Shown: piece by piece, positions 1-64,000 of the stretch
How positions within the stretch are numbered: position 1 is the stretch's first letter
How the letters are laid out: the number at the start of each line of letters is the position of its first letter
NCBI GenBank assembly: GCA_016791265.1
Contig: JAEUMY010000005.1
Location: forward strand, 91,267-155,266
Source: Betaproteobacteria bacterium
Lineage (GTDB): Bacteria > Pseudomonadota > Gammaproteobacteria > Burkholderiales > Usitatibacteraceae
DNA length: 64,000 bases
Direction: 5' to 3'
Made by a program: the position numbers and the translations under genes
The notes under the pieces: model-generated
Seen by the model: the letters and a program-made list of their open reading frames with translations, nothing else
Databases searched by the model: none
Told to the model about the DNA's origin: nothing

Positions 1-616
1 GCTGCAGCAACAGCTCGCGTTGCACCAGCTTGCGCGTGTTGTTCACCGTCGCCAGAAAGCCCAACCCCGGCAGCTCCGCCATCACCCAGCCGATGGTCCC
101 GTGCGCCACGCCCACGCGCGCCGCCAGCTCGCGGTAGGGCAGGTTCACCCACTCCGGGTTGCAGATCAGCGCGAACAACACCTGCATCCCCGTGGCCTGG
201 AACGCCCGCCCGCCGCGTGCTTCCGCCTTGCGAAGTTTCGCGGGGCGCTTGCCAGTGGTCCAGATCAGCATGGGCGGCTGGTCCAGCCAGGCGTTGCAGG
301 CGGTGTCGACAAACGCGATGCGCCGTTCCCGCAGCGTCTCCGCCATCGGCGGCGTGATGTGGTCCGCGATCAGCAGCGCTTTCTCGCCCAGCCGCTCCAG
401 TTGATGGATCACCGCGCCCAGCCCGGCCGGGCGCAGGTTGCGCTTGGCCTCGGCGGCATAGAGCGTGGTCTGGTCGCCGTAGCCGATGCGCACCATGGCG
501 TCCACCTCTGGCCGGTGGGGCGCCGCCTCTCGGAGCGCCGTCAGCCCGAGCTGGCGCAGGCCGTCCAGGGCGGCATCGATCAGCGCGTCGTCGGTATGAA
601 GGTGGCGTTCGTCCAT
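1..616 (-). CDS. AbiEi-family antitoxin/regulator (C-terminus beyond left edge)
   Basis: The minus-strand frame is open from an ATG at 616 to the left edge, giving about 205 residues with no stop. The N-terminal part contains YAAEAKRNLRP and a later FVDTACNAWL segment. It is followed by a winged-helix-like stretch (FALICNPEWVNLPYREL, then VAHGTIGWVMAELPGLGFL). This layout matches the AbiEi_2 family (type IV toxin–antitoxin antitoxins that act as DNA-binding autorepressors). The toxin partner would lie to the left, outside the window. The predicted promoter leaves almost no leader and no ribosome binding site is visible, so the mRNA may be leaderless. Inverted repeats in and behind the promoter are likely its operators. 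The family call is from remembered motifs. Confidence 0.72.
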   Translation of the reverse strand, partial: MDERHLHTDDALIDAALDGLRQLGLTALREAAPHRPEVDAMVRIGYGDQTTLYAAEAKRNLRPAGLGAVIHQLERLGEKALLIADHITPPMAETLRERRIAFVDTACNAWLDQPPMLIWTTGKRPAKLRKAEARGGRAFQATGMQVLFALICNPEWVNLPYRELAARVGVAHGTIGWVMAELPGLGFLATVNNTRKLVQRELLLQ

Positions 617-625
617 GATTGCTGC

Positions 626-654
626 ATTGTCCACGTGTCGTGGACAAGTGTCAA
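626..654 (-). promoter_or_regulatory. Promoter of the AbiEi gene
   Basis: Read on the minus strand, TTGACA (654–649) is followed by exactly 17 bp and GACAAT (631–626). The 17-bp spacer is almost entirely occupied by the inverted repeat at 627–647, the classic position for a repressor. Transcription would start near 619, only about 3 nt before the ATG at 616. Confidence 0.6.
627..647. promoter_or_regulatory. Operator-like inverted repeat 1
   Basis: Perfect inverted repeat TTGTCCACG-N3-CGTGGACAA overlapping the AbiEi promoter. An extra right half-site, GGTGGACAA, lies at 657–665, exactly 18 bp beyond the right arm. AbiEi antitoxins are known to repress their own promoter by binding inverted repeats. 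Confidence 0.65.
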
Positions 655-722
655 ATGGTGGACAATATTTGGGAGTGGGGACGAATTTCTACAATAAATC
701 AATAGTGTCCACAAATAAAACG

Positions 723-743
723 TTGTCCACGTAGCGTGGACAA
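723..743. promoter_or_regulatory. Operator-like inverted repeat 2
   Basis: Same arms as repeat 1 (TTGTCCACG-N3-CGTGGACAA), starting exactly 96 bp further right. An extra left half-site, GTGTCCACA, lies at 705–713, exactly 18 bp before the left arm. Sites 1 and 2 with their half-sites are therefore mirror images around position 685. Confidence 0.6.
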
Positions 744-818
744 AATGATGATCATGTACGAATTTGTAGGCTGAAAGCTAGATACCACGCCGTGGCGGCG
801 GTTTGAACAAGCGCAAAG

Positions 819-839
819 TTGTCCAGTCTGGCTGGACAA
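819..839. promoter_or_regulatory. Operator-like inverted repeat 3
   Basis: TTGTCCAG-N5-CTGGACAA, 21 bp overall, starting exactly 96 bp after repeat 2. Its arms differ slightly from repeats 1 and 2. It lies downstream of the RT stop. The rest of the 617–923 spacer shows no gene. Confidence 0.5.
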
Positions 840-923
840 ATCAGGTGGAAATCAAACCAGCGAATGTTCGCGATTGGAAAAATGAACAAACCAATCAAGG
901 AAATCGGTGCAAGGAGGCTGGGC

Positions 924-2060
924 CTACAAGTCAAACTCGATCCATGGGAGTTGGTTGAACTGCGCGTAGAAATCCGCGCCATGCTTCTTATCAACTGATG
1001 CAACGTAACCAATCAGCCCGAGAAGATGATTCTTGAAGCCAAATATCGAACGAAACCCTCGCGCTTTGCAGTGCATTGGAATTCCATTCTTCTTTGCATA
1101 ATGCAAATGCATACGTACCAAATCACGAACTTCACGCGGTACTGTGGGGACATTTGCATTAACAAGCAGGCCGGTAAGCACCATTCTTGCGCCTGGTGGA
1201 ACTACTCTAGTTTTTTTAGGATTCTCAGAGAATCCATGCTTCCAAAGCACCTTTGACACGTCGCGCTTTAATGCAAAAGCAGCTTCACGTGACCCGGAGG
1301 TTAAAGAGAAACAAAGATCATCAGCGTATCGGCTGAAGGTCGCCGATTTGGAAACAGCGAGTTCCGTTAAATCACGATCCAAATCCATGCAAACCAAGTT
1401 TGACAGTGCTGGGCTCGTAGGAGCGCCCTGAGGCAGGCTACCAACAAACCGACAGTCATACTCAGGGATGGAGTGATCGTCATTAGAATTAGTCCACTTG
1501 GCCCCCTTACGCCTTGGAGTAACACGAGTGCAGAGACGTGCCATCTCGAACGAAAGTAACTTCGGATATCCAAGCCGCAGAAAAACTTGGAAGGCCTGCC
1601 TTTCGGAAATGTTGCTAAAAAAGTCCTTGATGTCCACCTTTACAAGCCACGTTGCGCCGCAATGGCGCTGCGCATGGTCAAGCAAACGGCGTCTTGGGAC
1701 AAATGCATATGCTGCTGCGTGGGGCTCCACGCGATTGAGAACGTTCTGACATATCCACTGCTGGACAGCCATGAGAGGCGGCGCAGGAATGGAGATCCAC
1801 CGTACACCACCACTGCGCTTGGCGATGGGAAAACTTCTGTAGGGAAAGTCTTTACGCTGAATATCTGATCGACTAACAAACCCATGCAAATCAGAATAAA
1901 GAGTCCGAGAAAGGCTCGCCAAGTGTGCTAAAGAAAAGACGACAGGCATCTGGTTTGAAACCAGACTCTCTCCCTGAGCGATCAGTGCGCCTAGATACTC
2001 GGGGTTAAATCCCTTGGCCAGACCATCCTTGCGGAAAAGATTGGGGTTCCAGCGCGTCAC
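924..2060 (-). CDS. Retron-type reverse transcriptase
   Basis: 378 residues from a GTG at 2060 with GAGG eight bases upstream. RT motifs appear in order: LVKVDIKDFF (139–148, first catalytic Asp), LPQGAPTSPALSN (209–221), YADD (245–248), NPKKTR (280–285) and TGL (296–298). The compact RT without maturase or endonuclease domains and the GAPTSP/TGL signatures are typical of retron RTs, which make msDNA from an adjacent RNA. Upstream on the same strand lie a 225-nt spacer with a very long hairpin and a PRTase/winged-helix gene. None of the 26 perfect GCGAATATTCGC copies falls in this gene. A group II intron RT is less likely because the X/En regions are missing. Confidence 0.85.
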   Translation of the reverse strand: MTRWNPNLFRKDGLAKGFNPEYLGALIAQGESLVSNQMPVVFSLAHLASLSRTLYSDLHGFVSRSDIQRKDFPYRSFPIAKRSGGVRWISIPAPPLMAVQQWICQNVLNRVEPHAAAYAFVPRRRLLDHAQRHCGATWLVKVDIKDFFSNISERQAFQVFLRLGYPKLLSFEMARLCTRVTPRRKGAKWTNSNDDHSIPEYDCRFVGSLPQGAPTSPALSNLVCMDLDRDLTELAVSKSATFSRYADDLCFSLTSGSREAAFALKRDVSKVLWKHGFSENPKKTRVVPPGARMVLTGLLVNANVPTVPREVRDLVRMHLHYAKKNGIPMHCKARGFRSIFGFKNHLLGLIGYVASVDKKHGADFYAQFNQLPWIEFDL

Positions 2061-2285
2061 TTACTTTACCTCACGCTAGTGAGGTCCTGAACTGCGCATT
2101 TGCGCAGAGGCTTCGCCGCCCGGAGGAGCAGAGAACGCGCGCAAAGGCGCAGTTCAGAACCCACTCTAGCGACGGCACCTACAACGAGCGACGGAATCCG
2201 TGCTCTACGAAAGCCAGATAGACCGTCTACGCGAATCAACCAGCCTCCGACGGAAGTCGATGCGACAAGCGCGCATCCACTACGG
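2061..2285 (-). ncRNA. Probable retron msr-msd RNA
   Basis: A 225-nt gap between the PRTase stop and the RT start, in an operon whose other junctions are nearly seamless. Its RT-proximal part (2171–2074 on minus) folds into one long hairpin. The arm starting CGCTAGAGTGG pairs with the arm ending CCTCACTAGCG, then 13 consecutive pairs (two wobbles) through TTCTGAACTGCGC, then seven more, around a loop of about 33 nt. The upstream part has small hairpins such as GATGCG/CGCATC, as expected for msr. This matches the retron layout msr–msd–RT. The branching G and the a1/a2 ends could not be fixed by eye. Confidence 0.6.
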
Positions 2286-3479
2286 CTAAGCTTCACGCTG
2301 AAACCCCAAGAAACTCGACGGATAAAAATTCGTCTCGCCGACAATTACAACACTTCTCCTTTTAGGTTTGGTTGCCCGAACAATTAGGTCATGTCCAAAT
2401 CGCGTGACCTTATGGCCTTCATCAATGAGACCCCCATCACGCAACTCGTTTAGCAACAAATTAAATTCGTCAGTTGCAAGCACCATCGTGTTCCGAACCT
2501 TCTCAACTCGGTGCCCCTTGGCGAGGAGACTAAGGGTCAATAAGAACTGATGACTGTCCTCGTAGTGCGCAATTCTTTCAAGTACATTCAACGCCAACTG
2601 GAAGTGCCCAGCCATCCAAAGCTCTTCGGGCACGGCCTGCTTCCCAAAATCTTCCGAGAAAAGCGGGTAGAGCTCAGCTGGTACATGGCGATCAGGAAAA
2701 AGTGGACGCCACTTCCCACCCTTCCTTCTGGGCGGCTGCGCCCAAAGAATCAATGGCACATTATTTGGGCATCCGTGCTGAAAAATGACCGGACAAGCCA
2801 GCCCACCATAACCCATTACTTGTCGAGAGTTGCCGAACGGTGCGCGGTATCTAGTCAACACGGCCATCAGCGCGGCGTTCTCTTCAAAGAATGACTTTTC
2901 GATTAGCACTCTCACACGAATCTGCTGTAACGACAATGTCCGCACATTCCGACCAATTCGTTTCAGGCCTGATGCATGACCTGCAAATGTGAGAAACCAG
3001 ACCTTGCACCAACCTCTTGAGCACCATGACTTGATCGAAGCTGGCACCATCGTTCGCCAAGATTTAATAAACCGATCCCCAGTACCCACAAAGTCATCGA
3101 CAAATATGATGTGCCTAACCTTTTGGGCTCGCATCGATTCGACGCGAGGGGTCAACTCAACGTAACTCGGTAGGCTGCGCTCAAGATTCTTTAACGAATG
3201 CGCCAGACGGCCTGCGCTGTCATTGGCCGACTTAAAGGCCTTGTCTTCGTTGTGCACGTTGATAAACGGCTTGGTAACGGGAAAGATTGCAACAGCAACT
3301 CGCCCGTCCATTTCGAGGATATCTTTCAACAGCGTGCTTACAGATTCCTGTAGCCACTCCTCAAACTCTTCAAATCCGACATAGCGAATACGGCGAAGCA
3401 TATGCTCGGCAAGATAGACATCAGGCAAGTCGAACTGACTAAGCCAGTCGGAAACTCTCGGAAGGTCGCGCAATTCCAC
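2286..3479 (-). CDS. PRTase-like/winged-helix retron accessory protein
   Basis: 397 residues from a GTG at 3479, three bases after the hsdS stop codon, so probably translationally coupled. Residues 124–134 read IIFVDDFVGTG, the PRPP-binding signature of type I phosphoribosyltransferases. A later conserved stretch (ACPVIFQHGCPNN) may complete that domain. The C-terminal part (about 320–375, with ATDEFNLLLNELRDGGLI) resembles a winged helix. From memory of retron classification, a PRTase plus winged helix beside the RT is a type III arrangement, with this protein as candidate effector. Whether it is an active phosphoribosyltransferase cannot be judged from sequence. Confidence 0.65.
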   Translation of the reverse strand: MELRDLPRVSDWLSQFDLPDVYLAEHMLRRIRYVGFEEFEEWLQESVSTLLKDILEMDGRVAVAIFPVTKPFINVHNEDKAFKSANDSAGRLAHSLKNLERSLPSYVELTPRVESMRAQKVRHIIFVDDFVGTGDRFIKSWRTMVPASIKSWCSRGWCKVWFLTFAGHASGLKRIGRNVRTLSLQQIRVRVLIEKSFFEENAALMAVLTRYRAPFGNSRQVMGYGGLACPVIFQHGCPNNVPLILWAQPPRRKGGKWRPLFPDRHVPAELYPLFSEDFGKQAVPEELWMAGHFQLALNVLERIAHYEDSHQFLLTLSLLAKGHRVEKVRNTMVLATDEFNLLLNELRDGGLIDEGHKVTRFGHDLIVRATKPKRRSVVIVGETNFYPSSFLGFQREA

Positions 3480-3482
3480 GGC

Positions 3483-4844
3483 TTAGCACCCAGATGCAAA
3501 CGCTCTGGCAAGAATGGTCTGTCGAAGTGTGTGCGCGCGTCTTAGATTGACATCAACCTCAGCCTCGACGCCTTGAACAATGGAGAGGCGGCGGTCGATC
3601 TCGTCAACAATGTTTCGCTGTTCCTCAACCGGTGGCATGGGTAGCACAAGCTTGCGACAAGTCGACACCTGAACATTGAATTGGCCCGCTGTTGCCTTTG
3701 ACGTCCTTTCAATACGCTCCCCAACTTCAGGTGACATCAACCAGAAAGCAAGCAGCCGGTTGAGTACGCGCGGACCAGCGCGAAACGTCACGATGGCCTG
3801 ATTGATGTTCCACTCGGGGAAGTCGCCGGGAACAAAGGAAATCTTGCCCAAAGGCGGCCCGACAATATTCATCAGCACATCACCGGGAAAACAGCGGGAC
3901 CGATTTAACGGCCCCTCGTGAATTGCCCTGCGCACAAAGGTAGGCTTGACCGTGAAGTCCAGTGAGCCATCAAAGCCAAGGTTGTAGACCTTTAGGAACG
4001 GGACTTCGCCGCTTCCGCTCACCATTTCATCCGCCTTGGGAGTGGAGCCGCTAGCAACGACATCGCAAACTTCCGCGGTCGACGCCCAAGACCAACCACT
4101 GGGCAAATCGATCTCGGGCGCAAACTCAGGGCGCGCACTATTGGCCTGGGTTGGGTGGGTGGCCCAAAGTTGGCCGCGCAGAGCAGAGGAGAGAACGGCA
4201 GCTTTGTAGCGCTTGAGGTTGGCCTTGACGCGCTTGAGGTTGGCGACGGCTTCGTCGAGGCGGGAGAACTGCTTTTCGAGTTCGGCGACGATCTCAAGCT
4301 GCTCGTCGCCGGTTGCTTCCGGAATCAACGCGGATTCCAAGAACCCTGCGGGGACGCGCTTCTGCCCCACTGCTCCAGTCATCTCATGTGCTGCGGATGC
4401 GCGAAAACTTGAACTCGAAATGAAGTGGTAGACGTAATGCGGATTGATCCCAGGTTTGGGGCGGAGGACGTGAAACTCCGTTGAGCCGAAGCCAATGCCG
4501 TTCTTCAAACCATGCACAACAGCAATCTTTCCGTTCTCCATGCACGGCGTGATCTTCGCAAAGAGGATGTCGCCTTCGCGGAAGTACGTGTAGCCCTTCT
4601 TGACCTCGGCGTACTTGCGAATATTCGCAACATCGACTTGCCCTGAGCCAGCTTCAACGCTCGCCATTGGCACAAAGGAAACCTCCAAGTTGTCGAACAT
4701 TTCACTTCGATTGGGCTTGGGATTCAGGTCAACCAGATCAGTCAAGGGAACGAGTCTTCGACCAGGCCGAACAGAGTTGGAGTTTGGCACCAGATAGCGT
4801 GCGGATGGCTCCCTTACCTCTGTGACGGTTGCGGACTTGCTCAC
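3483..4844 (-). CDS. hsdS: Type I restriction–modification specificity subunit HsdS
   Basis: 453 residues from a GTG at 4844 that overlaps the hsdR stop (GTGA). There are two target-recognition domains. The first (about 27–185) contains GYTYFREGDILFAKITPCMENGK and is followed by a conserved helix (LEKQFSRLDEAVANLKRVKANLKRYK). The second begins at LPSGWSWASTAEV and ends in the repeat-like helix EEQRNIVDEIDRRLSIVQGVEAE. HsdS gives sequence specificity to both methylation and cleavage and normally binds two HsdM subunits. No hsdM gene is visible. One GCGAATATTCGC copy (4617–4628) is read as Ala-Asn-Ile-Arg. Confidence 0.9.
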   Translation of the reverse strand: MSKSATVTEVREPSARYLVPNSNSVRPGRRLVPLTDLVDLNPKPNRSEMFDNLEVSFVPMASVEAGSGQVDVANIRKYAEVKKGYTYFREGDILFAKITPCMENGKIAVVHGLKNGIGFGSTEFHVLRPKPGINPHYVYHFISSSSFRASAAHEMTGAVGQKRVPAGFLESALIPEATGDEQLEIVAELEKQFSRLDEAVANLKRVKANLKRYKAAVLSSALRGQLWATHPTQANSARPEFAPEIDLPSGWSWASTAEVCDVVASGSTPKADEMVSGSGEVPFLKVYNLGFDGSLDFTVKPTFVRRAIHEGPLNRSRCFPGDVLMNIVGPPLGKISFVPGDFPEWNINQAIVTFRAGPRVLNRLLAFWLMSPEVGERIERTSKATAGQFNVQVSTCRKLVLPMPPVEEQRNIVDEIDRRLSIVQGVEAEVDVNLRRAHTLRQTILARAFASGC

Positions 4845-7687
4845 GCCACCAACTCCCGATTCATCTCCTCAATCACCTTCGGCAATTCCTTTCCGAACAA
4901 CTGATGCACTTTCCCCAACCCGCCTTCCTGGCTGAACGGTGCGTACTCAAAATCTTCCATGCTGATGCCGAGGTTGGCGGCGATGTGGTCGCGGATCATT
5001 TCCAGCCAGTGGAGTTGGTCGGGGGTGAAGGGGTGGGTGCGAATATTCGCAATTGAATGTAGGCCACCCTCACCCCGGCCCTCTCCCGCCTGCGGGAGAG
5101 GGGGAACACCGGTTTGTTGTTGCGCAATCCACGCCTTGAAGTTGGCGGCCACGCGCTCGGGATAGGGTACGAGTTCATTTTCCTGATGCATTGCAAAGCG
5201 CACCAGTGACACCAGGTCGGTGAGGATGCGTTTGCCGCTGGCGCCTTTCACCTTGCTCTTGTCCAGCGCGGCATAGGCGTACCACAGGGTGGATTCATCC
5301 ATCAGGTGCGGCGGGGCGTGCAGGGCATCGGCCAGGGCCTTGATGTCCTCAAACTGCAGCGGCGCCTTGGTGGGGCGGTTGTAGAGAATCTGCAGCGCGG
5401 TGATCTCATCCTTGTGTTGTTGGATGAAGGCTTCAAAGGTCTGCACGATGCCTTGGGCGCGTTCACGGGCGGCTTCGCTGAAGCCGGCCTCCAACACTTT
5501 GTCTTGCGTGACGATGTCGATGACGAGTTCCTTCTGCTGCTTCAGTTGCAGCAGCAGTTTGCGCAGGCCGGGGTCGGCCAGCGGCTTCACGGATTGACGG
5601 AGCGCGTCGTCTGCTTCCTGCGGCGTGCGGTCGTGCTTGGGGTTGAGCGCGCTGACAATGCCGCCGGAGATGGCCTTGAGGTCCAGCCCGCCTGCGGCGA
5701 CCAGCACCTTGGCGCGCTCGGCGTCGGTGAGCTGGGCATCCAGCCGGGATAGACGCACGGCCACACTGCTCAAGACTTCCTGCTCCACATTGCCCAGGCT
5801 GACAGCCTGCAGCAGCGCGTCGAATGGCACGGACTTCTTCTGGTCCATGGGGCGGGAGTCGGTCTTGTCCCGCTCGCATACGCCCACGCAGTCGACGATG
5901 ACGAAGTGGTCCTTGCGAATATTCGCACCGGGGTTCACGCCGCGCAGATCGTCGTCCTTGATCACGCGAACGCCACGGCCTTTCATCTGCTCGAAGAAGC
6001 TGCGCGATTTCACGCTGCGCATGAAGACGACGATCTCCACCGGCTTGATGTCCGTGCCCGTGGCGATCATGTCCACGGTCACGGCGATGCGCGGGTAGTA
6101 GCTGGTGCGGAAAGCCTTGATGAGGTCTTCGGGCTTGGCGCCCGTGGTGCGATAGGTGATCTTCTGCGCGAATTCGTTACCCCGCCCAAACTCCTCGCGC
6201 AGGATTTGCACGATGGCTTCGGCGTGGTTGTCGTCCTTGGCGAAGACAAGGGTCTTGGGCAGCTCTTCGCGTTGAGGGAAAAGATCAGCCTTCCATTTGT
6301 CCCGAAGCGTGCGGGCGATGGTGCGGATCTGGTCCGGCGTCTGCACGCTGCGGTCCAGCTCAGTCGGTTCGTACTCGAAGTCGTCGTCAAGCTGCCAGTC
6401 GCGCTTGGCGCGCGTTTCCTTGTCGCGCACTTCCAGCCAGTAGCCGGCCTCCACCTTGGAGCCGGCCTCGGTCACTTCCGTCTTGATGCGGTAGACGTCG
6501 TAGTTGACGTTCACGCCATCGGCCACAGCCTGCTCGTGGCCGTACTCCATCACCAGGTTCTGGTTGAAAAAACCGAAGGTCTGCTTGTTCGGTGTCGCGG
6601 TGAGGCCGATGAGGTAGGCGTCGAAATACTCCAGCACCTGCCGCCAGAGGTTGTAGATGGAACGGTGCGCCTCGTCGGTGACGACGATGTCGAACGTCTC
6701 GATGGGAATGGCCGGGTTGTAGTCGATGGGCTCGGGCGCCGCGAAAAGGCCTTCCGTTCGCTCGGTGCTGTGCTCGTCATCCTCCTCCGCCAGATCGCGC
6801 CCCTTCAGCATGGAGAACATGCGCTGAATGGTGCAGATGGTGACGCGGGCGGACTTGTCCAGGCTGTTGCTGGTGAGGTGCTGAACGATGTATTCCTCAC
6901 CGAACTTGTAGTTGTTGTGCGGGGAGAGGTAAGCGTCGAACTCCTTCTTGGCCTGGCGTCCGAGATTGCCGCGATCCACCAGGAACAACACGCGGCGCGC
7001 GCCGGCAAACTTGATGAGCCGGTAGATGAAGCTGATGGCGGTGAAGGTCTTGCCGCTACCTGTCGCCATCTGGATGAGGGCGCGCGGCTTGTTGGCGGCG
7101 AGGGACTTCTCAAGATTCTGGATGGCCGTGATCTGCGCGGGCCAGAGCTTGCGGACTTCTTCACCCGTGCCCCATTCGGTGACGAGATGGGGCATGTGCT
7201 GCAGGCGCGCGAGGAAGGTGGGCGGTGGTGCCTGCACGCTGGCGCTACCCTGTGTTGGAAGGTAGTGCAACCACTCGGCCAACAGCTCGGCACGGTGAAA
7301 GGCGAACACGCTTCGCGCGCGAGGGTTAGGGTCCAGCCCATTGGTGAAATGGGTTTCGATGCCAGTGGACTCGTACAGGAAAGGCAGCGGTCGCCGCCAC
7401 GCCGGCAGTGCCTCAGGGAGACCTTGCGCGTACTTGGCGGACTGCGCCTCGACGCCCGTGAGCGTGGCACCCTGCTTCTTGGCTTCAATGACGCCGCAGG
7501 CTTTGCCGTCCACGTAGAGCAGGTAATCCGCGAAGCCATGACTCGAATTCAGCGGAAACTCCCGCAGGGCCACCCCACGCGCCGCATGCAGATTGGCCGC
7601 GGCCACGTCCTGCACCGACCAGCCTGCCAGAGCGAGCAGCTCGTCGATGGTCTGACGCGCAAGTTGTTCGGGTTGGGCGGGGATCAA
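4841..7687 (-). CDS. hsdR: Type I restriction endonuclease subunit HsdR
   Basis: 948 residues. An N-terminal PD-(D/E)XK-type nuclease (Asp54, Glu68-Ala-Lys70) precedes a superfamily 2 helicase with ATGSGKT (208–214), DEAH (338–341) and a later GRGVR motif, then a long C-terminal helical region. It is the ATP-driven translocase and nuclease of a type I system. The only start in frame is a TTG at 7687 with no clear ribosome binding site. Around residues 860–880 the chain carries a low-complexity LPQAGEGRGEGG segment encoded by an intergenic-type palindrome (5079–5102). Two GCGAATATTCGC copies are in frame (5039–5050, 5915–5926). It overlaps hsdS by four bases. Confidence 0.9.
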   Translation of the reverse strand: MIPAQPEQLARQTIDELLALAGWSVQDVAAANLHAARGVALREFPLNSSHGFADYLLYVDGKACGVIEAKKQGATLTGVEAQSAKYAQGLPEALPAWRRPLPFLYESTGIETHFTNGLDPNPRARSVFAFHRAELLAEWLHYLPTQGSASVQAPPPTFLARLQHMPHLVTEWGTGEEVRKLWPAQITAIQNLEKSLAANKPRALIQMATGSGKTFTAISFIYRLIKFAGARRVLFLVDRGNLGRQAKKEFDAYLSPHNNYKFGEEYIVQHLTSNSLDKSARVTICTIQRMFSMLKGRDLAEEDDEHSTERTEGLFAAPEPIDYNPAIPIETFDIVVTDEAHRSIYNLWRQVLEYFDAYLIGLTATPNKQTFGFFNQNLVMEYGHEQAVADGVNVNYDVYRIKTEVTEAGSKVEAGYWLEVRDKETRAKRDWQLDDDFEYEPTELDRSVQTPDQIRTIARTLRDKWKADLFPQREELPKTLVFAKDDNHAEAIVQILREEFGRGNEFAQKITYRTTGAKPEDLIKAFRTSYYPRIAVTVDMIATGTDIKPVEIVVFMRSVKSRSFFEQMKGRGVRVIKDDDLRGVNPGANIRKDHFVIVDCVGVCERDKTDSRPMDQKKSVPFDALLQAVSLGNVEQEVLSSVAVRLSRLDAQLTDAERAKVLVAAGGLDLKAISGGIVSALNPKHDRTPQEADDALRQSVKPLADPGLRKLLLQLKQQKELVIDIVTQDKVLEAGFSEAARERAQGIVQTFEAFIQQHKDEITALQILYNRPTKAPLQFEDIKALADALHAPPHLMDESTLWYAYAALDKSKVKGASGKRILTDLVSLVRFAMHQENELVPYPERVAANFKAWIAQQQTGVPPLPQAGEGRGEGGLHSIANIRTHPFTPDQLHWLEMIRDHIAANLGISMEDFEYAPFSQEGGLGKVHQLFGKELPKVIEEMNRELVA
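5079..5102. repeat. REP-like palindrome embedded in hsdR
   Basis: The arms CCCTCTCCCGC and GCGGGAGAGGG are separated by only two bases. This CTCTCCCGC/GCGGGAGAG type of hairpin is, from general knowledge, a common intergenic repeat in beta- and gammaproteobacteria. Here it is read in frame and encodes Pro/Gly/Glu-rich residues. Confidence 0.6.
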
Positions 7688-7693
7688 GGGGAT

Positions 7694-7705
7694 GCGAATA
7701 TTCGC
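7694..7705. repeat. GCGAATATTCGC palindrome upstream of hsdR
   Basis: Perfect copy lying 6 bp before the TTG start of hsdR, so it occupies the ribosome-binding region. Confidence 0.9.
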
Positions 7706-7750
7706 AAGGTGGGAACCCCCGAATGTTAGTAGATGCCTGCCCCCTTGGCA

Positions 7751-7766
7751 CTATCAACCTTGATAG
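7751..7766. promoter_or_regulatory. Inverted repeat upstream of hsdR
   Basis: Perfect CTATCAA-CC-TTGATAG repeat about 65 bp before hsdR. It has no T-run, so an operator is more likely than a terminator. The binding protein is unknown; the HTH protein at 8410 is one candidate. Confidence 0.4.
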
Positions 7767-7783
7767 GGTTTCTGGCGAACCAC

Positions 7784-7795
7784 GCGAATATTCGC
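7784..7795. repeat. GCGAATATTCGC palindrome downstream of the RAMA-like gene
   Basis: Perfect copy, extended to 14 bp (CGCGAATATTCGCG), in the spacer between the RAMA-like gene and hsdR. Confidence 0.9.
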
Positions 7796-7804
7796 GGGCG
7801 ACTT

Positions 7805-8254
7805 TCAGCCCTTCGGCCGTAGTGACTTGATTATTCTCCATTGCCCTTCCCCGGGCAGGCGGCATTCCCAGAACAGCCAGCCGTTCACTGGCGTTCCGCC
7901 TGTGATGCGCATGGCAGCGGCCGAAGGGGAATCGAACCGCTCGCCGTTCACAACCAGCGCCCGCTGATGCACGCGACCCAGATGGGTCTGCCCTTTGTAG
8001 TTCGCGCGGAACTCGGTGCCCTCGGGAAAGTTGACGCCTTTTGTGACCCAGTCTGCGGGTGGCGGTGGCATGGGTACCGGAATTCTTGGTCCAATGATTC
8101 TTTCTCCCTGCAGTCCTGGGGGTATTGAAACGACAGTACCGACTGCAGGCAGCTTCAACAGCGAGCGCAGCACATCGTTTTCCGTGACGGACTCTTGCGG
8201 CCGCAGAGCGGTCAAGGCCTTGAATACCTCGAAGTCGACTTGGATATTCGGCAT
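7805..8254 (-). CDS. RAMA/DUF4357-like protein heading the restriction operon
   Basis: 149 residues from an ATG at 8254. The C-terminal half has the pattern FRANYKGQTH, then VVNGERFDSPSAAAMRITGG, then VNGWLFWEC. This SPSAAA–NGWxFW signature resembles RAMA (restriction enzyme and adenine methylase associated) and DUF4357/DUF2924-type domains, which often accompany restriction–modification genes. The N-terminal third (FEVFKALTALRPQESVTENDVLRSLL) looks like a small helical domain. It is co-oriented with hsdR, hsdS, the PRTase and RT genes and is probably the first gene of that transcript. A role in sensing modified DNA is inference only. Confidence 0.5.
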   Translation of the reverse strand: MPNIQVDFEVFKALTALRPQESVTENDVLRSLLKLPAVGTVVSIPPGLQGERIIGPRIPVPMPPPPADWVTKGVNFPEGTEFRANYKGQTHLGRVHQRALVVNGERFDSPSAAAMRITGGTPVNGWLFWECRLPGEGQWRIIKSLRPKG

Positions 8255-8284
8255 GTGAGACGTCCTGATAGGGATGCCACACTC

Positions 8285-8310
8285 TATTTAACTTACTATA
8301 GTTCTGTCAA
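8285..8310 (-). promoter_or_regulatory. Possible promoter of the RAMA-like gene and restriction operon
   Basis: On the minus strand TTGACA (8310–8305) is followed after 14 bp by TAAATA (8290–8285). The spacing is short for sigma-70, so the -10 assignment is weak. It lies 30–55 bp before the ATG at 8254. Confidence 0.3.
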
Positions 8311-8401
8311 TAGAGACTTGAGCCTCTAGGCTTAGGCCGTAGCCTAGCCACCTTCTCTCGCATCGCTCTGCTATTTACAATTGCACTTCAGCAAGCTAAA
8401 T

Positions 8402-8419
8402 TGTTAGATATGTCTAACA
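8402..8419. promoter_or_regulatory. Operator-like repeat over the HTH gene start
   Basis: Perfect inverted repeat TGTTAGA-TATG-TCTAACA that contains the ATG at 8410–8412. Binding by the encoded HTH protein would block expression of its own operon. Confidence 0.5.
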
Positions 8420-8928
8420 TTGTAGATTATGGCGATCTCCGTGTTCTGGGTAAGCGGGTGCGCGAGGCACGGCGCAAGCTCGGCTGGACGCAGGCTGTGC
8501 TGGCGTCCTGCGCAGGCATCGCGCGGCCGACAGTGAGCCTGCTGGAGAACGGACTGGCCACCGAGCTGGGATTCAGCAAGGTCGCCAGCCTGTTGAAGGT
8601 GCTGGGTCTAGGCATTCAGATTGTGCCGCTTGAGCAGACGCCGGCGGCAGACATGTTGCGTGTTGCGGCGACAGCTGCAAGTGTCAGCTTCAAGGAGCCC
8701 CTGGAAGAGGATGAGCTGTTCCACGCGCTCATGACGGGCAAGGCGCCGACGGGAAAGCGCCCGCACGTGAGGGCGTTGCTCCAAGCTGCGGACGCAGCAT
8801 TGATCGAGGCGCTGATGCGGGAACTGCGCCAGCGGACGCCACCCGGTCGAATCGAGCGTGGCATCTCGCGCCTTGTTGAGTCCTTGAACATCAAGAGAGA
8901 CCTGACGCCATGGCTGAAGACCGACTGA
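8410..8928 (+). CDS. XRE-type HTH regulator (antitoxin partner of AbiEii-like toxin)
   Basis: 172 residues from the ATG at 8410 (a TTG at 8401 is the other possible start). Residues about 14–70 form a Cro/C1-type helix-turn-helix (GKRVREARRKLGWTQAVLA, then RPTVSLLENG). The C-terminal half is a helical region without a recognised domain. The gene overlaps the following nucleotidyltransferase gene by 19 bp, so the two are co-translated. HTH plus AbiEii-like nucleotidyltransferase pairs are usually read as toxin–antitoxin modules. The inverted repeat over its start supports autoregulation. Confidence 0.75.
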   Translation: MSNIVDYGDLRVLGKRVREARRKLGWTQAVLASCAGIARPTVSLLENGLATELGFSKVASLLKVLGLGIQIVPLEQTPAADMLRVAATAASVSFKEPLEEDELFHALMTGKAPTGKRPHVRALLQAADAALIEALMRELRQRTPPGRIERGISRLVESLNIKRDLTPWLKTD

Positions 8929-9548
8929 AAGTCTGGGAAGGACTCTTCCGGAAAGCGCTGATCCTGATCGACTCGATCCGCGGGGGCATCGCGCCGACAC
9001 AGTGGAGCTTCGGCGGCGGCACGGTGCTCATGCTGAAATATCAGCACCGGTTCAGCAAGGATGTGGACATCTTCGTGCCGGACCCGCAGTACTTGAACTA
9101 CCTCACGCCGCGATTGAATGACACAGCAGAAGGCCTGACCGGCGACTATGTCGAGAGCGCGCGCTTCCTGAAACTGCGATTCACGGAAGGCGAAATCGAT
9201 TTCGTGGCTTCAGCACATCTCACTCACGATGCGGTTCGCATCGAAAGGCTCTTGGATCGGGATGTGCAAGTGGAAACCGCGTCTGAGATCGTCGCGAAAA
9301 AGGTGTGGCATCGCGGCGACCACTTCACTGCGCGGGACATTTTCGATCTCGCCATGGTCTGCGAGCAAGAGCCTGAAGCGCTGTATTCAATTCAGCCGAT
9401 TCTCAGGGATCGTCGGGCCGTGGTGCTGGCCAGGATTGAAAGCGATGACCCCGCGCTCCGCGAAGCCTTTGCCGCGCTGGAGGTGATGAACTACCGCAGG
9501 ACGTATGAGGAGTGTGTGGAGCGGGTGATGGAAGCAATGTCGAAATAG
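8910..9548 (+). CDS. AbiEii/AbiGii-family nucleotidyltransferase toxin
   Basis: 212 residues from an ATG at 8910. It carries the minimal nucleotidyltransferase pattern: GGGTVLMLKYQHRFSKDVDIFV has the Gly-rich start and the Asp-x-Asp pair, and a third acidic position follows in GEIDFVA. AbiEii-type proteins transfer nucleotides, in related toxins to tRNA, and arrest growth during phage infection. The upstream overlapping HTH gene is the expected antitoxin, so this module differs from the AbiEi module at the left edge. Activity and target cannot be deduced here. Confidence 0.8.
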   Translation: MAEDRLKVWEGLFRKALILIDSIRGGIAPTQWSFGGGTVLMLKYQHRFSKDVDIFVPDPQYLNYLTPRLNDTAEGLTGDYVESARFLKLRFTEGEIDFVASAHLTHDAVRIERLLDRDVQVETASEIVAKKVWHRGDHFTARDIFDLAMVCEQEPEALYSIQPILRDRRAVVLARIESDDPALREAFAALEVMNYRRTYEECVERVMEAMSK

Positions 9549-9559
9549 CGCTGCCGGAT

Positions 9560-9571
9560 GCGAATATTCGC
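9560..9571. repeat. GCGAATATTCGC palindrome after the AbiEii-like gene
   Basis: Perfect intergenic copy 11 bp after the stop of the nucleotidyltransferase gene. Confidence 0.9.
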
Positions 9572-9587
9572 AGCAGTACCAGCTCCG

Positions 9588-9641
9588 CTAATAAAGGATG
9601 CTTTATTAAGCCCACCCGTTAGTAAAGAATCCTTTATTAAC
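9588..9641. repeat. Tandem AT-rich inverted repeats
   Basis: Two related palindromes in a G+C-rich spacer: TAATAAAG-GATG-CTTTATTA (9589–9608), and GTTAGTAAAG-AATC-CTTTATTAAC (9618–9641) with one imperfect pair. They start 29–30 bp apart, close to three helical turns, so they look like a dimeric operator before the aldo/keto reductase gene. Confidence 0.5.
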
Positions 9642-9682
9642 GCCCCCTTGAAACGCCGCCCCGCCCGCCCGGTCGATACGCC

Positions 9683-10618
9683 ATGCCCCCCAACCCGTCC
9701 CGCCGCCGGTTCCTCGCCACCTCCGCCGCCTTGGCCGCCGGCCTGAGCCTGCCCGCGCCGTTCACCCACGCCACCTCCCCACCCCCCTTGACGCTCAGCC
9801 GTATCGGCAAGCTGGACGAGTTCCTCCCCGCCATCGGCATGGGCACGTGGCAGACCTTTCATGTGCCGGAGGATCGGCTGTCGCTCACGCAACTGCCCGC
9901 CGTGCTCACCACGTTCTTCGAGATGGGCGGGCGGCTCATCGATTCCTCGCCGATGTATGACAACGCGGAGGCGGTGCTGGGCCGGCTGCTGCCGGGCACG
10001 AAGAAGCCGCAGACGCTCTATGCGGCGACCAAGGTGTGGACGTATGGCGAGAGTGCGGGCATCGGGCAGATGGAACAGTCGCGCACGCTGTGGGGCGTGC
10101 CGCGGTTCGATCTCATGCAGGTGCATAACCTCATGGATTGGCGGGTGCATCTGAAGACGCTCACGCGCATGAAGGCGGAAGGCCGGGTGCGGCATATCGG
10201 CGTCACCACGTCGCACGGCCGGCGGCATGACGAGCTGGAGGAGATCATCCGAAAGCAGCCGGTGGACTTCGTGCAGTTCACCTACAACCTCGCGGACCGG
10301 GATGCGGAGGCGCGGCTGCTGGCTGCTGCGATGGATCACGGCAAAGCGGTGATCATCAACCGGCCGTTCGATGGCGGCGCGCTGTTCGGTGCGGTGCGCG
10401 GCAAGCCGCTGCCCGCGTTCGCGAAGGAAGTCGGCTGTGCCAACTGGGCGCAGTTTTTCCTGAAGTGGATCGTGGGTCATCCGGCGGTGACCTGCGCCAT
10501 CCCCGCCACATCGCAGGTGGCGCACATGCGGGAGAACATGGGGGCGCTCTTGGGGCCGATGCCGGATCAGGCCACGCGCAAGCGCATGCAGGAACTATTC
10601 GCGAATATTGTTCGATGA
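9683..10618 (+). CDS. Tat-exported aldo/keto reductase
   Basis: 311 residues. The N-terminus has a twin-arginine signal (SRRRFLATS at 6–14, then a hydrophobic stretch and an AHA-type end near 30), so the protein is probably exported folded to the periplasm. The body is an aldo/keto reductase TIM barrel with the family tetrad apparent at Asp87, Tyr92, Lys117 and a His in the LMQVHN strand. These enzymes reduce carbonyls with NAD(P)H; the substrate is unknown. The reading frame ends beside a degenerate GCGAATATTG sequence (10601–10610). It stands alone on the plus strand. Confidence 0.8.
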   Translation: MPPNPSRRRFLATSAALAAGLSLPAPFTHATSPPPLTLSRIGKLDEFLPAIGMGTWQTFHVPEDRLSLTQLPAVLTTFFEMGGRLIDSSPMYDNAEAVLGRLLPGTKKPQTLYAATKVWTYGESAGIGQMEQSRTLWGVPRFDLMQVHNLMDWRVHLKTLTRMKAEGRVRHIGVTTSHGRRHDELEEIIRKQPVDFVQFTYNLADRDAEARLLAAAMDHGKAVIINRPFDGGALFGAVRGKPLPAFAKEVGCANWAQFFLKWIVGHPAVTCAIPATSQVAHMRENMGALLGPMPDQATRKRMQELFANIVR

Positions 10619-10785
10619 CCGTTCAGACGGCTATCGAATCCCTTCGGGACCGGCTGCGTCGTCCAAGCTGAGCCCCCGGGACTCACCTTAGTCGCAAGCG
10701 CATGGCGGAAGTGTTTGCGAAGGTTTGAAGCGACGCGCGGCGCTTACGGCTGGACCCCGGCTTGCGCCTGGGGTGACGGCTCCGC

Positions 10786-11448
10786 TCAGGGCTTCACACC
10801 CAGTTCCGTGCAGAGCTTCGCGACCGTTGCCTTGAGGTGATCAACTTCGGCAGTCAACGTGTCGACATTGGCTTTCAGGGCGGCGATTTCGGACACGCTC
10901 ACTGCATCGCCACCGCCTGACGCCGCCGCGATCACGTCCGCTGCGGGTTCGCCGGACACAAGATGCGCCCAACGATTCTCCCGCGCGCCGGGCTGGCGCG
11001 GCAGTTCCTTCACCAGCGCGCCGGCCGGGCGGGTGGCGAGGTCTTCGAGAAAACCGGTCATCGATGCGATGTCGGAAAACTTGTGCAGCCGCTCGCTGTT
11101 GATGCGCAGCTCCCCCGGCGTCTGCGGCCCGCGCAAAAACAGCACGGTGAGCAAGGCAACGGACTGGCTGTTGATCTGCAACACCCGCCCGACATTGTGC
11201 TCATAGCGCATGACGCGTCCCCCCGACGACTCGAACACCAGTGACAGCGATTTAAGGTGATCGACGGCGGCCTGCACTTCGCTTTCGCTCGCGTTGATGA
11301 CGGGGTCTCGGCTGGTCTTCTGGTTGCACCCCGAGGTGATGGCGTTCAGCGTCAGCGGATAGCTGTCGGGCACGGTGTGCTGCTTTTCCGCCAGCACGCC
11401 GAGGACGCGGGTTTCGAGGAGCGAAAGAGTGGGTAGCGGATGGGACAT
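10786..11448 (-). CDS. yceH: YceH/DUF480 (UPF0502) family protein
   Basis: 220 residues if the ATG at 11448 is used. The open frame extends further upstream into repeat DNA, but family homology starts at SLLETRVLGVLAEKQ. Two winged-helix-like units follow (PDSYPLTLNAITSGCNQKTSRDP and LTVLFLRGPQTPGELRIN), then a short coiled coil at the C-terminus (IAALKANVDTLTAEVDHLKATVAKL). Function is poorly known. A GCGAATATTCGC copy sits 9 bp upstream of the start. Confidence 0.85.
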   Translation of the reverse strand: MSHPLPTLSLLETRVLGVLAEKQHTVPDSYPLTLNAITSGCNQKTSRDPVINASESEVQAAVDHLKSLSLVFESSGGRVMRYEHNVGRVLQINSQSVALLTVLFLRGPQTPGELRINSERLHKFSDIASMTGFLEDLATRPAGALVKELPRQPGARENRWAHLVSGEPAADVIAAASGGGDAVSVSEIAALKANVDTLTAEVDHLKATVAKLCTELGVKP

Positions 11449-11457
11449 GGGGGCGAT

Positions 11458-11469
11458 GCGAATATTCGC
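11458..11469. repeat. GCGAATATTCGC palindrome upstream of yceH
   Basis: Perfect copy directly before the yceH start, in its leader region. Confidence 0.9.
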
Positions 11470-11507
11470 GAAGAGGCGGTGTGGACAGTGTAGCTGGGAA
11501 GGGCGGT

Positions 11508-11519
11508 GCGAATATTCGC
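11508..11519. repeat. GCGAATATTCGC palindrome, second copy upstream of yceH
   Basis: Perfect copy 38 bp from the previous one, between it and the tandem-repeat tract. Confidence 0.9.
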
Positions 11520-11550
11520 TCCGGAGCGGGTCGTGAGCCGCCGCATGCTG

Positions 11551-11684
11551 AACAAGGGCGGTGCAAGGAACAAAGGCGTCGGAAAGAACAAGGGCGGCGC
11601 AGAAAGAACAAGGGCGGCGGCGCAGAAAGAACAAGGGCGGCGGCGCAGAAAGAACAAGGGCGGCGCAGAAAGAACAAGGGCGGC
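11551..11684. repeat. Tandem repeat of AGAAAGAACAAGGGCGGCGC-type units
   Basis: Five clear units at 11581–11600, 11601–11623, 11624–11646, 11647–11666 and 11667–11684, of 20, 23, 23, 20 and 18 bp. The 23-bp forms carry one extra GGC triplet. Two degenerate units precede them at 11551–11580. The minus-strand unit (GCCGCCCTTGTTCTTTCT) equals the 3' arm and T-rich tail of the adjacent terminator, so the array looks like repeated copying of part of that terminator. Confidence 0.75.
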
Positions 11685-11696
11685 CTTAAGCCGCCC
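11669..11696 (-). terminator. Rho-independent terminator of the P460 gene
   Basis: On the minus strand GGGCGGC-TTAAG-GCCGCCC is followed by TTGTTCTTT. It lies about 45 bp after the cytochrome P460 stop. Confidence 0.55.
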
Positions 11697-11739
11697 TTGC
11701 CCTCCCCTTCAGCGCCTTGCGCTTTTTTTGTACCACCCT

Positions 11740-12594
11740 TTACTTCACTTCAATGCTGCCCTTCATGTTCGGATGCAACCCGCAGATGTAGCCGTAGGTG
11801 CCGGGCTTGTCGAAGGTGAGCGTCTCGCTCTGGCCCTTCAGCATGACGCCAGTGCGTTGGCCCTGCTTGCCGTCTGCGGCCACGAGCGTGACCTGATGCG
11901 GCGAATCGTCGACATTGGTCCAGGTGATTTTCTGTCCGACCTTGGCCTCGTGCTTTTCCGGACCGAACAGAAAATCGGCGATGGCGATGACGCCCGGCGC
12001 GGGCTTGGCCGCGGCACCGGCATTGCCACCCAGCCGCGCCAGCGTGATGACAAAGTCCTGCTTCTCGTGCGGCTTGTGGCAGGTGAAGCAGCTCTTGAGA
12101 TTGGCTTTCTCGTTCACCTTCTTGTCGGCGGTGAAGACCTGGTACTCCCATTCGCCGTTGCGCACATCGTCCGAATATTCGCCGCCCCACCCTTTGCCCT
12201 TTTGCATCACGGTGTAGGCGACGAGATCGCCCTTCTTGAAGCGGCCTTTCTCATCCTTGACCGGCACGCCCTTGTCGTCGACGACCGCCTTGTACTGCAC
12301 CAGGGTCAGCACGGTGTCGTGCGGGATGGGCTTGCCGGCTTTCACGGCCGCGACCGCCGCCGGCGTGGACCAGAGCTCGCGGTACTGCTTGATGTCGTGG
12401 CGATCCACCGTGCCGTACATCACGCCTTTGTCCCAGCCTTCCGGGAAGGCCACCTTCTCGCCGCCTGCTCCGACTGCGAAAGAGGTGGTCAGCGCGAGGG
12501 CTGCCAATGCCGCAGTGGCAACATGAGATCGACGAAAGGTGCGGCGGACGGGGTTGATGCGGACGAAAGGGAACTGCGTGCGGGGGCTTGTCAT
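11740..12594 (-). CDS. Cytochrome P460–cupredoxin fusion, periplasmic
   Basis: 284 residues with an N-terminal signal (VATAALAALALTTSFAVGA). Residues about 45–185 resemble cytochrome P460, with a single c-type haem motif CFTCH at 169–173. A short Ala/Pro linker (193–200) leads to a cupredoxin domain whose type 1 copper ligands appear as His233, Cys271, His274 and Met277 (CGLHPNM). P460 proteins act on hydroxylamine or nitric oxide in nitrogen-cycling bacteria. A fused blue-copper domain could serve as the built-in electron acceptor, which is inference. A one-mismatch palindrome (CCGAATATTCGC, 12171–12182) lies inside. Confidence 0.75.
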   Translation of the reverse strand: MTSPRTQFPFVRINPVRRTFRRSHVATAALAALALTTSFAVGAGGEKVAFPEGWDKGVMYGTVDRHDIKQYRELWSTPAAVAAVKAGKPIPHDTVLTLVQYKAVVDDKGVPVKDEKGRFKKGDLVAYTVMQKGKGWGGEYSDDVRNGEWEYQVFTADKKVNEKANLKSCFTCHKPHEKQDFVITLARLGGNAGAAAKPAPGVIAIADFLFGPEKHEAKVGQKITWTNVDDSPHQVTLVAADGKQGQRTGVMLKGQSETLTFDKPGTYGYICGLHPNMKGSIEVK

Positions 12595-12702
12595 GGCTTG
12601 GCATCCTTTCCGGAGTGGCCTGGCTGTGGGCGCTCGTTGGCGTTCAAGGTGCGAACCTTAGGCCGATTTCCGGCAAAGCTCAATAGGGGATCGTGCCCCC
12701 GG

Positions 12703-15258
12703 TCAGCGCCGCGCGACGGTGCGATTGCGGCCCTCGTTCTTGGCCGCGTAGAGCGCCTCGTCGGCCAGCTTGAACAACTGGTCGAATTGACTGTTGGCGT
12801 CGCCCAGACTGCCGGTGGAGTCGGGTCCCGGGCGCGGCAGCACGGCGCAACCGAAGCTCATGGTGACCGGCACCGGCCGGCCGTCCCAGCGGAGCGGTGC
12901 TGTCTCCACCGCCTGGCGCAAGCGCTCGGCCGCCGCCTCGGCCGCTTCCAGATCGGACTCGGGCAGCAACAGCGCGAACTCTTCGCCGCCCATGCGGCCG
13001 ACGGTGTCGATGGTGCGCTTCAACGACGCGAGCAGGAGAGCCACGGCCGTCAACACCATGTCGCCCGCCGGGTGACCCAGCGAGTCGTTGATGCGCTTGA
13101 AGTGATCGAGATCGCCCAGGATCAGCGCGGGCGACTTGCCGGTGCGGCGGCTGCGCTTCAGTTCGGCCTCGGCGGATGCGACAAAGCTTCGCCGGTTGGG
13201 AATGCCCGTGAGCGAGTCGGTGGCCGCCAGCGCGCGAAGCTCCGCCTCCGCGCGGCGCAATTGCGCGTTGGCGGCGTCGAGCTCGCGATACGCGGCCGCG
13301 TTGGCCAGCGCCACGGCCGCGTAGGCGGCGAGCGTGCGGAACACGAGCAGCTCGCGCTCGCCGTACGCGCGCACGCTGCGCGATTGGATGGTGAGCACGC
13401 CCAGCAACTTCTCCTGCACGATGAGCGGGCCGAACCAGGCCGTGTGCGTGGTGAGCACGCCGGCGGTGAGCGTGTCGGGCTTCTCGCCGATCTCGAGCTC
13501 CTGCAAGATTTCGCGCCGCTCCCGCGCGCAGCGCGCCGCGTTGGAATCGAGTGCGGTGATGTCGATGCGGCGAAGCGGAATCGGTTTGCCCTCGTCCAGC
13601 GCGGAGCGGATGAGCGTCTTGCCATCCTTTTCCAGGAGCGACACGGCCATGTAATGCACTTCGGTCAGGTTGCCGATCTGCTGGTTCAGCACATCGAGAA
13701 TGCCCGCCACATCGTGGCGCGCGGTGATTTCCTGGCCGATGTGACCGAGATGGGCGAGCGTCTCCAGCGATGTCTCCAGCGCGCGCGCGCGGCTCGCTTC
13801 GGCGGTGAGGAGGCTGCGCTGGTGCTCGGCGTCGAGCCGCTGCTTCTCGGTGTCGTAGCGCACCTGGGCAAGCAGGACCATGTTGTTGGCGCGGCGGTGG
13901 GCCTCGGTCTTCTCCGCTTCGCGCGCCTTGCGCTCGGCCTTCAGCGCGGCGGCGAGATCGCCGACCGCCTCGTAGGCGCGTGACAGCTCGCCGTGCAACT
14001 GGCCGCTCTCATGATGCCCGCCGATGTGGTCCACCACCTGCAGCGCGGCCTCCAGAAACTCCACGGGCTTGACTTTGGCGTGGCTCACCGCATGGCTCAT
14101 GTGGACTTCCGCAAGCGAGCGCAACGCCTCGACTTCCCACATGCGCGCGCCGGTCTCGCGGGCGAGTTCGAGGGCGGCCTGCGCCTTCTCCAGCGCCTCC
14201 TTGGGACGACCCAGGCGCGACAGCGCCTGGGCGGACACGGCGCGTATGCACGCCACTTCGGGCAATGCCCCAAGATCTCGCATCAGATTTTCCGCATGGG
14301 CGAGCTCGGTCGCGGCAACCTGCACCCGGCCGGCGGCAAGCAGTGCATCGCCGAGGTAGTACGTCGCCACCGCGTATCCGCGCGAGCGCGGCTGATCGGC
14401 GATCAGCTCGCGCGCCTCCTCCAGCATCAGGATGGCCCGCTCGGGCGCGCCACCGTCCGCAAGCTGCCGACCAAGGTTGGAGAGCGCGTGCGAGATGAGC
14501 CGCGGCCAGCCGAGCTGCCGCGTGCGCGCGAGCAGGCCTTCGCACAAGGCGCCGCACGACTCGCGGTCGCCCAGGTTGGAGTAGGCGGAGGCGAGCCCCA
14601 GTCCCGCGCGGAGTCCTTGCTCGATCAGGCCGAGGCTATCGGCTTCGGCGTAGACGCGGGTGAGATGCGGCACCGCGTCCAGAAAGCGGCCGAGCTGAAA
14701 CGCGCTGAAGGCTTCCACCAGCGCCACGTGCGTCGCGAGCGCGGGCGGGAGGGGCGAATATTCGCGTCTCAACGCGGCGCACTCGGCGGCGGTCGCATCT
14801 TGCGTCGGCTCGCCACCTGCGATCAGGTATGCCGCGCGCGCATGGCCGAGCCGCTCGAAGTCCTGGGCCGCGCGATAGTGGTCGATGGCGATCTGGCGCT
14901 GTTCCAGTTCGAGGTGACGTTCGCCGCGCCCTTCCAAGACCCGCGCCAGCAGATGAGCCACGTCGCCGCGCGCCGCGGGCTCCTTCGCGGCGGCCAACGC
15001 ATGCCGGGCGAATTGCTCCGCGCCGCCGAGCGCCGCGCGATGCAGCGCGCATTCACCGCGCGTGAGAAAGAGCCGCGCCGCCAGCGGCCCCGCCGCGTCA
15101 CCATCAATGCCCTGCAGCAATTGCTCGGCGCGCTCGACATCGCGCTGCCGCAAATGCCAGGCGAGCAGAATCGTTCCCTGCCGCCGCTGCAATCCATCCA
15201 GCGACGGCAACCGCGCTTCCTGGCGGCGGACCTCTTCGTCGGTGACATAGAACTGCAT
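12703..15258 (-). CDS. TPR–GAF–GGDEF diguanylate cyclase
   Basis: 851 residues, no signal peptide. The N-terminal 450 residues are helical repeats of TPR type. A coiled segment (AERKAREAEKTEAHRRANN) leads to a GAF-like domain (about 490–650) and a GGDEF domain with the intact active site GGEEF at 757–761 and LGDLDHFKRINDSLGH before it. It should make cyclic di-GMP in the cytoplasm in response to a ligand or partner bound by GAF/TPR. One GCGAATATTCGC copy (14754–14765) is read as Glu-Tyr-Ser. It follows thiC by 24 bp on the same strand. Confidence 0.85.
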   Translation of the reverse strand: MQFYVTDEEVRRQEARLPSLDGLQRRQGTILLAWHLRQRDVERAEQLLQGIDGDAAGPLAARLFLTRGECALHRAALGGAEQFARHALAAAKEPAARGDVAHLLARVLEGRGERHLELEQRQIAIDHYRAAQDFERLGHARAAYLIAGGEPTQDATAAECAALRREYSPLPPALATHVALVEAFSAFQLGRFLDAVPHLTRVYAEADSLGLIEQGLRAGLGLASAYSNLGDRESCGALCEGLLARTRQLGWPRLISHALSNLGRQLADGGAPERAILMLEEARELIADQPRSRGYAVATYYLGDALLAAGRVQVAATELAHAENLMRDLGALPEVACIRAVSAQALSRLGRPKEALEKAQAALELARETGARMWEVEALRSLAEVHMSHAVSHAKVKPVEFLEAALQVVDHIGGHHESGQLHGELSRAYEAVGDLAAALKAERKAREAEKTEAHRRANNMVLLAQVRYDTEKQRLDAEHQRSLLTAEASRARALETSLETLAHLGHIGQEITARHDVAGILDVLNQQIGNLTEVHYMAVSLLEKDGKTLIRSALDEGKPIPLRRIDITALDSNAARCARERREILQELEIGEKPDTLTAGVLTTHTAWFGPLIVQEKLLGVLTIQSRSVRAYGERELLVFRTLAAYAAVALANAAAYRELDAANAQLRRAEAELRALAATDSLTGIPNRRSFVASAEAELKRSRRTGKSPALILGDLDHFKRINDSLGHPAGDMVLTAVALLLASLKRTIDTVGRMGGEEFALLLPESDLEAAEAAAERLRQAVETAPLRWDGRPVPVTMSFGCAVLPRPGPDSTGSLGDANSQFDQLFKLADEALYAAKNEGRNRTVARR

Positions 15259-15282
15259 GGCAGGCGGCGCGGTCGGTGGCGA

Positions 15283-17337
<2,055 letters not shown>

Positions 17338-17343
17338 TCGGTG

Positions 17344-17373
17344 AGCCTACACCAATCGATCTGGCTCGGCCAA
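17344..17373 (-). promoter_or_regulatory. Probable thiC promoter
   Basis: Minus strand TTGGCC (17373–17368), 18-bp spacer, TAGGCT (17349–17344). The predicted start near 17337 coincides with the 5' edge of the riboswitch. The remaining spacer up to 17580 shows no gene. Confidence 0.45.
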
Positions 17374-17580
17374 CGGGCGCGAGCAAATGCTAGTTCGTCC
17401 CCGGCCAGCCCATTTCCTTGGAACGGCAAAGTGAACGCGCCGCGCACGTGCTATTCAGCAAGGCCATCATTGGCCAGGTTCGTTCTTTTTCGCAGCAATT
17501 TTCGCAAGGGGATCTGCTGGCACGAAATCGTCCGCGAGCTTTGGCCATGCCTTTCTCCGACCGACATGACCAACGCGAGC

Positions 17581-17609
17581 TTGACGCTCAGGGTGCCGGC
17601 GAGTATCTT
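17581..17609 (+). promoter_or_regulatory. Promoter of the tetR gene
   Basis: TTGACG (17581–17586), exactly 17 bp, TATCTT (17604–17609). The predicted start near 17616 falls in the operator that follows. Confidence 0.6.
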
Positions 17610-17610
17610 T

Positions 17611-17628
17611 ACTGACTCGCTGGTCAGT
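17611..17628. promoter_or_regulatory. TetR-type operator
   Basis: Perfect inverted repeat ACTGAC-N6-GTCAGT, over the predicted transcription start and 8 bp before the ATG of the TetR-family gene. This position fits autorepression. Confidence 0.65.
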
Positions 17629-17636
17629 TACTGAAT

Positions 17637-18278
17637 ATGGACATTCCGGTCAAATCCGCAGAGACGCCCCGCTGGGAGCGCCGCAAGGAAGCGCGTCCGT
17701 CCGAGCTCATGGACGCGGCCCTGGAGCTTTTCGTCGAGAAAGGCTTCGCGGCCACGCGTCTGGACGACGTTGCCAAGCGTGCCGGCGTGAGCAAGGGCAC
17801 GCTTTACCTCTATTTCGATAGCAAGGAAGACTTGCTGAAGGCCGTGGTGCGGGAAGGCTACGTCGCCCGCATCGCCGATGCCGAAGCCTACGCCCGCGCC
17901 TTCACCGGCACCAGTGCGGAGCTGCTCCGCGACATCATGGGCATGTGGTGGACTCAGGTGGGTGCCACCCCCATGGCCGGCATCACCAAGCTCATGATCG
18001 CCGAGGCGGGCAATTTCCCGGAGCTGGCGCGTTTCTATCACGATGAAGTCATGCACCGCGGCATGGGGCTGTTCACCTATGCCCTGCAGCGCGGGATCGC
18101 CTCGGGCGAATTCCGCCCGGTCAATCTGGAGCACGCGACCCGGCTTTGCTGCGCGCCGGTGGTGATGACCATGATCTGGAAACACTCGCTGGGCCTTTGC
18201 ACCCATGACGAGCTGGTGCCCGAGGCCTATTTCGAAACCCATCTCGACATGTTGCTGCGCGGCTTGCGCAGCGCCTGA
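17637..18278 (+). CDS. TetR-family transcriptional repressor
   Basis: 213 residues. The DNA-binding domain at about 20–65 is typical (LMDAALELFVEKGFAATRLDDVAKRAGVSKGTLYLYFDSKEDLL), and the rest is the helical ligand-binding and dimer domain. It lies upstream of and co-oriented with a PIMT-like gene, a rhodanese and tolC, so control of envelope or efflux functions is plausible. An inverted repeat overlaps its own start. The ligand is unknown. Confidence 0.88.
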   Translation: MDIPVKSAETPRWERRKEARPSELMDAALELFVEKGFAATRLDDVAKRAGVSKGTLYLYFDSKEDLLKAVVREGYVARIADAEAYARAFTGTSAELLRDIMGMWWTQVGATPMAGITKLMIAEAGNFPELARFYHDEVMHRGMGLFTYALQRGIASGEFRPVNLEHATRLCCAPVVMTMIWKHSLGLCTHDELVPEAYFETHLDMLLRGLRSA

Positions 18279-18351
18279 CCGCCAAGCCGCGCCGACTCAA
18301 TTTGCTATTCTGCGAAACCTCTTGCGACCGCATGACCCGAAAGACCGAAAC

Positions 18352-19014
18352 ATGAACACCGATCAAGCCCGTTTCAACATGGTTGAACAACAGATCCGCC
18401 CCTGGGATGTGCTGGACCCCGAGGTGCTCTCGCTGCTGTTCGAAGTGAAGCGCGAGGACTTTGTGCCGGCCGCGTATCAGTCGCTCGCCTTCGCCGACAT
18501 CGAAATCCCGCTGGCGCACGGTCAGCGCATGATGACGCCGAAAATGGAAGCCCGGATTGTTCAGGAGGTCACACCGCAGTCGGCCGACCGCGTGCTGGAT
18601 GTGGGCACGGGCAGCGGCTACCTCGCGGCGCTGCTCGCCCGCAAAAGCCGCCATGTGACGACCGTCGAGCTACATGCCGACTTGGCCGACGCCGCGCGCG
18701 CGCGTCTCGCCCGCGCCGGCATGACCAATGTGACCGTCACTCAGGGCGATGCGGCCTGCGCGCAAGCGGCCGCGGTCGGCAGCGACGCCTATGACGTGAT
18801 CGTGCTGGGCGGCTCGACGCCGATGCTGCCGCCGCGCTTTTTGGAGCTCCTGGCGCCCGGCGGCCGGCTCTTCGCCGTGGTGGGTGACGCGCCGGTGATG
18901 GTGGGCTGTCTGTATGAAAAGGACCGCGATGGCTCACTCGTCCGCGCCGAGATCTTCGACACCGTGCTGGCACCGCTGGTGAATTGCCTTGAGCCTCAGC
19001 GCTTTGCGTTCTGA
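18352..19014 (+). CDS. Protein-L-isoaspartate O-methyltransferase family protein
   Basis: 220 residues from the ATG at 18352. The SAM-binding motif LDVGTGSGYLAALLA and the strand VTTVELHADLADAAR identify a PIMT-type methyltransferase. The C-terminal LLAPGGRLFAVVG strand fits. In PIMT the enzyme repairs isoaspartyl residues; this shorter tolC-linked subgroup may have another role. The gene overlaps the following rhodanese gene by one base (TGATG). Confidence 0.8.
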   Translation: MNTDQARFNMVEQQIRPWDVLDPEVLSLLFEVKREDFVPAAYQSLAFADIEIPLAHGQRMMTPKMEARIVQEVTPQSADRVLDVGTGSGYLAALLARKSRHVTTVELHADLADAARARLARAGMTNVTVTQGDAACAQAAAVGSDAYDVIVLGGSTPMLPPRFLELLAPGGRLFAVVGDAPVMVGCLYEKDRDGSLVRAEIFDTVLAPLVNCLEPQRFAF

Positions 19015-19349
19015 TGTCAGCCTTGATTCAACAAGTCGCGCCAACGGAACTCAAGGCGTGGCTGGACGATGCGGCCCGCTCCGCCCCGGTCTTGCTCGAC
19101 GTGCGCGAGCCCTGGGAAGTCGCCATTTGCCGCATCGACGGCTCGCGCTCGCTGCCCATTGGCGAGTTGATCAGCCGATGGCCCGATCTGAACCCGGAAG
19201 CGCCCACGGTGGTGATTTGCCATCACGGGGTGCGCAGCTTGCAAGTCGCGCACTTTTTGGCCAGGTCCGGATTCGCCCAGCCGCTCAATCTGCGCGGCGG
19301 GGTGGCGGCCTGGGCCGATGAAGTCGACCCGTCAATGGCGCGCTACTAG
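19014..19349 (+). CDS. Single-domain rhodanese
   Basis: 111 residues. The rhodanese pattern is complete: LLDVREPWEV, then the active-site loop ICHHGVRS with the catalytic Cys, then LNLRGGVAAWADEVD. It should carry persulfide sulfur or act in redox handling in the cytoplasm. It is translationally coupled to the PIMT-like gene and precedes tolC, a linkage frequent in Betaproteobacteria. Confidence 0.9.
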   Translation: MSALIQQVAPTELKAWLDDAARSAPVLLDVREPWEVAICRIDGSRSLPIGELISRWPDLNPEAPTVVICHHGVRSLQVAHFLARSGFAQPLNLRGGVAAWADEVDPSMARY

Positions 19350-19463
19350 CTGTCCTTGAAGCATCCGAAACTGCATTCCGTCGCGTCCTAATCGACTCTT
19401 GTCATTCGAACCGCCACACTGCGCCTCGCTCAATCCAACGCCTCCTCGCCCAAGAAGAACGCC

Positions 19464-20771
19464 ATGACACTGCCCCGATTGAAAGTTTCCGCCCTGGCCC
19501 TTGCCGGTCTGCTGGCCGTAGAGCCGCTTTTCGCAGCCGACCTTCTGTCCGTCTACAAGGACGCGCTGTCCAACGATCCGGCCTATGCCGCCGCCCGCGC
19601 CGAATTCCGCGCGACGCAAGAACGCACGCCACAGGCCCGCGCCGGCTATCTGCCCAGCGCCACGCTGACCGGACGCGCGGATCGCACGCGCTCCGAGTTC
19701 GAAACCGGCCCCTCGTCGAACACGGATACTTCGAGCTATACGCTGTCCCTCTCGCAGCCCCTTTACCGCCCGCAATCCTGGATCGCGATCGATCAGGCCA
19801 ACCTTCAGGTCGTGTCCGCCGACGCCAAGGTGCGCGATGCTTTGCAGGACCTGATCGTGCGCACGGCCCAGGCCTATTTCGATGTGCTGCTGGCCCAGGA
19901 CAACGTGATGCTCTCCGAGGCGCAAAAGCGGGCCATTGGCGAGCAGCTCGCCCAGGCCAAACGCAATTTCGAAGTTGGCACGGCGACCATCGTCGACACC
20001 TACGAAGCCCAGGCCAAGTACGACCTCGCCGTGGCCAAGGAGATCGCCGACCGCAATGATCTGGACATCAAGCAGCGCGCGCTGCAACAACTCATCGGCA
20101 AGGTCGCGCCCGGCCTCTCGCCGTTGAAGGACCAGGTGTCCCTGCCGCTTCCCACGCCGGCGGACATGGAGCAATGGGTGGCGGCGGCGGAAAAGGACAG
20201 CCTCACCATCGCCCAACTGCGCGCCTCATTCGAGATCGCCAACAAGGAAATCGCCCGCACCCGCGCCGGCCACCTGCCGACGCTGGATTTGACCGGCTCT
20301 TATTTCAACGCGCCCAACACGGCATCGTCGCTGTCGATCAAGGAGCAGACCGCCGTGGGCCTGGTGCTCACGATTCCGCTGTATTCGGGCGGCGCCACCC
20401 AATCGCGAGTGCGCGAGGCCTTGTCCAACAAGGACCGCGCCGAGCAGGACCTTGAGCGCACGCGCAGGTCGGTCGCGCAGCAGGTGCGGCAATCGTTCCT
20501 CGGTGTGACCAATGGGGCCGCACAGGTGAAGGCGTTCGAGGCGGCGTTGGTGTCCAACCAATCGTCCCTGGACTCCACCATTCTGGGTCGCGAGGTCGGC
20601 GTGCGCACGGGCGTGGATGTGCTGAACGCGCAGCAGCAGCTCTTCCAGGCCCGGCGCGATCTGCAGCAGGCGCGCTACGCCACCATCCTCTCGCAATTGC
20701 GGCTGAAGTCCGCCGCTGGCCGGCTCGCCGAGGAGGATTTGGCCGAGGTCAATCGCCTGCTGACGAAGTAA
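19464..20771 (+). CDS. tolC: TolC-family outer-membrane efflux protein
   Basis: 435 residues with a signal peptide (VSALALAGLLAVEPLFAA). The sequence has the duplicated TolC architecture: DLLSVYKDALSNDPAYAAARAEF at the start of repeat one, and a second repeat around MEQWVAAAEKDSLTIAQLRASFEIANKEI. The two halves form the trimeric outer-membrane and periplasmic channel for type I secretion and multidrug efflux. It lies convergent to waaA with only 17 bp between stop codons. Confidence 0.93.
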   Translation: MTLPRLKVSALALAGLLAVEPLFAADLLSVYKDALSNDPAYAAARAEFRATQERTPQARAGYLPSATLTGRADRTRSEFETGPSSNTDTSSYTLSLSQPLYRPQSWIAIDQANLQVVSADAKVRDALQDLIVRTAQAYFDVLLAQDNVMLSEAQKRAIGEQLAQAKRNFEVGTATIVDTYEAQAKYDLAVAKEIADRNDLDIKQRALQQLIGKVAPGLSPLKDQVSLPLPTPADMEQWVAAAEKDSLTIAQLRASFEIANKEIARTRAGHLPTLDLTGSYFNAPNTASSLSIKEQTAVGLVLTIPLYSGGATQSRVREALSNKDRAEQDLERTRRSVAQQVRQSFLGVTNGAAQVKAFEAALVSNQSSLDSTILGREVGVRTGVDVLNAQQQLFQARRDLQQARYATILSQLRLKSAAGRLAEEDLAEVNRLLTK

Positions 20772-20788
20772 GTCGTCAGAGATACCCC

Positions 20789-22060
20789 CTACAGGCGCTC
20801 GGCCAACATCGGACTGAGCGCCGCCAATGTGCGACCGGTGGCGCCCCGATGCGCCGCCGTGAACTGAAGGGCCGCTTCCGCGGCCCTTCGCATGTCGGCG
20901 GGGTTTTGCAGCCAGTCCAGCGCGCATGCGACCGTCTCGGCGCCCTGGGCGACCTGACGCGCCGCGCCTTCGCGGACGGCGAGGCTGGCCGCTTCCTGAA
21001 AATTGAAAATACTCGGACCCAGCACCACGGGCCGGCCCTGCGCGCAGGGCTCGATGAGGTTTTGTGAACCGCTGTCGATGAGGCTGCCACCCATGATGAC
21101 GAGATCCGCCAGCGCGTAGCAGGCCGCCATTTCGCCCATGCTGTCGCCCAGCCAGACATCGGACTCCGGGGCGTCATCCCGGCTTCGCCGCGACAGTGCG
21201 AGCCCGCGATCGGTGACGAGTTTCGCCACTTCGTCGAATCGCTGCGGATGACGCGGCACGATGGCGAGCAGGCGGTCTTTGCGAATATTCGCATCGAGCT
21301 TCAACCATGCGTCCAGCACCAGGGCCTCTTCACCTTCGCGCGAGCTGGCGAGCATGAGCACGGCCGTCCCCGGCGGAAGCCGCCGCCGCCACTGGCGACC
21401 CTGCTCGCGGAGCCGCTCATCCGGCGTCAGATCGAACTTCAGATTGCCGGTCACCTGCACGCTGCGCGCGCCCAGCGTCGTCAGACGTTCTGCATCGGCG
21501 GCGGACTGGGCCGTGACCAACGCCAGTGAGCGCAACGCATCGCCAATCAGGGACCGGAAGCGCAGATAGCCACGCGCCGACTTCTCCGACAGCCGTGCAT
21601 TGACCAGCGCGACTGGCAGCTTGCGCGCCGCGCACTCGGCCAGCAAGTTGGGCCACAGTTCCGTCTCCATGATGAGACCGACGCGGGGCCGGAAGTGGTC
21701 GAGGAAGCGACCAACTGTCGCGCTGTAGTCATAGGGCAGGTAGGCCACCTTGACGCGCACGTCCACGCTGGCGATCGCCTCTGCCGTGTCGCGGCCTGTC
21801 GGCGTCATGACGGTGATGAGGAAATGGGCGCCGGGGTGCGCCGTGCCGAGCGCCGCGAGCAGCGGTTGCGCCGCGCGCACTTCGCCCACCGAGACGGCGT
21901 GAATCCAGATGAGCGGCGAGACGGTGGGCGCGCTGTACCAGCCGAAGCGCTCCGCGACATGGCGCAAGTAGGCCGGCTGGCGCAGCCCGCGCCAGAGGAG
22001 CCGGAACGGAATGAGCGGCAGCGCGAGCAGCAACAGAAGCTGATAGAGCGCCCTTTGCAT
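20789..22060 (-). CDS. waaA: 3-deoxy-D-manno-octulosonic acid transferase
   Basis: 423 residues. WaaA adds Kdo residues to lipid IVA at the inner membrane. Characteristic segments include a membrane-anchoring N-terminus (LYQLLLLLALPLIPFRLLWRG), IWIHAVSVGEVRAAQPLL, LIMETELWPNLL and GSLIDSGSQNLIEP. The start overlaps the waaC stop (ATGA). One GCGAATATTCGC copy (21281–21292) is read as Ala-Asn-Ile-Arg. A perfect 10-bp hairpin lies in its 3' end. Confidence 0.95.
   Translation of the reverse strand: MQRALYQLLLLLALPLIPFRLLWRGLRQPAYLRHVAERFGWYSAPTVSPLIWIHAVSVGEVRAAQPLLAALGTAHPGAHFLITVMTPTGRDTAEAIASVDVRVKVAYLPYDYSATVGRFLDHFRPRVGLIMETELWPNLLAECAARKLPVALVNARLSEKSARGYLRFRSLIGDALRSLALVTAQSAADAERLTTLGARSVQVTGNLKFDLTPDERLREQGRQWRRRLPPGTAVLMLASSREGEEALVLDAWLKLDANIRKDRLLAIVPRHPQRFDEVAKLVTDRGLALSRRSRDDAPESDVWLGDSMGEMAACYALADLVIMGGSLIDSGSQNLIEPCAQGRPVVLGPSIFNFQEAASLAVREGAARQVAQGAETVACALDWLQNPADMRRAAEAALQFTAAHRGATGRTLAALSPMLAERL
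20866..20889. other. Hairpin in the 3' end of waaA
   Basis: GAAGGGCCGC-TTCC-GCGGCCCTTC, a perfect 10-bp stem. It lies 95 bp beyond the tolC stop on that transcript but lacks a T-run, so it may slow or protect tolC mRNA rather than terminate it. Confidence 0.35.
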
Positions 22061-23046
22061 CAGCCAAGCCCGCCTGCACGCGCCAAGGCGGCGAGTACCG
22101 CATCGACCTCGGGCGGCGCGTCAATGCCGCCCAGATTGACGGCGCGTTCGCCGCCATGAAGCCCGGTGAGGCCGGGGTCGGTCGCGCAGTACAGTCCCAC
22201 GGTCGGTCGGTCCAGCGCGACCGCGAGATGCGCAAGGCCGGTATCCACGCCCACCACGAGCTGACTGAAGGCCAGCACATCCGCCACCGAGGCGAGTCCC
22301 ATCGGCGGCGGGACCCAGGCCCGCGAATTCGATGATTCATGCAGGGCATGGGCGATGCGCTCGCTCTCGACGAGCTCGTGCGCGGCCCCCCAGGGCAGCA
22401 CGATGCCGAGTCCGCGTGACAGCAGCGCCTGGCCAAGCGCGATCCAGTTCCGCGTCGCCCACTGCTTGTCGGCGCGGCTCGTGGCATGGAGAAAGACGGC
22501 ATACGGTCGGGCGAGATCGGGCCAAGCCCGGAAGCGCGCGGCCCCGAGGCCGTAGTCCGCCGGGCCGTTGGGGACGTAGCCGAGCGCCGCCCCCGCCAGA
22601 GTTCGGTTGCGGACGACGGCATGCAGGTCGCGGCTCACCGCATGGTGAAACTGATAGTGGCGGGCGGCCAGCGGCTCGCGCGCACTCGCAGCGTCGTAGC
22701 CGGCGCGCGGACCCTTGGCCATGCCGGCGATCCAAGCACTCTTTGCGAGGCCCTGGGTGTCGAGGACAAGGTCATAGGTCTGCGCGGCCAGCGCCGCGCG
22801 CCGCGCCCGAAACTCGCGCCAGGCGGCCAGCGAGTACCAGCGTTTTTTCAATGGGCGAAGCGGCAGCGGGAGGACCTGGTTGACGGCGGGGTGCAGCGCG
22901 ACCAGCGGCGCGTAGGGCGGTTCGCACACCCAGTCGATGGTGGCATTTGGAAGCGCGCGGCGAATGTCGGTCGCCACGGGAAGGTTGTGGATGACGTCGC
23001 CCAGCGAGGAGGTCTTCACTAGCAGGATGCGCGAGGGGGGAGCCAT
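22060..23046 (-). CDS. waaC: Lipopolysaccharide heptosyltransferase I
   Basis: 328 residues from the ATG at 23046 (an ATG at 23055 is also possible). It is a GT9 enzyme that adds the first heptose to Kdo2-lipid A. Visible motifs are ILLVKTSSLGDVIHNLP at the N-terminus, the AVFLHATSRADKQWA nucleotide-sugar region, and VVGVDTGLAHLAVALDRPTVGLYCATDP. It is coupled to waaA by a four-base overlap and diverges from the GT2 gene at 23167. Confidence 0.93.
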   Translation of the reverse strand: MAPPSRILLVKTSSLGDVIHNLPVATDIRRALPNATIDWVCEPPYAPLVALHPAVNQVLPLPLRPLKKRWYSLAAWREFRARRAALAAQTYDLVLDTQGLAKSAWIAGMAKGPRAGYDAASAREPLAARHYQFHHAVSRDLHAVVRNRTLAGAALGYVPNGPADYGLGAARFRAWPDLARPYAVFLHATSRADKQWATRNWIALGQALLSRGLGIVLPWGAAHELVESERIAHALHESSNSRAWVPPPMGLASVADVLAFSQLVVGVDTGLAHLAVALDRPTVGLYCATDPGLTGLHGGERAVNLGGIDAPPEVDAVLAALARAGGLG

Positions 23047-23166
23047 GGCGCGCATTGTAGGGGTTGGCCGCCGGTGCGTCTGCGCATGGCGACAGCCTCG
23101 CGCGGCACTTCCCTCTAAAATGGCGCCTTTCCGTTCCCGGCCGCGCCGCCGGACTCCTGAGCCACC

Positions 23167-23946
23167 ATGGCGGAACACGCCCAAAAACTTCCTCTATCCG
23201 TCGTCATCATCGCGCTCAACGCCGCGAAACAGATCGAGCCCTGTCTCGCCAGCGCGCGCTTCGCTGACGAGGTGCTGGTGGTTGACTCCGGCAGCGCCGA
23301 CGAGACGCGGGCGATCGCCGATGTCGCGGGTGCCAGAGTGGTCGAGAAGGAGTGGCTGGGCTTCGGCCGCCAGAAGCAGTTCGCGGTGCAGCAGGCGAAA
23401 CACGACTGGGTGCTGTGCCTTGACGTGGATGAGCGGGTGACGCCGGAACTGGAAGCGAATATTCGCACCGCGCTGGCGCGGGATGATCACTTCGCCTGGC
23501 GCATGCCGCGGCGCAATCGTTTTCTGGGACGCTGGCTGCAGCATGGCGAGGGCTACCCGGACTGGAGCTTGAGGCTGTTCCATCGCGCCCATGCGAGCTG
23601 GAGCAACGACGATGTGCATGAGACGGTGATGACGACGGTGGATGTGGGCACGCTGAAGGGAGACCTGCTGCATGACTCCGCCGAGGACGTGACGACCTAT
23701 CTGGCCAAGCAGAACCGCTATTCCTCGCTGCATGCCGAAGCGCTGTACAGCCAGGGCGTGCGCGCAGGGTATGGCCGCCTCTTGTTGTCGCCGCTCGCGC
23801 GGTTCATCAAGTTTTACTTCCTGCGACTGGGCTTTCTCGACGGCGGTCCGGGCTTCGCCCATGTCGCCATCGGCTGCTTCGCCGCATTTTCCAAGTACGC
23901 CAAGCTGATCGAATTGTCGGTCGGCGAAAAGAAGGTTTCGACATGA
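23167..23946 (+). CDS. WaaE/KdtX-like family 2 glycosyltransferase
   Basis: 259 residues. The GT2 start [18 protein letters not shown] and the metal-binding Asp in LCLDVDERV are present, and the basic stretch [21 protein letters not shown] is typical of WaaE/KdtX-like core glucosyltransferases. It likely adds a hexose to inner-core heptose. One GCGAATATTCGC copy (23455–23466) is read as Ala-Asn-Ile-Arg. It overlaps rfbB by four bases and begins the rhamnose operon. Confidence 0.85.
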
Positions 23947-25010
23947 CGATTCTTGTGACGGGGGGCGCCGGCTTCATCGGCGCCAACTTCATCCACGATT
24001 GGCTGGCCGACTCGAATGAGCGCATCGTCAATCTCGACAAACTCACCTACGCGGGCAACTTGCAGTCGCTGGCCTCCGTGGCGGAGGACTCGCGCTATCG
24101 CTTCGTGAAAGGCGACATCGGCGACCGCGCGCTGGCGACGCGAATATTCGCGGAGGAGAAGCCACGCGCAGTGATCAACTTCGCGGCTGAAAGCCACGTG
24201 GATCGCTCGATCCACGGCCCCGGCGAATTCGTGCAGACCAACGTCGTGGGCACGTTCAGCCTGCTGGAGGCGGCGCGCGGCTATTGGCTGGAGTTGCCTG
24301 AAGCGGAAAGGTCGGCATTTCGTTTTCTGCACGTATCCACCGACGAAGTGTATGGTTCGCTTGCCGCCGCCGATCCCGCCTTCACCGAAACCAAGGCATT
24401 CGAACCCAACAGCCCCTACTCGGCCAGCAAGGCGGCATCGGATCATTTTGTGCGCGCGTGGCATCACACGTTTGGGTTGCCGGTGCTGACCACGAATTGT
24501 TCGAACAACTACGGGCCGTACCAGTTTCCCGAAAAGCTCATTCCGCTGATGATCCATAACGCCGTGACGGGGAAGCCCTTGCCCATCTATGGCGATGGCA
24601 AGAACGTGCGTGACTGGCTTTACGTGCGCGATCACTGCGCGGCCATCCGCGCCGTGCTGGCCAAGGGTGTGGTGGGCGAGACCTACAACGTGGGCGGCAA
24701 GAACGAGATGACCAATCTCGAGGTGGTGCATGCGATTTGCGCGATTCTTGATGAGCTGAAACCGGCATCACACGGCTATTCGCAATTGATCACCTACGTG
24801 AAGGATCGCCCTGGCCACGACCGGCGCTACGCCATCGACCCCGCCAAGATCGAGCGTGACATCGACTGGCGACCCGCCGAGACCTTCGCGTCCGGCATTC
24901 GCAAAACCGTCGAGTGGTATCTCGCCAACGAAGACTGGGTCTGCGGCGTCACCAGTGGCGAATATTCGCGGTGGTTGGACAAGAACTACAAGGAAAGAGT
25001 CTCGGCATGA
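23943..25010 (+). CDS. rfbB: dTDP-glucose 4,6-dehydratase
   Basis: 355 residues. It is a short-chain dehydrogenase/reductase with the NAD-binding start [11 protein letters not shown], the active-site Tyr-xxx-Lys in [12 protein letters not shown] and the ST.EVYG region (VSTDEVYG). It catalyses the second step of dTDP-L-rhamnose synthesis. Two palindrome copies lie inside, read as Arg-Ile-Phe-Ala (24140–24151) and Glu-Tyr-Ser (24958–24969). Its stop overlaps the rfbA start (ATGA). Confidence 0.97.
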
Positions 25011-25891
25011 GCGATAGAAAAGGCATCATCCTCGCGGGCGGTTCGGGCACGCGACTGCACCCGGTGACGCAGGTCGTCTCAAAGCAGCTCCTGCCGATCT
25101 ACGACAAGCCGATGATCTACTACCCGCTCTGCACGCTGATGCTGGCGGGCATTCGCGACATCCTCATCATCTCCACACCTCAGGACACGCCCCGCTTCGA
25201 ACAGTTGCTGGGCGACGGCGCGCGTTGGGGCTTGAGCCTCTCCTATGCCGTGCAGCCATCGCCGGATGGCCTCGCGCAGGCGTTCATCATTGGCGAGAAG
25301 TTTGTCGGTGACTCGCCCTCCGCCCTGGTGCTGGGCGACAACATTTTTTACGGCAACGAACTGGCGCCGCAACTCGCGCGTGCCGCCAGCCGGGGTGCCG
25401 GGGCCACCGTGTTCGCCTACCCGGTGCATGACCCGGAGCGCTATGGCGTGGCGGAATTCGACTCGACCGGCAAGGTCATCAGCATCGAGGAAAAGCCGAA
25501 GCAACCGAAGTCGCGCTATGCGGTGACCGGCATCTACTTTTACGACAACCAGGTCGTGGCGCGCGCCAAGGCGCTGAAACCCTCCGCTCGGGGCGAACTG
25601 GAAATCACTGACCTGAATCGCGTGTATCTGGAGCAAGGCGAGCTCAGCGTCGAGCTGATGGGCCGCGGCATGGCCTGGCTGGACACGGGCACCCATGAAT
25701 CGCTGCTGGAGGCGTCAAGCTTCATCGCCACGCTGGAAAAGCGGCAGGGACTCAAGATCGCCTGCCCGGAGGAGATCGCGTTCCATCGAGGCTACATCGA
25801 CGCGAAGGCGCTGGAAGCGCTGGCGCGGCCGCTCGCGAAGAGCGGCTATGGCCAGTACCTCATGGGCCTCCTCACCGACAAGGTGTACTGA
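25007..25891 (+). CDS. rfbA: Glucose-1-phosphate thymidylyltransferase
   Basis: 294 residues from the ATG at 25007. The nucleotidyltransferase loop [16 protein letters not shown] and the [13 protein letters not shown] motif are intact, as is [20 protein letters not shown]. It makes dTDP-glucose, the first committed rhamnose precursor. It is coupled to rfbB and rfbC by overlapping start and stop codons. Confidence 0.97.
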
Positions 25892-26436
25892 TGCAGATCA
25901 CGCCGACTTCATTGCCAGAGGTGTTGCTGATCGAGCCCCGCGTCTTCGGCGACTCGCGCGGGTTTTTCTTCGAGAGCTTCAATCGCAACGCGTTTCGAGA
26001 AAAGACCGGCCTGGATGTGGATTTCGTTCAGGACAATCATTCGAAGTCGGCGCGCGGCGTCTTGCGTGGATTGCACTATCAAATCCAGCACCCGCAAGGC
26101 AAGCTCGTGCGGTGCACGGCGGGCGAGGTGTTTGACGTGGTCGTCGACATTCGCCGAAGCTCGCCCCGTTTCGGGCAGCACATGACGGCGACGCTTTCGG
26201 CCGAGAACAAGCGGATGCTATGGGTGCCACCCGGCTTTGCGCATGGCTTTCTCGTGACCAGCGACTCGGCGGAATTTCTCTACAAGGTCACCGACTACTG
26301 GTATCCGGAGCACGAGCGCTCACTGCTCTGGAACGACCCCGCACTCGCCATCGACTGGCCGCTCGCGGGCGAGCCGGTGCTTTCGAAGAAGGACCTCGAC
26401 GGCGCACCGCTCGCGAACGCGGACTGCTTCGCGTGA
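25891..26436 (+). CDS. rfbC: dTDP-4-dehydrorhamnose 3,5-epimerase
   Basis: 181 residues. The cupin-type epimerase has its usual signatures: FFFESFNRNAFREKTGLDVDFVQDNHSKS, VLRGLHYQ with the catalytic His, and LWVPPGFAHGFLV. It performs the third step of dTDP-L-rhamnose synthesis. Its stop overlaps the GTG start of rfbD. Confidence 0.97.
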   Translation: MQITPTSLPEVLLIEPRVFGDSRGFFFESFNRNAFREKTGLDVDFVQDNHSKSARGVLRGLHYQIQHPQGKLVRCTAGEVFDVVVDIRRSSPRFGQHMTATLSAENKRMLWVPPGFAHGFLVTSDSAEFLYKVTDYWYPEHERSLLWNDPALAIDWPLAGEPVLSKKDLDGAPLANADCFA

Positions 26437-27296
26437 AGATTCTGCTGTTCGGCGCGCGTGGCCAGTTGGGCCTGGCCTTGCAGCGCACGCTGCCCCGGCT
26501 GGGCGAGGTCGTCGCGCTTTCGCGTGTCGAGGTGAACCTGCTTTCTCCGGATGCCATCATTGCGAATATTCGCACTCGCGTGCCGGACGTGGTCGTCAAT
26601 GCCGCCGCGTACACGGCGGTCGACAAGGCCGAGTCGGACGCGGACACGGCCCGTGCCGTGAACGCCATGGCCCCGGGTGCGATGGCGGCGGCGTGCCGCG
26701 ACGTGGGCGCGCTCCTCGTTCACTATTCCACCGACTATGTGTACGACGGCGAAGCGTCGGGCGCCTATGTCGAGACCGATGCGACGCGCCCGCTTTCCGT
26801 CTACGGCGCGACCAAGCTGGAGGGCGAGGAGGCCGTGCGCGCTGTGCTGGATCGTCATCTTGTCTTTCGCACAAGCTGGGTCTACAGCCACGACGGCGCG
26901 AACTTCATGAAGACCATGTTGAGACTGGCGACGGAGCGCGACCGCTTGCGCATCGTGAACGACCAGATCGGCGCGCCCACGACGACGGATGCCATCGCCC
27001 GCGCGACTTGCGAGGTCTTGCGGCAGATGAAGACGCAGGGCGAGCGCGACCGCTCTGGGCTCTATCACATGACATGCGGCGGATCGACGTCGTGGTTTGG
27101 ATTCGCCAACGCGATATTCGACACCTTTCTTGATCCCGAACGACGGATACAACTGGTTACGGAACCAATCCCGGCGTCAGCCTATCCTACAGCGGCAAAA
27201 AGGCCCGGCAATTCGTTGCTCAGCAACGCCAAGCTCAAGGCCGCCTTCTCTCTCGCACTCCCGGATTGGCAGTCAGCGCTCGCGGCCCTCAAGTAG
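26433..27296 (+). CDS. rfbD: dTDP-4-dehydrorhamnose reductase
   Basis: 287 residues from a GTG at 26433 that overlaps the rfbC stop (GTGA). It begins KILLFGARGQLGLALQRTL and contains the catalytic YGATKLEGE and the FRTSWVYS strand. It completes dTDP-L-rhamnose. One GCGAATATTCGC copy (26562–26573) is read as Ala-Asn-Ile-Arg. It ends the rhamnose operon, about 115 bp before gspE. Confidence 0.95.
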   Translation: MKILLFGARGQLGLALQRTLPRLGEVVALSRVEVNLLSPDAIIANIRTRVPDVVVNAAAYTAVDKAESDADTARAVNAMAPGAMAAACRDVGALLVHYSTDYVYDGEASGAYVETDATRPLSVYGATKLEGEEAVRAVLDRHLVFRTSWVYSHDGANFMKTMLRLATERDRLRIVNDQIGAPTTTDAIARATCEVLRQMKTQGERDRSGLYHMTCGGSTSWFGFANAIFDTFLDPERRIQLVTEPIPASAYPTAAKRPGNSLLSNAKLKAAFSLALPDWQSALAALK

Positions 27297-27330
27297 GGCT
27301 CGAGACGCGGTGGATTTTTGCCGCGATTTT

Positions 27331-27348
27331 TGTCGTCATTTCCCGACA
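27331..27348 (+). promoter_or_regulatory. 18-bp activator-site candidate upstream of gspE
   Basis: TGTCGTCATTTCCCGACA, with inverted arms TGTCG and CGACA. The identical 18-mer occurs once more, upstream of the secreted protease gene (53198–53215). Here it ends 5 bp before the predicted -35 box. Confidence 0.6.
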
Positions 27349-27353
27349 GAATT

Positions 27354-27382
27354 TTGTCGGGCGGCCAGGCAAATCCTGTAAA
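27354..27382 (+). promoter_or_regulatory. Probable T2SS operon promoter
   Basis: TTGTCG (27354–27359), 17 bp, TGTAAA (27377–27382); TAAAAT two bases later is an alternative -10. The predicted start lies about 25 nt before the gspE TTG. Confidence 0.5.
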
Positions 27383-27413
27383 ATTCAACGCCTTAAATTT
27401 AGGAGTCGAGAAG

Positions 27414-29114
27414 TTGTCGCAGCTTTTGGGTGAGATTCTGTTGGCGCGCGCCAAGGTTGATCCGGCCACGCTGGAGCGCGCGCTGCAAGCGCAAGCCATG
27501 CTGAAGGATGAGGGTGGCAGTGAGAAGCTGGGCGCCATTCTGCTTCGGTTGGGCATGGTGTCGGGTCGCGATCTCGCCGAGGCGCTCGCCTACCAGCAGG
27601 GCTGGCTCATCGCGGCGCCCACCGAGTTTCCCGAGTTGCCGATTCTGGAAGAACAGATTTCGCCACGCTTCATCCGGGAATATCAGGTTATCCCGCTCGC
27701 TGAAAGCGAAGCGGAAGTGGCCGTCGCCATGGCCGATCCCGGCGACCGCTATACCACCCAGGCGCTGGCGCTCGCGACCGGCCGCCAGATCATGGCGAAA
27801 CTGCTTTCGCCGGCCGACTTCGAGACCCAATACGAAAAGCTTTACGGCGCCGGCAAGTCGTCCATGGGTCAGATCGTGGACAACATCGCCGCGCGTGAGG
27901 AGCAGGACGATTTCGGCGACGTCGAGCAGCTGAAGGACCTCGCATCCGAGGCGCCGGTCATCCGTCTTGTGAACCTCATCATCAGCCACGCGCTGGAACG
28001 ACGCGCGTCGGACATTCACATCGAGCCATTCGAGAATCGGCTCATCGTCCGCTATCGCATCGATGGAGTGCTGCACGAAACCGAATCGCCGCCGCGTCGA
28101 CTTTCCGCGGCGGTGATCTCGCGCATCAAGATCATGGCGAATCTCGACATCGCCGAGCGCCGCTTGCCGCAGGACGGTCGCATCAAGCTGCGCATTCAGG
28201 GCAAGGAAATCGATCTGCGTGTCTCCACCGTGCCGACCATGCATGGCGAGTCGGTGGTGATGCGTATTCTCGACAAGGGTGGCGTCGCGTTGGACTTCGC
28301 CAAACTCGGTTTTGACGAGGACAACCTCAAGACCTTCATCGAGGTGTTGGAGCAGCCGCACGGCATCCTGCTGGTGACCGGGCCCACCGGTTCGGGCAAG
28401 ACGACCACGCTCTACACCGCGCTCGACCGCCTCAACAAACCCGACGTGAAGATTCTCACCGTCGAAGACCCGGTCGAGTACCAGATGCCGGGCATCAATC
28501 AGATCCAGGTGAAGGCGCAGATCAACCTCACCTTCGCCAACGCGCTCCGTTCCATCGTGCGTCAGGATCCGGACGTGATCATGATCGGCGAAATCCGCGA
28601 TCTCGAAACGGCGCAGATCGCGGTGCAGTCCGCGCTGACCGGGCACATGGTGCTGTCCACGCTTCACACCAACGATGCCGCCTCCAGCGTGAACCGCCTC
28701 CTGGACATGGGCGTGGAGGACTATCTCCTCACCTCCACCATCACCGGCATCCTGGCCCAGCGCTTGGTCCGGACACTTTGCACCCATTGCCGCAAACCCT
28801 ACAAAGCACTCCCGGAAGTCGTGGAGCAAATGGGCCTCAGGAAATACGCGAAGAGTGGCGATGTCACCCTGTACCACTCTGTGGGCTGCGAACACTGCGG
28901 CGGCACCGGATATCGCGGACGGGTGAGCATCATCGAGATGTTGCCCATGACGGATGCGCTGAGGAGCCTCGTCATGCGCCATGCCACGTCAGGCGAAATG
29001 CGCGACCAGGCCGTCAAGGACGGCATGGAAACGATGTACGAGAATGGCATCAAGAAGTCCGTCGCCGGCGTCACCACCATCGAGGAAGTCCTGCGCGTCA
29101 CGCGCGAGGACTGA
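27414..29114 (+). CDS. gspE: Type II secretion ATPase GspE
   Basis: 566 residues from a TTG at 27414, eight bases after AGGAG. An upstream in-frame ATG at 27318 lies in the promoter region and is unlikely. The cytoplasmic hexameric ATPase has an N-terminal GspE/PilB domain, Walker A GPTGSGKTTTLYTAL, an Asp box (DPDVIMIGEIRDLETA), and the two zinc pairs CTHC and CEHC typical of GspE. It powers pseudopilus assembly and opens the operon E-F-G-H-I-J-K-L-M-N-D. Confidence 0.96.
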   Translation: MSQLLGEILLARAKVDPATLERALQAQAMLKDEGGSEKLGAILLRLGMVSGRDLAEALAYQQGWLIAAPTEFPELPILEEQISPRFIREYQVIPLAESEAEVAVAMADPGDRYTTQALALATGRQIMAKLLSPADFETQYEKLYGAGKSSMGQIVDNIAAREEQDDFGDVEQLKDLASEAPVIRLVNLIISHALERRASDIHIEPFENRLIVRYRIDGVLHETESPPRRLSAAVISRIKIMANLDIAERRLPQDGRIKLRIQGKEIDLRVSTVPTMHGESVVMRILDKGGVALDFAKLGFDEDNLKTFIEVLEQPHGILLVTGPTGSGKTTTLYTALDRLNKPDVKILTVEDPVEYQMPGINQIQVKAQINLTFANALRSIVRQDPDVIMIGEIRDLETAQIAVQSALTGHMVLSTLHTNDAASSVNRLLDMGVEDYLLTSTITGILAQRLVRTLCTHCRKPYKALPEVVEQMGLRKYAKSGDVTLYHSVGCEHCGGTGYRGRVSIIEMLPMTDALRSLVMRHATSGEMRDQAVKDGMETMYENGIKKSVAGVTTIEEVLRVTRED

Positions 29115-29122
29115 TCGCGCCC

Positions 29123-30364
29123 ATGCCGCTCTTCCAGTACAAGGCCGTCTCGGCCACCGGCGAGGTTCAGGAAGGCGTGCTGGATGGCCCCAGCCAGTCG
29201 GCGATCATTGAGCGCTTGCAGTCTTCCGGCCTCATCCCCATCCGCGCGGACGAAACCTCGCAGACGACCTCAAAAGGGTCCTCAGGCGGTGCTGGAAAGT
29301 CCTTCCTTGCGAGACTCATCGAGCCAAAGAAGGTCACCCAAAACAATCTCACGGTGTTCACCCGCGAGATCGCCACGCTGCTCAAGGCGGGCCTGCCGCT
29401 GGATCGCAGCATGGAAATCCTCTTGAACCTGGCCGAGAACGACCGGGTGCGCGATCTCATTGCGAATATTCGCAATGAGGTGCGGGGCGGCGCGGCATTG
29501 TCCAAGGCGCTGGATCAGAATCGCGATGTGTTCACGCGGTTCTACGTCAACATGGTGCGAGCAGGCGAGGCCGGCGGCGCGCTGCCAGATGTGTTGAAGC
29601 GGTTGGCCGAGCACATGGAGCGGGCCAAGGAGCTGAAGGACAGCGTGACGTCAGCGTTGTTCTACCCTGTGCTGCTGATGCTGGTGGCGGGCGTTTCGGT
29701 GGGCGTGCTGGTGGTATTCGTGGTGCCCACGTTCAAGCAGATTTTCGATCAAAGCGGCAAGGCGTTGCCGTTCGTGACTCAGGTGGTGATGTGGGTCAGC
29801 GCGTTTCTGCGCGGCTATTGGCCGCTATTGCTTGCCGGCCTGATTGTCGGCGCCTACTGGCTCTCGAATTCACTTTCCAACCCGGTGAGCCGGAAGCGAT
29901 GGGATCAGCGCTTTCTGGAAAACGCCGTGTTTGGCGACCTGGTCGCCAAGGTCGAGATGGCACGCTTCTCGCGCACACTGTCCACGCTTGTCTCGAATGG
30001 TGTGCCGCTGCTGACGGCGCTGTCCATCGTGAAGGAAACGATGGGCAACATGATGATGAGCGAGGCCGTCGGCGCGGCGGCGGCGGAGCTGAAGGAAGGC
30101 CGTGGCCTCGCCAAGCCGATGCTCGAAACCAACCGCTTTCCCAAGCTCGCCGTGCAGATGATCGCCGTGGGCGAGGAGACCGGGCGGCTGGACGAGATGC
30201 TGATGCAGGTGGCCGACACCTACGACATGGAGGTGCGTTTCGCCCTCAAGCGACTCCTCACCCTGGTTGAGCCGGTGATGATTCTCGGCATGGCCGTGGT
30301 CGTCGGCGTCATCATCATGTCGCTGCTGGTCGCCATGCTGGATTTGTTCACGCTGCCACTTTGA
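29123..30364 (+). CDS. gspF: Type II secretion inner-membrane platform protein GspF
   Basis: 413 residues from an ATG at 29123. It has two cytoplasmic repeats (VFTREIATLLKAGLPLDRSMEIL and ARFSRTLSTLVSNGVPLLTALSIV) and three membrane segments, ending VEPVMILGMAVVVGVIIMSLLVAMLDLF. It anchors the ATPase to the membrane platform. A palindrome copy (29462–29473), read as Ala-Asn-Ile-Arg, is extended by its flanks to a perfect 24-bp palindrome at 29456–29479. Confidence 0.95.
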   Translation: MPLFQYKAVSATGEVQEGVLDGPSQSAIIERLQSSGLIPIRADETSQTTSKGSSGGAGKSFLARLIEPKKVTQNNLTVFTREIATLLKAGLPLDRSMEILLNLAENDRVRDLIANIRNEVRGGAALSKALDQNRDVFTRFYVNMVRAGEAGGALPDVLKRLAEHMERAKELKDSVTSALFYPVLLMLVAGVSVGVLVVFVVPTFKQIFDQSGKALPFVTQVVMWVSAFLRGYWPLLLAGLIVGAYWLSNSLSNPVSRKRWDQRFLENAVFGDLVAKVEMARFSRTLSTLVSNGVPLLTALSIVKETMGNMMMSEAVGAAAAELKEGRGLAKPMLETNRFPKLAVQMIAVGEETGRLDEMLMQVADTYDMEVRFALKRLLTLVEPVMILGMAVVVGVIIMSLLVAMLDLFTLPL

Positions 30365-30394
30365 CGACACCCACTTCAATGACTCTTTCGACCT

Positions 30395-30406
30395 GCGAAT
30401 ATTCGC
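30395..30406. repeat. GCGAATATTCGC palindrome between gspF and gspG
   Basis: Perfect copy, extended by flanking bases to an 18-bp palindrome (30392–30409). It occupies the main non-overlapping gap of the operon and could form an mRNA hairpin before gspG. It is the last copy before a 14.2-kb motif-free block. Confidence 0.9.
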
Positions 30407-30433
30407 AGGGAACTTTCTGACAGGACACCCGCA

Positions 30434-30841
30434 ATGAAAAGACACGCCTCCGGTTTCACGCTCGTCGAGATGATCGCGGTGATCATCATCATCGGCCTGG
30501 TCGCGGCATTCGTGGGGCCGCGCATTTTCGGACAGGGCGACGAGGCCCGCTCACGTCTGGCGAAAGCGCAGATTTCCGACATCGCCGGAAAGATGGAGTT
30601 GTTCAAGCTGGATGTTGGGCGCTACCCCTCCTCCGCTGAAGGCCTGCGCGCGCTGGTCGCTAATCCCGGCGGCGTCAACAACTGGAATGGCCCTTATGCG
30701 AAGGAAGAGCAGATCAAGGATCCGTGGGGCAACGATTTCAAGTACTCGGTGCCCGGCAAGGCTGGGCCCTTTGACATCACCAGTCTGGGGGCGGACGGGA
30801 AAGAAGGCGGCGAAGGGCCGAACCGCGACGTGTCGCTCTGA
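30434..30841 (+). CDS. gspG: Major pseudopilin GspG
   Basis: 135 residues. A short leader (MKRHASG) precedes the prepilin cleavage site G/FTLVEM with Glu5, then a hydrophobic helix. The C-terminal half has the GspG core including WNGPYAKEEQIKDPWGNDFKY and a calcium-site-like end. It forms the pseudopilus shaft after processing by a prepilin peptidase not present in this window. Confidence 0.95.
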   Translation: MKRHASGFTLVEMIAVIIIIGLVAAFVGPRIFGQGDEARSRLAKAQISDIAGKMELFKLDVGRYPSSAEGLRALVANPGGVNNWNGPYAKEEQIKDPWGNDFKYSVPGKAGPFDITSLGADGKEGGEGPNRDVSL

Positions 30842-30865
30842 ATGGCTCTTTGATAGATCTGTCCA

Positions 30866-31339
30866 ATGTCCGCAATGCCGCCAGGAATCAGCAACCACAT
30901 CAGCGCGCAGCGGGGCTTCACCCTGATGGAGCTGGTGGTGGTCGTGCTTTTGATTGGTGTGAGTTTTCTACTGGTGCCGCGCTATCTGTTCACCGGCGTT
31001 TCCGGCGCCGACCTCAAGGCGAGCTCCCGAGACATCGCGGCGGGCCTGCGCATGGCCCGGGCCGAAGCGGTCAACAGTCGGCGGGACACGTCGCTGCTGA
31101 TTGATCTGGAGAAGCGGCGCTTCTCGTTATCCGGCAAGGACGCTGTTCGCCAATTGCCGGAGGCGCTGGAGTTGAAGCTCTTCACCGCGCAGTCGGAGGT
31201 GGTCAATGACAAGCAGGGGGCCATACGCTTTTTCCCGGATGGAAGCTCAAGCGGAGGCCGCGTTACGGTCGCATCTGGGGACAGGAAGTATCAGGTCGAT
31301 GTTGATTGGCTGACCGGAAAGGTGACCATTGCGCAATGA
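30866..31339 (+). CDS. gspH: Minor pseudopilin GspH
   Basis: 157 residues. The prepilin site is RG/FTLMELVVVVLLIGV, after a 17-residue leader. The rest is a GspH-type globular domain (AAGLRMARAEAVNSRRDTSLLI). Its stop overlaps the gspI start by 11 bp, so expression is coupled. Confidence 0.88.
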   Translation: MSAMPPGISNHISAQRGFTLMELVVVVLLIGVSFLLVPRYLFTGVSGADLKASSRDIAAGLRMARAEAVNSRRDTSLLIDLEKRRFSLSGKDAVRQLPEALELKLFTAQSEVVNDKQGAIRFFPDGSSSGGRVTVASGDRKYQVDVDWLTGKVTIAQ

Positions 31340-31757
31340 TTGGCGTTGCCGGCAGGCCGGCTTCTCGCTGCTCGAAATCATGGTCGCGTTCACGTTGATG
31401 GCGCTCCTTCTTTCGGTGCTCATGAGGGTGTTTTCAGGCGGGCTGCAAGGCGTCGGCCTTGCCGGTGACTATGCTCAAGCGACTTCCATTGCCCAGTCCG
31501 TGATGGCGCGGGTGGGTGCGGACATTGATCTCAAGGAAGGCGGCTCATCCGGTGAGGTTCAGGATCGATATGTGTGGACGGTTGCGATCCGCCCGCACGA
31601 GGTCGTCCGGGAAGCGCTGCCCGGACAATCGGGCGCGCCGGTGACGGACAACCTACCAGTTCGCCTCTATGAGGTCGATGTGTCGGTTCGGTGGACCGAG
31701 TATGGCGTCGACCGTGGATTGAAGTTCTCGACGCTGAGGATTGGAGCTGCGCAATGA
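31329..31757 (+). CDS. gspI: Minor pseudopilin GspI
   Basis: 142 residues. The prepilin site AG/FSLLEIMVAFTLMALLLSV is typical of GspI. The C-terminal domain is short, as usual. In T2SS, GspI nucleates the tip complex with GspJ and GspK. It overlaps gspJ by four bases (ATGA). Confidence 0.88.
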   Translation: MRNDWRCRQAGFSLLEIMVAFTLMALLLSVLMRVFSGGLQGVGLAGDYAQATSIAQSVMARVGADIDLKEGGSSGEVQDRYVWTVAIRPHEVVREALPGQSGAPVTDNLPVRLYEVDVSVRWTEYGVDRGLKFSTLRIGAAQ

Positions 31758-32440
31758 TGCGGGGTGGTTGGCGCAATTCGACGCTCGGATTCACGCTGCT
31801 GGAAATGCTCCTTGGCCTCGGTTTGCTGGGCCTTATCACGCTCGCGCTCTTCACCGCCCTGCGATTCGGAACGCACAGCTGGGAGCGTGCCGAAGCGAAG
31901 TCTTTCCAGGTGGTTGATCTTGCTTTGGTGGAGTCCCTGCTTCGCCGCGAGATCGGCAAGGCCTTCCCACTTCGCGTCGGGCTGGCGAGCGAAAACAAAG
32001 TCGCATTTGAGGGGGATCAACGCGGCCTCAAGTTCTTCGCACCTCTCCCAGCGCACTTCTCGACCGGAGGGCTCTCGTTGATTGAGATTCGGCATGAGCC
32101 AGCCGATGCTGCGAATGGGGGACGGCGGGGTGTCTTGGTGCTCCGGCACACATTGCAAAACGGGCAGGAGACTGACCTGCCGCAGAATGAAGCGACGATG
32201 ACATCCCGATTGCTTGATGACATTGATAGCGTGAGCATTGACTACTTCGGACGCGACTCTGATCAGGCGCAACCGACCTGGAAGGATAGCTGGGATCAGT
32301 CCGGGCGATTGCCGCAGTTGATTCGTCTCCGGCTCGCCTTTTCAAGTGGTGAGCGCGAATTTGTCATCCCCACTCAGCTAGGCGAAGAGGCAGGCTGCTC
32401 GCAGGCGTCTTATCAGCGTGTATGTGGATCAAGAAGATGA
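31754..32440 (+). CDS. gspJ: Minor pseudopilin GspJ
   Basis: 228 residues from the ATG at 31754. The prepilin site LG/FTLLEMLLGLGLLGLIT is clear. The globular part has the GspJ feature of a long helix followed by beta strands (LLRREIGKAFPLRVG). It overlaps gspK at its 3' end. Confidence 0.87.
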   Translation: MMRGGWRNSTLGFTLLEMLLGLGLLGLITLALFTALRFGTHSWERAEAKSFQVVDLALVESLLRREIGKAFPLRVGLASENKVAFEGDQRGLKFFAPLPAHFSTGGLSLIEIRHEPADAANGGRRGVLVLRHTLQNGQETDLPQNEATMTSRLLDDIDSVSIDYFGRDSDQAQPTWKDSWDQSGRLPQLIRLRLAFSSGEREFVIPTQLGEEAGCSQASYQRVCGSRR

Positions 32441-33345
32441 AGAACAAGCGGAATCAGCGTGGCATCGCGATTGTTCTTGTCTTGTGGGTGTCCGTATTGC
32501 TTACGGTCATCGCCGGCAGTTTTGCGTATGCCACTCGCACCGACATGTCTTTGGTCGCAAATCATATGCAGCGGGCACGCGCAGAAGCCGCTGCGGATGC
32601 GGGGGTGCATCGAGCTGTCCTGGAGGCCTTTCGCCCAATTTCCGACCCAGCACGCTGGAAGCACGACGGTCGCGAGCACCAACTAAGGCTTGGTGAAGCA
32701 GAGATATCGGTCAGTGTATTGGATGAGTCTGCTAAAATTGACATTAATGACGGATCGCCGGTTCTATTGCGAGGTTTGCTCCTGTCTTTGGGATTGACGG
32801 AGCAGGAGTCAACCAGGATTTCCGACGCGATCCAGGACTGGCGGGATGCCGACAGTCTCTCTCGACCCGCAGGCGCGGAAGAAGAGGCCTACAGAAGTGC
32901 CGGACTGAAGCAGAAGCCGGCCAACGCCCCGTTTCAGACGGTTGAGGAACTGCGTCTTGTCATGGGCATGACGTCCGACTTGTATCAGCGTATCGAACCC
33001 ATGATCACCATTTACTCCCGGCAACCGGGTGTCAACCTAACTATTGCGCCTCGCGAGGTGCTGCTTGCAATTCCAGGCGTGACGCCAGAGCAGGTTGACG
33101 CGTTTGTCTCCGCGCGCGACGCGGCGGTATTGGCAAATCAGCCGGCGCCCACGTTTCCCCAAGCGGCGACGTTTGGGGCGGTCCCCAACATGATTGGTCT
33201 GCAAGTGAAGTCGCGAGCACGCATCGGCGAGATTGAATTCGAGCGTCTTGCCGTGTTGAAGGTCATCCCCGATCCAAGGCGACCATTCGCGGTCCTGAGC
33301 TGGCGAGAGGGACGAAGCGCGGTCGACATGAATGCAGGCACCTAA
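32437..33345 (+). CDS. gspK: Minor pseudopilin GspK
   Basis: 302 residues using the ATG at 32437, which gives the same ATGA overlap as neighbouring junctions; an ATG at 32422 is the alternative. The leader ends RG/IAIVLVLWVSVLLTVIAG and, as in known GspK proteins, lacks Glu5. The large domain contains KIDINDGSPVLLRGLLLSLGL and a helix-hairpin-helix-like VNLTIAPREVLLAIPGVTPEQ. It forms the pseudopilus tip. Confidence 0.9.
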   Translation: MKNKRNQRGIAIVLVLWVSVLLTVIAGSFAYATRTDMSLVANHMQRARAEAAADAGVHRAVLEAFRPISDPARWKHDGREHQLRLGEAEISVSVLDESAKIDINDGSPVLLRGLLLSLGLTEQESTRISDAIQDWRDADSLSRPAGAEEEAYRSAGLKQKPANAPFQTVEELRLVMGMTSDLYQRIEPMITIYSRQPGVNLTIAPREVLLAIPGVTPEQVDAFVSARDAAVLANQPAPTFPQAATFGAVPNMIGLQVKSRARIGEIEFERLAVLKVIPDPRRPFAVLSWREGRSAVDMNAGT

Positions 33346-33350
33346 AGACT

Positions 33351-34661
33351 ATGCAGCCTGATCCTGCGATCGTCAGCGCGTCCCCCCAGAGTGCCAAGAG
33401 TGCGCCACCCGCGTTCTCGCGTGTTCGAGCGTTCTTGGCTTGGTGGACGGCGGAATTGGTCTCCATGCTGCCCGCTGCCTGGCGCGAACGGATCGCAAGT
33501 GGTCGCCACGGACTGCCGGTCATGATCACCGCGGACGAGATCGTGGTTTTCAGGGTGGAGTCGGGAATTCTTTCGGAGAAGTCGAGGCTACCTCTGGCCG
33601 GGCTCGATGACTCGGCACGCATCGGCGCAGTTGGACGCCTGCTGGCAAGCGAGGATCGGCAATCGGATGGCATTTCACTGTTGTTGCCGGATTCTGCATT
33701 TGTTCGTCGCGAAATCGAGTTGCCAATCGCAGCAGAAGAAGCGCTCAGCCAGGTCATTTCGTTTGAGCTTGACCGACATACTCCGTTTCGAGCGGCTCAC
33801 GCTGTCTTTTCCGCGCGACCATTGGGTCGTACTCGGGAAGGCGCGAGTATTCGCGTCGATCTTGTTGTGACGCCCAGATCAGTGATTGAAGAGGGGCTGG
33901 CTGTGGCCGCTCGCCTGGGCGTGAAGGTTTCCGCGATCGCTCCCATGATGGATGGCACAGCCTGGCGCGAACATGACTTGAGAATCTTTGATGAAGCAGC
34001 CGCCTCCGGCGTGTCGCCCAACACGCGCTTGAATCTCGCCCTTGGAACTCTCTTTGTCGTCCTGTTCGCGGCGGCACTGCTGGTGCCTATTTTGCAAAAG
34101 CGCGATGCCGCCATTCGTCTCTTGCCTCGATTGGAGGCTGCCAAGGCGGAATCTGAAAAGGTTCAGGCGGTGCGAAATGAGCTGGAGAGGCTTGCAGGCG
34201 ACGCCAACTTCATTTTGGCGAAAAAGCACTCGACAGTCCCGGCAACGCAGATCGTCGAAGATTTGGCGAGGGCATTTCCTGACACGACGTGGGTTTCGTC
34301 TTTCGAGTTGCGCCCGGGCAAGCAGCGTGAACTCGTGCTGACAGGAGAAACCGCGTCGGCAACTCGAGTAATTGAACTTCTTGAGCAAGTGGGCTACCTG
34401 AAGAATCCGAACTTTCGCTCTCCGCTCAGCAAGCCGCCCGGACAGACCGCAGAGCGGTTCGTGATCTCCGCTGAACTCAAGTCACGGACTTTGCCGGCGA
34501 TGATTGAAGCGTCAGAGTTCGGCGGACCACCCGTGACAAATGCGAGCGGTAATCCATTGACCCCTGCGCCGCCCCAGGGTTTTCCTTCCGCCGCTTCCCC
34601 GGCCAACCCCGGCCAGCCTGCGTCTGCGAATTCTGCTGCGGATGGAAAGGCCAAGTCGTGA
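33351..34661 (+). CDS. gspL: GspL/PilN-like inner-membrane assembly protein
   Basis: 436 residues. An actin-like cytoplasmic region (about 60–190) is followed by one membrane helix (LNLALGTLFVVLFAAALLVP), a coiled segment and a PilN-like periplasmic domain (VEDLARAFPDTTWVSSFEL). The C-terminus is Pro/Ala-rich. It links GspE to GspM in the platform. A one-mismatch palindrome (GCGAGTATTCGC) lies at 33843–33854. Confidence 0.8.
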   Translation: MQPDPAIVSASPQSAKSAPPAFSRVRAFLAWWTAELVSMLPAAWRERIASGRHGLPVMITADEIVVFRVESGILSEKSRLPLAGLDDSARIGAVGRLLASEDRQSDGISLLLPDSAFVRREIELPIAAEEALSQVISFELDRHTPFRAAHAVFSARPLGRTREGASIRVDLVVTPRSVIEEGLAVAARLGVKVSAIAPMMDGTAWREHDLRIFDEAAASGVSPNTRLNLALGTLFVVLFAAALLVPILQKRDAAIRLLPRLEAAKAESEKVQAVRNELERLAGDANFILAKKHSTVPATQIVEDLARAFPDTTWVSSFELRPGKQRELVLTGETASATRVIELLEQVGYLKNPNFRSPLSKPPGQTAERFVISAELKSRTLPAMIEASEFGGPPVTNASGNPLTPAPPQGFPSAASPANPGQPASANSAADGKAKS

Positions 34662-35236
34662 TTGCCGGACTGAGTGACGCAAGGCGTAAGTCGCTGGCGG
34701 TCGGCATGGCGTTGCTGGTCTTGCTCGCGCTGGGTGCCGCAGTGGTAGTGCCGACATGGTGGCTTCATCAGCGATACGACAAGGCACTGGCAGATTTCGG
34801 CGATCAGCTTGCAAGGCATCAGCGCATCGCGGCCACACGGGACGTAGTCAACACCCGACTGGAGAAATTGAAGGCCACGCAGACTCAGCGTCGTTTCTTG
34901 AAGAGCGCGACCTCGCCAGTGGCCGCGTCGGAACTGCAAGACATTGTCAGAGCGGCAATGGACTTGGCGGGTGTTCGCTTCATTTCCATTCAGTTTCAAC
35001 CACACAAGGATGAAGGTAGATATAGGCAGATCACGGTGAGTGTTTCGATGTCGGCGACAGGCCCAGCGCTAAGGCGCATGTTGCATACACTCGAATCAGG
35101 TCAGCCATTTGTATTCATCGATGGGATCACAATTCGCCAGTCTGTGGGTCCAGGATTCCGCCCGGCGCCAGGCACCGAGCCAGAGATGTTTGTGCAGGCC
35201 GACCTAGTCGCGTACACGATTGGGGGTACGCCATGA
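34658..35236 (+). CDS. gspM: Inner-membrane platform protein GspM
   Basis: 192 residues from a GTG overlapping the gspL stop. It has one N-terminal membrane helix (LAVGMALLVLLALGAAVVVP), a helical stretch, and a small periplasmic ferredoxin-like domain (FIDGITIRQS). Position and topology match GspM, the partner of GspL. It overlaps the next gene by four bases. Confidence 0.8.
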   Translation: MIAGLSDARRKSLAVGMALLVLLALGAAVVVPTWWLHQRYDKALADFGDQLARHQRIAATRDVVNTRLEKLKATQTQRRFLKSATSPVAASELQDIVRAAMDLAGVRFISIQFQPHKDEGRYRQITVSVSMSATGPALRRMLHTLESGQPFVFIDGITIRQSVGPGFRPAPGTEPEMFVQADLVAYTIGGTP

Positions 35237-36075
35237 TTCGAGTGTTCGAGTGGCCCGGAGTTATCACGACAGTCATCGCGGCAGGTTGTGTTGCTTGTGC
35301 CATAGCTCTCGGGATTGAAACTGATTGGGCGAGAGCATTCAGGAAGGACGTTCCAATCCCGGCAGTTGGCGCGGCAAAGGCGGGTGAGCCCAATTTGCTG
35401 CCGCAGTTTGGGCTGCCGCCGTTGGAGGCAGGCTTTCCAGACGGCGCTCAGCGCCCACTTTTCATGCCGTCTCGGCGCTCCGCTCCGGCGGCGACACCCG
35501 CTCCCACGATGAAGCAAGGACAGTTCATCCTGGTGGGCACCAGTCGCACCAAGGACTTTGGAGATAGCGCGCTGCTGAAGGAGATTGCGAGCAACAAGAC
35601 TTTCATCGTGAAACTAGGGGGCACGATTAATGACATGACGCTCAATTCGATAGAGCCGCACAAAGTGGTGCTGAAGCTTGGTGATGAGACTGAGGAGTTG
35701 ACTATGAAGGCGCGGCCTCAGAAGAGTCCGGCGAGTCCACCGCCCGCGGCTGTGGCCGGCCGACCGGGCGCTTCTGCTTCCGCCCCTGAGGCATCGAGGC
35801 AGCCGGGCTTGGTTCAGCAAACGCCTGTGGCGCCCGGGTCGGCGATCTTTGGTGGAGCGCCCGCTGCGACCTCTGTTCAGGGCGGCGCCACCCCGGCGCA
35901 ACCTGGCGCACTCATAGTTCCTGGTGCCCCCGGAACGCCGACGGTGTTTCCAAGTGCGCCCGGGGCGGGTGCCGCGCCGGTCGGATCCATGCCGAGCGGC
36001 GCCCAGCCGCGCGCCCCCACGCCTGAAGAAATTCTTGAGCGCAGACGACGCGCACGAGCCCAGCAAGCACCATAG
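35233..36075 (+). CDS. gspN: GspN/GspC-like periplasmic linker protein (XpsN type)
   Basis: 280 residues. One N-terminal membrane segment (VITTVIAAGCVACAIALGI) leads to a small beta domain (QFILVGTSRTKDFGDSALL to ELTMKARP, about 95–157) resembling the homology region of GspC and PilP, which contacts the secretin. The last 120 residues are Pro/Ala/Gly-rich and probably disordered. No separate gspC exists in the operon, so this protein may fill that role, as the XpsN group does in Xanthomonas. Confidence 0.65.
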   Translation: MIRVFEWPGVITTVIAAGCVACAIALGIETDWARAFRKDVPIPAVGAAKAGEPNLLPQFGLPPLEAGFPDGAQRPLFMPSRRSAPAATPAPTMKQGQFILVGTSRTKDFGDSALLKEIASNKTFIVKLGGTINDMTLNSIEPHKVVLKLGDETEELTMKARPQKSPASPPPAAVAGRPGASASAPEASRQPGLVQQTPVAPGSAIFGGAPAATSVQGGATPAQPGALIVPGAPGTPTVFPSAPGAGAAPVGSMPSGAQPRAPTPEEILERRRRARAQQAP

Positions 36076-36096
36076 TGCAAGCGGAGAAAGTAGAGC

Positions 36097-38385
36097 ATGA
36101 AAAAAATCAGACACCCAGTCACTCCAGCTCGCATCTGCACTGCAGCTATGGCCATGCTGCTGGCGAGTTGTGCGGTAATTGATGCCCCAAGTCCCGAACG
36201 GAGCGGACGTGATCAGGTCTTCTTCGGCCCGCGTCCAATTAAGTCCGAAGTGTTGCTAGGCGCCGAGACCACGTTGCCCGAACCGAGGTCTCAGACAGGC
36301 AGCGCCCATGCGCGAACCAAAGCAGATGCTCCTGGCATCGCTGGTGCGACCTCAGCCAACCTTCCACCTGCCTCTCAGGACCTGCCGAAAGTGTTCATGG
36401 GGACGGGTAATCTCATCAAAACTCAACCTACTCCGAAGCCAGACACTAAGGAAGCCGAAGAGGTCTCACTCAATTTCGAAGGCGTAGACATCCGCGCTGT
36501 CATTGAGCAGATTTTCACGCAGTACCTGCGCGAACCCTACTTGGTGAGCCCGTCTCTGACGGGGACGATTACCTTGCGAACTACTCGGGGCATTCCGCGC
36601 AAAGAGTTGATTCCAACGCTTGAAATGCTTCTGCGCCAGAACGGACACGCTTTGGTAAAGGAAGACGGACTCTTCAAGATCGTTCCGTTCAACCAAGTCC
36701 GCGGATCTCTTTCGCCGCAGCTAGGCGGAGTTACCACGCCTTTGCCCCAGGGATTCTCTGTGGTGGTTGTGCCACTGAAGTACATCGGGGCCAAGCCGAT
36801 GCAACAGTTACTTGAACCATTTACCACCGATGCGAGCGCAGTTCGTGCCGATGAATTGCGTAATCTCGTCATTCTTGGGGGTGGTCAGCGCGAGTTGCGT
36901 CACCTGCTCGACACCATTGATCTATTTGACGTGGACTTTCTTGCCGGAATGTCTGTGGGACTGTTCCCGATCAAGAGCGCGAATGTGAAGGAATTGGTGG
37001 CCGATGTCGACAAGGTTTTCGGAAGCAGCACCAGCCCGTTGACGGGGATTGTTCGCGTCGTGCCGATTGAAAGACTCAATGCGCTCTTGATCGTCACGAC
37101 CCAGCCGCGATACCTCGAGGAAGCAAAGAAGTGGATCGAGCGGCTCGATCAGGCATCCCCGCGCGGCGGCGGGCTTCATGTCTATCAGGTCAAGAATGGG
37201 AAGGCAGAGAATCTGGCGGCGCTCCTGTCAGAGATCTTTGGCGGAAACAGGGGTGCTTCCGCGAGCTCGGCGCCTCAACTAGCCCCTGGCGCACGACCAG
37301 TCGAGATTCGCTCGCCTCAAGCGGCTGCATCGTCATCTTCTGCCGCACCGGGAGCCGCCACGCCCGCTTCAGCGTTCCAAGGTGATGGTGTGCTGGTCTC
37401 AAAGGATGTGCGTGTCGTTGCGGACAAGGACAACAATGCGCTGCTCATTATTGCCTCTCAGGCCGACTACGAAAAGATTGAGCTCGCGCTGAAACAGTTA
37501 GACGTGGTTCGGCGTCAGGTTCTGGTTGAGGTGCTCATCGCGGAGGTGCGCCTGAGCGATGAGCTCCGATTTGGTATCGAATGGTTTGTCAATGCACGTA
37601 ACAACACGGTCGGCGCGCTGCGATTCCCGGGTAGTTCGAGTCTGACTTCGGTGCTGCCGCGAACGCCAGGCGTCGGAACCAACGCAAACAATCTGCCGAA
37701 TGATCCACGCGCAACTGTGTCGACCACTGCAGGCCTTCAGCTTATCAACATGGTAGGTGGAGACATCAGAGGCATATTGCAGGCGCTTGGTTCGGATGGT
37801 CGCGCCCAATTACTTTCAACGCCTCAAATCATGGCGTTGGACAACGAGAAGGCCCAAATTAAGGTTGGGGAGCGCATTTCCGTCCAGACAGGTACCCAGA
37901 CAACAGGCACCACGACCGGCACGATCACGACGGAGCAGTATCTGGACACGGGAGTACTCTTGACTGTGACGCCCCGAATCAATGCGAGCGGGCAGGTGAC
38001 CATGGAAATCAATCAGGAGGTGAGCGAAATCGGCGAGAGCCGACAGGGTTCCAACAATCCCAACATCATCAATCGTAACTTTCAGACATCGGCTACCGTG
38101 GCGTCAGGGGACACCATGGTTCTTGCGGGTCTCATGCGCAAAAATCGGCGCATTAGCGCCGCTGGCTTGCCACTTCTTTCAAAAATTCCGATTGTTGGCG
38201 CCGCCTTCGGACTCCAAAACTATGCCGAGGATAGAACGGAGCTTGTAATCTTGATCACCCCGAGAGTTGTCTCAACCCAGGCACAAGCGCGAGAAGTGAC
38301 AAACGAGCTCCGACAAAAGATGCCGATGCTTGAGAAAGCGTTTCCGAGCCCGCCGAGTACCAGTGACACCCAGCGGGGCAAGTGA
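36097..38385 (+). CDS. gspD: Type II secretion secretin GspD (lipoprotein)
   Basis: 762 residues. The signal peptide ends in a lipobox (LLASC, Cys near 25), so this secretin is probably lipidated and may reach the outer membrane without a separate pilotin. Periplasmic N domains start at VSLNFEGVDIRAVIEQIFTQYL, and the C-terminal secretin domain has VEVLIAEVRLSDELRFGIEW and TVASGDTMVLAGLMRKNRR. A Ser/Ala-rich loop lies at about 385–425. It is the last gene of the operon. Confidence 0.95.
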   Translation: MKKIRHPVTPARICTAAMAMLLASCAVIDAPSPERSGRDQVFFGPRPIKSEVLLGAETTLPEPRSQTGSAHARTKADAPGIAGATSANLPPASQDLPKVFMGTGNLIKTQPTPKPDTKEAEEVSLNFEGVDIRAVIEQIFTQYLREPYLVSPSLTGTITLRTTRGIPRKELIPTLEMLLRQNGHALVKEDGLFKIVPFNQVRGSLSPQLGGVTTPLPQGFSVVVVPLKYIGAKPMQQLLEPFTTDASAVRADELRNLVILGGGQRELRHLLDTIDLFDVDFLAGMSVGLFPIKSANVKELVADVDKVFGSSTSPLTGIVRVVPIERLNALLIVTTQPRYLEEAKKWIERLDQASPRGGGLHVYQVKNGKAENLAALLSEIFGGNRGASASSAPQLAPGARPVEIRSPQAAASSSSAAPGAATPASAFQGDGVLVSKDVRVVADKDNNALLIIASQADYEKIELALKQLDVVRRQVLVEVLIAEVRLSDELRFGIEWFVNARNNTVGALRFPGSSSLTSVLPRTPGVGTNANNLPNDPRATVSTTAGLQLINMVGGDIRGILQALGSDGRAQLLSTPQIMALDNEKAQIKVGERISVQTGTQTTGTTTGTITTEQYLDTGVLLTVTPRINASGQVTMEINQEVSEIGESRQGSNNPNIINRNFQTSATVASGDTMVLAGLMRKNRRISAAGLPLLSKIPIVGAAFGLQNYAEDRTELVILITPRVVSTQAQAREVTNELRQKMPMLEKAFPSPPSTSDTQRGK

Positions 38386-38631
38386 TGCCGCAGATCACTA
38401 AGGGACATTTTCTCTCTGGTGACGGCGGGGTAATGGCAGGCCTGAGCGCGTGTCGGGATTGGCAGGGCTTAGGAGCGGCTTGGGGCTAAACCTTTGTTAT
38501 TATTGAGCATCATTGCGTTGCAAAAAAACAACAATCGATTCTCGACGCCTGCGATTCTGTTTGACGTAGTCCCCAATTTTCAATAGCCTTAAGAAGGAGT
38601 GTCGAGCACCTGCGGTGGCTCGCAATTCAGT

Positions 38632-39045
38632 ATGAAATTTTTCTGGTATGTTTTTGCATTATTGAGTTTGGCAGGTACGCTCCCGGGGTGCGCTGGCGGC
38701 GGCGTAAGTGTTGTCACGGACCCGGCTGAGTTGGCGGCAAAACAAGCGGGCGACAGAGCTGTGGCGCGCTGGAATGCGATGATCAGGAAGGATTTTGATA
38801 CCGCGTACCAATTCCTGAGCCCCGGCAGCAAAGTGGCTAACCCCATCTCAATGTTTAAGGCAAAGATTCGGCCCTTGGAATGGAGGGCGATTCGGGTGGT
38901 TGAGGCGGCGTGCGAAAGGGATGTCTGCAAAGTTAAGCTTTCGCTAGCCCTTGTGGACAAGCGACTCGGCGGAGAGGTGGAAACCGTTTTTGAGGAAAGC
39001 TGGCTTCAAGAATCCGGCCAGTGGTGGTTGGTGTTTAATCAGTAG
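38632..39045 (+). CDS. Small predicted lipoprotein
   Basis: 137 residues from the ATG at 38632, chosen because it gives a proper lipoprotein signal (MKFFWYVFALLSLAGTLPGC, Cys 20). A strong AAGAAGGAG box at 38591–38599 lies too far upstream, and a GTG at 38599 overlaps it, so the start is uncertain. The mature part (ARWNAMIRKDFDTAYQFLSPG to QWWLVFNQ) resembles the NTF2-like fold seen in many small exported proteins. It lies between the T2SS operon and a major exported protein. The preceding spacer (38386–38631) shows nothing else. Confidence 0.6.
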   Translation: MKFFWYVFALLSLAGTLPGCAGGGVSVVTDPAELAAKQAGDRAVARWNAMIRKDFDTAYQFLSPGSKVANPISMFKAKIRPLEWRAIRVVEAACERDVCKVKLSLALVDKRLGGEVETVFEESWLQESGQWWLVFNQ

Positions 39046-39081
39046 TAGGGGGTCCGTTTTCTCTGCGGACGGCATTTTCGT

Positions 39082-39108
39082 TTGTAAAATCAAAATTGAT
39101 GTTATAGA
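39082..39108 (+). promoter_or_regulatory. Possible promoter of the 552-residue exported protein
   Basis: TTGTAA (39082–39087) and TATAGA (39103–39108) with a 15–16 bp spacer, in an AT-rich stretch unlike the surrounding DNA. Confidence 0.4.
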
Positions 39109-39127
39109 ATTTTGTTGTTGTAGCTTC

Positions 39128-39143
39128 TAAAGTGATCACTTTA
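39128..39143. promoter_or_regulatory. 16-bp perfect palindrome in the leader
   Basis: TAAAGTGATCACTTTA lies between the predicted promoter and the AAGAAGGAG ribosome binding site (39147–39155). It could be an operator or an mRNA hairpin. Confidence 0.55.
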
Positions 39144-39168
39144 ATTTCAAGAAGGAGTAACTAAAACC

Positions 39169-40827
39169 ATGAAAGCGTTCAAAACTAAGTCTCTGTGCGC
39201 AGCGGTTCTGGCAGGTATCGGCGCAGCCGGTTCCATGCAGGCTGGCGCAGTGAACATCAGCGCTGACAATACCGGTCAGGTGCTGCTTTACCCGTACTAC
39301 ACCGTGCGCAACGGTTTTGTCACCAGCCTTACGGTGGTGAATACCGACCAAGACCATACCAAGGCTGTAAAGGTTCGTTTCCTGGAAGGTCGGAATTCCG
39401 CTGAAGTCCTTGACTTCAACTTGTTCCTCTCCCCGCGCGACGTTTGGACTGCGTCTGTTGTTGACAACGGTACGGGCGCGGCTGTTTTCTCGGTCGATCG
39501 TTCATGTACAGCTCCGGCGCTCGGAAATACTGCGGCAACCGCACAGCCATTCGTTAACTTCTACTACACCGGCCAGGTCGCGGGTACGTTTAACGACAAC
39601 GGTGGCGCGTCGCTGGACCGTACGCGTGAGGGCTATGTCGAAGTCATCGAAATGGGTGTCGTTGGAAACAACGCAGACACAGCCGCAGCTCCTTCAACTG
39701 CGCAGGGCAATGCCGTCGCAACGGCTGTCAAGCACGCAGCGACAGGCACTCCTGCCAACTGCGCTGTTGTTCGTGTGAACGGCCTTTTCCCCGGCGCAAA
39801 CGATCTCCATCAGCCGGCTGGTGGCCTTATCGGTTCGGGCATCATCATCAACACGACCACGGGCGTTGAGTTTGCCTACAATCCGGTGGCGTTGGCCAAC
39901 TTCTTCTTCGACGGCTTGGTCACTAGCAACGATCTCTACTCGGATCCGGGCAACCTGAACCCCGATCTGCGCAACGTCTCCCCTGCGCGCAGCGACGTGT
40001 TCATTGAAGACGGCGCCGGTGGCGCAGCTGTTCGCACAGTCACGGACTGGACCGCAGCCCCGACCTCTGGCCAGGCAATCGACGCAGTTTCCGCAGTCTT
40101 CATGCGCAGCGCCATCAACAACGAGTACGATGTGTCGACCGGTTTCCGTACGGACTGGGTAATCACTGCTCCGACGAAGCGCTTCTATGTGCAAGCCGCC
40201 AGCGCTGCTGCTGCCGCTGCTGCGCCGACCGCGCTGACCGTTGGTCCGTTCAATCAGACCTTCGCTTCGGCAACGGCTGGTGCCGCTCAATCCTGCGACA
40301 CGGTTTTCCCGCAAGCTTATGATCGGGAAGAGGCACCGTACGCTTCTGTTGCTGGCATCCAGTTCTCGCCGATCCCGGTGGGCGCACCTGCGGGCACGGG
40401 ACAGCTTTGCTTTGAAAGCACCGTCCTGACCGTGGTGCCCAACGGCGGCACGGCGGCTGGTTCAAGCGTGTTTGCCTCGACGAGCCCGGCTTCTCTGACG
40501 CTTCCCGCCAACGGTGCCGCTGGTGCAGCACCGCAGTACACCGCTGGCTGGATCTCGCTGTACCCGACTCGTGGTGCAGCCGCTTCCAACAACGGTCCTG
40601 GACAGGGTGTGGCAGCTGGCACCAACGCGGTCACCGGTATTCCGATCGCTGTTGTGACGACTGACGCCCTGGGCGGTCTGCGCAACGTGGCAGCCAACCA
40701 CTCTGACGCTGTACTCCGTCGCTATCGCGGCCTTCCTGTGATTGGCTTTGCTGCCATCCAGGCAATCGCTGGCGGCCAAGGTTACGGCGGCTTGTTCCCG
40801 CACAAGTTCGCACGGAACATCCAGTAA
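39169..40827 (+). CDS. Abundant-type exported surface protein, function unknown
   Basis: 552 residues with a signal peptide (MKAFKTKSLCAAVLAGIGAA, cleavage near AGA/VN). The mature N-terminus (GQVLLYPYYTVRNGFVTSLTVVNTDQDHTKAVKVRFLEG) is followed by long Ala/Gly/Thr-rich beta-type sequence and ends HKFARNIQ, without a PEP-CTERM tail or recognisable anchor. A strong ribosome binding site, a palindromic leader and a strong terminator frame the gene as a monocistronic, highly expressed unit. I recognise no enzymatic domain; an S-layer-like or structural role is a guess. Confidence 0.75.
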   Translation: MKAFKTKSLCAAVLAGIGAAGSMQAGAVNISADNTGQVLLYPYYTVRNGFVTSLTVVNTDQDHTKAVKVRFLEGRNSAEVLDFNLFLSPRDVWTASVVDNGTGAAVFSVDRSCTAPALGNTAATAQPFVNFYYTGQVAGTFNDNGGASLDRTREGYVEVIEMGVVGNNADTAAAPSTAQGNAVATAVKHAATGTPANCAVVRVNGLFPGANDLHQPAGGLIGSGIIINTTTGVEFAYNPVALANFFFDGLVTSNDLYSDPGNLNPDLRNVSPARSDVFIEDGAGGAAVRTVTDWTAAPTSGQAIDAVSAVFMRSAINNEYDVSTGFRTDWVITAPTKRFYVQAASAAAAAAAPTALTVGPFNQTFASATAGAAQSCDTVFPQAYDREEAPYASVAGIQFSPIPVGAPAGTGQLCFESTVLTVVPNGGTAAGSSVFASTSPASLTLPANGAAGAAPQYTAGWISLYPTRGAAASNNGPGQGVAAGTNAVTGIPIAVVTTDALGGLRNVAANHSDAVLRRYRGLPVIGFAAIQAIAGGQGYGGLFPHKFARNIQ

Positions 40828-40851
40828 TTGCTGCAACTATGCATCAGGAAA

Positions 40852-40879
40852 GGGGGCGCGAAAGCGCCCCCTTTTTTTT
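40852..40879 (+). terminator. Strong Rho-independent terminator
   Basis: GGGGGCGC-GAAA-GCGCCCCC followed by eight Ts, 25 bp after the stop at 40827. The spacer 40880–41123 contains no gene, only AT-rich DNA before the next start. Confidence 0.93.
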
Positions 40880-41123
40880 GAAACATGAGTCGTCCAACTT
40901 GCAAAAAACAGTGGATGTGCTGCGATTGGCCTCCGATAAATGGCTCATATCGGGTGCTGAACTGTGAACTAGTACATGGATGATCAAGTCAAACTACGAT
41001 ATACTTGAAAATAAAAGAAGCTTTGTTCTTCATAAAGGTAGAGCAAATAGCTAAGAGTTTACGGGAGTAATGGCGCCTAAGGGCCTCATTTTAAAGGCTT
41101 AACTATCAACTTAGGAGCGGGAA

Positions 41124-42755
41124 ATGAACAGCCTCGCAAGACTTAAAGTCGCAGCACTAGGAATTGTCAGCCTTTCGCTGTGCTACTCCGTAGTCGGAAG
41201 TGCACAAACGCTCAGCATTAATGGCGGCACGCCCTGCAGCTACACGCAGTACGTCAAGACTGTTGGCACTAACGGCGTACCAAACTTTGCATTCACCGCT
41301 GCCGGGTGTTCCAGTGGCGGAAGCACGCCGACGGCAGGAACCATGCAGTTCACTGCTGCGTCCTATGGCTCAATGAGCACTGGCGGAACCACGCAAGTAC
41401 TCGTCACAAACGTGGGTAGGGTCACAGGCGGTGGCAACGCGCTGACCGGCACTGTTACATCATTGACAACCGGCGTCTGCACAGTACCCCCAAGCTCCAC
41501 AGTGAACTTCTCTGACTCTGACCTGAACAATAAAGCCGTCACCGTCACTGCGGTTACGGCAGGAACGTGCAACCTCTCACTAACCGGCGCTGGAACGGGA
41601 GCGCCGAACCAAACAACAATCACCGTTGTTGATCCGACCACTCCGGGCACAATCGCCTTCACAACGGCCAGCCAGTCAGCGGTCGCCGGTCAAGCGTCGG
41701 TCACCTTCACGGTGGCGCAAACTGGCGCCGGCGCGAGCGCCCCTGCATCGAGCGTTGCTTATAACTGCATTTCAACAGGCGTGCCCAGTGGTTCCTACGC
41801 GCCCACCTTTGCTCCCGCGAGCAGCGGTACATTGAACTGGGCGATTGGAGAAAACGCATCCAAGACCTTCTCTTCAACCGTTCCGACACTTCCCGGCGGC
41901 GCAACCAGCGCAACCATCACCTGCCAGATCACCTCACCCACTGGCGGCGCAAGCCTTGGTGGTCAGCAGACTCATCAGGTCACGGTTTCGAACCAACCGG
42001 CACCCGTCTGTACACCATCGGCCATACCCGCGACACTGACGGCCGGAACCGGCGGCACGGTGACGCTGAATGCGAACTGCACAAACTCGCCGTCCAGCTT
42101 TACCTGGGCGCCCGTCGGCGGGGCGCCGGCACTGAGTGCAACCAATGTTGCAAGCCCGACAGCAACGTTTGGCACCACCGTCACTGCGGGAACGTATAGC
42201 TACTCCCTCACGGCAAGCAACGGCACAAGCAGCACTCCAGCCAATGCAACCGTCACCGTCAATGCACCGGCGGCCGCGGGCTGTGTCATTCGCGACAAGG
42301 TCACCCAGTATCCCGATTGGGTGGCAGGCAATGCGCCGAATACGGCGAGCTCACCCGCGATCAGCCAAAATGCGAATGACACCATAGCCTTCCGCATGCC
42401 GCTAACCGAGCTAAGCAATCAGGGAATGTTCCAACTCTACGAGTCGATGATTGGAGTCATGCATACCCTGTCCATCACCATCAATCCGTGCGACTTCACC
42501 GATACCGTTACAGGACGTCAGTGTCAGGTCAGCAACAGCTCAGGCTCATTCTCCTTGCGCTTTGTCCACAATGGACACCCTGCTTCGGACAGTGTTCTGC
42601 AAGCCAATAACTACTGCCGCTTGCCGGCTCCGGGTGCGCAGAGCTTCCTCTACGTCAATGTCCGCTTCGCGGCGCCACCGAACATCATCGCTCCGCCGGC
42701 GAGCACATGCACCATAGGCGCATGCACCTACTTCCCGCTCTACGCGCGGTTCTAG
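41124..42755 (+). CDS. Exported Ig-like repeat protein, function unknown
   Basis: 543 residues with a signal peptide (KVAALGIVSLSLCYSVVGSAQ). The middle (about 75–380) is Thr/Ser/Gly/Ala-rich with repeated beta-sandwich-type segments, for example TVTAVTAGTCNLSLTGAGTG and GTYSYSLTASNGTSS, suggesting several Ig-like domains. The C-terminal 150 residues (CVIRDKVTQYPDWVAGNAP onward) form a separate Cys-containing domain. The ribosome binding site is TAGGAGCGGGA. It precedes a PPIase and a GT41 gene, so it is a candidate client or glycosylation target, which is inference. Confidence 0.7.
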   Translation: MNSLARLKVAALGIVSLSLCYSVVGSAQTLSINGGTPCSYTQYVKTVGTNGVPNFAFTAAGCSSGGSTPTAGTMQFTAASYGSMSTGGTTQVLVTNVGRVTGGGNALTGTVTSLTTGVCTVPPSSTVNFSDSDLNNKAVTVTAVTAGTCNLSLTGAGTGAPNQTTITVVDPTTPGTIAFTTASQSAVAGQASVTFTVAQTGAGASAPASSVAYNCISTGVPSGSYAPTFAPASSGTLNWAIGENASKTFSSTVPTLPGGATSATITCQITSPTGGASLGGQQTHQVTVSNQPAPVCTPSAIPATLTAGTGGTVTLNANCTNSPSSFTWAPVGGAPALSATNVASPTATFGTTVTAGTYSYSLTASNGTSSTPANATVTVNAPAAAGCVIRDKVTQYPDWVAGNAPNTASSPAISQNANDTIAFRMPLTELSNQGMFQLYESMIGVMHTLSITINPCDFTDTVTGRQCQVSNSSGSFSLRFVHNGHPASDSVLQANNYCRLPAPGAQSFLYVNVRFAAPPNIIAPPASTCTIGACTYFPLYARF

Positions 42756-42795
42756 TTCTCGCGACCAAGTCCTAGAAACGACAGGTTCACATCCT

Positions 42796-42830
42796 TGCCG
42801 GCGCAGCTCTGCTGCGCCGGCACATTTTTT
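42796..42830 (+). terminator. Rho-independent terminator
   Basis: TGCCGGCGCAGC-TCT-GCTGCGCCGGCA, a perfect 12-bp stem, followed by CATTTTTT. It separates the Ig-like protein from the PPIase gene. Confidence 0.9.
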
Positions 42831-42848
42831 AGCGACACTCTCATTCAC

Positions 42849-43820
42849 ATGAATACCTCAATCCAGACTCTCATTGCCGGAGCCTTGCTCGTCGTCCCTC
42901 TCTCACTTACTTGGCAAGCCCAAGCGCGCACAACTGCTGAAGACCCGGTCCTTGCCCGAGGCAAAAACACGGAAATTCGCAAGTCTCACTTTGAAGCCGA
43001 GAAGCGCAACGCGCCGCCCGAAGCAAGGCTTCAATACTCAACAAGCATGGAACGAATCCAGCGCACCATCGAAAAACTGATTCTCAATCACGCACTTCTG
43101 AAGGAAGCCCGCGATACAGGCTACGTAGATCAACCGGACGTCAAGGCGGAACTGGACTATTTCGTACAACAGAAGCTGCTTTCCATGTACTCGGCCGAGC
43201 TCACGCGCCGCATCAAGGTACCCGATCTCGACAGCGCTGCACGCGAGAGATACCGCCTCAACCAAGCAAAGTACCAGCAGGCCGAACGGGTACGGGCGTC
43301 ACACATTCTGATCACCGCAAAAAGCCGCGGCAAAGAAGAGGCTCTGGCGCGCGCAGAGGAGGCTCGAACCAAAGCCCTTGCCGGACAAAACTTCAAACTG
43401 CTGGTCAAGGAGTACAGCGAAGACCCCACAGCCAGACGCAATGACGGAGACTTGGGTTTCTTCCCCTACGTCCAGATGGTAGAACCGTTCGCCAAAGCGG
43501 CATTCGCGATGACCAAGGCTGGCGAAATCAGCCCGGTAGTCGAAAGCCCATTTGGCTTCCATGTCATTCGCTATGAAGATAGGCGTCCGGCAGGAACGAC
43601 ACCATTCGAAGATGTCCGGAGCGCCATAGTGGAAGAGTTGGAGCATGAATATAGAACGGCAAAGCTGCGAGAGCTGCTTAACGCAGTCATTGATCGGGAG
43701 CGCCCGGAAGCAAACATGGCCGAAGTTGAAAAACTCCTCGACAAAGATCAGCTCAAGTCCTATCAGGACTTGCAGGAGCGCATCCGTAAGGACATCCAAG
43801 AACAACCTGCAAAAAAGTGA
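42849..43820 (+). CDS. Parvulin-type periplasmic peptidyl-prolyl isomerase
   Basis: 323 residues from the ATG at 42849, with a signal peptide ending AQA/RT. An N-terminal SurA-like helical chaperone region precedes the rotamase domain (RASHILITAKSRG, FKLLVKEYSEDPTARRNDGDLGFFP, SPFGFHVIRYEDRRP). It should fold exported proteins in the periplasm. The following GT41 gene starts at a GTG overlapping its stop, so the two are translated together. Confidence 0.88.
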   Translation: MNTSIQTLIAGALLVVPLSLTWQAQARTTAEDPVLARGKNTEIRKSHFEAEKRNAPPEARLQYSTSMERIQRTIEKLILNHALLKEARDTGYVDQPDVKAELDYFVQQKLLSMYSAELTRRIKVPDLDSAARERYRLNQAKYQQAERVRASHILITAKSRGKEEALARAEEARTKALAGQNFKLLVKEYSEDPTARRNDGDLGFFPYVQMVEPFAKAAFAMTKAGEISPVVESPFGFHVIRYEDRRPAGTTPFEDVRSAIVEELEHEYRTAKLRELLNAVIDRERPEANMAEVEKLLDKDQLKSYQDLQERIRKDIQEQPAKK

Positions 43821-46030
43821 CTCCAAACTCTAGCCTGCAGCAGCAACTACTCCAAGTTCAATCCCTGCTCGTCGCAAAACAGCCCGCCCAGGCGCTGGCC
43901 GCTCTCAATGACCTCGAAAAGAGCGAGCCCGGTGCCGCGCTAGTCTGGTTCTACAAGGCGAATGCTCTCCGCGCACTTGGAAGAGGACAGGAATCCAGAC
44001 AGTCAGTTGAACAAGCACTGTTGCTTGAACCCTTTCAACCCGCCTTTCACACCCTGAAGGCAGAACTGCAACTCGATGCGGGACAGAAATCCGCTGCAGA
44101 GGCGAGCCTGAACGCCGCACTGGCCGCGCAACCCAACTTCCTTCCGGCCCTCAGTCTGCTAGGCGTCACTCGGCTCGAACAAGGAAGCAACACCGAGGCC
44201 TACCAACTGCTGGCGCGAGCAGCTGAACAGAAACCCTCCGCCCCAAACCAGAACAATCTGGGCGTTTGCCTAATTAATCTGAACCGGTCCGCTGAAGCCG
44301 AGAAGGCATTCGTGCGTGCGCTGGCTGCCGACTCCACCCACTTCATGGCGCGCTACAACCTGGTTCGTTGCCTGATCGCTCGCGGCAGGGATGCGGAAGC
44401 GGCGCAGCATCTGCAACAGCTGCTACAGCAGCAACCAGACCACCAAGAATGCCTGTTCATGGTGGGCAACATCTGCCACCGAAATGGTGACTTTGCAACA
44501 GCAGCAGAGTACCTGCGTCGCGCTGCCGAGAAGCAGCCGGTAAATCCGCCTATCGTCAACGCGTTCGCTGAGTACTGCTGGGAACAGGGCGATACAACTA
44601 CTGCAGTCTCACTTTACCGCGTCAGCGCGGAGACGGACCCCGCGAATATTCGCGCCGCATTGGGGCGATACCTCAGCCTCCCCATGGTCTACGACTCCGC
44701 CGCACACATGGCGCAAGCCAGGGACCAGTACCTTCAAGGGCTGACTGCGCTTGGAACTGCGCTGCCAACCCTGGCTCAACGACCGACGCCACAGCTACTG
44801 CGAGAAGTCCAGTGGACCAACTTTCTTCTCGCCTACCAAGGGCAGGACGACCTGACCCCACAGAAAGAGTATGCGAGCATCGCGCGTTCTCTTGTCCGTC
44901 GCGCCTTGCCTGGGCACACGGAATCCAAGCCACGCCGCAAGACGGGACCGCCGCGCATCGGCTTCATCAGCGATCACTTCTATGCCTGCACAGCCGGCCG
45001 CTATTTTGAGAGCTGGGTCACAGGACTGACTGCCGGCAAATATGACGTCCACGTCTATAACGGCGGCAACGTCCATGACGCGCTTACCAAGCGCATTCAA
45101 GCAGCCGCACAGACAATGCGCGACATCTACGCCATGGACCTGGAGCGCTTGGCCGACCTCATCGCAGAGGATGATCTCGACGTCTTGGTGTACCCCGAAA
45201 TGGGGATGCACCCACAACTGTTTCCGTTGGGTGCGTTACGCCTTGCCCGTGTTCAGGTGTCGGGCTGGGGCCATCCGATCACAACCGGCTTTCCAGACAT
45301 AGACTACTTCCTGTCTTCTGAAGAAATGGAGCCTGTCAACGGCGCAGACCACTACGCCGAAAAGCTGCATCTCCTGCCGGGCCTGGGAACGTGCTATGCG
45401 TCACCAACTTCGGAAGGCAGGGTAGCCGACCGCGCCGAGTACAATCTGCCGCCAGCCGGTGCTCTGTATCTGGTTCCGCAATCGTTGTACAAGATTCACC
45501 CAGACAACGACTCTGTCCTTGTGGAGCTGCTCAAACAGGACCCTGGCGGAACGCTGGTCATGTTCGCACCTGAACGCCACAGGGTTGCGACCAACAAGTT
45601 CATCAATCGCCTTCAGCATGCCATGCGCCTTGCCGGGCTGACGCCCGAAGGTCGGGTGCGCATGCTGCCATCGGTGGCCCACGATCAGTACCTCGCAATC
45701 AACCGAATGTGTACCGTCATGCTGGATACATTGCACTGGTCGGGTGGCAACACAACGCTGGATGCCTTGGCTGTCGGTTTGCCGGTCGTAACCACCGAAG
45801 GTCAATTCATGCGGGGACGCCAATCTGCCGCGATGCTGCGTATGATCGGTCTGCCGGACCTCATCATTGAATCGCCAGCCGCCTTGGCAGCGGCAGCCGT
45901 GAACTTGGCCCACGATTCAAAGCGGCTCTCGGATATCCGGGCTCGCATCGCGCAGGGCCGCGGCAGACTGTTCGGCCAAACGGCGCCACTGGCAGCACTT
46001 GATGCATTCTTGACATCAGTGTGCTTCTGA
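43817..46030 (+). CDS. TPR–GT41 O-GlcNAc-transferase-like glycosyltransferase (1)
   Basis: 737 residues from a GTG at 43817. Residues 1–290 are about eight tetratricopeptide repeats, followed by the two-lobed GT41 catalytic region: PPRIGFISDHFYACTAGRYF, LDVLVYPEMGMHPQ, VSGWGHPITTGFPDIDYFLS, and the nucleotide-sugar segment DTLHWSGGNTTLDALAVGLPVV. Related enzymes add single sugars to Ser/Thr (OGT) or Asn (HMW1C). There is no signal peptide, so it acts in the cytoplasm. One palindrome copy (44642–44653) ends the 14-kb motif gap. Its stop faces the stop of a paralogue 12 bp away. Confidence 0.85.
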   Translation: MTPNSSLQQQLLQVQSLLVAKQPAQALAALNDLEKSEPGAALVWFYKANALRALGRGQESRQSVEQALLLEPFQPAFHTLKAELQLDAGQKSAAEASLNAALAAQPNFLPALSLLGVTRLEQGSNTEAYQLLARAAEQKPSAPNQNNLGVCLINLNRSAEAEKAFVRALAADSTHFMARYNLVRCLIARGRDAEAAQHLQQLLQQQPDHQECLFMVGNICHRNGDFATAAEYLRRAAEKQPVNPPIVNAFAEYCWEQGDTTTAVSLYRVSAETDPANIRAALGRYLSLPMVYDSAAHMAQARDQYLQGLTALGTALPTLAQRPTPQLLREVQWTNFLLAYQGQDDLTPQKEYASIARSLVRRALPGHTESKPRRKTGPPRIGFISDHFYACTAGRYFESWVTGLTAGKYDVHVYNGGNVHDALTKRIQAAAQTMRDIYAMDLERLADLIAEDDLDVLVYPEMGMHPQLFPLGALRLARVQVSGWGHPITTGFPDIDYFLSSEEMEPVNGADHYAEKLHLLPGLGTCYASPTSEGRVADRAEYNLPPAGALYLVPQSLYKIHPDNDSVLVELLKQDPGGTLVMFAPERHRVATNKFINRLQHAMRLAGLTPEGRVRMLPSVAHDQYLAINRMCTVMLDTLHWSGGNTTLDALAVGLPVVTTEGQFMRGRQSAAMLRMIGLPDLIIESPAALAAAAVNLAHDSKRLSDIRARIAQGRGRLFGQTAPLAALDAFLTSVCF

Positions 46031-46042
46031 GCATTGCGCGAA

Positions 46043-48058
46043 TCAGTGTTCGAGGCGTCGTCGTCTGACTTCCGCTTCGATGGCCGACTGCAACGCAGCA
46101 GGTGCGCCCGGTTGATCAAATAGCTGCTCGGCGCCCGCCAAGATTCGCGCGCTCCACGCATCGCGACTACTCGCGTCTCCAAGCAGACTGGCTGCGAAGT
46201 CGACATAGCGGGTTGGAGAATCGACAGCAAGGCCTTCACAATGGAGTACGTTTAGCATGCCGAGGCTCTGCCGCCCGCGCATGAAGGCGCCAGGCAGCGT
46301 CACTACAGGCAACCCCATCGCCAGCGCATCAAGGCTGGTATTGCCACCTGACCAATGCAACGTATCCAGCATCACATCCGCCAACTGGTTGATGCCGAGG
46401 AATCTTGCGTGCGACATGCGAGGCAGAAAGGTGTAGTCGCGCGAGCGTACCATCCCCTGCGCCGACAGGCGAGAGGAAAACAGCTCGGTATTGCGATCAA
46501 AGCTGTCTTCGAAAAACAGGAAGTGCGCGCCCGGCGCTGCTTCACGCACACGGCGATACAGCGCGTCATTGTCCGGGTGAAGCTTGAACAGCGATTGCGA
46601 AATCAGCGCCAGAGGCGCTTTCTCCGGAATATTGAACTGCGCGCGAGTCACTGGCTCGGGATTCACGGGCCGCGGATAACGCGTCCCGAGGCCGGGCAAT
46701 CGGACAAGCCTCTCAGAATAATGCGCCGCCGCGTTCGGCGGCTCGATCAGATCGCTGGAAAAGTACAAATCAACGTTTCCATGACCGGAGGTCACGGGGT
46801 GACCCCAGCCGGCACACTGAACGGGTGCCAGGCGCATGCATGCGAGCGTAAAGGTGGTTGGACAAAGGCCCAACTCGGGAAACACCAGCACATCCAGTTC
46901 GTCCGCCAAAATCGTCTGCGCAAGACGGAACAATGGCAGGTGGTGCAGTTGCTTGAAGGCGCCGTTCGCAGCCAGACTCTCGCTCAATGTGTCGCGTACC
47001 GGTCCAATTGAATAAATATGAGCGTGGAAGCGAGTGGGATCGAGGTCCTTGATCCATGAGGAGAAGTACCAACCCACTGTGCATTGGTAAAAGAAGCTGC
47101 TGACAAAACCAATCCGGATTGGCGCATCGGCGGCAACAGCGCGGCGCGATTTCATCGTTGGCCCAGCACCCTCCAACAGCGCACTCTGAAAGTCTGAAAA
47201 CCTGCGTTGCAGGTCTAGATCATCCTGTCCATGATAGGCGAGAAGATAGTTCGACCACCGGATGTCCATCTCGATTTCGGTGACTGGAAGACGGCGGAAG
47301 ATCTCAACCCGCTCGTGCAGGTTTTCAAGACCAGCTGCATAGTGATCGCGCGCTTCGGTCAAGGACTTCGTATCGCCATGAATGCCAGGCAAGGTGAGAT
47401 TGAGCGCCAGGTGACTGCGCAATCTGTCGGGCTCGCGGGAGAGCACCTCGCGATGCTGTGAGAAGCCCTGATCCAGCTCCCCAATGCTGCAAAGCATGTC
47501 TGCGTAGTTACCTCGATATAGGAAGCTCGTCGGCTCCTTCGCGATGGCGCGCTGATAGTAAGGTTTGGCATCCGCAAAGGCCTTGCGCTCCTGCAAGACA
47601 CCGGCAAGCTGGAACAGTGCGTGAGCTGGCAGATCGGGCAAGATGGACTCTGCCTGGCGAAGGCACCGTTCCGCGCCGGAAGCGTCTCCCAACACCAGTC
47701 TTGCTCGCGCTAGGAGCAACCACGCGCCAGCATGACTCGCATCGTACTGATGCGCCTGCTTCAACTCGCCGAGCGCTTCGGACGTGCGACCCAGACTCAG
47801 GAGCAAGCTGGCCAAGTTGACTCTCGCGTCGACATGCCCTGGCAAAAGGCCCAGGCATCGACGAAGTGCCGACTCCGCCTCCGCTAACTCGCCACTCTGC
47901 AGCGCCACCGCACCCAGAGCACTCCAGATATCCGCGCTGCCTGGTGTGCTCGAAGAGGCTTCGCGCAGAATCGACAGCGCATCCGTGATGCGACCCGCAG
48001 CCAATGCGGCGCCGACTTGCGTTCGCCAGGCACCTGAGGAAATTGAGGATATGCTCAT
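46043..48058 (-). CDS. TPR–GT41 O-GlcNAc-transferase-like glycosyltransferase (2)
   Basis: 671 residues from the ATG at 48058, paralogous to and convergent with the previous gene. About six TPR units precede the GT41 region (IRIGFVSSFFYQCTVGWYF, LDVLVFPELGLCPT, CAGWGHPVTSGHGNVDLYFS, DTLHWSGGNTSLDALAMGLPVV). The conserved segments match in order but the TPR part is shorter and diverged, suggesting a different target. It is divergent from the Wzm/Wzt exporter, with 175 bp between starts. Confidence 0.85.
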   Translation of the reverse strand: MSISSISSGAWRTQVGAALAAGRITDALSILREASSSTPGSADIWSALGAVALQSGELAEAESALRRCLGLLPGHVDARVNLASLLLSLGRTSEALGELKQAHQYDASHAGAWLLLARARLVLGDASGAERCLRQAESILPDLPAHALFQLAGVLQERKAFADAKPYYQRAIAKEPTSFLYRGNYADMLCSIGELDQGFSQHREVLSREPDRLRSHLALNLTLPGIHGDTKSLTEARDHYAAGLENLHERVEIFRRLPVTEIEMDIRWSNYLLAYHGQDDLDLQRRFSDFQSALLEGAGPTMKSRRAVAADAPIRIGFVSSFFYQCTVGWYFSSWIKDLDPTRFHAHIYSIGPVRDTLSESLAANGAFKQLHHLPLFRLAQTILADELDVLVFPELGLCPTTFTLACMRLAPVQCAGWGHPVTSGHGNVDLYFSSDLIEPPNAAAHYSERLVRLPGLGTRYPRPVNPEPVTRAQFNIPEKAPLALISQSLFKLHPDNDALYRRVREAAPGAHFLFFEDSFDRNTELFSSRLSAQGMVRSRDYTFLPRMSHARFLGINQLADVMLDTLHWSGGNTSLDALAMGLPVVTLPGAFMRGRQSLGMLNVLHCEGLAVDSPTRYVDFAASLLGDASSRDAWSARILAGAEQLFDQPGAPAALQSAIEAEVRRRRLEH

Positions 48059-48233
48059 GACAAAAAAATGTACCGCGCCAACCGGCCCTGATGGCGTGTG
48101 AGAAAATCACTCCCATGGTTCAACTTCAAGACTTGGGCGTGGCGCCGAGTGTACAAGGAATGAAGGGTCCGCTCGTCGTCAGCGACTCGGCATGCCGAGG
48201 CCATGTGCATAGCGCCTCCTCTGTTGCCAAGCC

Positions 48234-49037
48234 ATGACCGAAAACGCTTCGCCCGCACCGACCGCTTCGCCGTCAAGCTGGCTGCTGTTGTCCATGCTTC
48301 GTCGCGAGCTTCGAGATCGCTACGCCGGCACATCTGCCGGACTTGGATGGGCTCTGCTGCAGCCGGTACTCATGCTGGCACTCTATGCCTTGGTTTTCGC
48401 CTTCATCTTTCGCGTCCGCCTTACCGGATACGACACACCTCTCGCGTACATTACGTTTGTAGCGATCACGCTGTGGCCCTGGTTTCTGCTGCAGGAGGGG
48501 CTGCTGCGCGCTATGACTGCCCTGCGGGCGCAGGCCGCGCTTGTGCGCAAGACAACACTGCGTCGCGACTTGCCTGTGACAGTATGCATACTGGCCAGTG
48601 CAATGATCCACCTTGCAGGCTATGTTGCAGTATTGGCTTGCCTCACCCTTGCGGGCGCGGAGCTGCGCTTTGACGGACTGCCCCTCGCGGTGCTGAGCGT
48701 CGCGACCCTTCTCACGGTCGTCATGGGTCTGGGGTTCCTGCTTGCCTCCATTCAGCTCGTCTGGCGCGATCTTGAGCATGCTGTGCAACCGCTGTTCCTG
48801 ATCCTGTTCTATGCGACTCCGATTCTCTACCCCATCACCCTTGTCCCAGAGGAAGTACGTCCGTTCATCACAGCCAATCCCATGGCCTGGTGGGTAGAAC
48901 GGCAGCGCGATGCGCTCCTGAACGGCGCGCTGCCTGGTGCATACGACATCGCGGGCTTGGTGGCGACGGCAGTGGGGTGCTGGATTTGCCGACGCCTGTA
49001 TCTCAAGGTCGCCGCCTTCGCAGAGGATCTGTTGTGA
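48234..49037 (+). CDS. wzm: Polysaccharide ABC exporter, permease
   Basis: 267 residues with six predicted membrane segments. It is an ABC-2 type permease of the O-antigen/capsule group: RRELRDRYAGTSAGLGWALLQPVLMLALYALVF at the N-terminus, and WRDLEHAVQPLFLILFYATPILYPITLVPE later. It forms the inner-membrane channel for a finished glycan. Its stop overlaps the GTG start of the ATPase gene. Confidence 0.9.
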   Translation: MTENASPAPTASPSSWLLLSMLRRELRDRYAGTSAGLGWALLQPVLMLALYALVFAFIFRVRLTGYDTPLAYITFVAITLWPWFLLQEGLLRAMTALRAQAALVRKTTLRRDLPVTVCILASAMIHLAGYVAVLACLTLAGAELRFDGLPLAVLSVATLLTVVMGLGFLLASIQLVWRDLEHAVQPLFLILFYATPILYPITLVPEEVRPFITANPMAWWVERQRDALLNGALPGAYDIAGLVATAVGCWICRRLYLKVAAFAEDLL

Positions 49038-50275
49038 GTGGCGTGGAAATGACAAACGTGTCGGCACCGCTGGCACCGGTGGATTCGAGTGCGGAAAGAC
49101 GCCTGCTTATCCGAGTGCGCGATGCGGCTAAGGTCTACCCAGCCGTCGCCACGACTGCGCAGCGCTGGAAGCTGGTCCGGCGCCTGCTCACTGGCAGCGG
49201 TGCGGTCGAGGGCTATGCCGCGCTGCAGAACGTTAGCTTTGATGTGCGTGCTGGCCAGTCTGTCGCGCTGATTGGCGAGAACGGCGCCGGCAAGTCGACC
49301 TTGCTCAAGCTCATCGCTGGCGTTTCTCAGCCCACAGGCGGCGTCGTCGAAGTCAATGCGCGCGTCGGCGCCCTGCTCGAACTGGGCGCCGGATTCAATC
49401 CCGAGTACTCCGGTCGCGAAAACATAGCACTTGCATGCGCACTCCATGGCCTGAACCGGGACGAAACGCAGGCGCGCGAGGCCGGGATCATCGACTTCGC
49501 CGACATTGGGATGCATATCGACCAGCCGGTGAAACACTACTCGTCCGGGATGGTCGTTCGTCTGGGCTTCGCGGTTGCCACGGCGCTGAAGCCGGATGTG
49601 ATGATCGCCGATGAGGTGCTGGCTGTCGGCGACGAAGCCTTCCAGCGCAAGTGCTCGCGCTGGGTGGAGTCCTATCTTGCCGACGGTGGCACACTGCTTC
49701 TGTGTTCGCATGTCATGTACCACGTGCAAAAGCTATGCACGCAGGCCATCTGGCTGGAGAGGGGGCGCGTGCGCATGACGGGGCCCGCAGCGAGTGTTGT
49801 GCAAGCCTACCTCGCCTGGCAGGATGCGCGGGAAGCGCCGCGCGCAGAGACGCCTTCCGCTGTAGCTGAGGCATCCGCAGCAAGCTATCGTTTCACGCGA
49901 TTTCACGCGCAGACCAGTGGCGACCAGCCCATTACTGTGGAGCATGGCGCCGCATTGCACGTGCATGGTGAAGCTTATTCGCCGGATGGCCGGGTGCCGA
50001 CCGTCGCGATCGCGCTGGTCAAGCGTGATGGGTCGGGTGTATTCGCGACCTCCACCGAGGTCGATCATCATGCGCTGGTGCGAAGCGGCGACGATCATTT
50101 CGGATTCTCTCTGCGCTTTGATCCGGTCACGCTGCTGCCAGGCGAATATTCGCTTCGAGGTCACGTGCTGGATCCTGAGGCGCTTCGCGTCACGGATACG
50201 GCGGAAATTCCGCTTGCCGTGAAGGGCGGGCAGCGCTATCTCGGCGTGGTCAAGGTTCCGTACGAATGGGATTGA
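49034..50275 (+). CDS. wzt: Polysaccharide ABC exporter ATPase with C-terminal glycan-binding domain
   Basis: 413 residues from the GTG at 49034. The nucleotide-binding domain has Walker A GENGAGKST (81–89), a signature YSSGMVVRL and Walker B VMIADEVLAVGD. Residues about 290–413 form a Wzt-type beta-sandwich that in known exporters recognises the modified end of the O-polysaccharide. The ATPase energises export with Wzm. One palindrome copy (50142–50153) is read as Glu-Tyr-Ser. Confidence 0.92.
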   Translation: MSGVEMTNVSAPLAPVDSSAERRLLIRVRDAAKVYPAVATTAQRWKLVRRLLTGSGAVEGYAALQNVSFDVRAGQSVALIGENGAGKSTLLKLIAGVSQPTGGVVEVNARVGALLELGAGFNPEYSGRENIALACALHGLNRDETQAREAGIIDFADIGMHIDQPVKHYSSGMVVRLGFAVATALKPDVMIADEVLAVGDEAFQRKCSRWVESYLADGGTLLLCSHVMYHVQKLCTQAIWLERGRVRMTGPAASVVQAYLAWQDAREAPRAETPSAVAEASAASYRFTRFHAQTSGDQPITVEHGAALHVHGEAYSPDGRVPTVAIALVKRDGSGVFATSTEVDHHALVRSGDDHFGFSLRFDPVTLLPGEYSLRGHVLDPEALRVTDTAEIPLAVKGGQRYLGVVKVPYEWD

Positions 50276-50308
50276 TCGCGCTCGCCCGCTCGGGGCGCCC
50301 GGCTTTCA

Positions 50309-51133
50309 TCAGCTCTTCCAGCGCCACCCGTGCTGGCGAAAGAAACGCCCGGCCGATCTGCTGAACCACAGGATATGGCGAAATCCCTTGCCCGCCGCGC
50401 CACCTCCACCATGAACAATGCACACAGCGGGGCAGTAAAGGACATCACCCGCGCGCGTCAGCCTGGCTGACAGGTCGAAATCCTCGAAGTACATGAAGTA
50501 GCCTTCGTCAAAGCCACCCGCGCGCTGCAATGCATGCGTGCGACAGAACATGAAACAACCGCCTGCGAGAAAGCGACCGGTTGTCGGTGCGTTTACCAGC
50601 ATGTCGCGCAGTTCGTATTGTCGATTGCCGAGCAGATCCTTGAGCCGCGGCGAGAGAGGCAGCGCGCGAGCCAGCAAAGTGATGGCGCCTGGCTTGTCTT
50701 TTGCGACATGCTGGACGGCCCCGGACCGATCGACTGCTCTGGGCGTCAGCAACACACAGGCGGGATGGGCGTGCATGGCTGCCAACGCCGCGCTGATCGC
50801 ACCTTCATCGAGCACCACGTCAGGATTCAGGATCAAGTGAAAATCGGATGCCGCATGCAGAATCGAGAGATTGTTCGCTGCGCCATAGCCGCGATTGTCC
50901 GGAGCTTGAATGAGGTGTGGCGAGAGCCCGGCAAGTTCCGGCATCTCCAGCAGTTGCTGCAGGGCGGTTGCCTCGGAGACCGATTGGCTGTTGTCAATCA
51001 AGGCAAGCTTCACTGAGGCGAGCTGTCCGGCCGTGAGAGCCAGTGAAACGGCTGTGGTCAGCGACTCCAGCGTGCGTTGCAGCGCGTCACGCGGGCTGAA
51101 GTGACTCACGATGGAAATGGAAAGCGTGTCCAA
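50309..51133 (-). CDS. Family 2 glycosyltransferase, rhamnosyltransferase-like
   Basis: 274 residues. The GT2 N-terminus (ISIVSHFSPRDALQRTLESL) and DNRGYGAANN plus LILNPDVVL are typical of WbbL/WbbX-type rhamnosyltransferases. FDEGYFMYFEDFDLSARL carries the acidic pair. With dTDP-rhamnose made by rfbBACD, it likely adds rhamnose during O-polysaccharide synthesis. It is convergent with wzt (33 bp between stops). Confidence 0.85.
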   Translation of the reverse strand: MDTLSISIVSHFSPRDALQRTLESLTTAVSLALTAGQLASVKLALIDNSQSVSEATALQQLLEMPELAGLSPHLIQAPDNRGYGAANNLSILHAASDFHLILNPDVVLDEGAISAALAAMHAHPACVLLTPRAVDRSGAVQHVAKDKPGAITLLARALPLSPRLKDLLGNRQYELRDMLVNAPTTGRFLAGGCFMFCRTHALQRAGGFDEGYFMYFEDFDLSARLTRAGDVLYCPAVCIVHGGGGAAGKGFRHILWFSRSAGRFFRQHGWRWKS

Positions 51134-51164
51134 TACTTGCTAGCAGAGAAGCGTGCGTGACCTT

Positions 51165-51201
51165 AAACAAAAAGCCCGAGCCGGCGGAAGCCGGACCGGG
51201 C
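51165..51201 (-). terminator. Rho-independent terminator of the protease gene
   Basis: On the minus strand a hairpin with stem GCCCG…CCGGC, loop TTCC, GCCGG…CGGGC is followed by TTTTTGTTT. Confidence 0.85.
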
Positions 51202-51226
51202 CGTCTGACGAATCCGCTGTCCGGGC

Positions 51227-52996
51227 CTAGAAGGTCAGTCTGACAAGGTTCTTCGTGCCCCTCAATCCGCCAGACATCGTGTAGCTCATGGTGAGCGTGG
51301 TCGGAGACGTGAAGGTGAAGGTCGCCGAGCCCACCACTTGGCTGCTGGCGATGGCTGGATTGTAAGGCTCGGTGTAGCCGGTGCGTGACAGCTGAATCCA
51401 CGAACCATTGAACGTGTTGATGCCGGTCCAGTTGCCGGAGAAGAAGAACCAGATGGGTTTTCTCTCGGGTGCCGCCGTGTACTGGTACCAGATGATGCCC
51501 AGCGTCCCGCTCGACTCGCCCTGGATGATCGAGATGCCGGTGCCGTCCTCGGTCGGGTCGCTCCAGGATCCCGAGTAATCCACCGCCAGATACTTGCGAA
51601 TATTCGGAAAAACCTGATCGAAGCGGGAATACCAGTCGCGATTGTTGGTGTTGTCCACATTGCCCGCGTTGCTGCATGCGGCGAAACCACCGTAGAGGGA
51701 TCCGCGCACGAAGTACTCGTTGTCGGCGAAAGTGAAAATGGCCGAGCCGCTTGATCCGCCTTCGGTGGTTCCACTGGTCCAGGCAGCCGTCGTGAACTGC
51801 TGATTGGCGAATTCAGACAGCGGGGTGAAGCCGACGAACCGCCCCTTCGAGACCTTCTTCGCGTCGCCGCGCGGATGGTGAATGGCGGTGAAGGTTGTGC
51901 CTTCGGTGATGGTGTTGGCGTCCCAGCCGGCGAAAAACGCGCCTGACGGAGGCGAACCGCGCAACTTCAAAAGCAGCGCGTCACGGTTGGTCTCCTTGTA
52001 GAGCAGATCGGCGCCTCCGGCCACGATGTTGCTGGTCGATGCGGAACCGCCGCCGCAGGCACTCCGCTCGTAGCTCCAAATCGTGTTCAAGGTGCTGGCC
52101 TCGGTTTGCGTGCCGATGCAGTGATTGGCCGAGTAGAAGTAGGGAATCTGCGTGGATGTGTCGCCATCATTGAGCAGCGTGCCGGTGCAGATGCAGGAGG
52201 CCAACGCGCCGCCGGTGCCGCAGGTGGCCTGAAACTGCATCCACGCGACGGCATTCTTGGCGTTCACGAAAGCCGTGGTTTGCGGCTCGCATCGCACATC
52301 CACGTTGCAAGTGCCGGAATCGCCCAGCGCCTTGGCCGTCTTGAAGCCGTCGTTCGGGGAGGCGAATAGGTGCGAGGCGCTGTCCACGTTGATGCGCACA
52401 CCGGCCGCGCTTTGCCCCGGCGGAACATAGACTTCGATGATCTGCTCGGCGCCCACGGTGAGCGGTGTCCAGTAAGTCGTGCTTTCACGGCGGGCTTCGC
52501 GGATGTCGGCGGCTGTGGCGGCGTAGGTCACCTCGCCCGCCGCGTTGGCGAAGCGAAGCTCAGCGCCATCAGGCAGCCCCGTGACATCCAGTCCGACTCG
52601 CAGCGCTTTGGCGTCCTGAGAACTTACGACCAAGCGCGAAATGCCGCCACCGTCGTTGTGCGCGACCCAACGAAGCGTCGGGCTCACCAGAAACTCATCC
52701 TTCAACTTGCGCACGATGCCAACCTGCATCGACTTCTGCTGCAACGTGGCGTTGCGTTCCTGAATCGCATTGATCTCGCTGGCGTTGGCGGGTCCCATCC
52801 GCACCACGGCCGCCTCCAACTCGGACAGATTCGGCTGCCGCAAACTCAGCGCCGCCTGACTCTTGGTGGCTTTGACCGGCTCGCCACTCATCTTCAGTTG
52901 CGCGTGGGCCGCAAGCGGGCTGATCGCAACGGTGACGGCGGCGAGACCTGCTGCCCACACACAAAGGCGTGGCAGCGAGCGGAGAGAGACCTTCAT
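51227..52996 (-). CDS. Secreted lysyl-endopeptidase-like S1 protease
   Basis: 589 residues from the ATG at 52996, which has AGGA at proper distance (ATG at 53002 is too close to it). The signal is VSLRSLPRLCVWAAGLAAVTVAISPLAAHA. A propeptide of about 200 residues precedes GTCNVDVRCE, where mature lysyl endopeptidases of the Achromobacter protease I type begin. The triad appears as His in SANHC, Asp in NRDALLL and Ser in GGSSGSAIF. A C-terminal domain begins YSGSWSDPTEDGTGISI. It is a likely T2SS substrate, and its promoter shares an 18-bp element with gspE. A one-mismatch palindrome lies at 51596–51607. Confidence 0.85.
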   Translation of the reverse strand: MKVSLRSLPRLCVWAAGLAAVTVAISPLAAHAQLKMSGEPVKATKSQAALSLRQPNLSELEAAVVRMGPANASEINAIQERNATLQQKSMQVGIVRKLKDEFLVSPTLRWVAHNDGGGISRLVVSSQDAKALRVGLDVTGLPDGAELRFANAAGEVTYAATAADIREARRESTTYWTPLTVGAEQIIEVYVPPGQSAAGVRINVDSASHLFASPNDGFKTAKALGDSGTCNVDVRCEPQTTAFVNAKNAVAWMQFQATCGTGGALASCICTGTLLNDGDTSTQIPYFYSANHCIGTQTEASTLNTIWSYERSACGGGSASTSNIVAGGADLLYKETNRDALLLKLRGSPPSGAFFAGWDANTITEGTTFTAIHHPRGDAKKVSKGRFVGFTPLSEFANQQFTTAAWTSGTTEGGSSGSAIFTFADNEYFVRGSLYGGFAACSNAGNVDNTNNRDWYSRFDQVFPNIRKYLAVDYSGSWSDPTEDGTGISIIQGESSGTLGIIWYQYTAAPERKPIWFFFSGNWTGINTFNGSWIQLSRTGYTEPYNPAIASSQVVGSATFTFTSPTTLTMSYTMSGGLRGTKNLVRLTF

Positions 52997-53159
52997 GACC
53001 ATTTCCTGTTCTGCCGACGAGTGGGTGCCGGCTTGCACCGGGTTGCGGAGAGCATTGCTCAGACCGGCAACCGGGGCGGGGGTTTCAACTGAATGCATCC
53101 AAGCAAAATTCGCGCAAGCACGGTACGGCGAGCAAGCGCAATGCATCGCAGTTTTGAGA

Positions 53160-53188
53160 AATTTAGCCGCGCAAACAGGGCGTTGCAA
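53160..53188 (-). promoter_or_regulatory. Probable promoter of the S1 protease
   Basis: On the minus strand TTGCAA (53188–53183), exactly 17 bp, TAAATT (53165–53160). The leader to the ATG at 52996 would be about 155 nt. Confidence 0.5.
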
Positions 53189-53197
53189 GCGCTTTTT

Positions 53198-53215
53198 TGT
53201 CGGGAAATGACGACA
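53198..53215 (-). promoter_or_regulatory. 18-bp activator-site candidate upstream of the protease
   Basis: Minus strand reads TGTCGTCATTTCCCGACA, identical to the site before the T2SS operon (27331–27348) and in the same orientation to transcription, 9 bp before the -35 box. Confidence 0.6.
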
Positions 53216-53241
53216 GTTGGGAGTCTCGCGAAAGTGCGCCG

Positions 53242-54345
53242 TCAGGTCAGACTTTTCTTCATGATTTCAATGGCTTGACGCAGCACAAACGCGGGGCCGC
53301 TGCCGTACCTCACGTCCGCCTGGTTCAAAGTCGTGGCCGACGCCTCCGGCAGCCAGGCAAACGGGCGGCGAAAGAGCGTGGTCTGTGGACGCGGGGGCAG
53401 CTCATCCAGCACGGCCGCGCGAAACGGCATGCTGGCCCAAAAGCGCCCGCGTGCATAGATCGCCGTGGGTCCGCGTCCGAAAAGTGCGACCGTGGGTGTG
53501 CCCGTGACTTTGCCCAAGTGCGCGACGCCCGTGTCCGGCGCGATCAGCACCGCTGCATCGCGAACCAGCGCGAACAACTGGGCCAGATCAAGCCGGCCCG
53601 CGAAAGATACGAAATTGCCCGCAGGGTCAACTGCGCGGGTGAGCGCCTCCTCACCGCGTCCAGCAGACAGCACAACGGTCAATCCCGCCGCCTGCAACTC
53701 TCCCGCCAGTTTCTGCCAATGTGTCGCGGGCCAGAATTTTCTGGGATTGCTGGCGCCGATATGCAGGACGGCATAGGGCGCATCCGGCTGGGTGAACGGT
53801 GCGCAGGTCGGCGCGGGCCAATCCGTCCGCGAATACTCGCAAGCCGGACCCTCGATCAGGTCCGCCCACATGTCGCCCAGCGCGTCAGGCGCCGCGGGCC
53901 ACGGCAGGGGCTCGTCCACCCACCAGTTCTTGTGTGCCGGACGGTCATCGCGCCACCCGCTGATCCAGCGCGCATTCATCGCCTGAGCGAGCCAACTGAA
54001 GCGATTGTCGCCCGGCAAAAGCGCCCAATCCCAACCGGGCTCTCCGGTCGCCAGCGCAGCCTGCACGCTGGCCGGGTCGCGCGGCGAGAACGCAATCGCC
54101 TCCACACCGTAAGGCCGCCCCGAAAAAAGCGGAGCAAACGCCGGCGGCATCGCCATCGCGAGCGTCGCAGGCTGGCATCGTGCGCGCAGCCGGGCGGCCA
54201 GCGCTACTGTCATCAACGTGTCGCCAAGGAGAAGCTGATGCGCGATGAGGATGCGTTGCGGCGACTCGGGCCGGACGCGCGGACCGGCAAGTCGTCTGGC
54301 GAGCGCGCGGGCGACAATCGTGGCGCGCGTTCGGAACCGCGTCAT
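53242..54345 (-). CDS. Family 9 (heptosyltransferase-like) glycosyltransferase
   Basis: 367 residues. The GT9 pattern RILIAHQLLLGDTLMTVALAARL, YAVLHIGASNPRKFWPATHW and LIAPDTGVAHLGKVTGTPTVALFGRG is clear. GT9 enzymes add heptose or related sugars to the LPS core using ADP-heptose. It follows the GT4 gene by eight bases and belongs to the GT4–msbA–GT4–GT9 set. A one-mismatch palindrome (GCGAATACTCGC) lies at 53829–53840. Confidence 0.85.
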   Translation of the reverse strand: MTRFRTRATIVARALARRLAGPRVRPESPQRILIAHQLLLGDTLMTVALAARLRARCQPATLAMAMPPAFAPLFSGRPYGVEAIAFSPRDPASVQAALATGEPGWDWALLPGDNRFSWLAQAMNARWISGWRDDRPAHKNWWVDEPLPWPAAPDALGDMWADLIEGPACEYSRTDWPAPTCAPFTQPDAPYAVLHIGASNPRKFWPATHWQKLAGELQAAGLTVVLSAGRGEEALTRAVDPAGNFVSFAGRLDLAQLFALVRDAAVLIAPDTGVAHLGKVTGTPTVALFGRGPTAIYARGRFWASMPFRAAVLDELPPRPQTTLFRRPFAWLPEASATTLNQADVRYGSGPAFVLRQAIEIMKKSLT

Positions 54346-54353
54346 ATCCGGGT

Positions 54354-55481
54354 TCAGTCGCCGGACGCGCCGGCCCCGTCCAGCCGAGTCGCGCCCGCCG
54401 CCGCCAGTGCGAATATTCGCTCCATGCGCGCAACCATCAGATCCGCGCTGAACCGTTCCCGCGCGCGGGCCAATGCCGCCGCGCCGAGGGCGCTGCGGAG
54501 CGGCGCATCGGACTTGAGCTTCTCGATGGCTGCGCGGAGCGTGATCACATCCTGGGGCGCCACCATCAACCCGGTTTCGCCATCGGTGACGATCTCGTCG
54601 ATGCTGCCCACCGGTGTGCTGACGACCGGCAGCCCGCAGGCCATGGCCTGCATCAACGCCTGCGGCACGCCTTCGTTGGCGTAGGACGGCAGCACGAAAA
54701 TGTCGAACGATTGCAGCCAGGGCGGCACGTTCTTCTGATTGCCGACGAAGCGCACGCGCGACTTCATGCCGAGCGATTCCACCTGCGCTTCCAGCGCGGC
54801 GCGCTGCGGACCGTCGCCCGCGACGACGAGGTGGATGTCTGTGAGCGGCTGCAGCGCCTCCAGCAGATAGCGATGGCCCTTCCAGCTGCGCAGCGTCGCC
54901 ACGATACCGACGATGAAGGCGTCGGCGGGCAAGCCGAGTTCAGCACGCTTCACCGCGCGATCATCGGGATGGAAACGCGTGAGGTCGATACCGGTCGGCA
55001 CCGATTCAACGCGCCCGGCCGCGACATGCACTTCCCGCATCATTTGTTCGCGCAGTTTCTCGCCGGTGGTCGCGATGAAACGGGTGGCGGCGTTGTACAG
55101 CCAGCGCGAGGAAAAGTTGTCCGGCACGGGCGCCGAGATGTGGCGCGTGCGCACCAGCGGTGGCGGATCGCTCAGCGTCGCGCAGGCGAGCGCTGCGAGC
55201 CAGGTGTCCGTGGAGCTGTGGGTGTTGATGACATCGCACGGGTGGGTCTTCAACCATTTGCGCAGCTCAAACAGGCCGCCGAGACGCTTCTTGCCGATCG
55301 GCAACGCCAGCGTGGGGATGCCGCGCGCCTCGCCTTCCCTGCGAATATTCGCGTCCGGCGGCGCGATCAGCGTGACGTGATGTCCGCGCGCGATCATGCC
55401 CTCGGCCTCGGTGAGGATGCGGATTTCCTGTCCGCCCCAGCCCAGCGACGCCTCGGTGTGCAGGATGTGCAGCGGCTTCAT
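54354..55481 (-). CDS. Family 4 glycosyltransferase (1)
   Basis: 375 residues. It begins ILHTEASLGWGGQEIRILTEAEGMIARGHHVTL and has the GT4 nucleotide-sugar pattern FDIFVLPSYANEGVPQALMQAMACGLPVVSTPVG. It should act at the cytoplasmic face in LPS core or polysaccharide assembly. Its start overlaps the msbA stop (ATGA). Two palindrome copies lie inside: 54409–54420 (Arg-Ile-Phe-Ala) and 55341–55352 (Ala-Asn-Ile-Arg). Confidence 0.88.
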   Translation of the reverse strand: MKPLHILHTEASLGWGGQEIRILTEAEGMIARGHHVTLIAPPDANIRREGEARGIPTLALPIGKKRLGGLFELRKWLKTHPCDVINTHSSTDTWLAALACATLSDPPPLVRTRHISAPVPDNFSSRWLYNAATRFIATTGEKLREQMMREVHVAAGRVESVPTGIDLTRFHPDDRAVKRAELGLPADAFIVGIVATLRSWKGHRYLLEALQPLTDIHLVVAGDGPQRAALEAQVESLGMKSRVRFVGNQKNVPPWLQSFDIFVLPSYANEGVPQALMQAMACGLPVVSTPVGSIDEIVTDGETGLMVAPQDVITLRAAIEKLKSDAPLRSALGAAALARARERFSADLMVARMERIFALAAAGATRLDGAGASGD

Positions 55482-57244
55482 GCTTCGACTGCAGCCGCGG
55501 CGGCACCACCGTACTGCAGGCGATGCAGGTTGGCGTAGAAACCGCTTTTCGCCAACAGCGCCTGATGCGAGCCGATCTCCACGATGCGGCCGTGATCCAG
55601 CACGACGATGCGGTCGGCCTTCTCGATGGTGGACAGTCGATGCGCCACGATGAGCGTCGTGCGGCCTTGCATCAACTGTTCCAGAGCCAGTTGCACTTGC
55701 CGTTCCGATTCCGTGTCCAACGCGCTCGTGGCTTCATCCAACAACAGAATGGGCGCGTTCTTGAGCAGCGCACGCGCAATCGCGATGCGCTGGCGTTGTC
55801 CGCCGGACAACTGCGCGCCGTTTTCGCCAATGGGTGTGTTCAAACCCTGCGGCAGACGCTCGATGAATTCCCAGGCGTGTGCTGCAATCGCTGCGGACTT
55901 GATCGCGTCCTCGCTCGCACCCGCCATCGGGCCGTAGGCGATGTTGGCCGCGACCGTGTCGTTGAAGAGGCGAATGTCCTGACTCACCAGCGAAATGCCG
56001 GCGCGCAGACTGGAGAGCGTCACGTCGCGCACATCGTGTCCATCGATCAGCACAGCGCCGGACGAGGGCGCGTAGAAGCGCGGGATGAGGTGGATCAGCG
56101 TGCTCTTGCCCGATCCGGTCGCGCCGACCAGCGCGATGGTTTCGCCGGCGCGGATGTCGAGCGACACACCGTCCAGCGCCGGCGCTGAATCGTCCCGGTA
56201 GACCAGCTTCACACTGTCGAAGCGGATGTCGCCGCGCGCGTTGGCGAGCGTCACCGAGCCCGTGTCCGGCTCTGGTTTCGCGTCGATCAGGCCGAACACG
56301 CTTTCGCACGCGGCGAGGCCACGCTGAATGTGCTCGTTCAGGCTGGTGAGGCGCTTGATGGGTTCGATGAGCGCGATGGTCGCGGTGATGAAAGCCACGA
56401 ACTCGCCCACCGTGGTCTGGCTTGCACCGACGGACTGCGTGGCCGCGAAGTACAGCAAGAAGGCGATGCCGACAGACACGACAATCTGTATGACGGGTAC
56501 CCCTGCGGCGGCGGCGGCGGCCTGCTTCATGTTGAACTGCCGCACCTTGTTGGCCGCCTTGCCAAAACGCTTCTCCTCCGTGGCCTGGCCACCGAAAATC
56601 TTCACCACGCGCTGCGCGGAAATGCTTTCGTCCAGCGCTTCGAGAATCGTCGCGTTGGCCTTTTGCGACTCGCGGCTGATCTGGCGCAGACGCTTGCTGA
56701 ACGCGTTCACGATGAACGCGATCGGCGGCACGACGGCGAAAGTCACCAGCGACAGTTTCCAGTTGATGGCGAACATCACCGCGAGCAGGCCGACCAGCGT
56801 CACACTGTCCCGCACCAGCGATGTGAGCGCGGTGGTGGAGGCGGCCGCGACACCTTGCACATCATTGGCGATTTTCGACATCAAGCTACCCGACGTGTGC
56901 TGGTCGTAGTGATTCACCGGCAGGCGGACTAGCTGCGCGAACATCTCCACGCGCAAGTCGTACATGACTCGATTCGCCACCCATTGCGCACCGTAGCCGG
57001 AAAGAAAACTCGCGATGCCGCTCACCACGAAAATCACCACGATGCCGGCGGGGATCAACACCATCATCGCGGCGTCGCGCTCGACGAAAAGCTTGTCGAT
57101 CACCTCTTTCAAGTACCACGCGAGCGCGCCGTTGGCCGCACCCGTGATGGCCATCGCCACGACCGCGCCGTAGAAGGCGAGGCGGTAAGGCTTCACATGA
57201 TCAAGCAGGCGCTTGTAAAGTTGGCCGGAAGAAGGCGTGCTCAT
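55478..57244 (-). CDS. msbA: Lipid A flippase MsbA
   Basis: 588 residues from the ATG at 57244 (the open frame runs further upstream into a neighbour's shadow). A six-helix ABC transmembrane domain (LAFYGAVVAMAITGAANGALAWYLKEVID, VNHYDQHTSGSLMSKIANDVQGV) precedes an ATPase domain with GATGSGKST, NGAQLSGGQRQRIAIARALL and ILLLDEATSALD. It flips core–lipid A across the inner membrane. It sits between two GT4 genes in one minus-strand unit. Confidence 0.92.
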   Translation of the reverse strand: MSTPSSGQLYKRLLDHVKPYRLAFYGAVVAMAITGAANGALAWYLKEVIDKLFVERDAAMMVLIPAGIVVIFVVSGIASFLSGYGAQWVANRVMYDLRVEMFAQLVRLPVNHYDQHTSGSLMSKIANDVQGVAAASTTALTSLVRDSVTLVGLLAVMFAINWKLSLVTFAVVPPIAFIVNAFSKRLRQISRESQKANATILEALDESISAQRVVKIFGGQATEEKRFGKAANKVRQFNMKQAAAAAAGVPVIQIVVSVGIAFLLYFAATQSVGASQTTVGEFVAFITATIALIEPIKRLTSLNEHIQRGLAACESVFGLIDAKPEPDTGSVTLANARGDIRFDSVKLVYRDDSAPALDGVSLDIRAGETIALVGATGSGKSTLIHLIPRFYAPSSGAVLIDGHDVRDVTLSSLRAGISLVSQDIRLFNDTVAANIAYGPMAGASEDAIKSAAIAAHAWEFIERLPQGLNTPIGENGAQLSGGQRQRIAIARALLKNAPILLLDEATSALDTESERQVQLALEQLMQGRTTLIVAHRLSTIEKADRIVVLDHGRIVEIGSHQALLAKSGFYANLHRLQYGGAAAAAVEA

Positions 57245-57263
57245 GGGGGCGAATTGTACGGGC

Positions 57264-58397
57264 TTAGCCTGGCGCAAGACCGAGCAGCTCCCGATACAGC
57301 GCCACATACTCCGCCGCCATGCGCTGCGGCGTGAACGGCAGCACGCGTTCCCTCGCTGCGGCACCCATGACTTCGCGGTTGTCGTACGCGCGCTGCATGG
57401 CGTCCGCGTAGGCCGGCCCGTCGATGGCATCGCGCACGAAGCCTTCCTTGCCTTCCTCGATCAGCTCCGCCGCGCCGCAGGTGGGTGAGGTGATGGCGGG
57501 CAGCCCGCAGGCCATGGCCTCAAGCACCGCGTTGGGCAGCGGGTCGTAGAGTGTTGGGAGCACGAACACGTCCGCCGCCGCGTACCAGGGCAGCACGTCC
57601 TCCACGCCGCCGGTGAAGTACACGCGGTCCGTGAGACCCAGTTGGTCGGCATACGCCTGAAACGCGACGAGGCGCTTGTCCGCGCCCACCACGATGCCGC
57701 GTGCGTTATCCGGCAGATCGGCCAGCGCGATGAGAAAGGCCACCAGCCCCTTCCGCTCGAAGCCCGAACCGACGAAGAGATACGTGGGCGCCGCCTTGCG
57801 AATATTCGCAGTCTTGCGCGCGTCTTTTCGAAACGCTTCCTTCAGTCCAGGGTGGAATTTGTCGGCATCCACTGCATTGCGGATCACACGCAGTTTCTCC
57901 GGCGCGGTGCCGAAGTGGCGTTCGATTTCGCCTTTCACCATCTCGGAATTGCAGATCACGGCCTTCAATCGCGGCGAGGTGAACAACTCGCGCTCGGCAC
58001 TGAGCAGGAAGCGATGGTGCGGATTCAGCTTCACCGACAACTGCTTGCCGAGGCTGGTCACGCGCTTCCGCTGCGCGAGCCATTCGGCATGCACGCCATC
58101 GCCTGCACGGTAGACGTCACAGCAGGCGATGCGCTCGTGAGACTGCACGAGGTCGAACTTCTCTTCGGCGAGCGCCGCACATACAGCCTTGGCAAACCCG
58201 GCATCGCGCCACCAGCTGCCGAGGTAGAACGGGTCAACAATCCGATTGCGAATATTCGCGTTGGCATTGGTGGGCCACTTGCGCGTGATGACCGTCAGTT
58301 CGACATCGGCCTCGGTCAGCGCGCCCAGCGCATTCTCGATGAACCGTTCCGCGCCGCCGAACGGGTTGTAGCGGCTGCGGATGAGCACGACCTTCAT
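57264..58397 (-). CDS. Family 4 glycosyltransferase (2)
   Basis: 377 residues. The N-terminus VVLIRSRYNPFGGAERFIENALGAL and the C-terminal ADVFVLPTLYDPLPNAVLEAMACGLPAI mark a GT4 enzyme; FGGAERF and VYRAGDGVHAEWL resemble LPS core glucosyltransferases of the WaaG group. It lies 19 bp before msbA on the same strand. Two palindrome copies (57798–57809, 58248–58259) are both read as Ala-Asn-Ile-Arg. Confidence 0.87.
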   Translation of the reverse strand: MKVVLIRSRYNPFGGAERFIENALGALTEADVELTVITRKWPTNANANIRNRIVDPFYLGSWWRDAGFAKAVCAALAEEKFDLVQSHERIACCDVYRAGDGVHAEWLAQRKRVTSLGKQLSVKLNPHHRFLLSAERELFTSPRLKAVICNSEMVKGEIERHFGTAPEKLRVIRNAVDADKFHPGLKEAFRKDARKTANIRKAAPTYLFVGSGFERKGLVAFLIALADLPDNARGIVVGADKRLVAFQAYADQLGLTDRVYFTGGVEDVLPWYAAADVFVLPTLYDPLPNAVLEAMACGLPAITSPTCGAAELIEEGKEGFVRDAIDGPAYADAMQRAYDNREVMGAAARERVLPFTPQRMAAEYVALYRELLGLAPG

Positions 58398-58431
58398 CGA
58401 GCACTACAAAGCGAGAGCCGGTCCCGAGTAA

Positions 58432-59121
58432 TCACTTGCCAGCGCTCGCTATAGCTTGTTGAAGCAACTGAGTCGCTTTGGCCAAAATAGGACCGCCCAT
58501 GGGATCTTTGTCCATCGCGTTGAGCGGCCCTTCACCAAAATAAAGTCCGTCAGAAGCCAAGAAGGTGAGTCGAACGTACCCGCGTCGAGGGGGAGGTAGC
58601 CGTTCTTTCTCCCACGCGCCTAGCTTATTAACGACGGGCTGAGCCACGACGATCAACTCTTTCGCCAATAGCTCTACGGGATGTCCTGGGGCTTCGTATA
58701 TAAGTACCTTTCCAGATTGGTTCAAGTACCGGACCCCGCCATCTGAAAAAGCGGCAAGTACGTCCAACCCCTTGTCCTGCGGGACTTCGACAATCAAACC
58801 AAGCAACTGCTTTGAAGGAACTTGCTTGCCTGCGGCCCGGAGGCGACTAAAGGCAATTGCACGAGTACGCCCTTCTTCATTCTCGTTGCGTGCGATCTTC
58901 TCCAATTTGTCTAGATCCGGCTGTTCGGCCAGAAGCGATTTCCAAAGATCGCTCTCCCCGTCGGTACTCGTCGACCTGAAAAGTGCAACGTTGTCACAAA
59001 AAAGCAGGTTGTAAAGGAAGTTGATGTGCTCTTCTGCGTAAGGCCTATGGAACGTCGAGCCAGAAGCATGGGTGCTGGTCGAGAGTCCGATGCCGAGCAT
59101 CAGTAGAAATTTTCTAAGCAT
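58432..59121 (-). CDS. Predicted exported protein of unknown function
   Basis: 229 residues with a probable signal peptide (MLRKFLLMLGIGLSTSTHAS). The middle has a helical repeat-like stretch (DLDKLEKIARNENEEGRTRAIAFSRLRAAG) and the C-terminal part is mixed alpha/beta with YVRLTFLASDGLYFGEGPL. G+C looks lower than in its glycosyltransferase neighbours. I recognise no family. It lies between a GT9 and a GT4 gene on the same strand, so it may share their transcript. Confidence 0.65.
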   Translation of the reverse strand: MLRKFLLMLGIGLSTSTHASGSTFHRPYAEEHINFLYNLLFCDNVALFRSTSTDGESDLWKSLLAEQPDLDKLEKIARNENEEGRTRAIAFSRLRAAGKQVPSKQLLGLIVEVPQDKGLDVLAAFSDGGVRYLNQSGKVLIYEAPGHPVELLAKELIVVAQPVVNKLGAWEKERLPPPRRGYVRLTFLASDGLYFGEGPLNAMDKDPMGGPILAKATQLLQQAIASAGK

Positions 59122-59143
59122 CGCAGCGCTTTGAATGATTTGA

Positions 59144-60229
59144 TTAGCCCGCAGCCAGCAGTTCGTTGGCCGCCGCCAGCACCCGCTCCACCGGCAGCGT
59201 GGTGAGGCATTCGCTCACCTTGCTGCCGCCGCAGCCGTCGTTGCCGCAGGGGCGGCAGGGATGGTCGGACGTGACCAGGCGATGCGGCACGCCCCACGGT
59301 CCCCACTGGTGTTCACCCGACGGGCCGAAGAGCGCGACCGTCGGTGTGCCCACGGCCGCGGCCATGTGCATCGGCGCCGAGTCGACGCCGATGAAGAGCC
59401 GTGCCCGCGACGTGAGTGCCGCCAGCTCCTTCAGCGACAGCATGCCGGTGAAATCCACCACCGGCGCTTTCAGTCGCTCCTTGATGGCGGTGATCATGGC
59501 GCGTTCGTTCTGCGCGGGCGCTGCGGAGAGCACGACGCGATGGCCTGCCTTGCCCAATTCCAGGATGAGATCCGCCACGCGTTCGGCTGGCCAGGTCTTG
59601 AAAAACCAGCGCGACGTTGGGTGGATGTGGATGAACTTCCCGCGCTGCACGTTGGCTTGGCGCAGCATGTCGTCGATCTTGTCGTCGGCCGCCTTGCCGG
59701 GCACCAACACCAGCTTCTTCTCGGCCTCGGTCGGGATGATGCCAAGACGGCGCAGCGCATCGAGATTCGATTCAACCGTGTGGCGGGGCGTGTGGCGGGG
59801 GATCGGATACACGTGGCTGAAGCAGCGCTTCCACAACGCGCGGTCGTGTTGGGGCGCGACACTCCATCTTGGCCGCAGGATCTGCGAGAGCCACGCGCCG
59901 CGCGGATGTTCGGTGAGATGCACGATGAGGTCGTAGTGGCGCTTGTCCATGGCGCGGAGCAGTTGCCACTCCTTCGCACCCTGCACGGCGACACCGCGTT
60001 TCTTCCACTCACGGTCGATCATGTGGACCTGGCTCACCGCTGGATGCAGGCTGATCATGTCCGCCGTCTCGGCGTAGATCAGCGCATCGATCTCCAGGTG
60101 CGGCGCGCGCGCCTTCAGCAGGCTGAACACCGGGCTCACGAGCAGCACGTCGCCGTGGTGGCGGAGCTTGGTGACCAGCACCCGCTTGGCGCGGGAAAGA
60201 TCGAGCGGGGCGGCGCGGTCATCGGACAT
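59144..60229 (-). CDS. WaaQ-like heptosyltransferase III (GT9)
   Basis: 361 residues from the ATG at 60229. Typical GT9 segments are RVLVTKLRHHGDVLLVSPVFSLL, FIHIHPTSRWFFKTWPAERVADLI and LFIGVDSAPMHMAAAVGTPTVALFGPSGEHQW. RHHGDVLL and the long TSRWFFKTW match the WaaQ group, which adds a branch heptose to the LPS core. It diverges from the S41 protease gene, 92 bp away. Confidence 0.87.
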   Translation of the reverse strand: MSDDRAAPLDLSRAKRVLVTKLRHHGDVLLVSPVFSLLKARAPHLEIDALIYAETADMISLHPAVSQVHMIDREWKKRGVAVQGAKEWQLLRAMDKRHYDLIVHLTEHPRGAWLSQILRPRWSVAPQHDRALWKRCFSHVYPIPRHTPRHTVESNLDALRRLGIIPTEAEKKLVLVPGKAADDKIDDMLRQANVQRGKFIHIHPTSRWFFKTWPAERVADLILELGKAGHRVVLSAAPAQNERAMITAIKERLKAPVVDFTGMLSLKELAALTSRARLFIGVDSAPMHMAAAVGTPTVALFGPSGEHQWGPWGVPHRLVTSDHPCRPCGNDGCGGSKVSECLTTLPVERVLAAANELLAAG

Positions 60230-60277
60230 ACCGGAATTCTGCCACGCTTTGCTACGTGCGCCGCTCTTGCCAGTCGC

Positions 60278-60283
60278 TACAAT
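60278..60283 (+). promoter_or_regulatory. Possible -10 box of the S41 protease gene
   Basis: TACAAT with no convincing -35 partner, 39 bp before the ATG at 60322. Confidence 0.3.
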
Positions 60284-60321
60284 CGTGCGCTTTGGCACAT
60301 AAAAACTCGCAGGGAGGATGC

Positions 60322-63300
60322 ATGACCACACGTTCCTGGCGCGCGGTTCGCCGCGCGCTTTCCGCCGCCTGTCTCACCTTGGCAGCCGCCGCCGCACCGG
60401 CAGGCGCCACCTATTTCCGCATGCCGGCGATGGCCGGCGACACCGTGGTGTTCGTCTCCGAAGGCGACATCTGGCGGGCACCTGCGGGCGGCGGCCAGGC
60501 GGTGCGCCTCACCACGCATCCCGAATTGGAGAGCACTCCCTACCTCTCCCCAGACCGCCAGTGGCTGGCCTTCGTCGGCCGCTATGAAGGCCCGGCCGAG
60601 GTGTACGTCATGCCGCTCACCGGCGGCACGCCCAAGCGCCTCACCCATGACGGCGGCAACTCGGCGCGGGTGCAAGGCTGGACGCCGGACGGCAAAATTC
60701 TCTACTCATCGTCCCGCTACAGCGGCAAGCCCGGCACGCGTCTTTACACGCTGGACCCGAAGACGGGTGAGCGCGGATCGCTCCCGCTCGCGGAGGCGGC
60801 TGAAGGCTGCTACCTGGGCGGCGACCTCATCTTCACCCGCCGCAGCGTGCTCTCCGACAACGTCAAGGCCTACACGGGCGGCCGCGCGCAGAACCTGTGG
60901 AAATTCGACGGCAAAGGCGAGGCGACTGCCCTCACCGCCGACTACGCCGGCACCAGCCGCCAACCGATGTGCTGGCAGGGCCGCGTCTACTTCCTCTCCG
61001 ACCGGGATGGCAGCATGAACCTCTGGTCCATGAACCCGACGGGCAAGGACCTGAAGCAGCACACCCGCCACGCCGGCTGGGACATCAAGAGTGCCGCGCT
61101 CGACAACGGCAACGTCGTCTATCAGCTGGGCGCCGACTTGCGAATATTCGCAGTGCAGAACAATCAGGATCGCGCTCTCAACGTCGTCTTGAACGGCGAC
61201 TTCGACCAGGCGCGCGCGCGCTGGGTGAAGAATCCTTGGGACTACGTCACCAACCTCGCACTCTCGCCCACGGGCGACCGCGTGGCTTTGACCGCGCGCG
61301 GCCAAGTGTTCGTGGCCCCGGTCGGTGCGGGCCGCCGCGTGGAAGTCACGCGCTCATCGACCACTCGTGCCCGCGAAGCGCGCTTCATGCCCGATGGCAA
61401 GAGCGTGGTCGCGTTCTCGGATGCGAGCGGCGAGTTCGAGTTGACCCGCTATCCCGCCAACGGCGTCGGTGAGAGCAAGCAACTCACGAGCGGCGCCACG
61501 GTGCTGCGCCAGGGCTTCTCCGTGTCGCCCGATGGCAAGTGGATTGTGCATGCCGACAAGGACCAGAACCTGTATCTGCTCAATGTCGCCTCCGGCGAAA
61601 ACAAGAAACTCGACCAGAGCACGCAGTTCGGCTACTCCGATTTCGAGTGGTCGCCGGACAGCAAGTGGCTCACCTACTCGACCGCTGCTGAAAACCAGTT
61701 TGAGCAAATCTGGCTGGTCGACATCACGACAGCCAAGAAAACCGTGCTGACCAGCGACCGCTATCACGCCCGCTCGGCCGCGTTTTCGCCGGACGGCAAG
61801 TGGCTGTGGTTCCTCTCCGCGCGCACGCTGACACCGCTGGTCGGCAGCCCCTGGGGCCAGCGCAACATGGGCACGGTGTTCGACCGCCAGACCAAAATTT
61901 ATGCGCTGGCGTTGGCCAAGGACGCGCAGTGGCCGTTCCAGCCGAAGGACGAGCTGCAGAAGGCCGAGCCGGAGAAGAAGCCGGACGCACCTGCATCCGT
62001 CGCCCCGGCCGATGCTGGCAAACCCGCCGGGGCCCAAGTTTCCACCAAAGCCGATGCACCGAAAGCTGACGCAAAGGATGCTCCCAAGGCCGACGCCGCC
62101 AAGCCTGCCGCCGCGGCCACACCGCCGGCGCCGAAACCCATCGTTATCGATCTCCCCGGCCTCACCACACGCTTGTACGAGGTGCCCGTGCCTGCCGGCA
62201 ACTACAACGAGCTCGCCACCGACGGCAAGCGCCTCTACTTCGTGACCAGCGAGCCCAACCCAGGTGCGCCGCAGCCGCGTCGCGCGTTGCGCACTGTGGC
62301 CATCGAGCCCGTCGGCCTCACCCCGCCCACGGTCGAACTCTTCTTCGATGATCTGCGCGGCTACGAGCTGTCTCGCGACCGCAAGAAAGTGCTGCTGCGC
62401 AAGGCCAACGACCTCTGGGTGGTTGATGCCGGCGCCAAGGCGCCGCCGGACTTGGGCAAGTTCGTCGTCAACCTGCGTGATTTCACCTTCGATCTCGATC
62501 CGCGCGAGGAATGGCGGCAGATGTTCATCGACGCCTGGCGCATGCATCGCGACTATTTCTACGACAAAGCCATGCATGGCGTGGACTGGAAAGCCATGCG
62601 CGCCAAGTACGAACCACTGGCCCGCCGCGTGAATGATCGCGCCGAGCTGAACGATGTGCTGGCCCAGATGATTTCCGAGCTCTCGCTGCTGCATAGCCAA
62701 GTGGGCGGCGCGGAGCTGCGCAAGGGCCCGGACGAGATTGACGTCGCTGCACTCGCCGCCGATCTCAGCAAAGTGGCCGATGGCTGGCGCGTGGACCGCC
62801 TGTACAGCGGCGACCCCGAGTTGCCCGAGGAGAACGGCCCGCTCGCCCAGCCCGCCAACCCGGTGAAGCCCGGCGAGGTCATCACCCACATCAATGGTGT
62901 CGCAATCGCCAAGACCGTGCCCGGTGATCTGCTGCGCAATCAGGCCGGAAAGCAGGTGCTGTTGGCGGTGAAGGATGCGGCCGGCAAATCCCGCGACGTC
63001 ATCGTCACCCCCATCTCCACCCAGCGCGACGCGCAACTGCGCTATCTCACCTGGGAATGGGAGCGCAAGGCGCGCGTGGAAGAGAAATCGAAGGGCCGCT
63101 TCGGCTACCTGCACCTGCAGGCCATGACCCCGCCCGATCTCGGCCGTTGGGCGCGCGAGTTCTATCCCGTGTTCCAGCGCGAGGGCCTCATCATCGATCT
63201 GCGCAACAACAACGGCGGCTCCATCGACAGCATGCTCATCGAGAAGCTGCTCCGCCGCGCCTGGGCCTGGTGGAAGCCGCGTTCATCGCCGCGCACCTTT

Positions 63301-63702
63301 TACAACCAGCAACTCGCGTTCCGCGGCCACGTCGTTGCCATCATCAACGAGGACACGTATTCCGATGGCGAAACCATGGCCGAAGGCTTGAAGCGTCTCG
63401 GCATCGCCACACTCGTCGGCACGCGCACCTCAGGCGCTGGTGTGTGGCTGTCGGATCAGAATCGCCTCGTCGACAACGGCATCGCCCGCTCCGCCGAGAC
63501 CGGCCAGTTCGTGCCCGGCGAAGGTTGGATCGTGGAAGGCAAAGGTGTTGCGCCCGACATCGTCGTTGATAACCTGCCGTTTGCCACCAACAAAGGCGAG
63601 GACGCGCAGCTGGAGGCGGCGATCAAGGTGCTGGAGGAGAAGCTCGCGAAGCAGCCGCTGCCGAAGGTGGAGGTGCCGGCTTATCCGAGGGTGAAGCGGT
63701 AG
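60322..63702 (+). CDS. Tricorn-like S41 protease, exported
   Basis: 1126 residues from the ATG at 60322 (GGGAGG at 60312–60317), with a signal peptide ending AGA/TYF. Two beta-propeller regions (for example LSPDRQWLAFVGRYEG, FSPDGKWLWFLSARTL) are separated at about 550–625 by an Ala/Pro/Lys-rich linker, then a PDZ-like domain (GEVITHINGVAIAK) and the S41 peptidase core (LIIDLRNNNGGSID, and the nucleophile region EDTYSDGETMAEGL). It should degrade peptides in the periplasm. One palindrome copy (61140–61151) is read as Arg-Ile-Phe-Ala. Confidence 0.9.
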   Translation: MTTRSWRAVRRALSAACLTLAAAAAPAGATYFRMPAMAGDTVVFVSEGDIWRAPAGGGQAVRLTTHPELESTPYLSPDRQWLAFVGRYEGPAEVYVMPLTGGTPKRLTHDGGNSARVQGWTPDGKILYSSSRYSGKPGTRLYTLDPKTGERGSLPLAEAAEGCYLGGDLIFTRRSVLSDNVKAYTGGRAQNLWKFDGKGEATALTADYAGTSRQPMCWQGRVYFLSDRDGSMNLWSMNPTGKDLKQHTRHAGWDIKSAALDNGNVVYQLGADLRIFAVQNNQDRALNVVLNGDFDQARARWVKNPWDYVTNLALSPTGDRVALTARGQVFVAPVGAGRRVEVTRSSTTRAREARFMPDGKSVVAFSDASGEFELTRYPANGVGESKQLTSGATVLRQGFSVSPDGKWIVHADKDQNLYLLNVASGENKKLDQSTQFGYSDFEWSPDSKWLTYSTAAENQFEQIWLVDITTAKKTVLTSDRYHARSAAFSPDGKWLWFLSARTLTPLVGSPWGQRNMGTVFDRQTKIYALALAKDAQWPFQPKDELQKAEPEKKPDAPASVAPADAGKPAGAQVSTKADAPKADAKDAPKADAAKPAAAATPPAPKPIVIDLPGLTTRLYEVPVPAGNYNELATDGKRLYFVTSEPNPGAPQPRRALRTVAIEPVGLTPPTVELFFDDLRGYELSRDRKKVLLRKANDLWVVDAGAKAPPDLGKFVVNLRDFTFDLDPREEWRQMFIDAWRMHRDYFYDKAMHGVDWKAMRAKYEPLARRVNDRAELNDVLAQMISELSLLHSQVGGAELRKGPDEIDVAALAADLSKVADGWRVDRLYSGDPELPEENGPLAQPANPVKPGEVITHINGVAIAKTVPGDLLRNQAGKQVLLAVKDAAGKSRDVIVTPISTQRDAQLRYLTWEWERKARVEEKSKGRFGYLHLQAMTPPDLGRWAREFYPVFQREGLIIDLRNNNGGSIDSMLIEKLLRRAWAWWKPRSSPRTFYNQQLAFRGHVVAIINEDTYSDGETMAEGLKRLGIATLVGTRTSGAGVWLSDQNRLVDNGIARSAETGQFVPGEGWIVEGKGVAPDIVVDNLPFATNKGEDAQLEAAIKVLEEKLAKQPLPKVEVPAYPRVKR

Positions 63703-63731
63703 AGCTTTGCTTTCTGCTGGAACCAAGGGGA

Positions 63732-63759
63732 GGGCGCGATACGAGTCGCGCCCTTTTTT
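63732..63759 (+). terminator. Rho-independent terminator of the S41 protease gene
   Basis: GGGCGCGA-TACGAG-TCGCGCCC followed by six Ts, 30 bp after the stop. Confidence 0.9.
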
Positions 63760-63806
63760 CTTGCGGGTCGACCAGGGTGGTGTCATTCTTCAGGGGGCTT
63801 CGCAGT

Positions 63807-63818
63807 GCGAATATTCGC
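63807..63818. repeat. GCGAATATTCGC palindrome at the right edge
   Basis: Perfect intergenic copy beyond the S41 terminator, three bases before a 19-bp direct repeat. Confidence 0.9.
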
Positions 63819-63820
63819 AG

Positions 63821-63871
63821 ATGCTATATTGCAAGACCTGACCCCATTGTCCATGCTATATTGCAAGACCT
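63821..63871. repeat. 19-bp direct repeat
   Basis: ATGCTATATTGCAAGACCT occurs at 63821–63839 and 63853–63871, 32 bp apart. The first is followed by GACCCCATTG. From general knowledge this GGGGTCAGGTCTTGCAAT-type sequence is a recurrent repeat in proteobacterial genomes, sometimes near REP-associated transposase genes. The last 130 bp show no gene I can support. Confidence 0.6.
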
Positions 63872-64000
63872 CGTATCTTGCCAAAGTCGACGAGTTTCGG
63901 TGTAGTGGCGAAGCAGAATCGGCCGGGCGGGATGATGCTGGCAAGACTTGAGGCGACCACTTCTGGAGAGCCTGTGGGTCAGTTTGGTGCTCCCGCTCGT

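Follow-up and report, generated by a model that had tools for sequence, protein, structure and literature searches.

What causes short sequences such as HIP1, uptake sequences and Chi to build up across whole genomes is a long-open question. The cyanobacterial HIPs, namely HIP1 (GCGATCGC) and its alternates, are palindromes of 5 to 8 bp iterated genome-wide with a sporadic phylogeny, and the one-off deviations of HIP1 are reported to peak at the two terminal bases (PMC4390886). The model of Elhai for HIPs requires a methyltransferase and has the sites saturating at around one per 1,000 nt (PMC4390886). The DUS and USS of Neisseriaceae and Pasteurellaceae are lineage-specific motifs of substitutional origin with a strict core and graded flanks, which also have copies within genes and reach about 1 per kb (PMC1939737, PMC7811141); they are non-palindromic (PMC1939737), and published alignments have USS evolving by point mutation under an uptake bias, with about 1 kb spacing (PMC7811141). 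The copies lying in genes amount to 65% in H. influenzae and to 35% for the DUES of N. gonorrhoeae, and mismatched forms of DUES are enriched in a graded manner (PMC1939737, Table 1 therein for the latter). An over-represented 18-nt palindrome of unknown function and without conserved flanks was reported from Caldithrix abyssi, with 38 exact copies, an intergenic preference and a strand-oriented centre (PMC5317091).

The window, i.e. the whole 64-kb stretch of DNA that was analysed (64,000 nucleotides), is part of contig 12 of the source assembly G000 (3.94 Mb or 3,937,828 bases in 24 contigs, 89.9% complete) and carries 26 perfect copies of a 12-bp palindrome, GCGAATATTCGC, which has an AT-centred core (AATATT) and a weaker 16-bp form, TTGCGAATATTCGCAA (Table 1). 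Every start was as an earlier, sequence-only reading of the window had given it, and its division of the copies into 12 ANIR, 3 EYS, 3 RIFA and 8 non-coding ones was reproduced exactly with independent codon-model gene calls. The four one-mismatch copies that it had listed are also there, but the number is five, the copy at position 860 having been overlooked. The 31 matches with at most one mismatch in the window compare with a mean of 0.29 and a maximum of 2 in dinucleotide shuffles.

Table 1. Perfect and one-mismatch copies of the palindrome in the 64-kb window, with the peptide read from coding copies and the surrounding feature.
Copy	Positions	Strand	Context
Perfect, ANIR	4617..4628	.	in hsdS (type I specificity, 3483-4844 -)
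Perfect, ANIR	5039..5050	.	in hsdR (4841-7687 -)
Perfect, ANIR	5915..5926	.	in hsdR (4841-7687 -)
Perfect, non-coding	7694..7705	.	immediately outside hsdR
Perfect, non-coding	7784..7795	.	
Perfect, non-coding	9560..9571	.	directly past AbiEii-like gene
Perfect, non-coding	11458..11469	.	
Perfect, non-coding	11508..11519	.	
Perfect, EYS	14754..14765	.	in GGDEF protein (12703-15258 -)
Perfect, ANIR	16939..16950	.	in ThiC (15283-17166 -); near-invariant proline replaced
Perfect	17282..17293	.	variable insert of TPP riboswitch (17213-17340 -), upstream of thiC
Perfect, ANIR	21281..21292	.	in Kdo transferase (20789-22060 -)
Perfect, ANIR	23455..23466	.	in glycosyltransferase (23167-23946 +); 10/12 match in relative G001
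Perfect, RIFA	24140..24151	.	in GDP-mannose 4,6-dehydratase-like protein (23943-25010 +)
Perfect, EYS	24958..24969	.	in GDP-mannose 4,6-dehydratase-like gene (23943-25010 +)
Perfect, ANIR	26562..26573	.	in RmlD-like protein (26433-27296 +)
Perfect, ANIR	29462..29473	.	in T2SS protein F (29123-30364 +)
Perfect, non-coding	30395..30406	.	
Perfect, ANIR	44642..44653	.	in TPR/GT41 protein (43817-46030 +)
Perfect, EYS	50142..50153	.	in CDS 49115-50275 +
Perfect, RIFA	54409..54420	.	in glycosyltransferase (54354-55481 -)
Perfect, ANIR	55341..55352	.	in glycosyltransferase (54354-55481 -)
Perfect, ANIR	57798..57809	.	in glycosyltransferase (57264-58397 -)
Perfect, ANIR	58248..58259	.	in glycosyltransferase (57264-58397 -)
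Perfect, RIFA	61140..61151	.	in tricorn-like protease
Perfect, non-coding	63807..63818	.	past tricorn-like gene
One mismatch	860..871	.	just downstream of RT gene (924-2060 -)
One mismatch	12171..12182	.	
One mismatch	33843..33854	.	
One mismatch	51596..51607	.	
One mismatch	53829..53840	.	

The motif is like the HIPs in being a genome-wide iterated palindrome with end-biased one-off forms and a sporadic phylogeny, but it is 12 to 16 bp long, is probably betaproteobacterial, has an AATATT core and comes with no clear orphan methyltransferase in the five families searched. The HIP1-like character that had been proposed for it is borne out by its extreme excess throughout the genome, both within and between genes. 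With DUS and USS it shares the substitutional origin, the copies in genes (63% here), the strict core with graded flanks and the restriction to a lineage, and its density of 0.4 per kb is of the same order. Unlike them it is a perfect palindrome; no enrichment is detectable at two or more mismatches, in contrast to the DUES, and an uptake bias is for the motif a prediction. The Caldithrix palindrome is alike in its over-representation, unknown function and lack of conserved flanks but differs from the present motif, whose 1,624 copies lie mostly in genes and are fully symmetric.

These perfect copies in the source assembly amount to about one per 2.4 kb, and the reversed control gave 0. All 21 stretches of a first sample (461 kb) contained copies, and the motif was the commonest 12-bp palindrome in it with 195 copies vs 7 for the runner-up. 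An enlarged sample of 1.261 Mb, or 32% of the assembly, held 541 perfect copies (1 per 2,331 bp; 0.3 expected) at a density uniform between contigs (chi-square 10.3, 17 df). The sequence-only reading had named two outcomes that would speak against it, a genome-wide count near random and copies restricted to the window as part of a larger mobile repeat, and neither occurred; the motif extends beyond the window, and its flanks, whose information is almost gone past about +5, are not those of a larger repeat.

The genomes listed in searches for the phylogenetic spread included no second member of the source's genus. Any copy of the exact 12-mer was seen in 15 of 61 genomes (own included), 27 family members having at most four each, and across the phylum at least one copy occurred in 117 of 398 genomes (own included) with a maximum of 4 outside the source. 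Within the order, the 13-mer TGCGAATATTCGC matched in 34 of 399 genomes, and the top count outside the source was 9, in G067, which has nine copies of the 12-mer too, the highest number of any other genome searched. The 16S rRNA gene was not found in the source assembly, and its probable lineage is taken from the organism names on homologs, which included Usitatibacter(aceae), Betaproteobacteria, Burkholderiales and Nitrosomonadaceae. Other iterated palindromes were sought in 19 relatives, represented by 20 stretches each 3 to 20 kb long, and in 24 loci of other organisms, and no palindrome of 10 to 14 bp exceeded four copies among the matches listed (top three per length); some GC-rich 8-bp palindromes had 10 to 13 copies there, as raw counts without an excess statistic. 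Among viral contigs the 14-mer occurred in 102 stretches, as a rule once per stretch, and two of these contigs had 3 and 2 copies among the pieces examined, with the flanks ATCT/AGAT; given the millions of contigs, such matches may be due to chance, and they carry no weight in the interpretation. Single copies in the genomes G149 and G249 lay, as judged by eye, within a permease-like gene and not in an operator. In the literature, text matches to the 12-mer were, among those listed, only on an unrelated DNA-crosslink subject, those to GAATATTC included, again among those listed, no title or start of an abstract describing the motif, and no description of it was found among the matches listed on HIPs, uptake sequences and over-represented palindromes, with subscription journals mostly outside the scope of these searches.

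With respect to genes, the motif is 3.5-fold denser in the non-coding DNA of the 1.26-Mb sample (1.10/kb) than in the coding DNA (0.32/kb), and 341 of the 541 copies touch genes. Coding copies are spread over the reading frames as 193 : 74 : 73, the ANIR frame being most used; the 1,099 predicted proteins contain 199 ANIR tetrapeptides, 193 of which are the motif, and ANVR, ANLR and ANIK occur 4, 2 and 1 times. Non-coding copies prefer short intergenic regions and the 3' ends of genes, within 30 nt of which lie 78 of the 196 intergenic copies where 64 +/- 5 are expected within the same regions. Under a null that preserved the coding and intergenic-length densities (400 simulations), gaps below 700 bp were depleted (21.4% vs 27.5 +/- 1.9%, with no simulation as low) and pairs closer than 1 kb mildly so (192 vs 239 +/- 26). 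Coding-only pairs had no depletion of short gaps, and a 5-kb variance test was not significant under the strict null. As the depletion is weak and is lost in the coding-only pairs, the repulsion between neighbours is mild.

The core of the motif is sharp and its flanks are graded. The 83 one-mismatch forms in the 1.26-Mb sample were 6.9-fold over the expectation of an order-5 Markov model fitted to motif-masked sequence, and the altered positions 1 to 6, from the outside inward, were represented by 42, 11, 8, 3, 14 and 5 forms, i.e. the outermost base varies most (42/83), position 5 comes second, and positions 4 and 6 vary least. Transitions make up 50 of the 83 (hand-summed), which fits mostly decaying copies and so points to the decay side of the earlier suggestion that near copies reflect decay or birth. 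Forms with two to five mismatches showed no excess and fell inside the range of 80 control palindromes; for two mismatches, 65 were seen vs 92 expected, a ratio of 0.71 with 18 of the 80 controls lower, and the control standard deviation of 0.39 is too wide to speak against a weak gradient. Non-coding copies are flanked by A at +1 (76%), A at +2 (49%) and then G at +4 (45%), a preference that is graded to about +4. The +1 base of one flank is independent of that of the other (252 paired vs 256 expected), and a hairpin or RNA element was rejected on this ground and because the palindrome is kept in just 3 of 66 two-mismatch forms. A terminator was rejected since a T-run is absent from the flanks, and a promoter element in the source genome since 200 intergenic copies have no -10 signal at a constant spacing from them.

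The origin of the copies was addressed by comparison with a family relative, G001, of which 1.24 Mb was set against the 1.26-Mb sample. Comparable genes numbered 127 of the 1,099 (best tblastn match in G001 of at least 55% identity over at least 70% of the length, not reciprocal) and held 45 motif sites, 42 of which were compared, the other 3 being outside the aligned part. At none of the 42 coding sites was G001 without the motif columns, i.e. there was no insertion, and an alignment gap on the source side was present at 3 of them, G001 being longer there. Amino-acid identity to G001 was 38% for the motif residues, 56% for the ten residues on either side and 68% for whole genes, and at motif sites the DNA of G001 shared 5.4 of the 12 bases with the motif, where random places of these genes, taken in the same frame, shared 3.0. 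These identities, the partial matches and the absence of insertions together indicate that substitutions in place gave rise to the copies. They arose in rather variable regions, preferentially at part-matching places, and cost protein sequence. An all-or-none replacement of blocks was rejected, as G001 already matches in part. Looser alignments with distant homologs had some gaps at or near the motif.

Two further comparisons were made on protein sequences only. Of the 120 ThiC homologs listed, 3 carry ANIR at the site, namely the query itself and two others with identities of 95% and 93%; the first residue is proline in 116 of the rest and arginine in 1. ANIR is missing from the two listed homologs nearest to the query (97% and 96%), and sites therefore turn over. 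A gamma-glutamyltransferase-like protein contains three motif sites, and among the query and seven relatives at 81 to 86% identity (P0241-P0248) RIFA178 is found in 8/8, ANIR283 in 7/8 and ANIR335 in 3/8, with none in the other 112 listed homologs. Such peptides, common to seven database relatives in one protein, make it likely that the motif is a clade trait.

We tentatively favour, short of holding it probable, that the motif is a self-DNA tag which accumulates by molecular drive and is read in uptake or recombination. DNA fragments with the motif would be preferentially taken up or recombined, alleles chancing to gain it would replace motif-free alleles even at the price of a protein change, and the tag would be read by a two-fold symmetric (dimeric) protein, with uptake or recombination as the route through which the drive works. 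The self-DNA tag is favoured because the substitutional origin, the spread over genes and spacers, the protein cost, the mild repulsion, the graded flanks and the restriction to a clade fit molecular drive on a recognised tag, and published USS show such behaviour (PMC7811141). Several observations count against it. The perfect palindrome departs from DUS and USS and is more in keeping with a dimer or an enzyme. The lack of a detectable excess at two or more mismatches differs from the graded enrichment of the DUES, though a weak gradient would be compatible with the wide control spread. The spacing effect is weak and disappears for coding-only pairs, and the source-side gaps at 3 of the 42 sites, together with the closest ThiC homologs without ANIR, were also counted against it. 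The ComEC domain, with one match in the source assembly, is present in 7/7 family genomes tested and lends no discriminating support to an uptake tag.

Rather unlikely, though next in standing, is that a dimeric protein of the nucleoid-associated or chromosome-maintenance kind binds the copies along the whole chromosome, the copies being kept because the bound sites are useful; a nucleoid protein or a repair-linked conversion had been named by the sequence-only reading and is a possible explanation. The two-fold symmetry is perfect, the profile of one-mismatch forms has its most variable base outermost, and the independent +1 bases suit a DNA site of a dimer better than a hairpin. Support also comes from G067, a genome of the same order, in which all nine copies share TTGCGAATATTCGCAAAA, extend to a palindrome of at least 16 bp, lie in AT-rich DNA (26 to 36% G+C) and have, to one side of the core or to both, a TATAAT-like hexamer (at most one mismatch) at a distance of 23 bp. 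With this layout the centre of the site would fall at about -41.5, as is typical of activators, and the order may include a protein that reads the motif core; G067 was picked for having the motif, however, and the match could be a chance coincidence. On the other side, transcription-factor sites are usually degenerate, whereas nearly all copies here are perfect (541 vs 83). Moreover, promoter geometry is absent in the source genome, the similar density of the contigs argues against roles linked to the terminus or origin, and site-by-site selection at about 1,600 places despite the protein damage is hard to justify.

It seems improbable that the motif, as in HIP1, is or contains a methyltransferase target whose copies are made and kept by methylation-linked mismatch repair or by selection (Elhai 2015 model). 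The palindrome in extreme excess and the concentration of one-off deviations at the first and last base agree with HIP1, and the density of 1 site per 2.3 to 2.4 kb can be set beside the predicted saturation. The source assembly also has a single C5 methylase gene (PF00145), whose neighbours are GmrSD_N and NO VEIN-type genes, but the motif is absent from this locus, which spans 4.4 kb and has 49% G+C. The profile matches in the 90% complete assembly were 0 for PF01555, 0 for PF02086, 1 for PF00145, 1 for PF02384 and 2 for PF07669. The PF02384 gene, probably a type I subunit, lies 1.6 kb beyond the window and has similar-scoring matches in the motif-free genomes G007 and G010; it is itself one of the PF07669 matches, and the other one has similar-scoring matches in relatives. 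With no clear orphan methyltransferase by profile match among these five Pfam families, the methyltransferase target put forward by the sequence-only reading received no positive support. The motif is also far from the 5 to 8 bp of Elhai's HIPs, and we know of no methylase sites as long as 12 to 16 bp.

Less credible again is a Chi-like signal that would control an enzyme of the RecBCD/AddAB type and gain its advantage from recombination, not from uptake. Exact recognition, the kb-scale density and the non-coding excess would suit it, but known Chi sites are shorter and are non-palindromic because the translocating enzyme reads one strand. REP and RAYT repeats are palindromic, extragenic inserted elements with a longer conserved body. 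Least of all do we credit a mobile or inserted repeat (REP-, MITE- or RAYT-type) or an assembly artefact, which we consider most improbable: the motif has the palindromy, the high copy number and, for intergenic copies, the gene 3' end preference of REP and RAYT repeats, but insertion was rejected as the motif lies mostly in genes, is not inserted at any compared coding site, has little conserved flank and no body beyond about 16 to 20 bp, and database relatives of several origins have the same peptides at matching sites, which also speaks against this reading.

Returning to the self-DNA tag, we regard it as possible, with marginally more confidence than the tag itself but still not as the probable case, that a non-cyanobacterial clade carries a symmetric tag of 12 to 16 bp, read by a dimer and not by a methyltransferase, whose drive suffices to rewrite a riboswitch and enzymes that are otherwise conserved. 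Such a tag would be to our knowledge the longest highly iterated palindrome and would match the DUS in palindromic form. Owing to the length of the motif nearly every copy is non-random, and the motif is nearly absent from family relatives; with this length and with relatives that have and that lack motif-type peptides, gains, losses and protein costs become datable site by site, and the putative reader protein becomes a searchable object. If the accumulation is driven by uptake, the rule that uptake tags are asymmetric would be broken, and if it is not, the motif could represent a HIP for which no methyltransferase is recognised.

In the window, one perfect copy of the 12-bp palindrome (17282-17293) falls in the variable insert of the TPP riboswitch upstream of thiC, and the 14.2 kb at 30407-44641, which have 57.9% G+C and include the gene for the T2SS secretin, hold no perfect copy; this stretch may be free of the motif by chance, or may be DNA acquired more recently. 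Elsewhere in the source genome, on contig 2 (about 66.6-66.8 kb; L019:6571-6759), four copies were seen by eye to be packed into 190 bp of non-coding DNA where ACTTCAGGG / ACTTCGGGG repeats are present and a Rhs-like reading frame adjoins. Contig 9 of the same assembly opens with runs of G (L028:1-209, at 1-109 and 114-209) that are likely an assembly artefact.

Features of the window discussed in the text
Feature	Window position	Strand
RT_III-A reverse transcriptase, retron type III-A	924-2060	-
RNA-like region between RT_III-A and PRTase_III-A genes	2061-2285	-
PRTase_III-A, retron type III-A partner	2286-3479	-
hsdS	3483-4844	-
hsdR	4841-7687	-
HTH protein and AbiEii-like nucleotidyltransferase, adjoining genes	8401-9548	+
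TPP riboswitch, upstream of thiC	17213-17340	-

The restriction genes hsdS and hsdR adjoin the retron type III-A pair and share its strand, and a PF02384 gene lies near this group, 1.6 kb beyond the window. Imperfect inverted repeats, GTTCTGAACTGCGC / GCGCAGTTCAGGAC, were noticed by eye in the 225 bp that lie immediately upstream of the reverse transcriptase gene, and this gap is possibly the msr-msd. The HTH and AbiEii-like genes, which neighbour the restriction genes, are likely a type IV toxin-antitoxin pair.

A 20-kb piece (L065) of the family relative G005 (71% G+C) contains 13 copies of an 8-bp palindrome, CCTCGAGG, which is possibly another iterated palindrome. Among viral contigs, L112 carries a perfect 32-bp palindrome (1269-1300) centred on the motif. 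Two viral contigs hold ATCTGCGAATATTCGCAGAT, one in three copies (L084, L121, L102) and the other in two (L092, L100), and these copies possibly form a phage operator set.

The genome of the same order, G067, has an identical 18-bp sequence at all nine of its motif copies (L304-L312), and 23 bp from the core of each copy lies a hexamer that resembles TATAAT. For four of the nine, a predicted start follows 64-78 bp downstream; in one case it is that of a BMFP-family gene. The nine sites are a candidate regulon of a putative activator.
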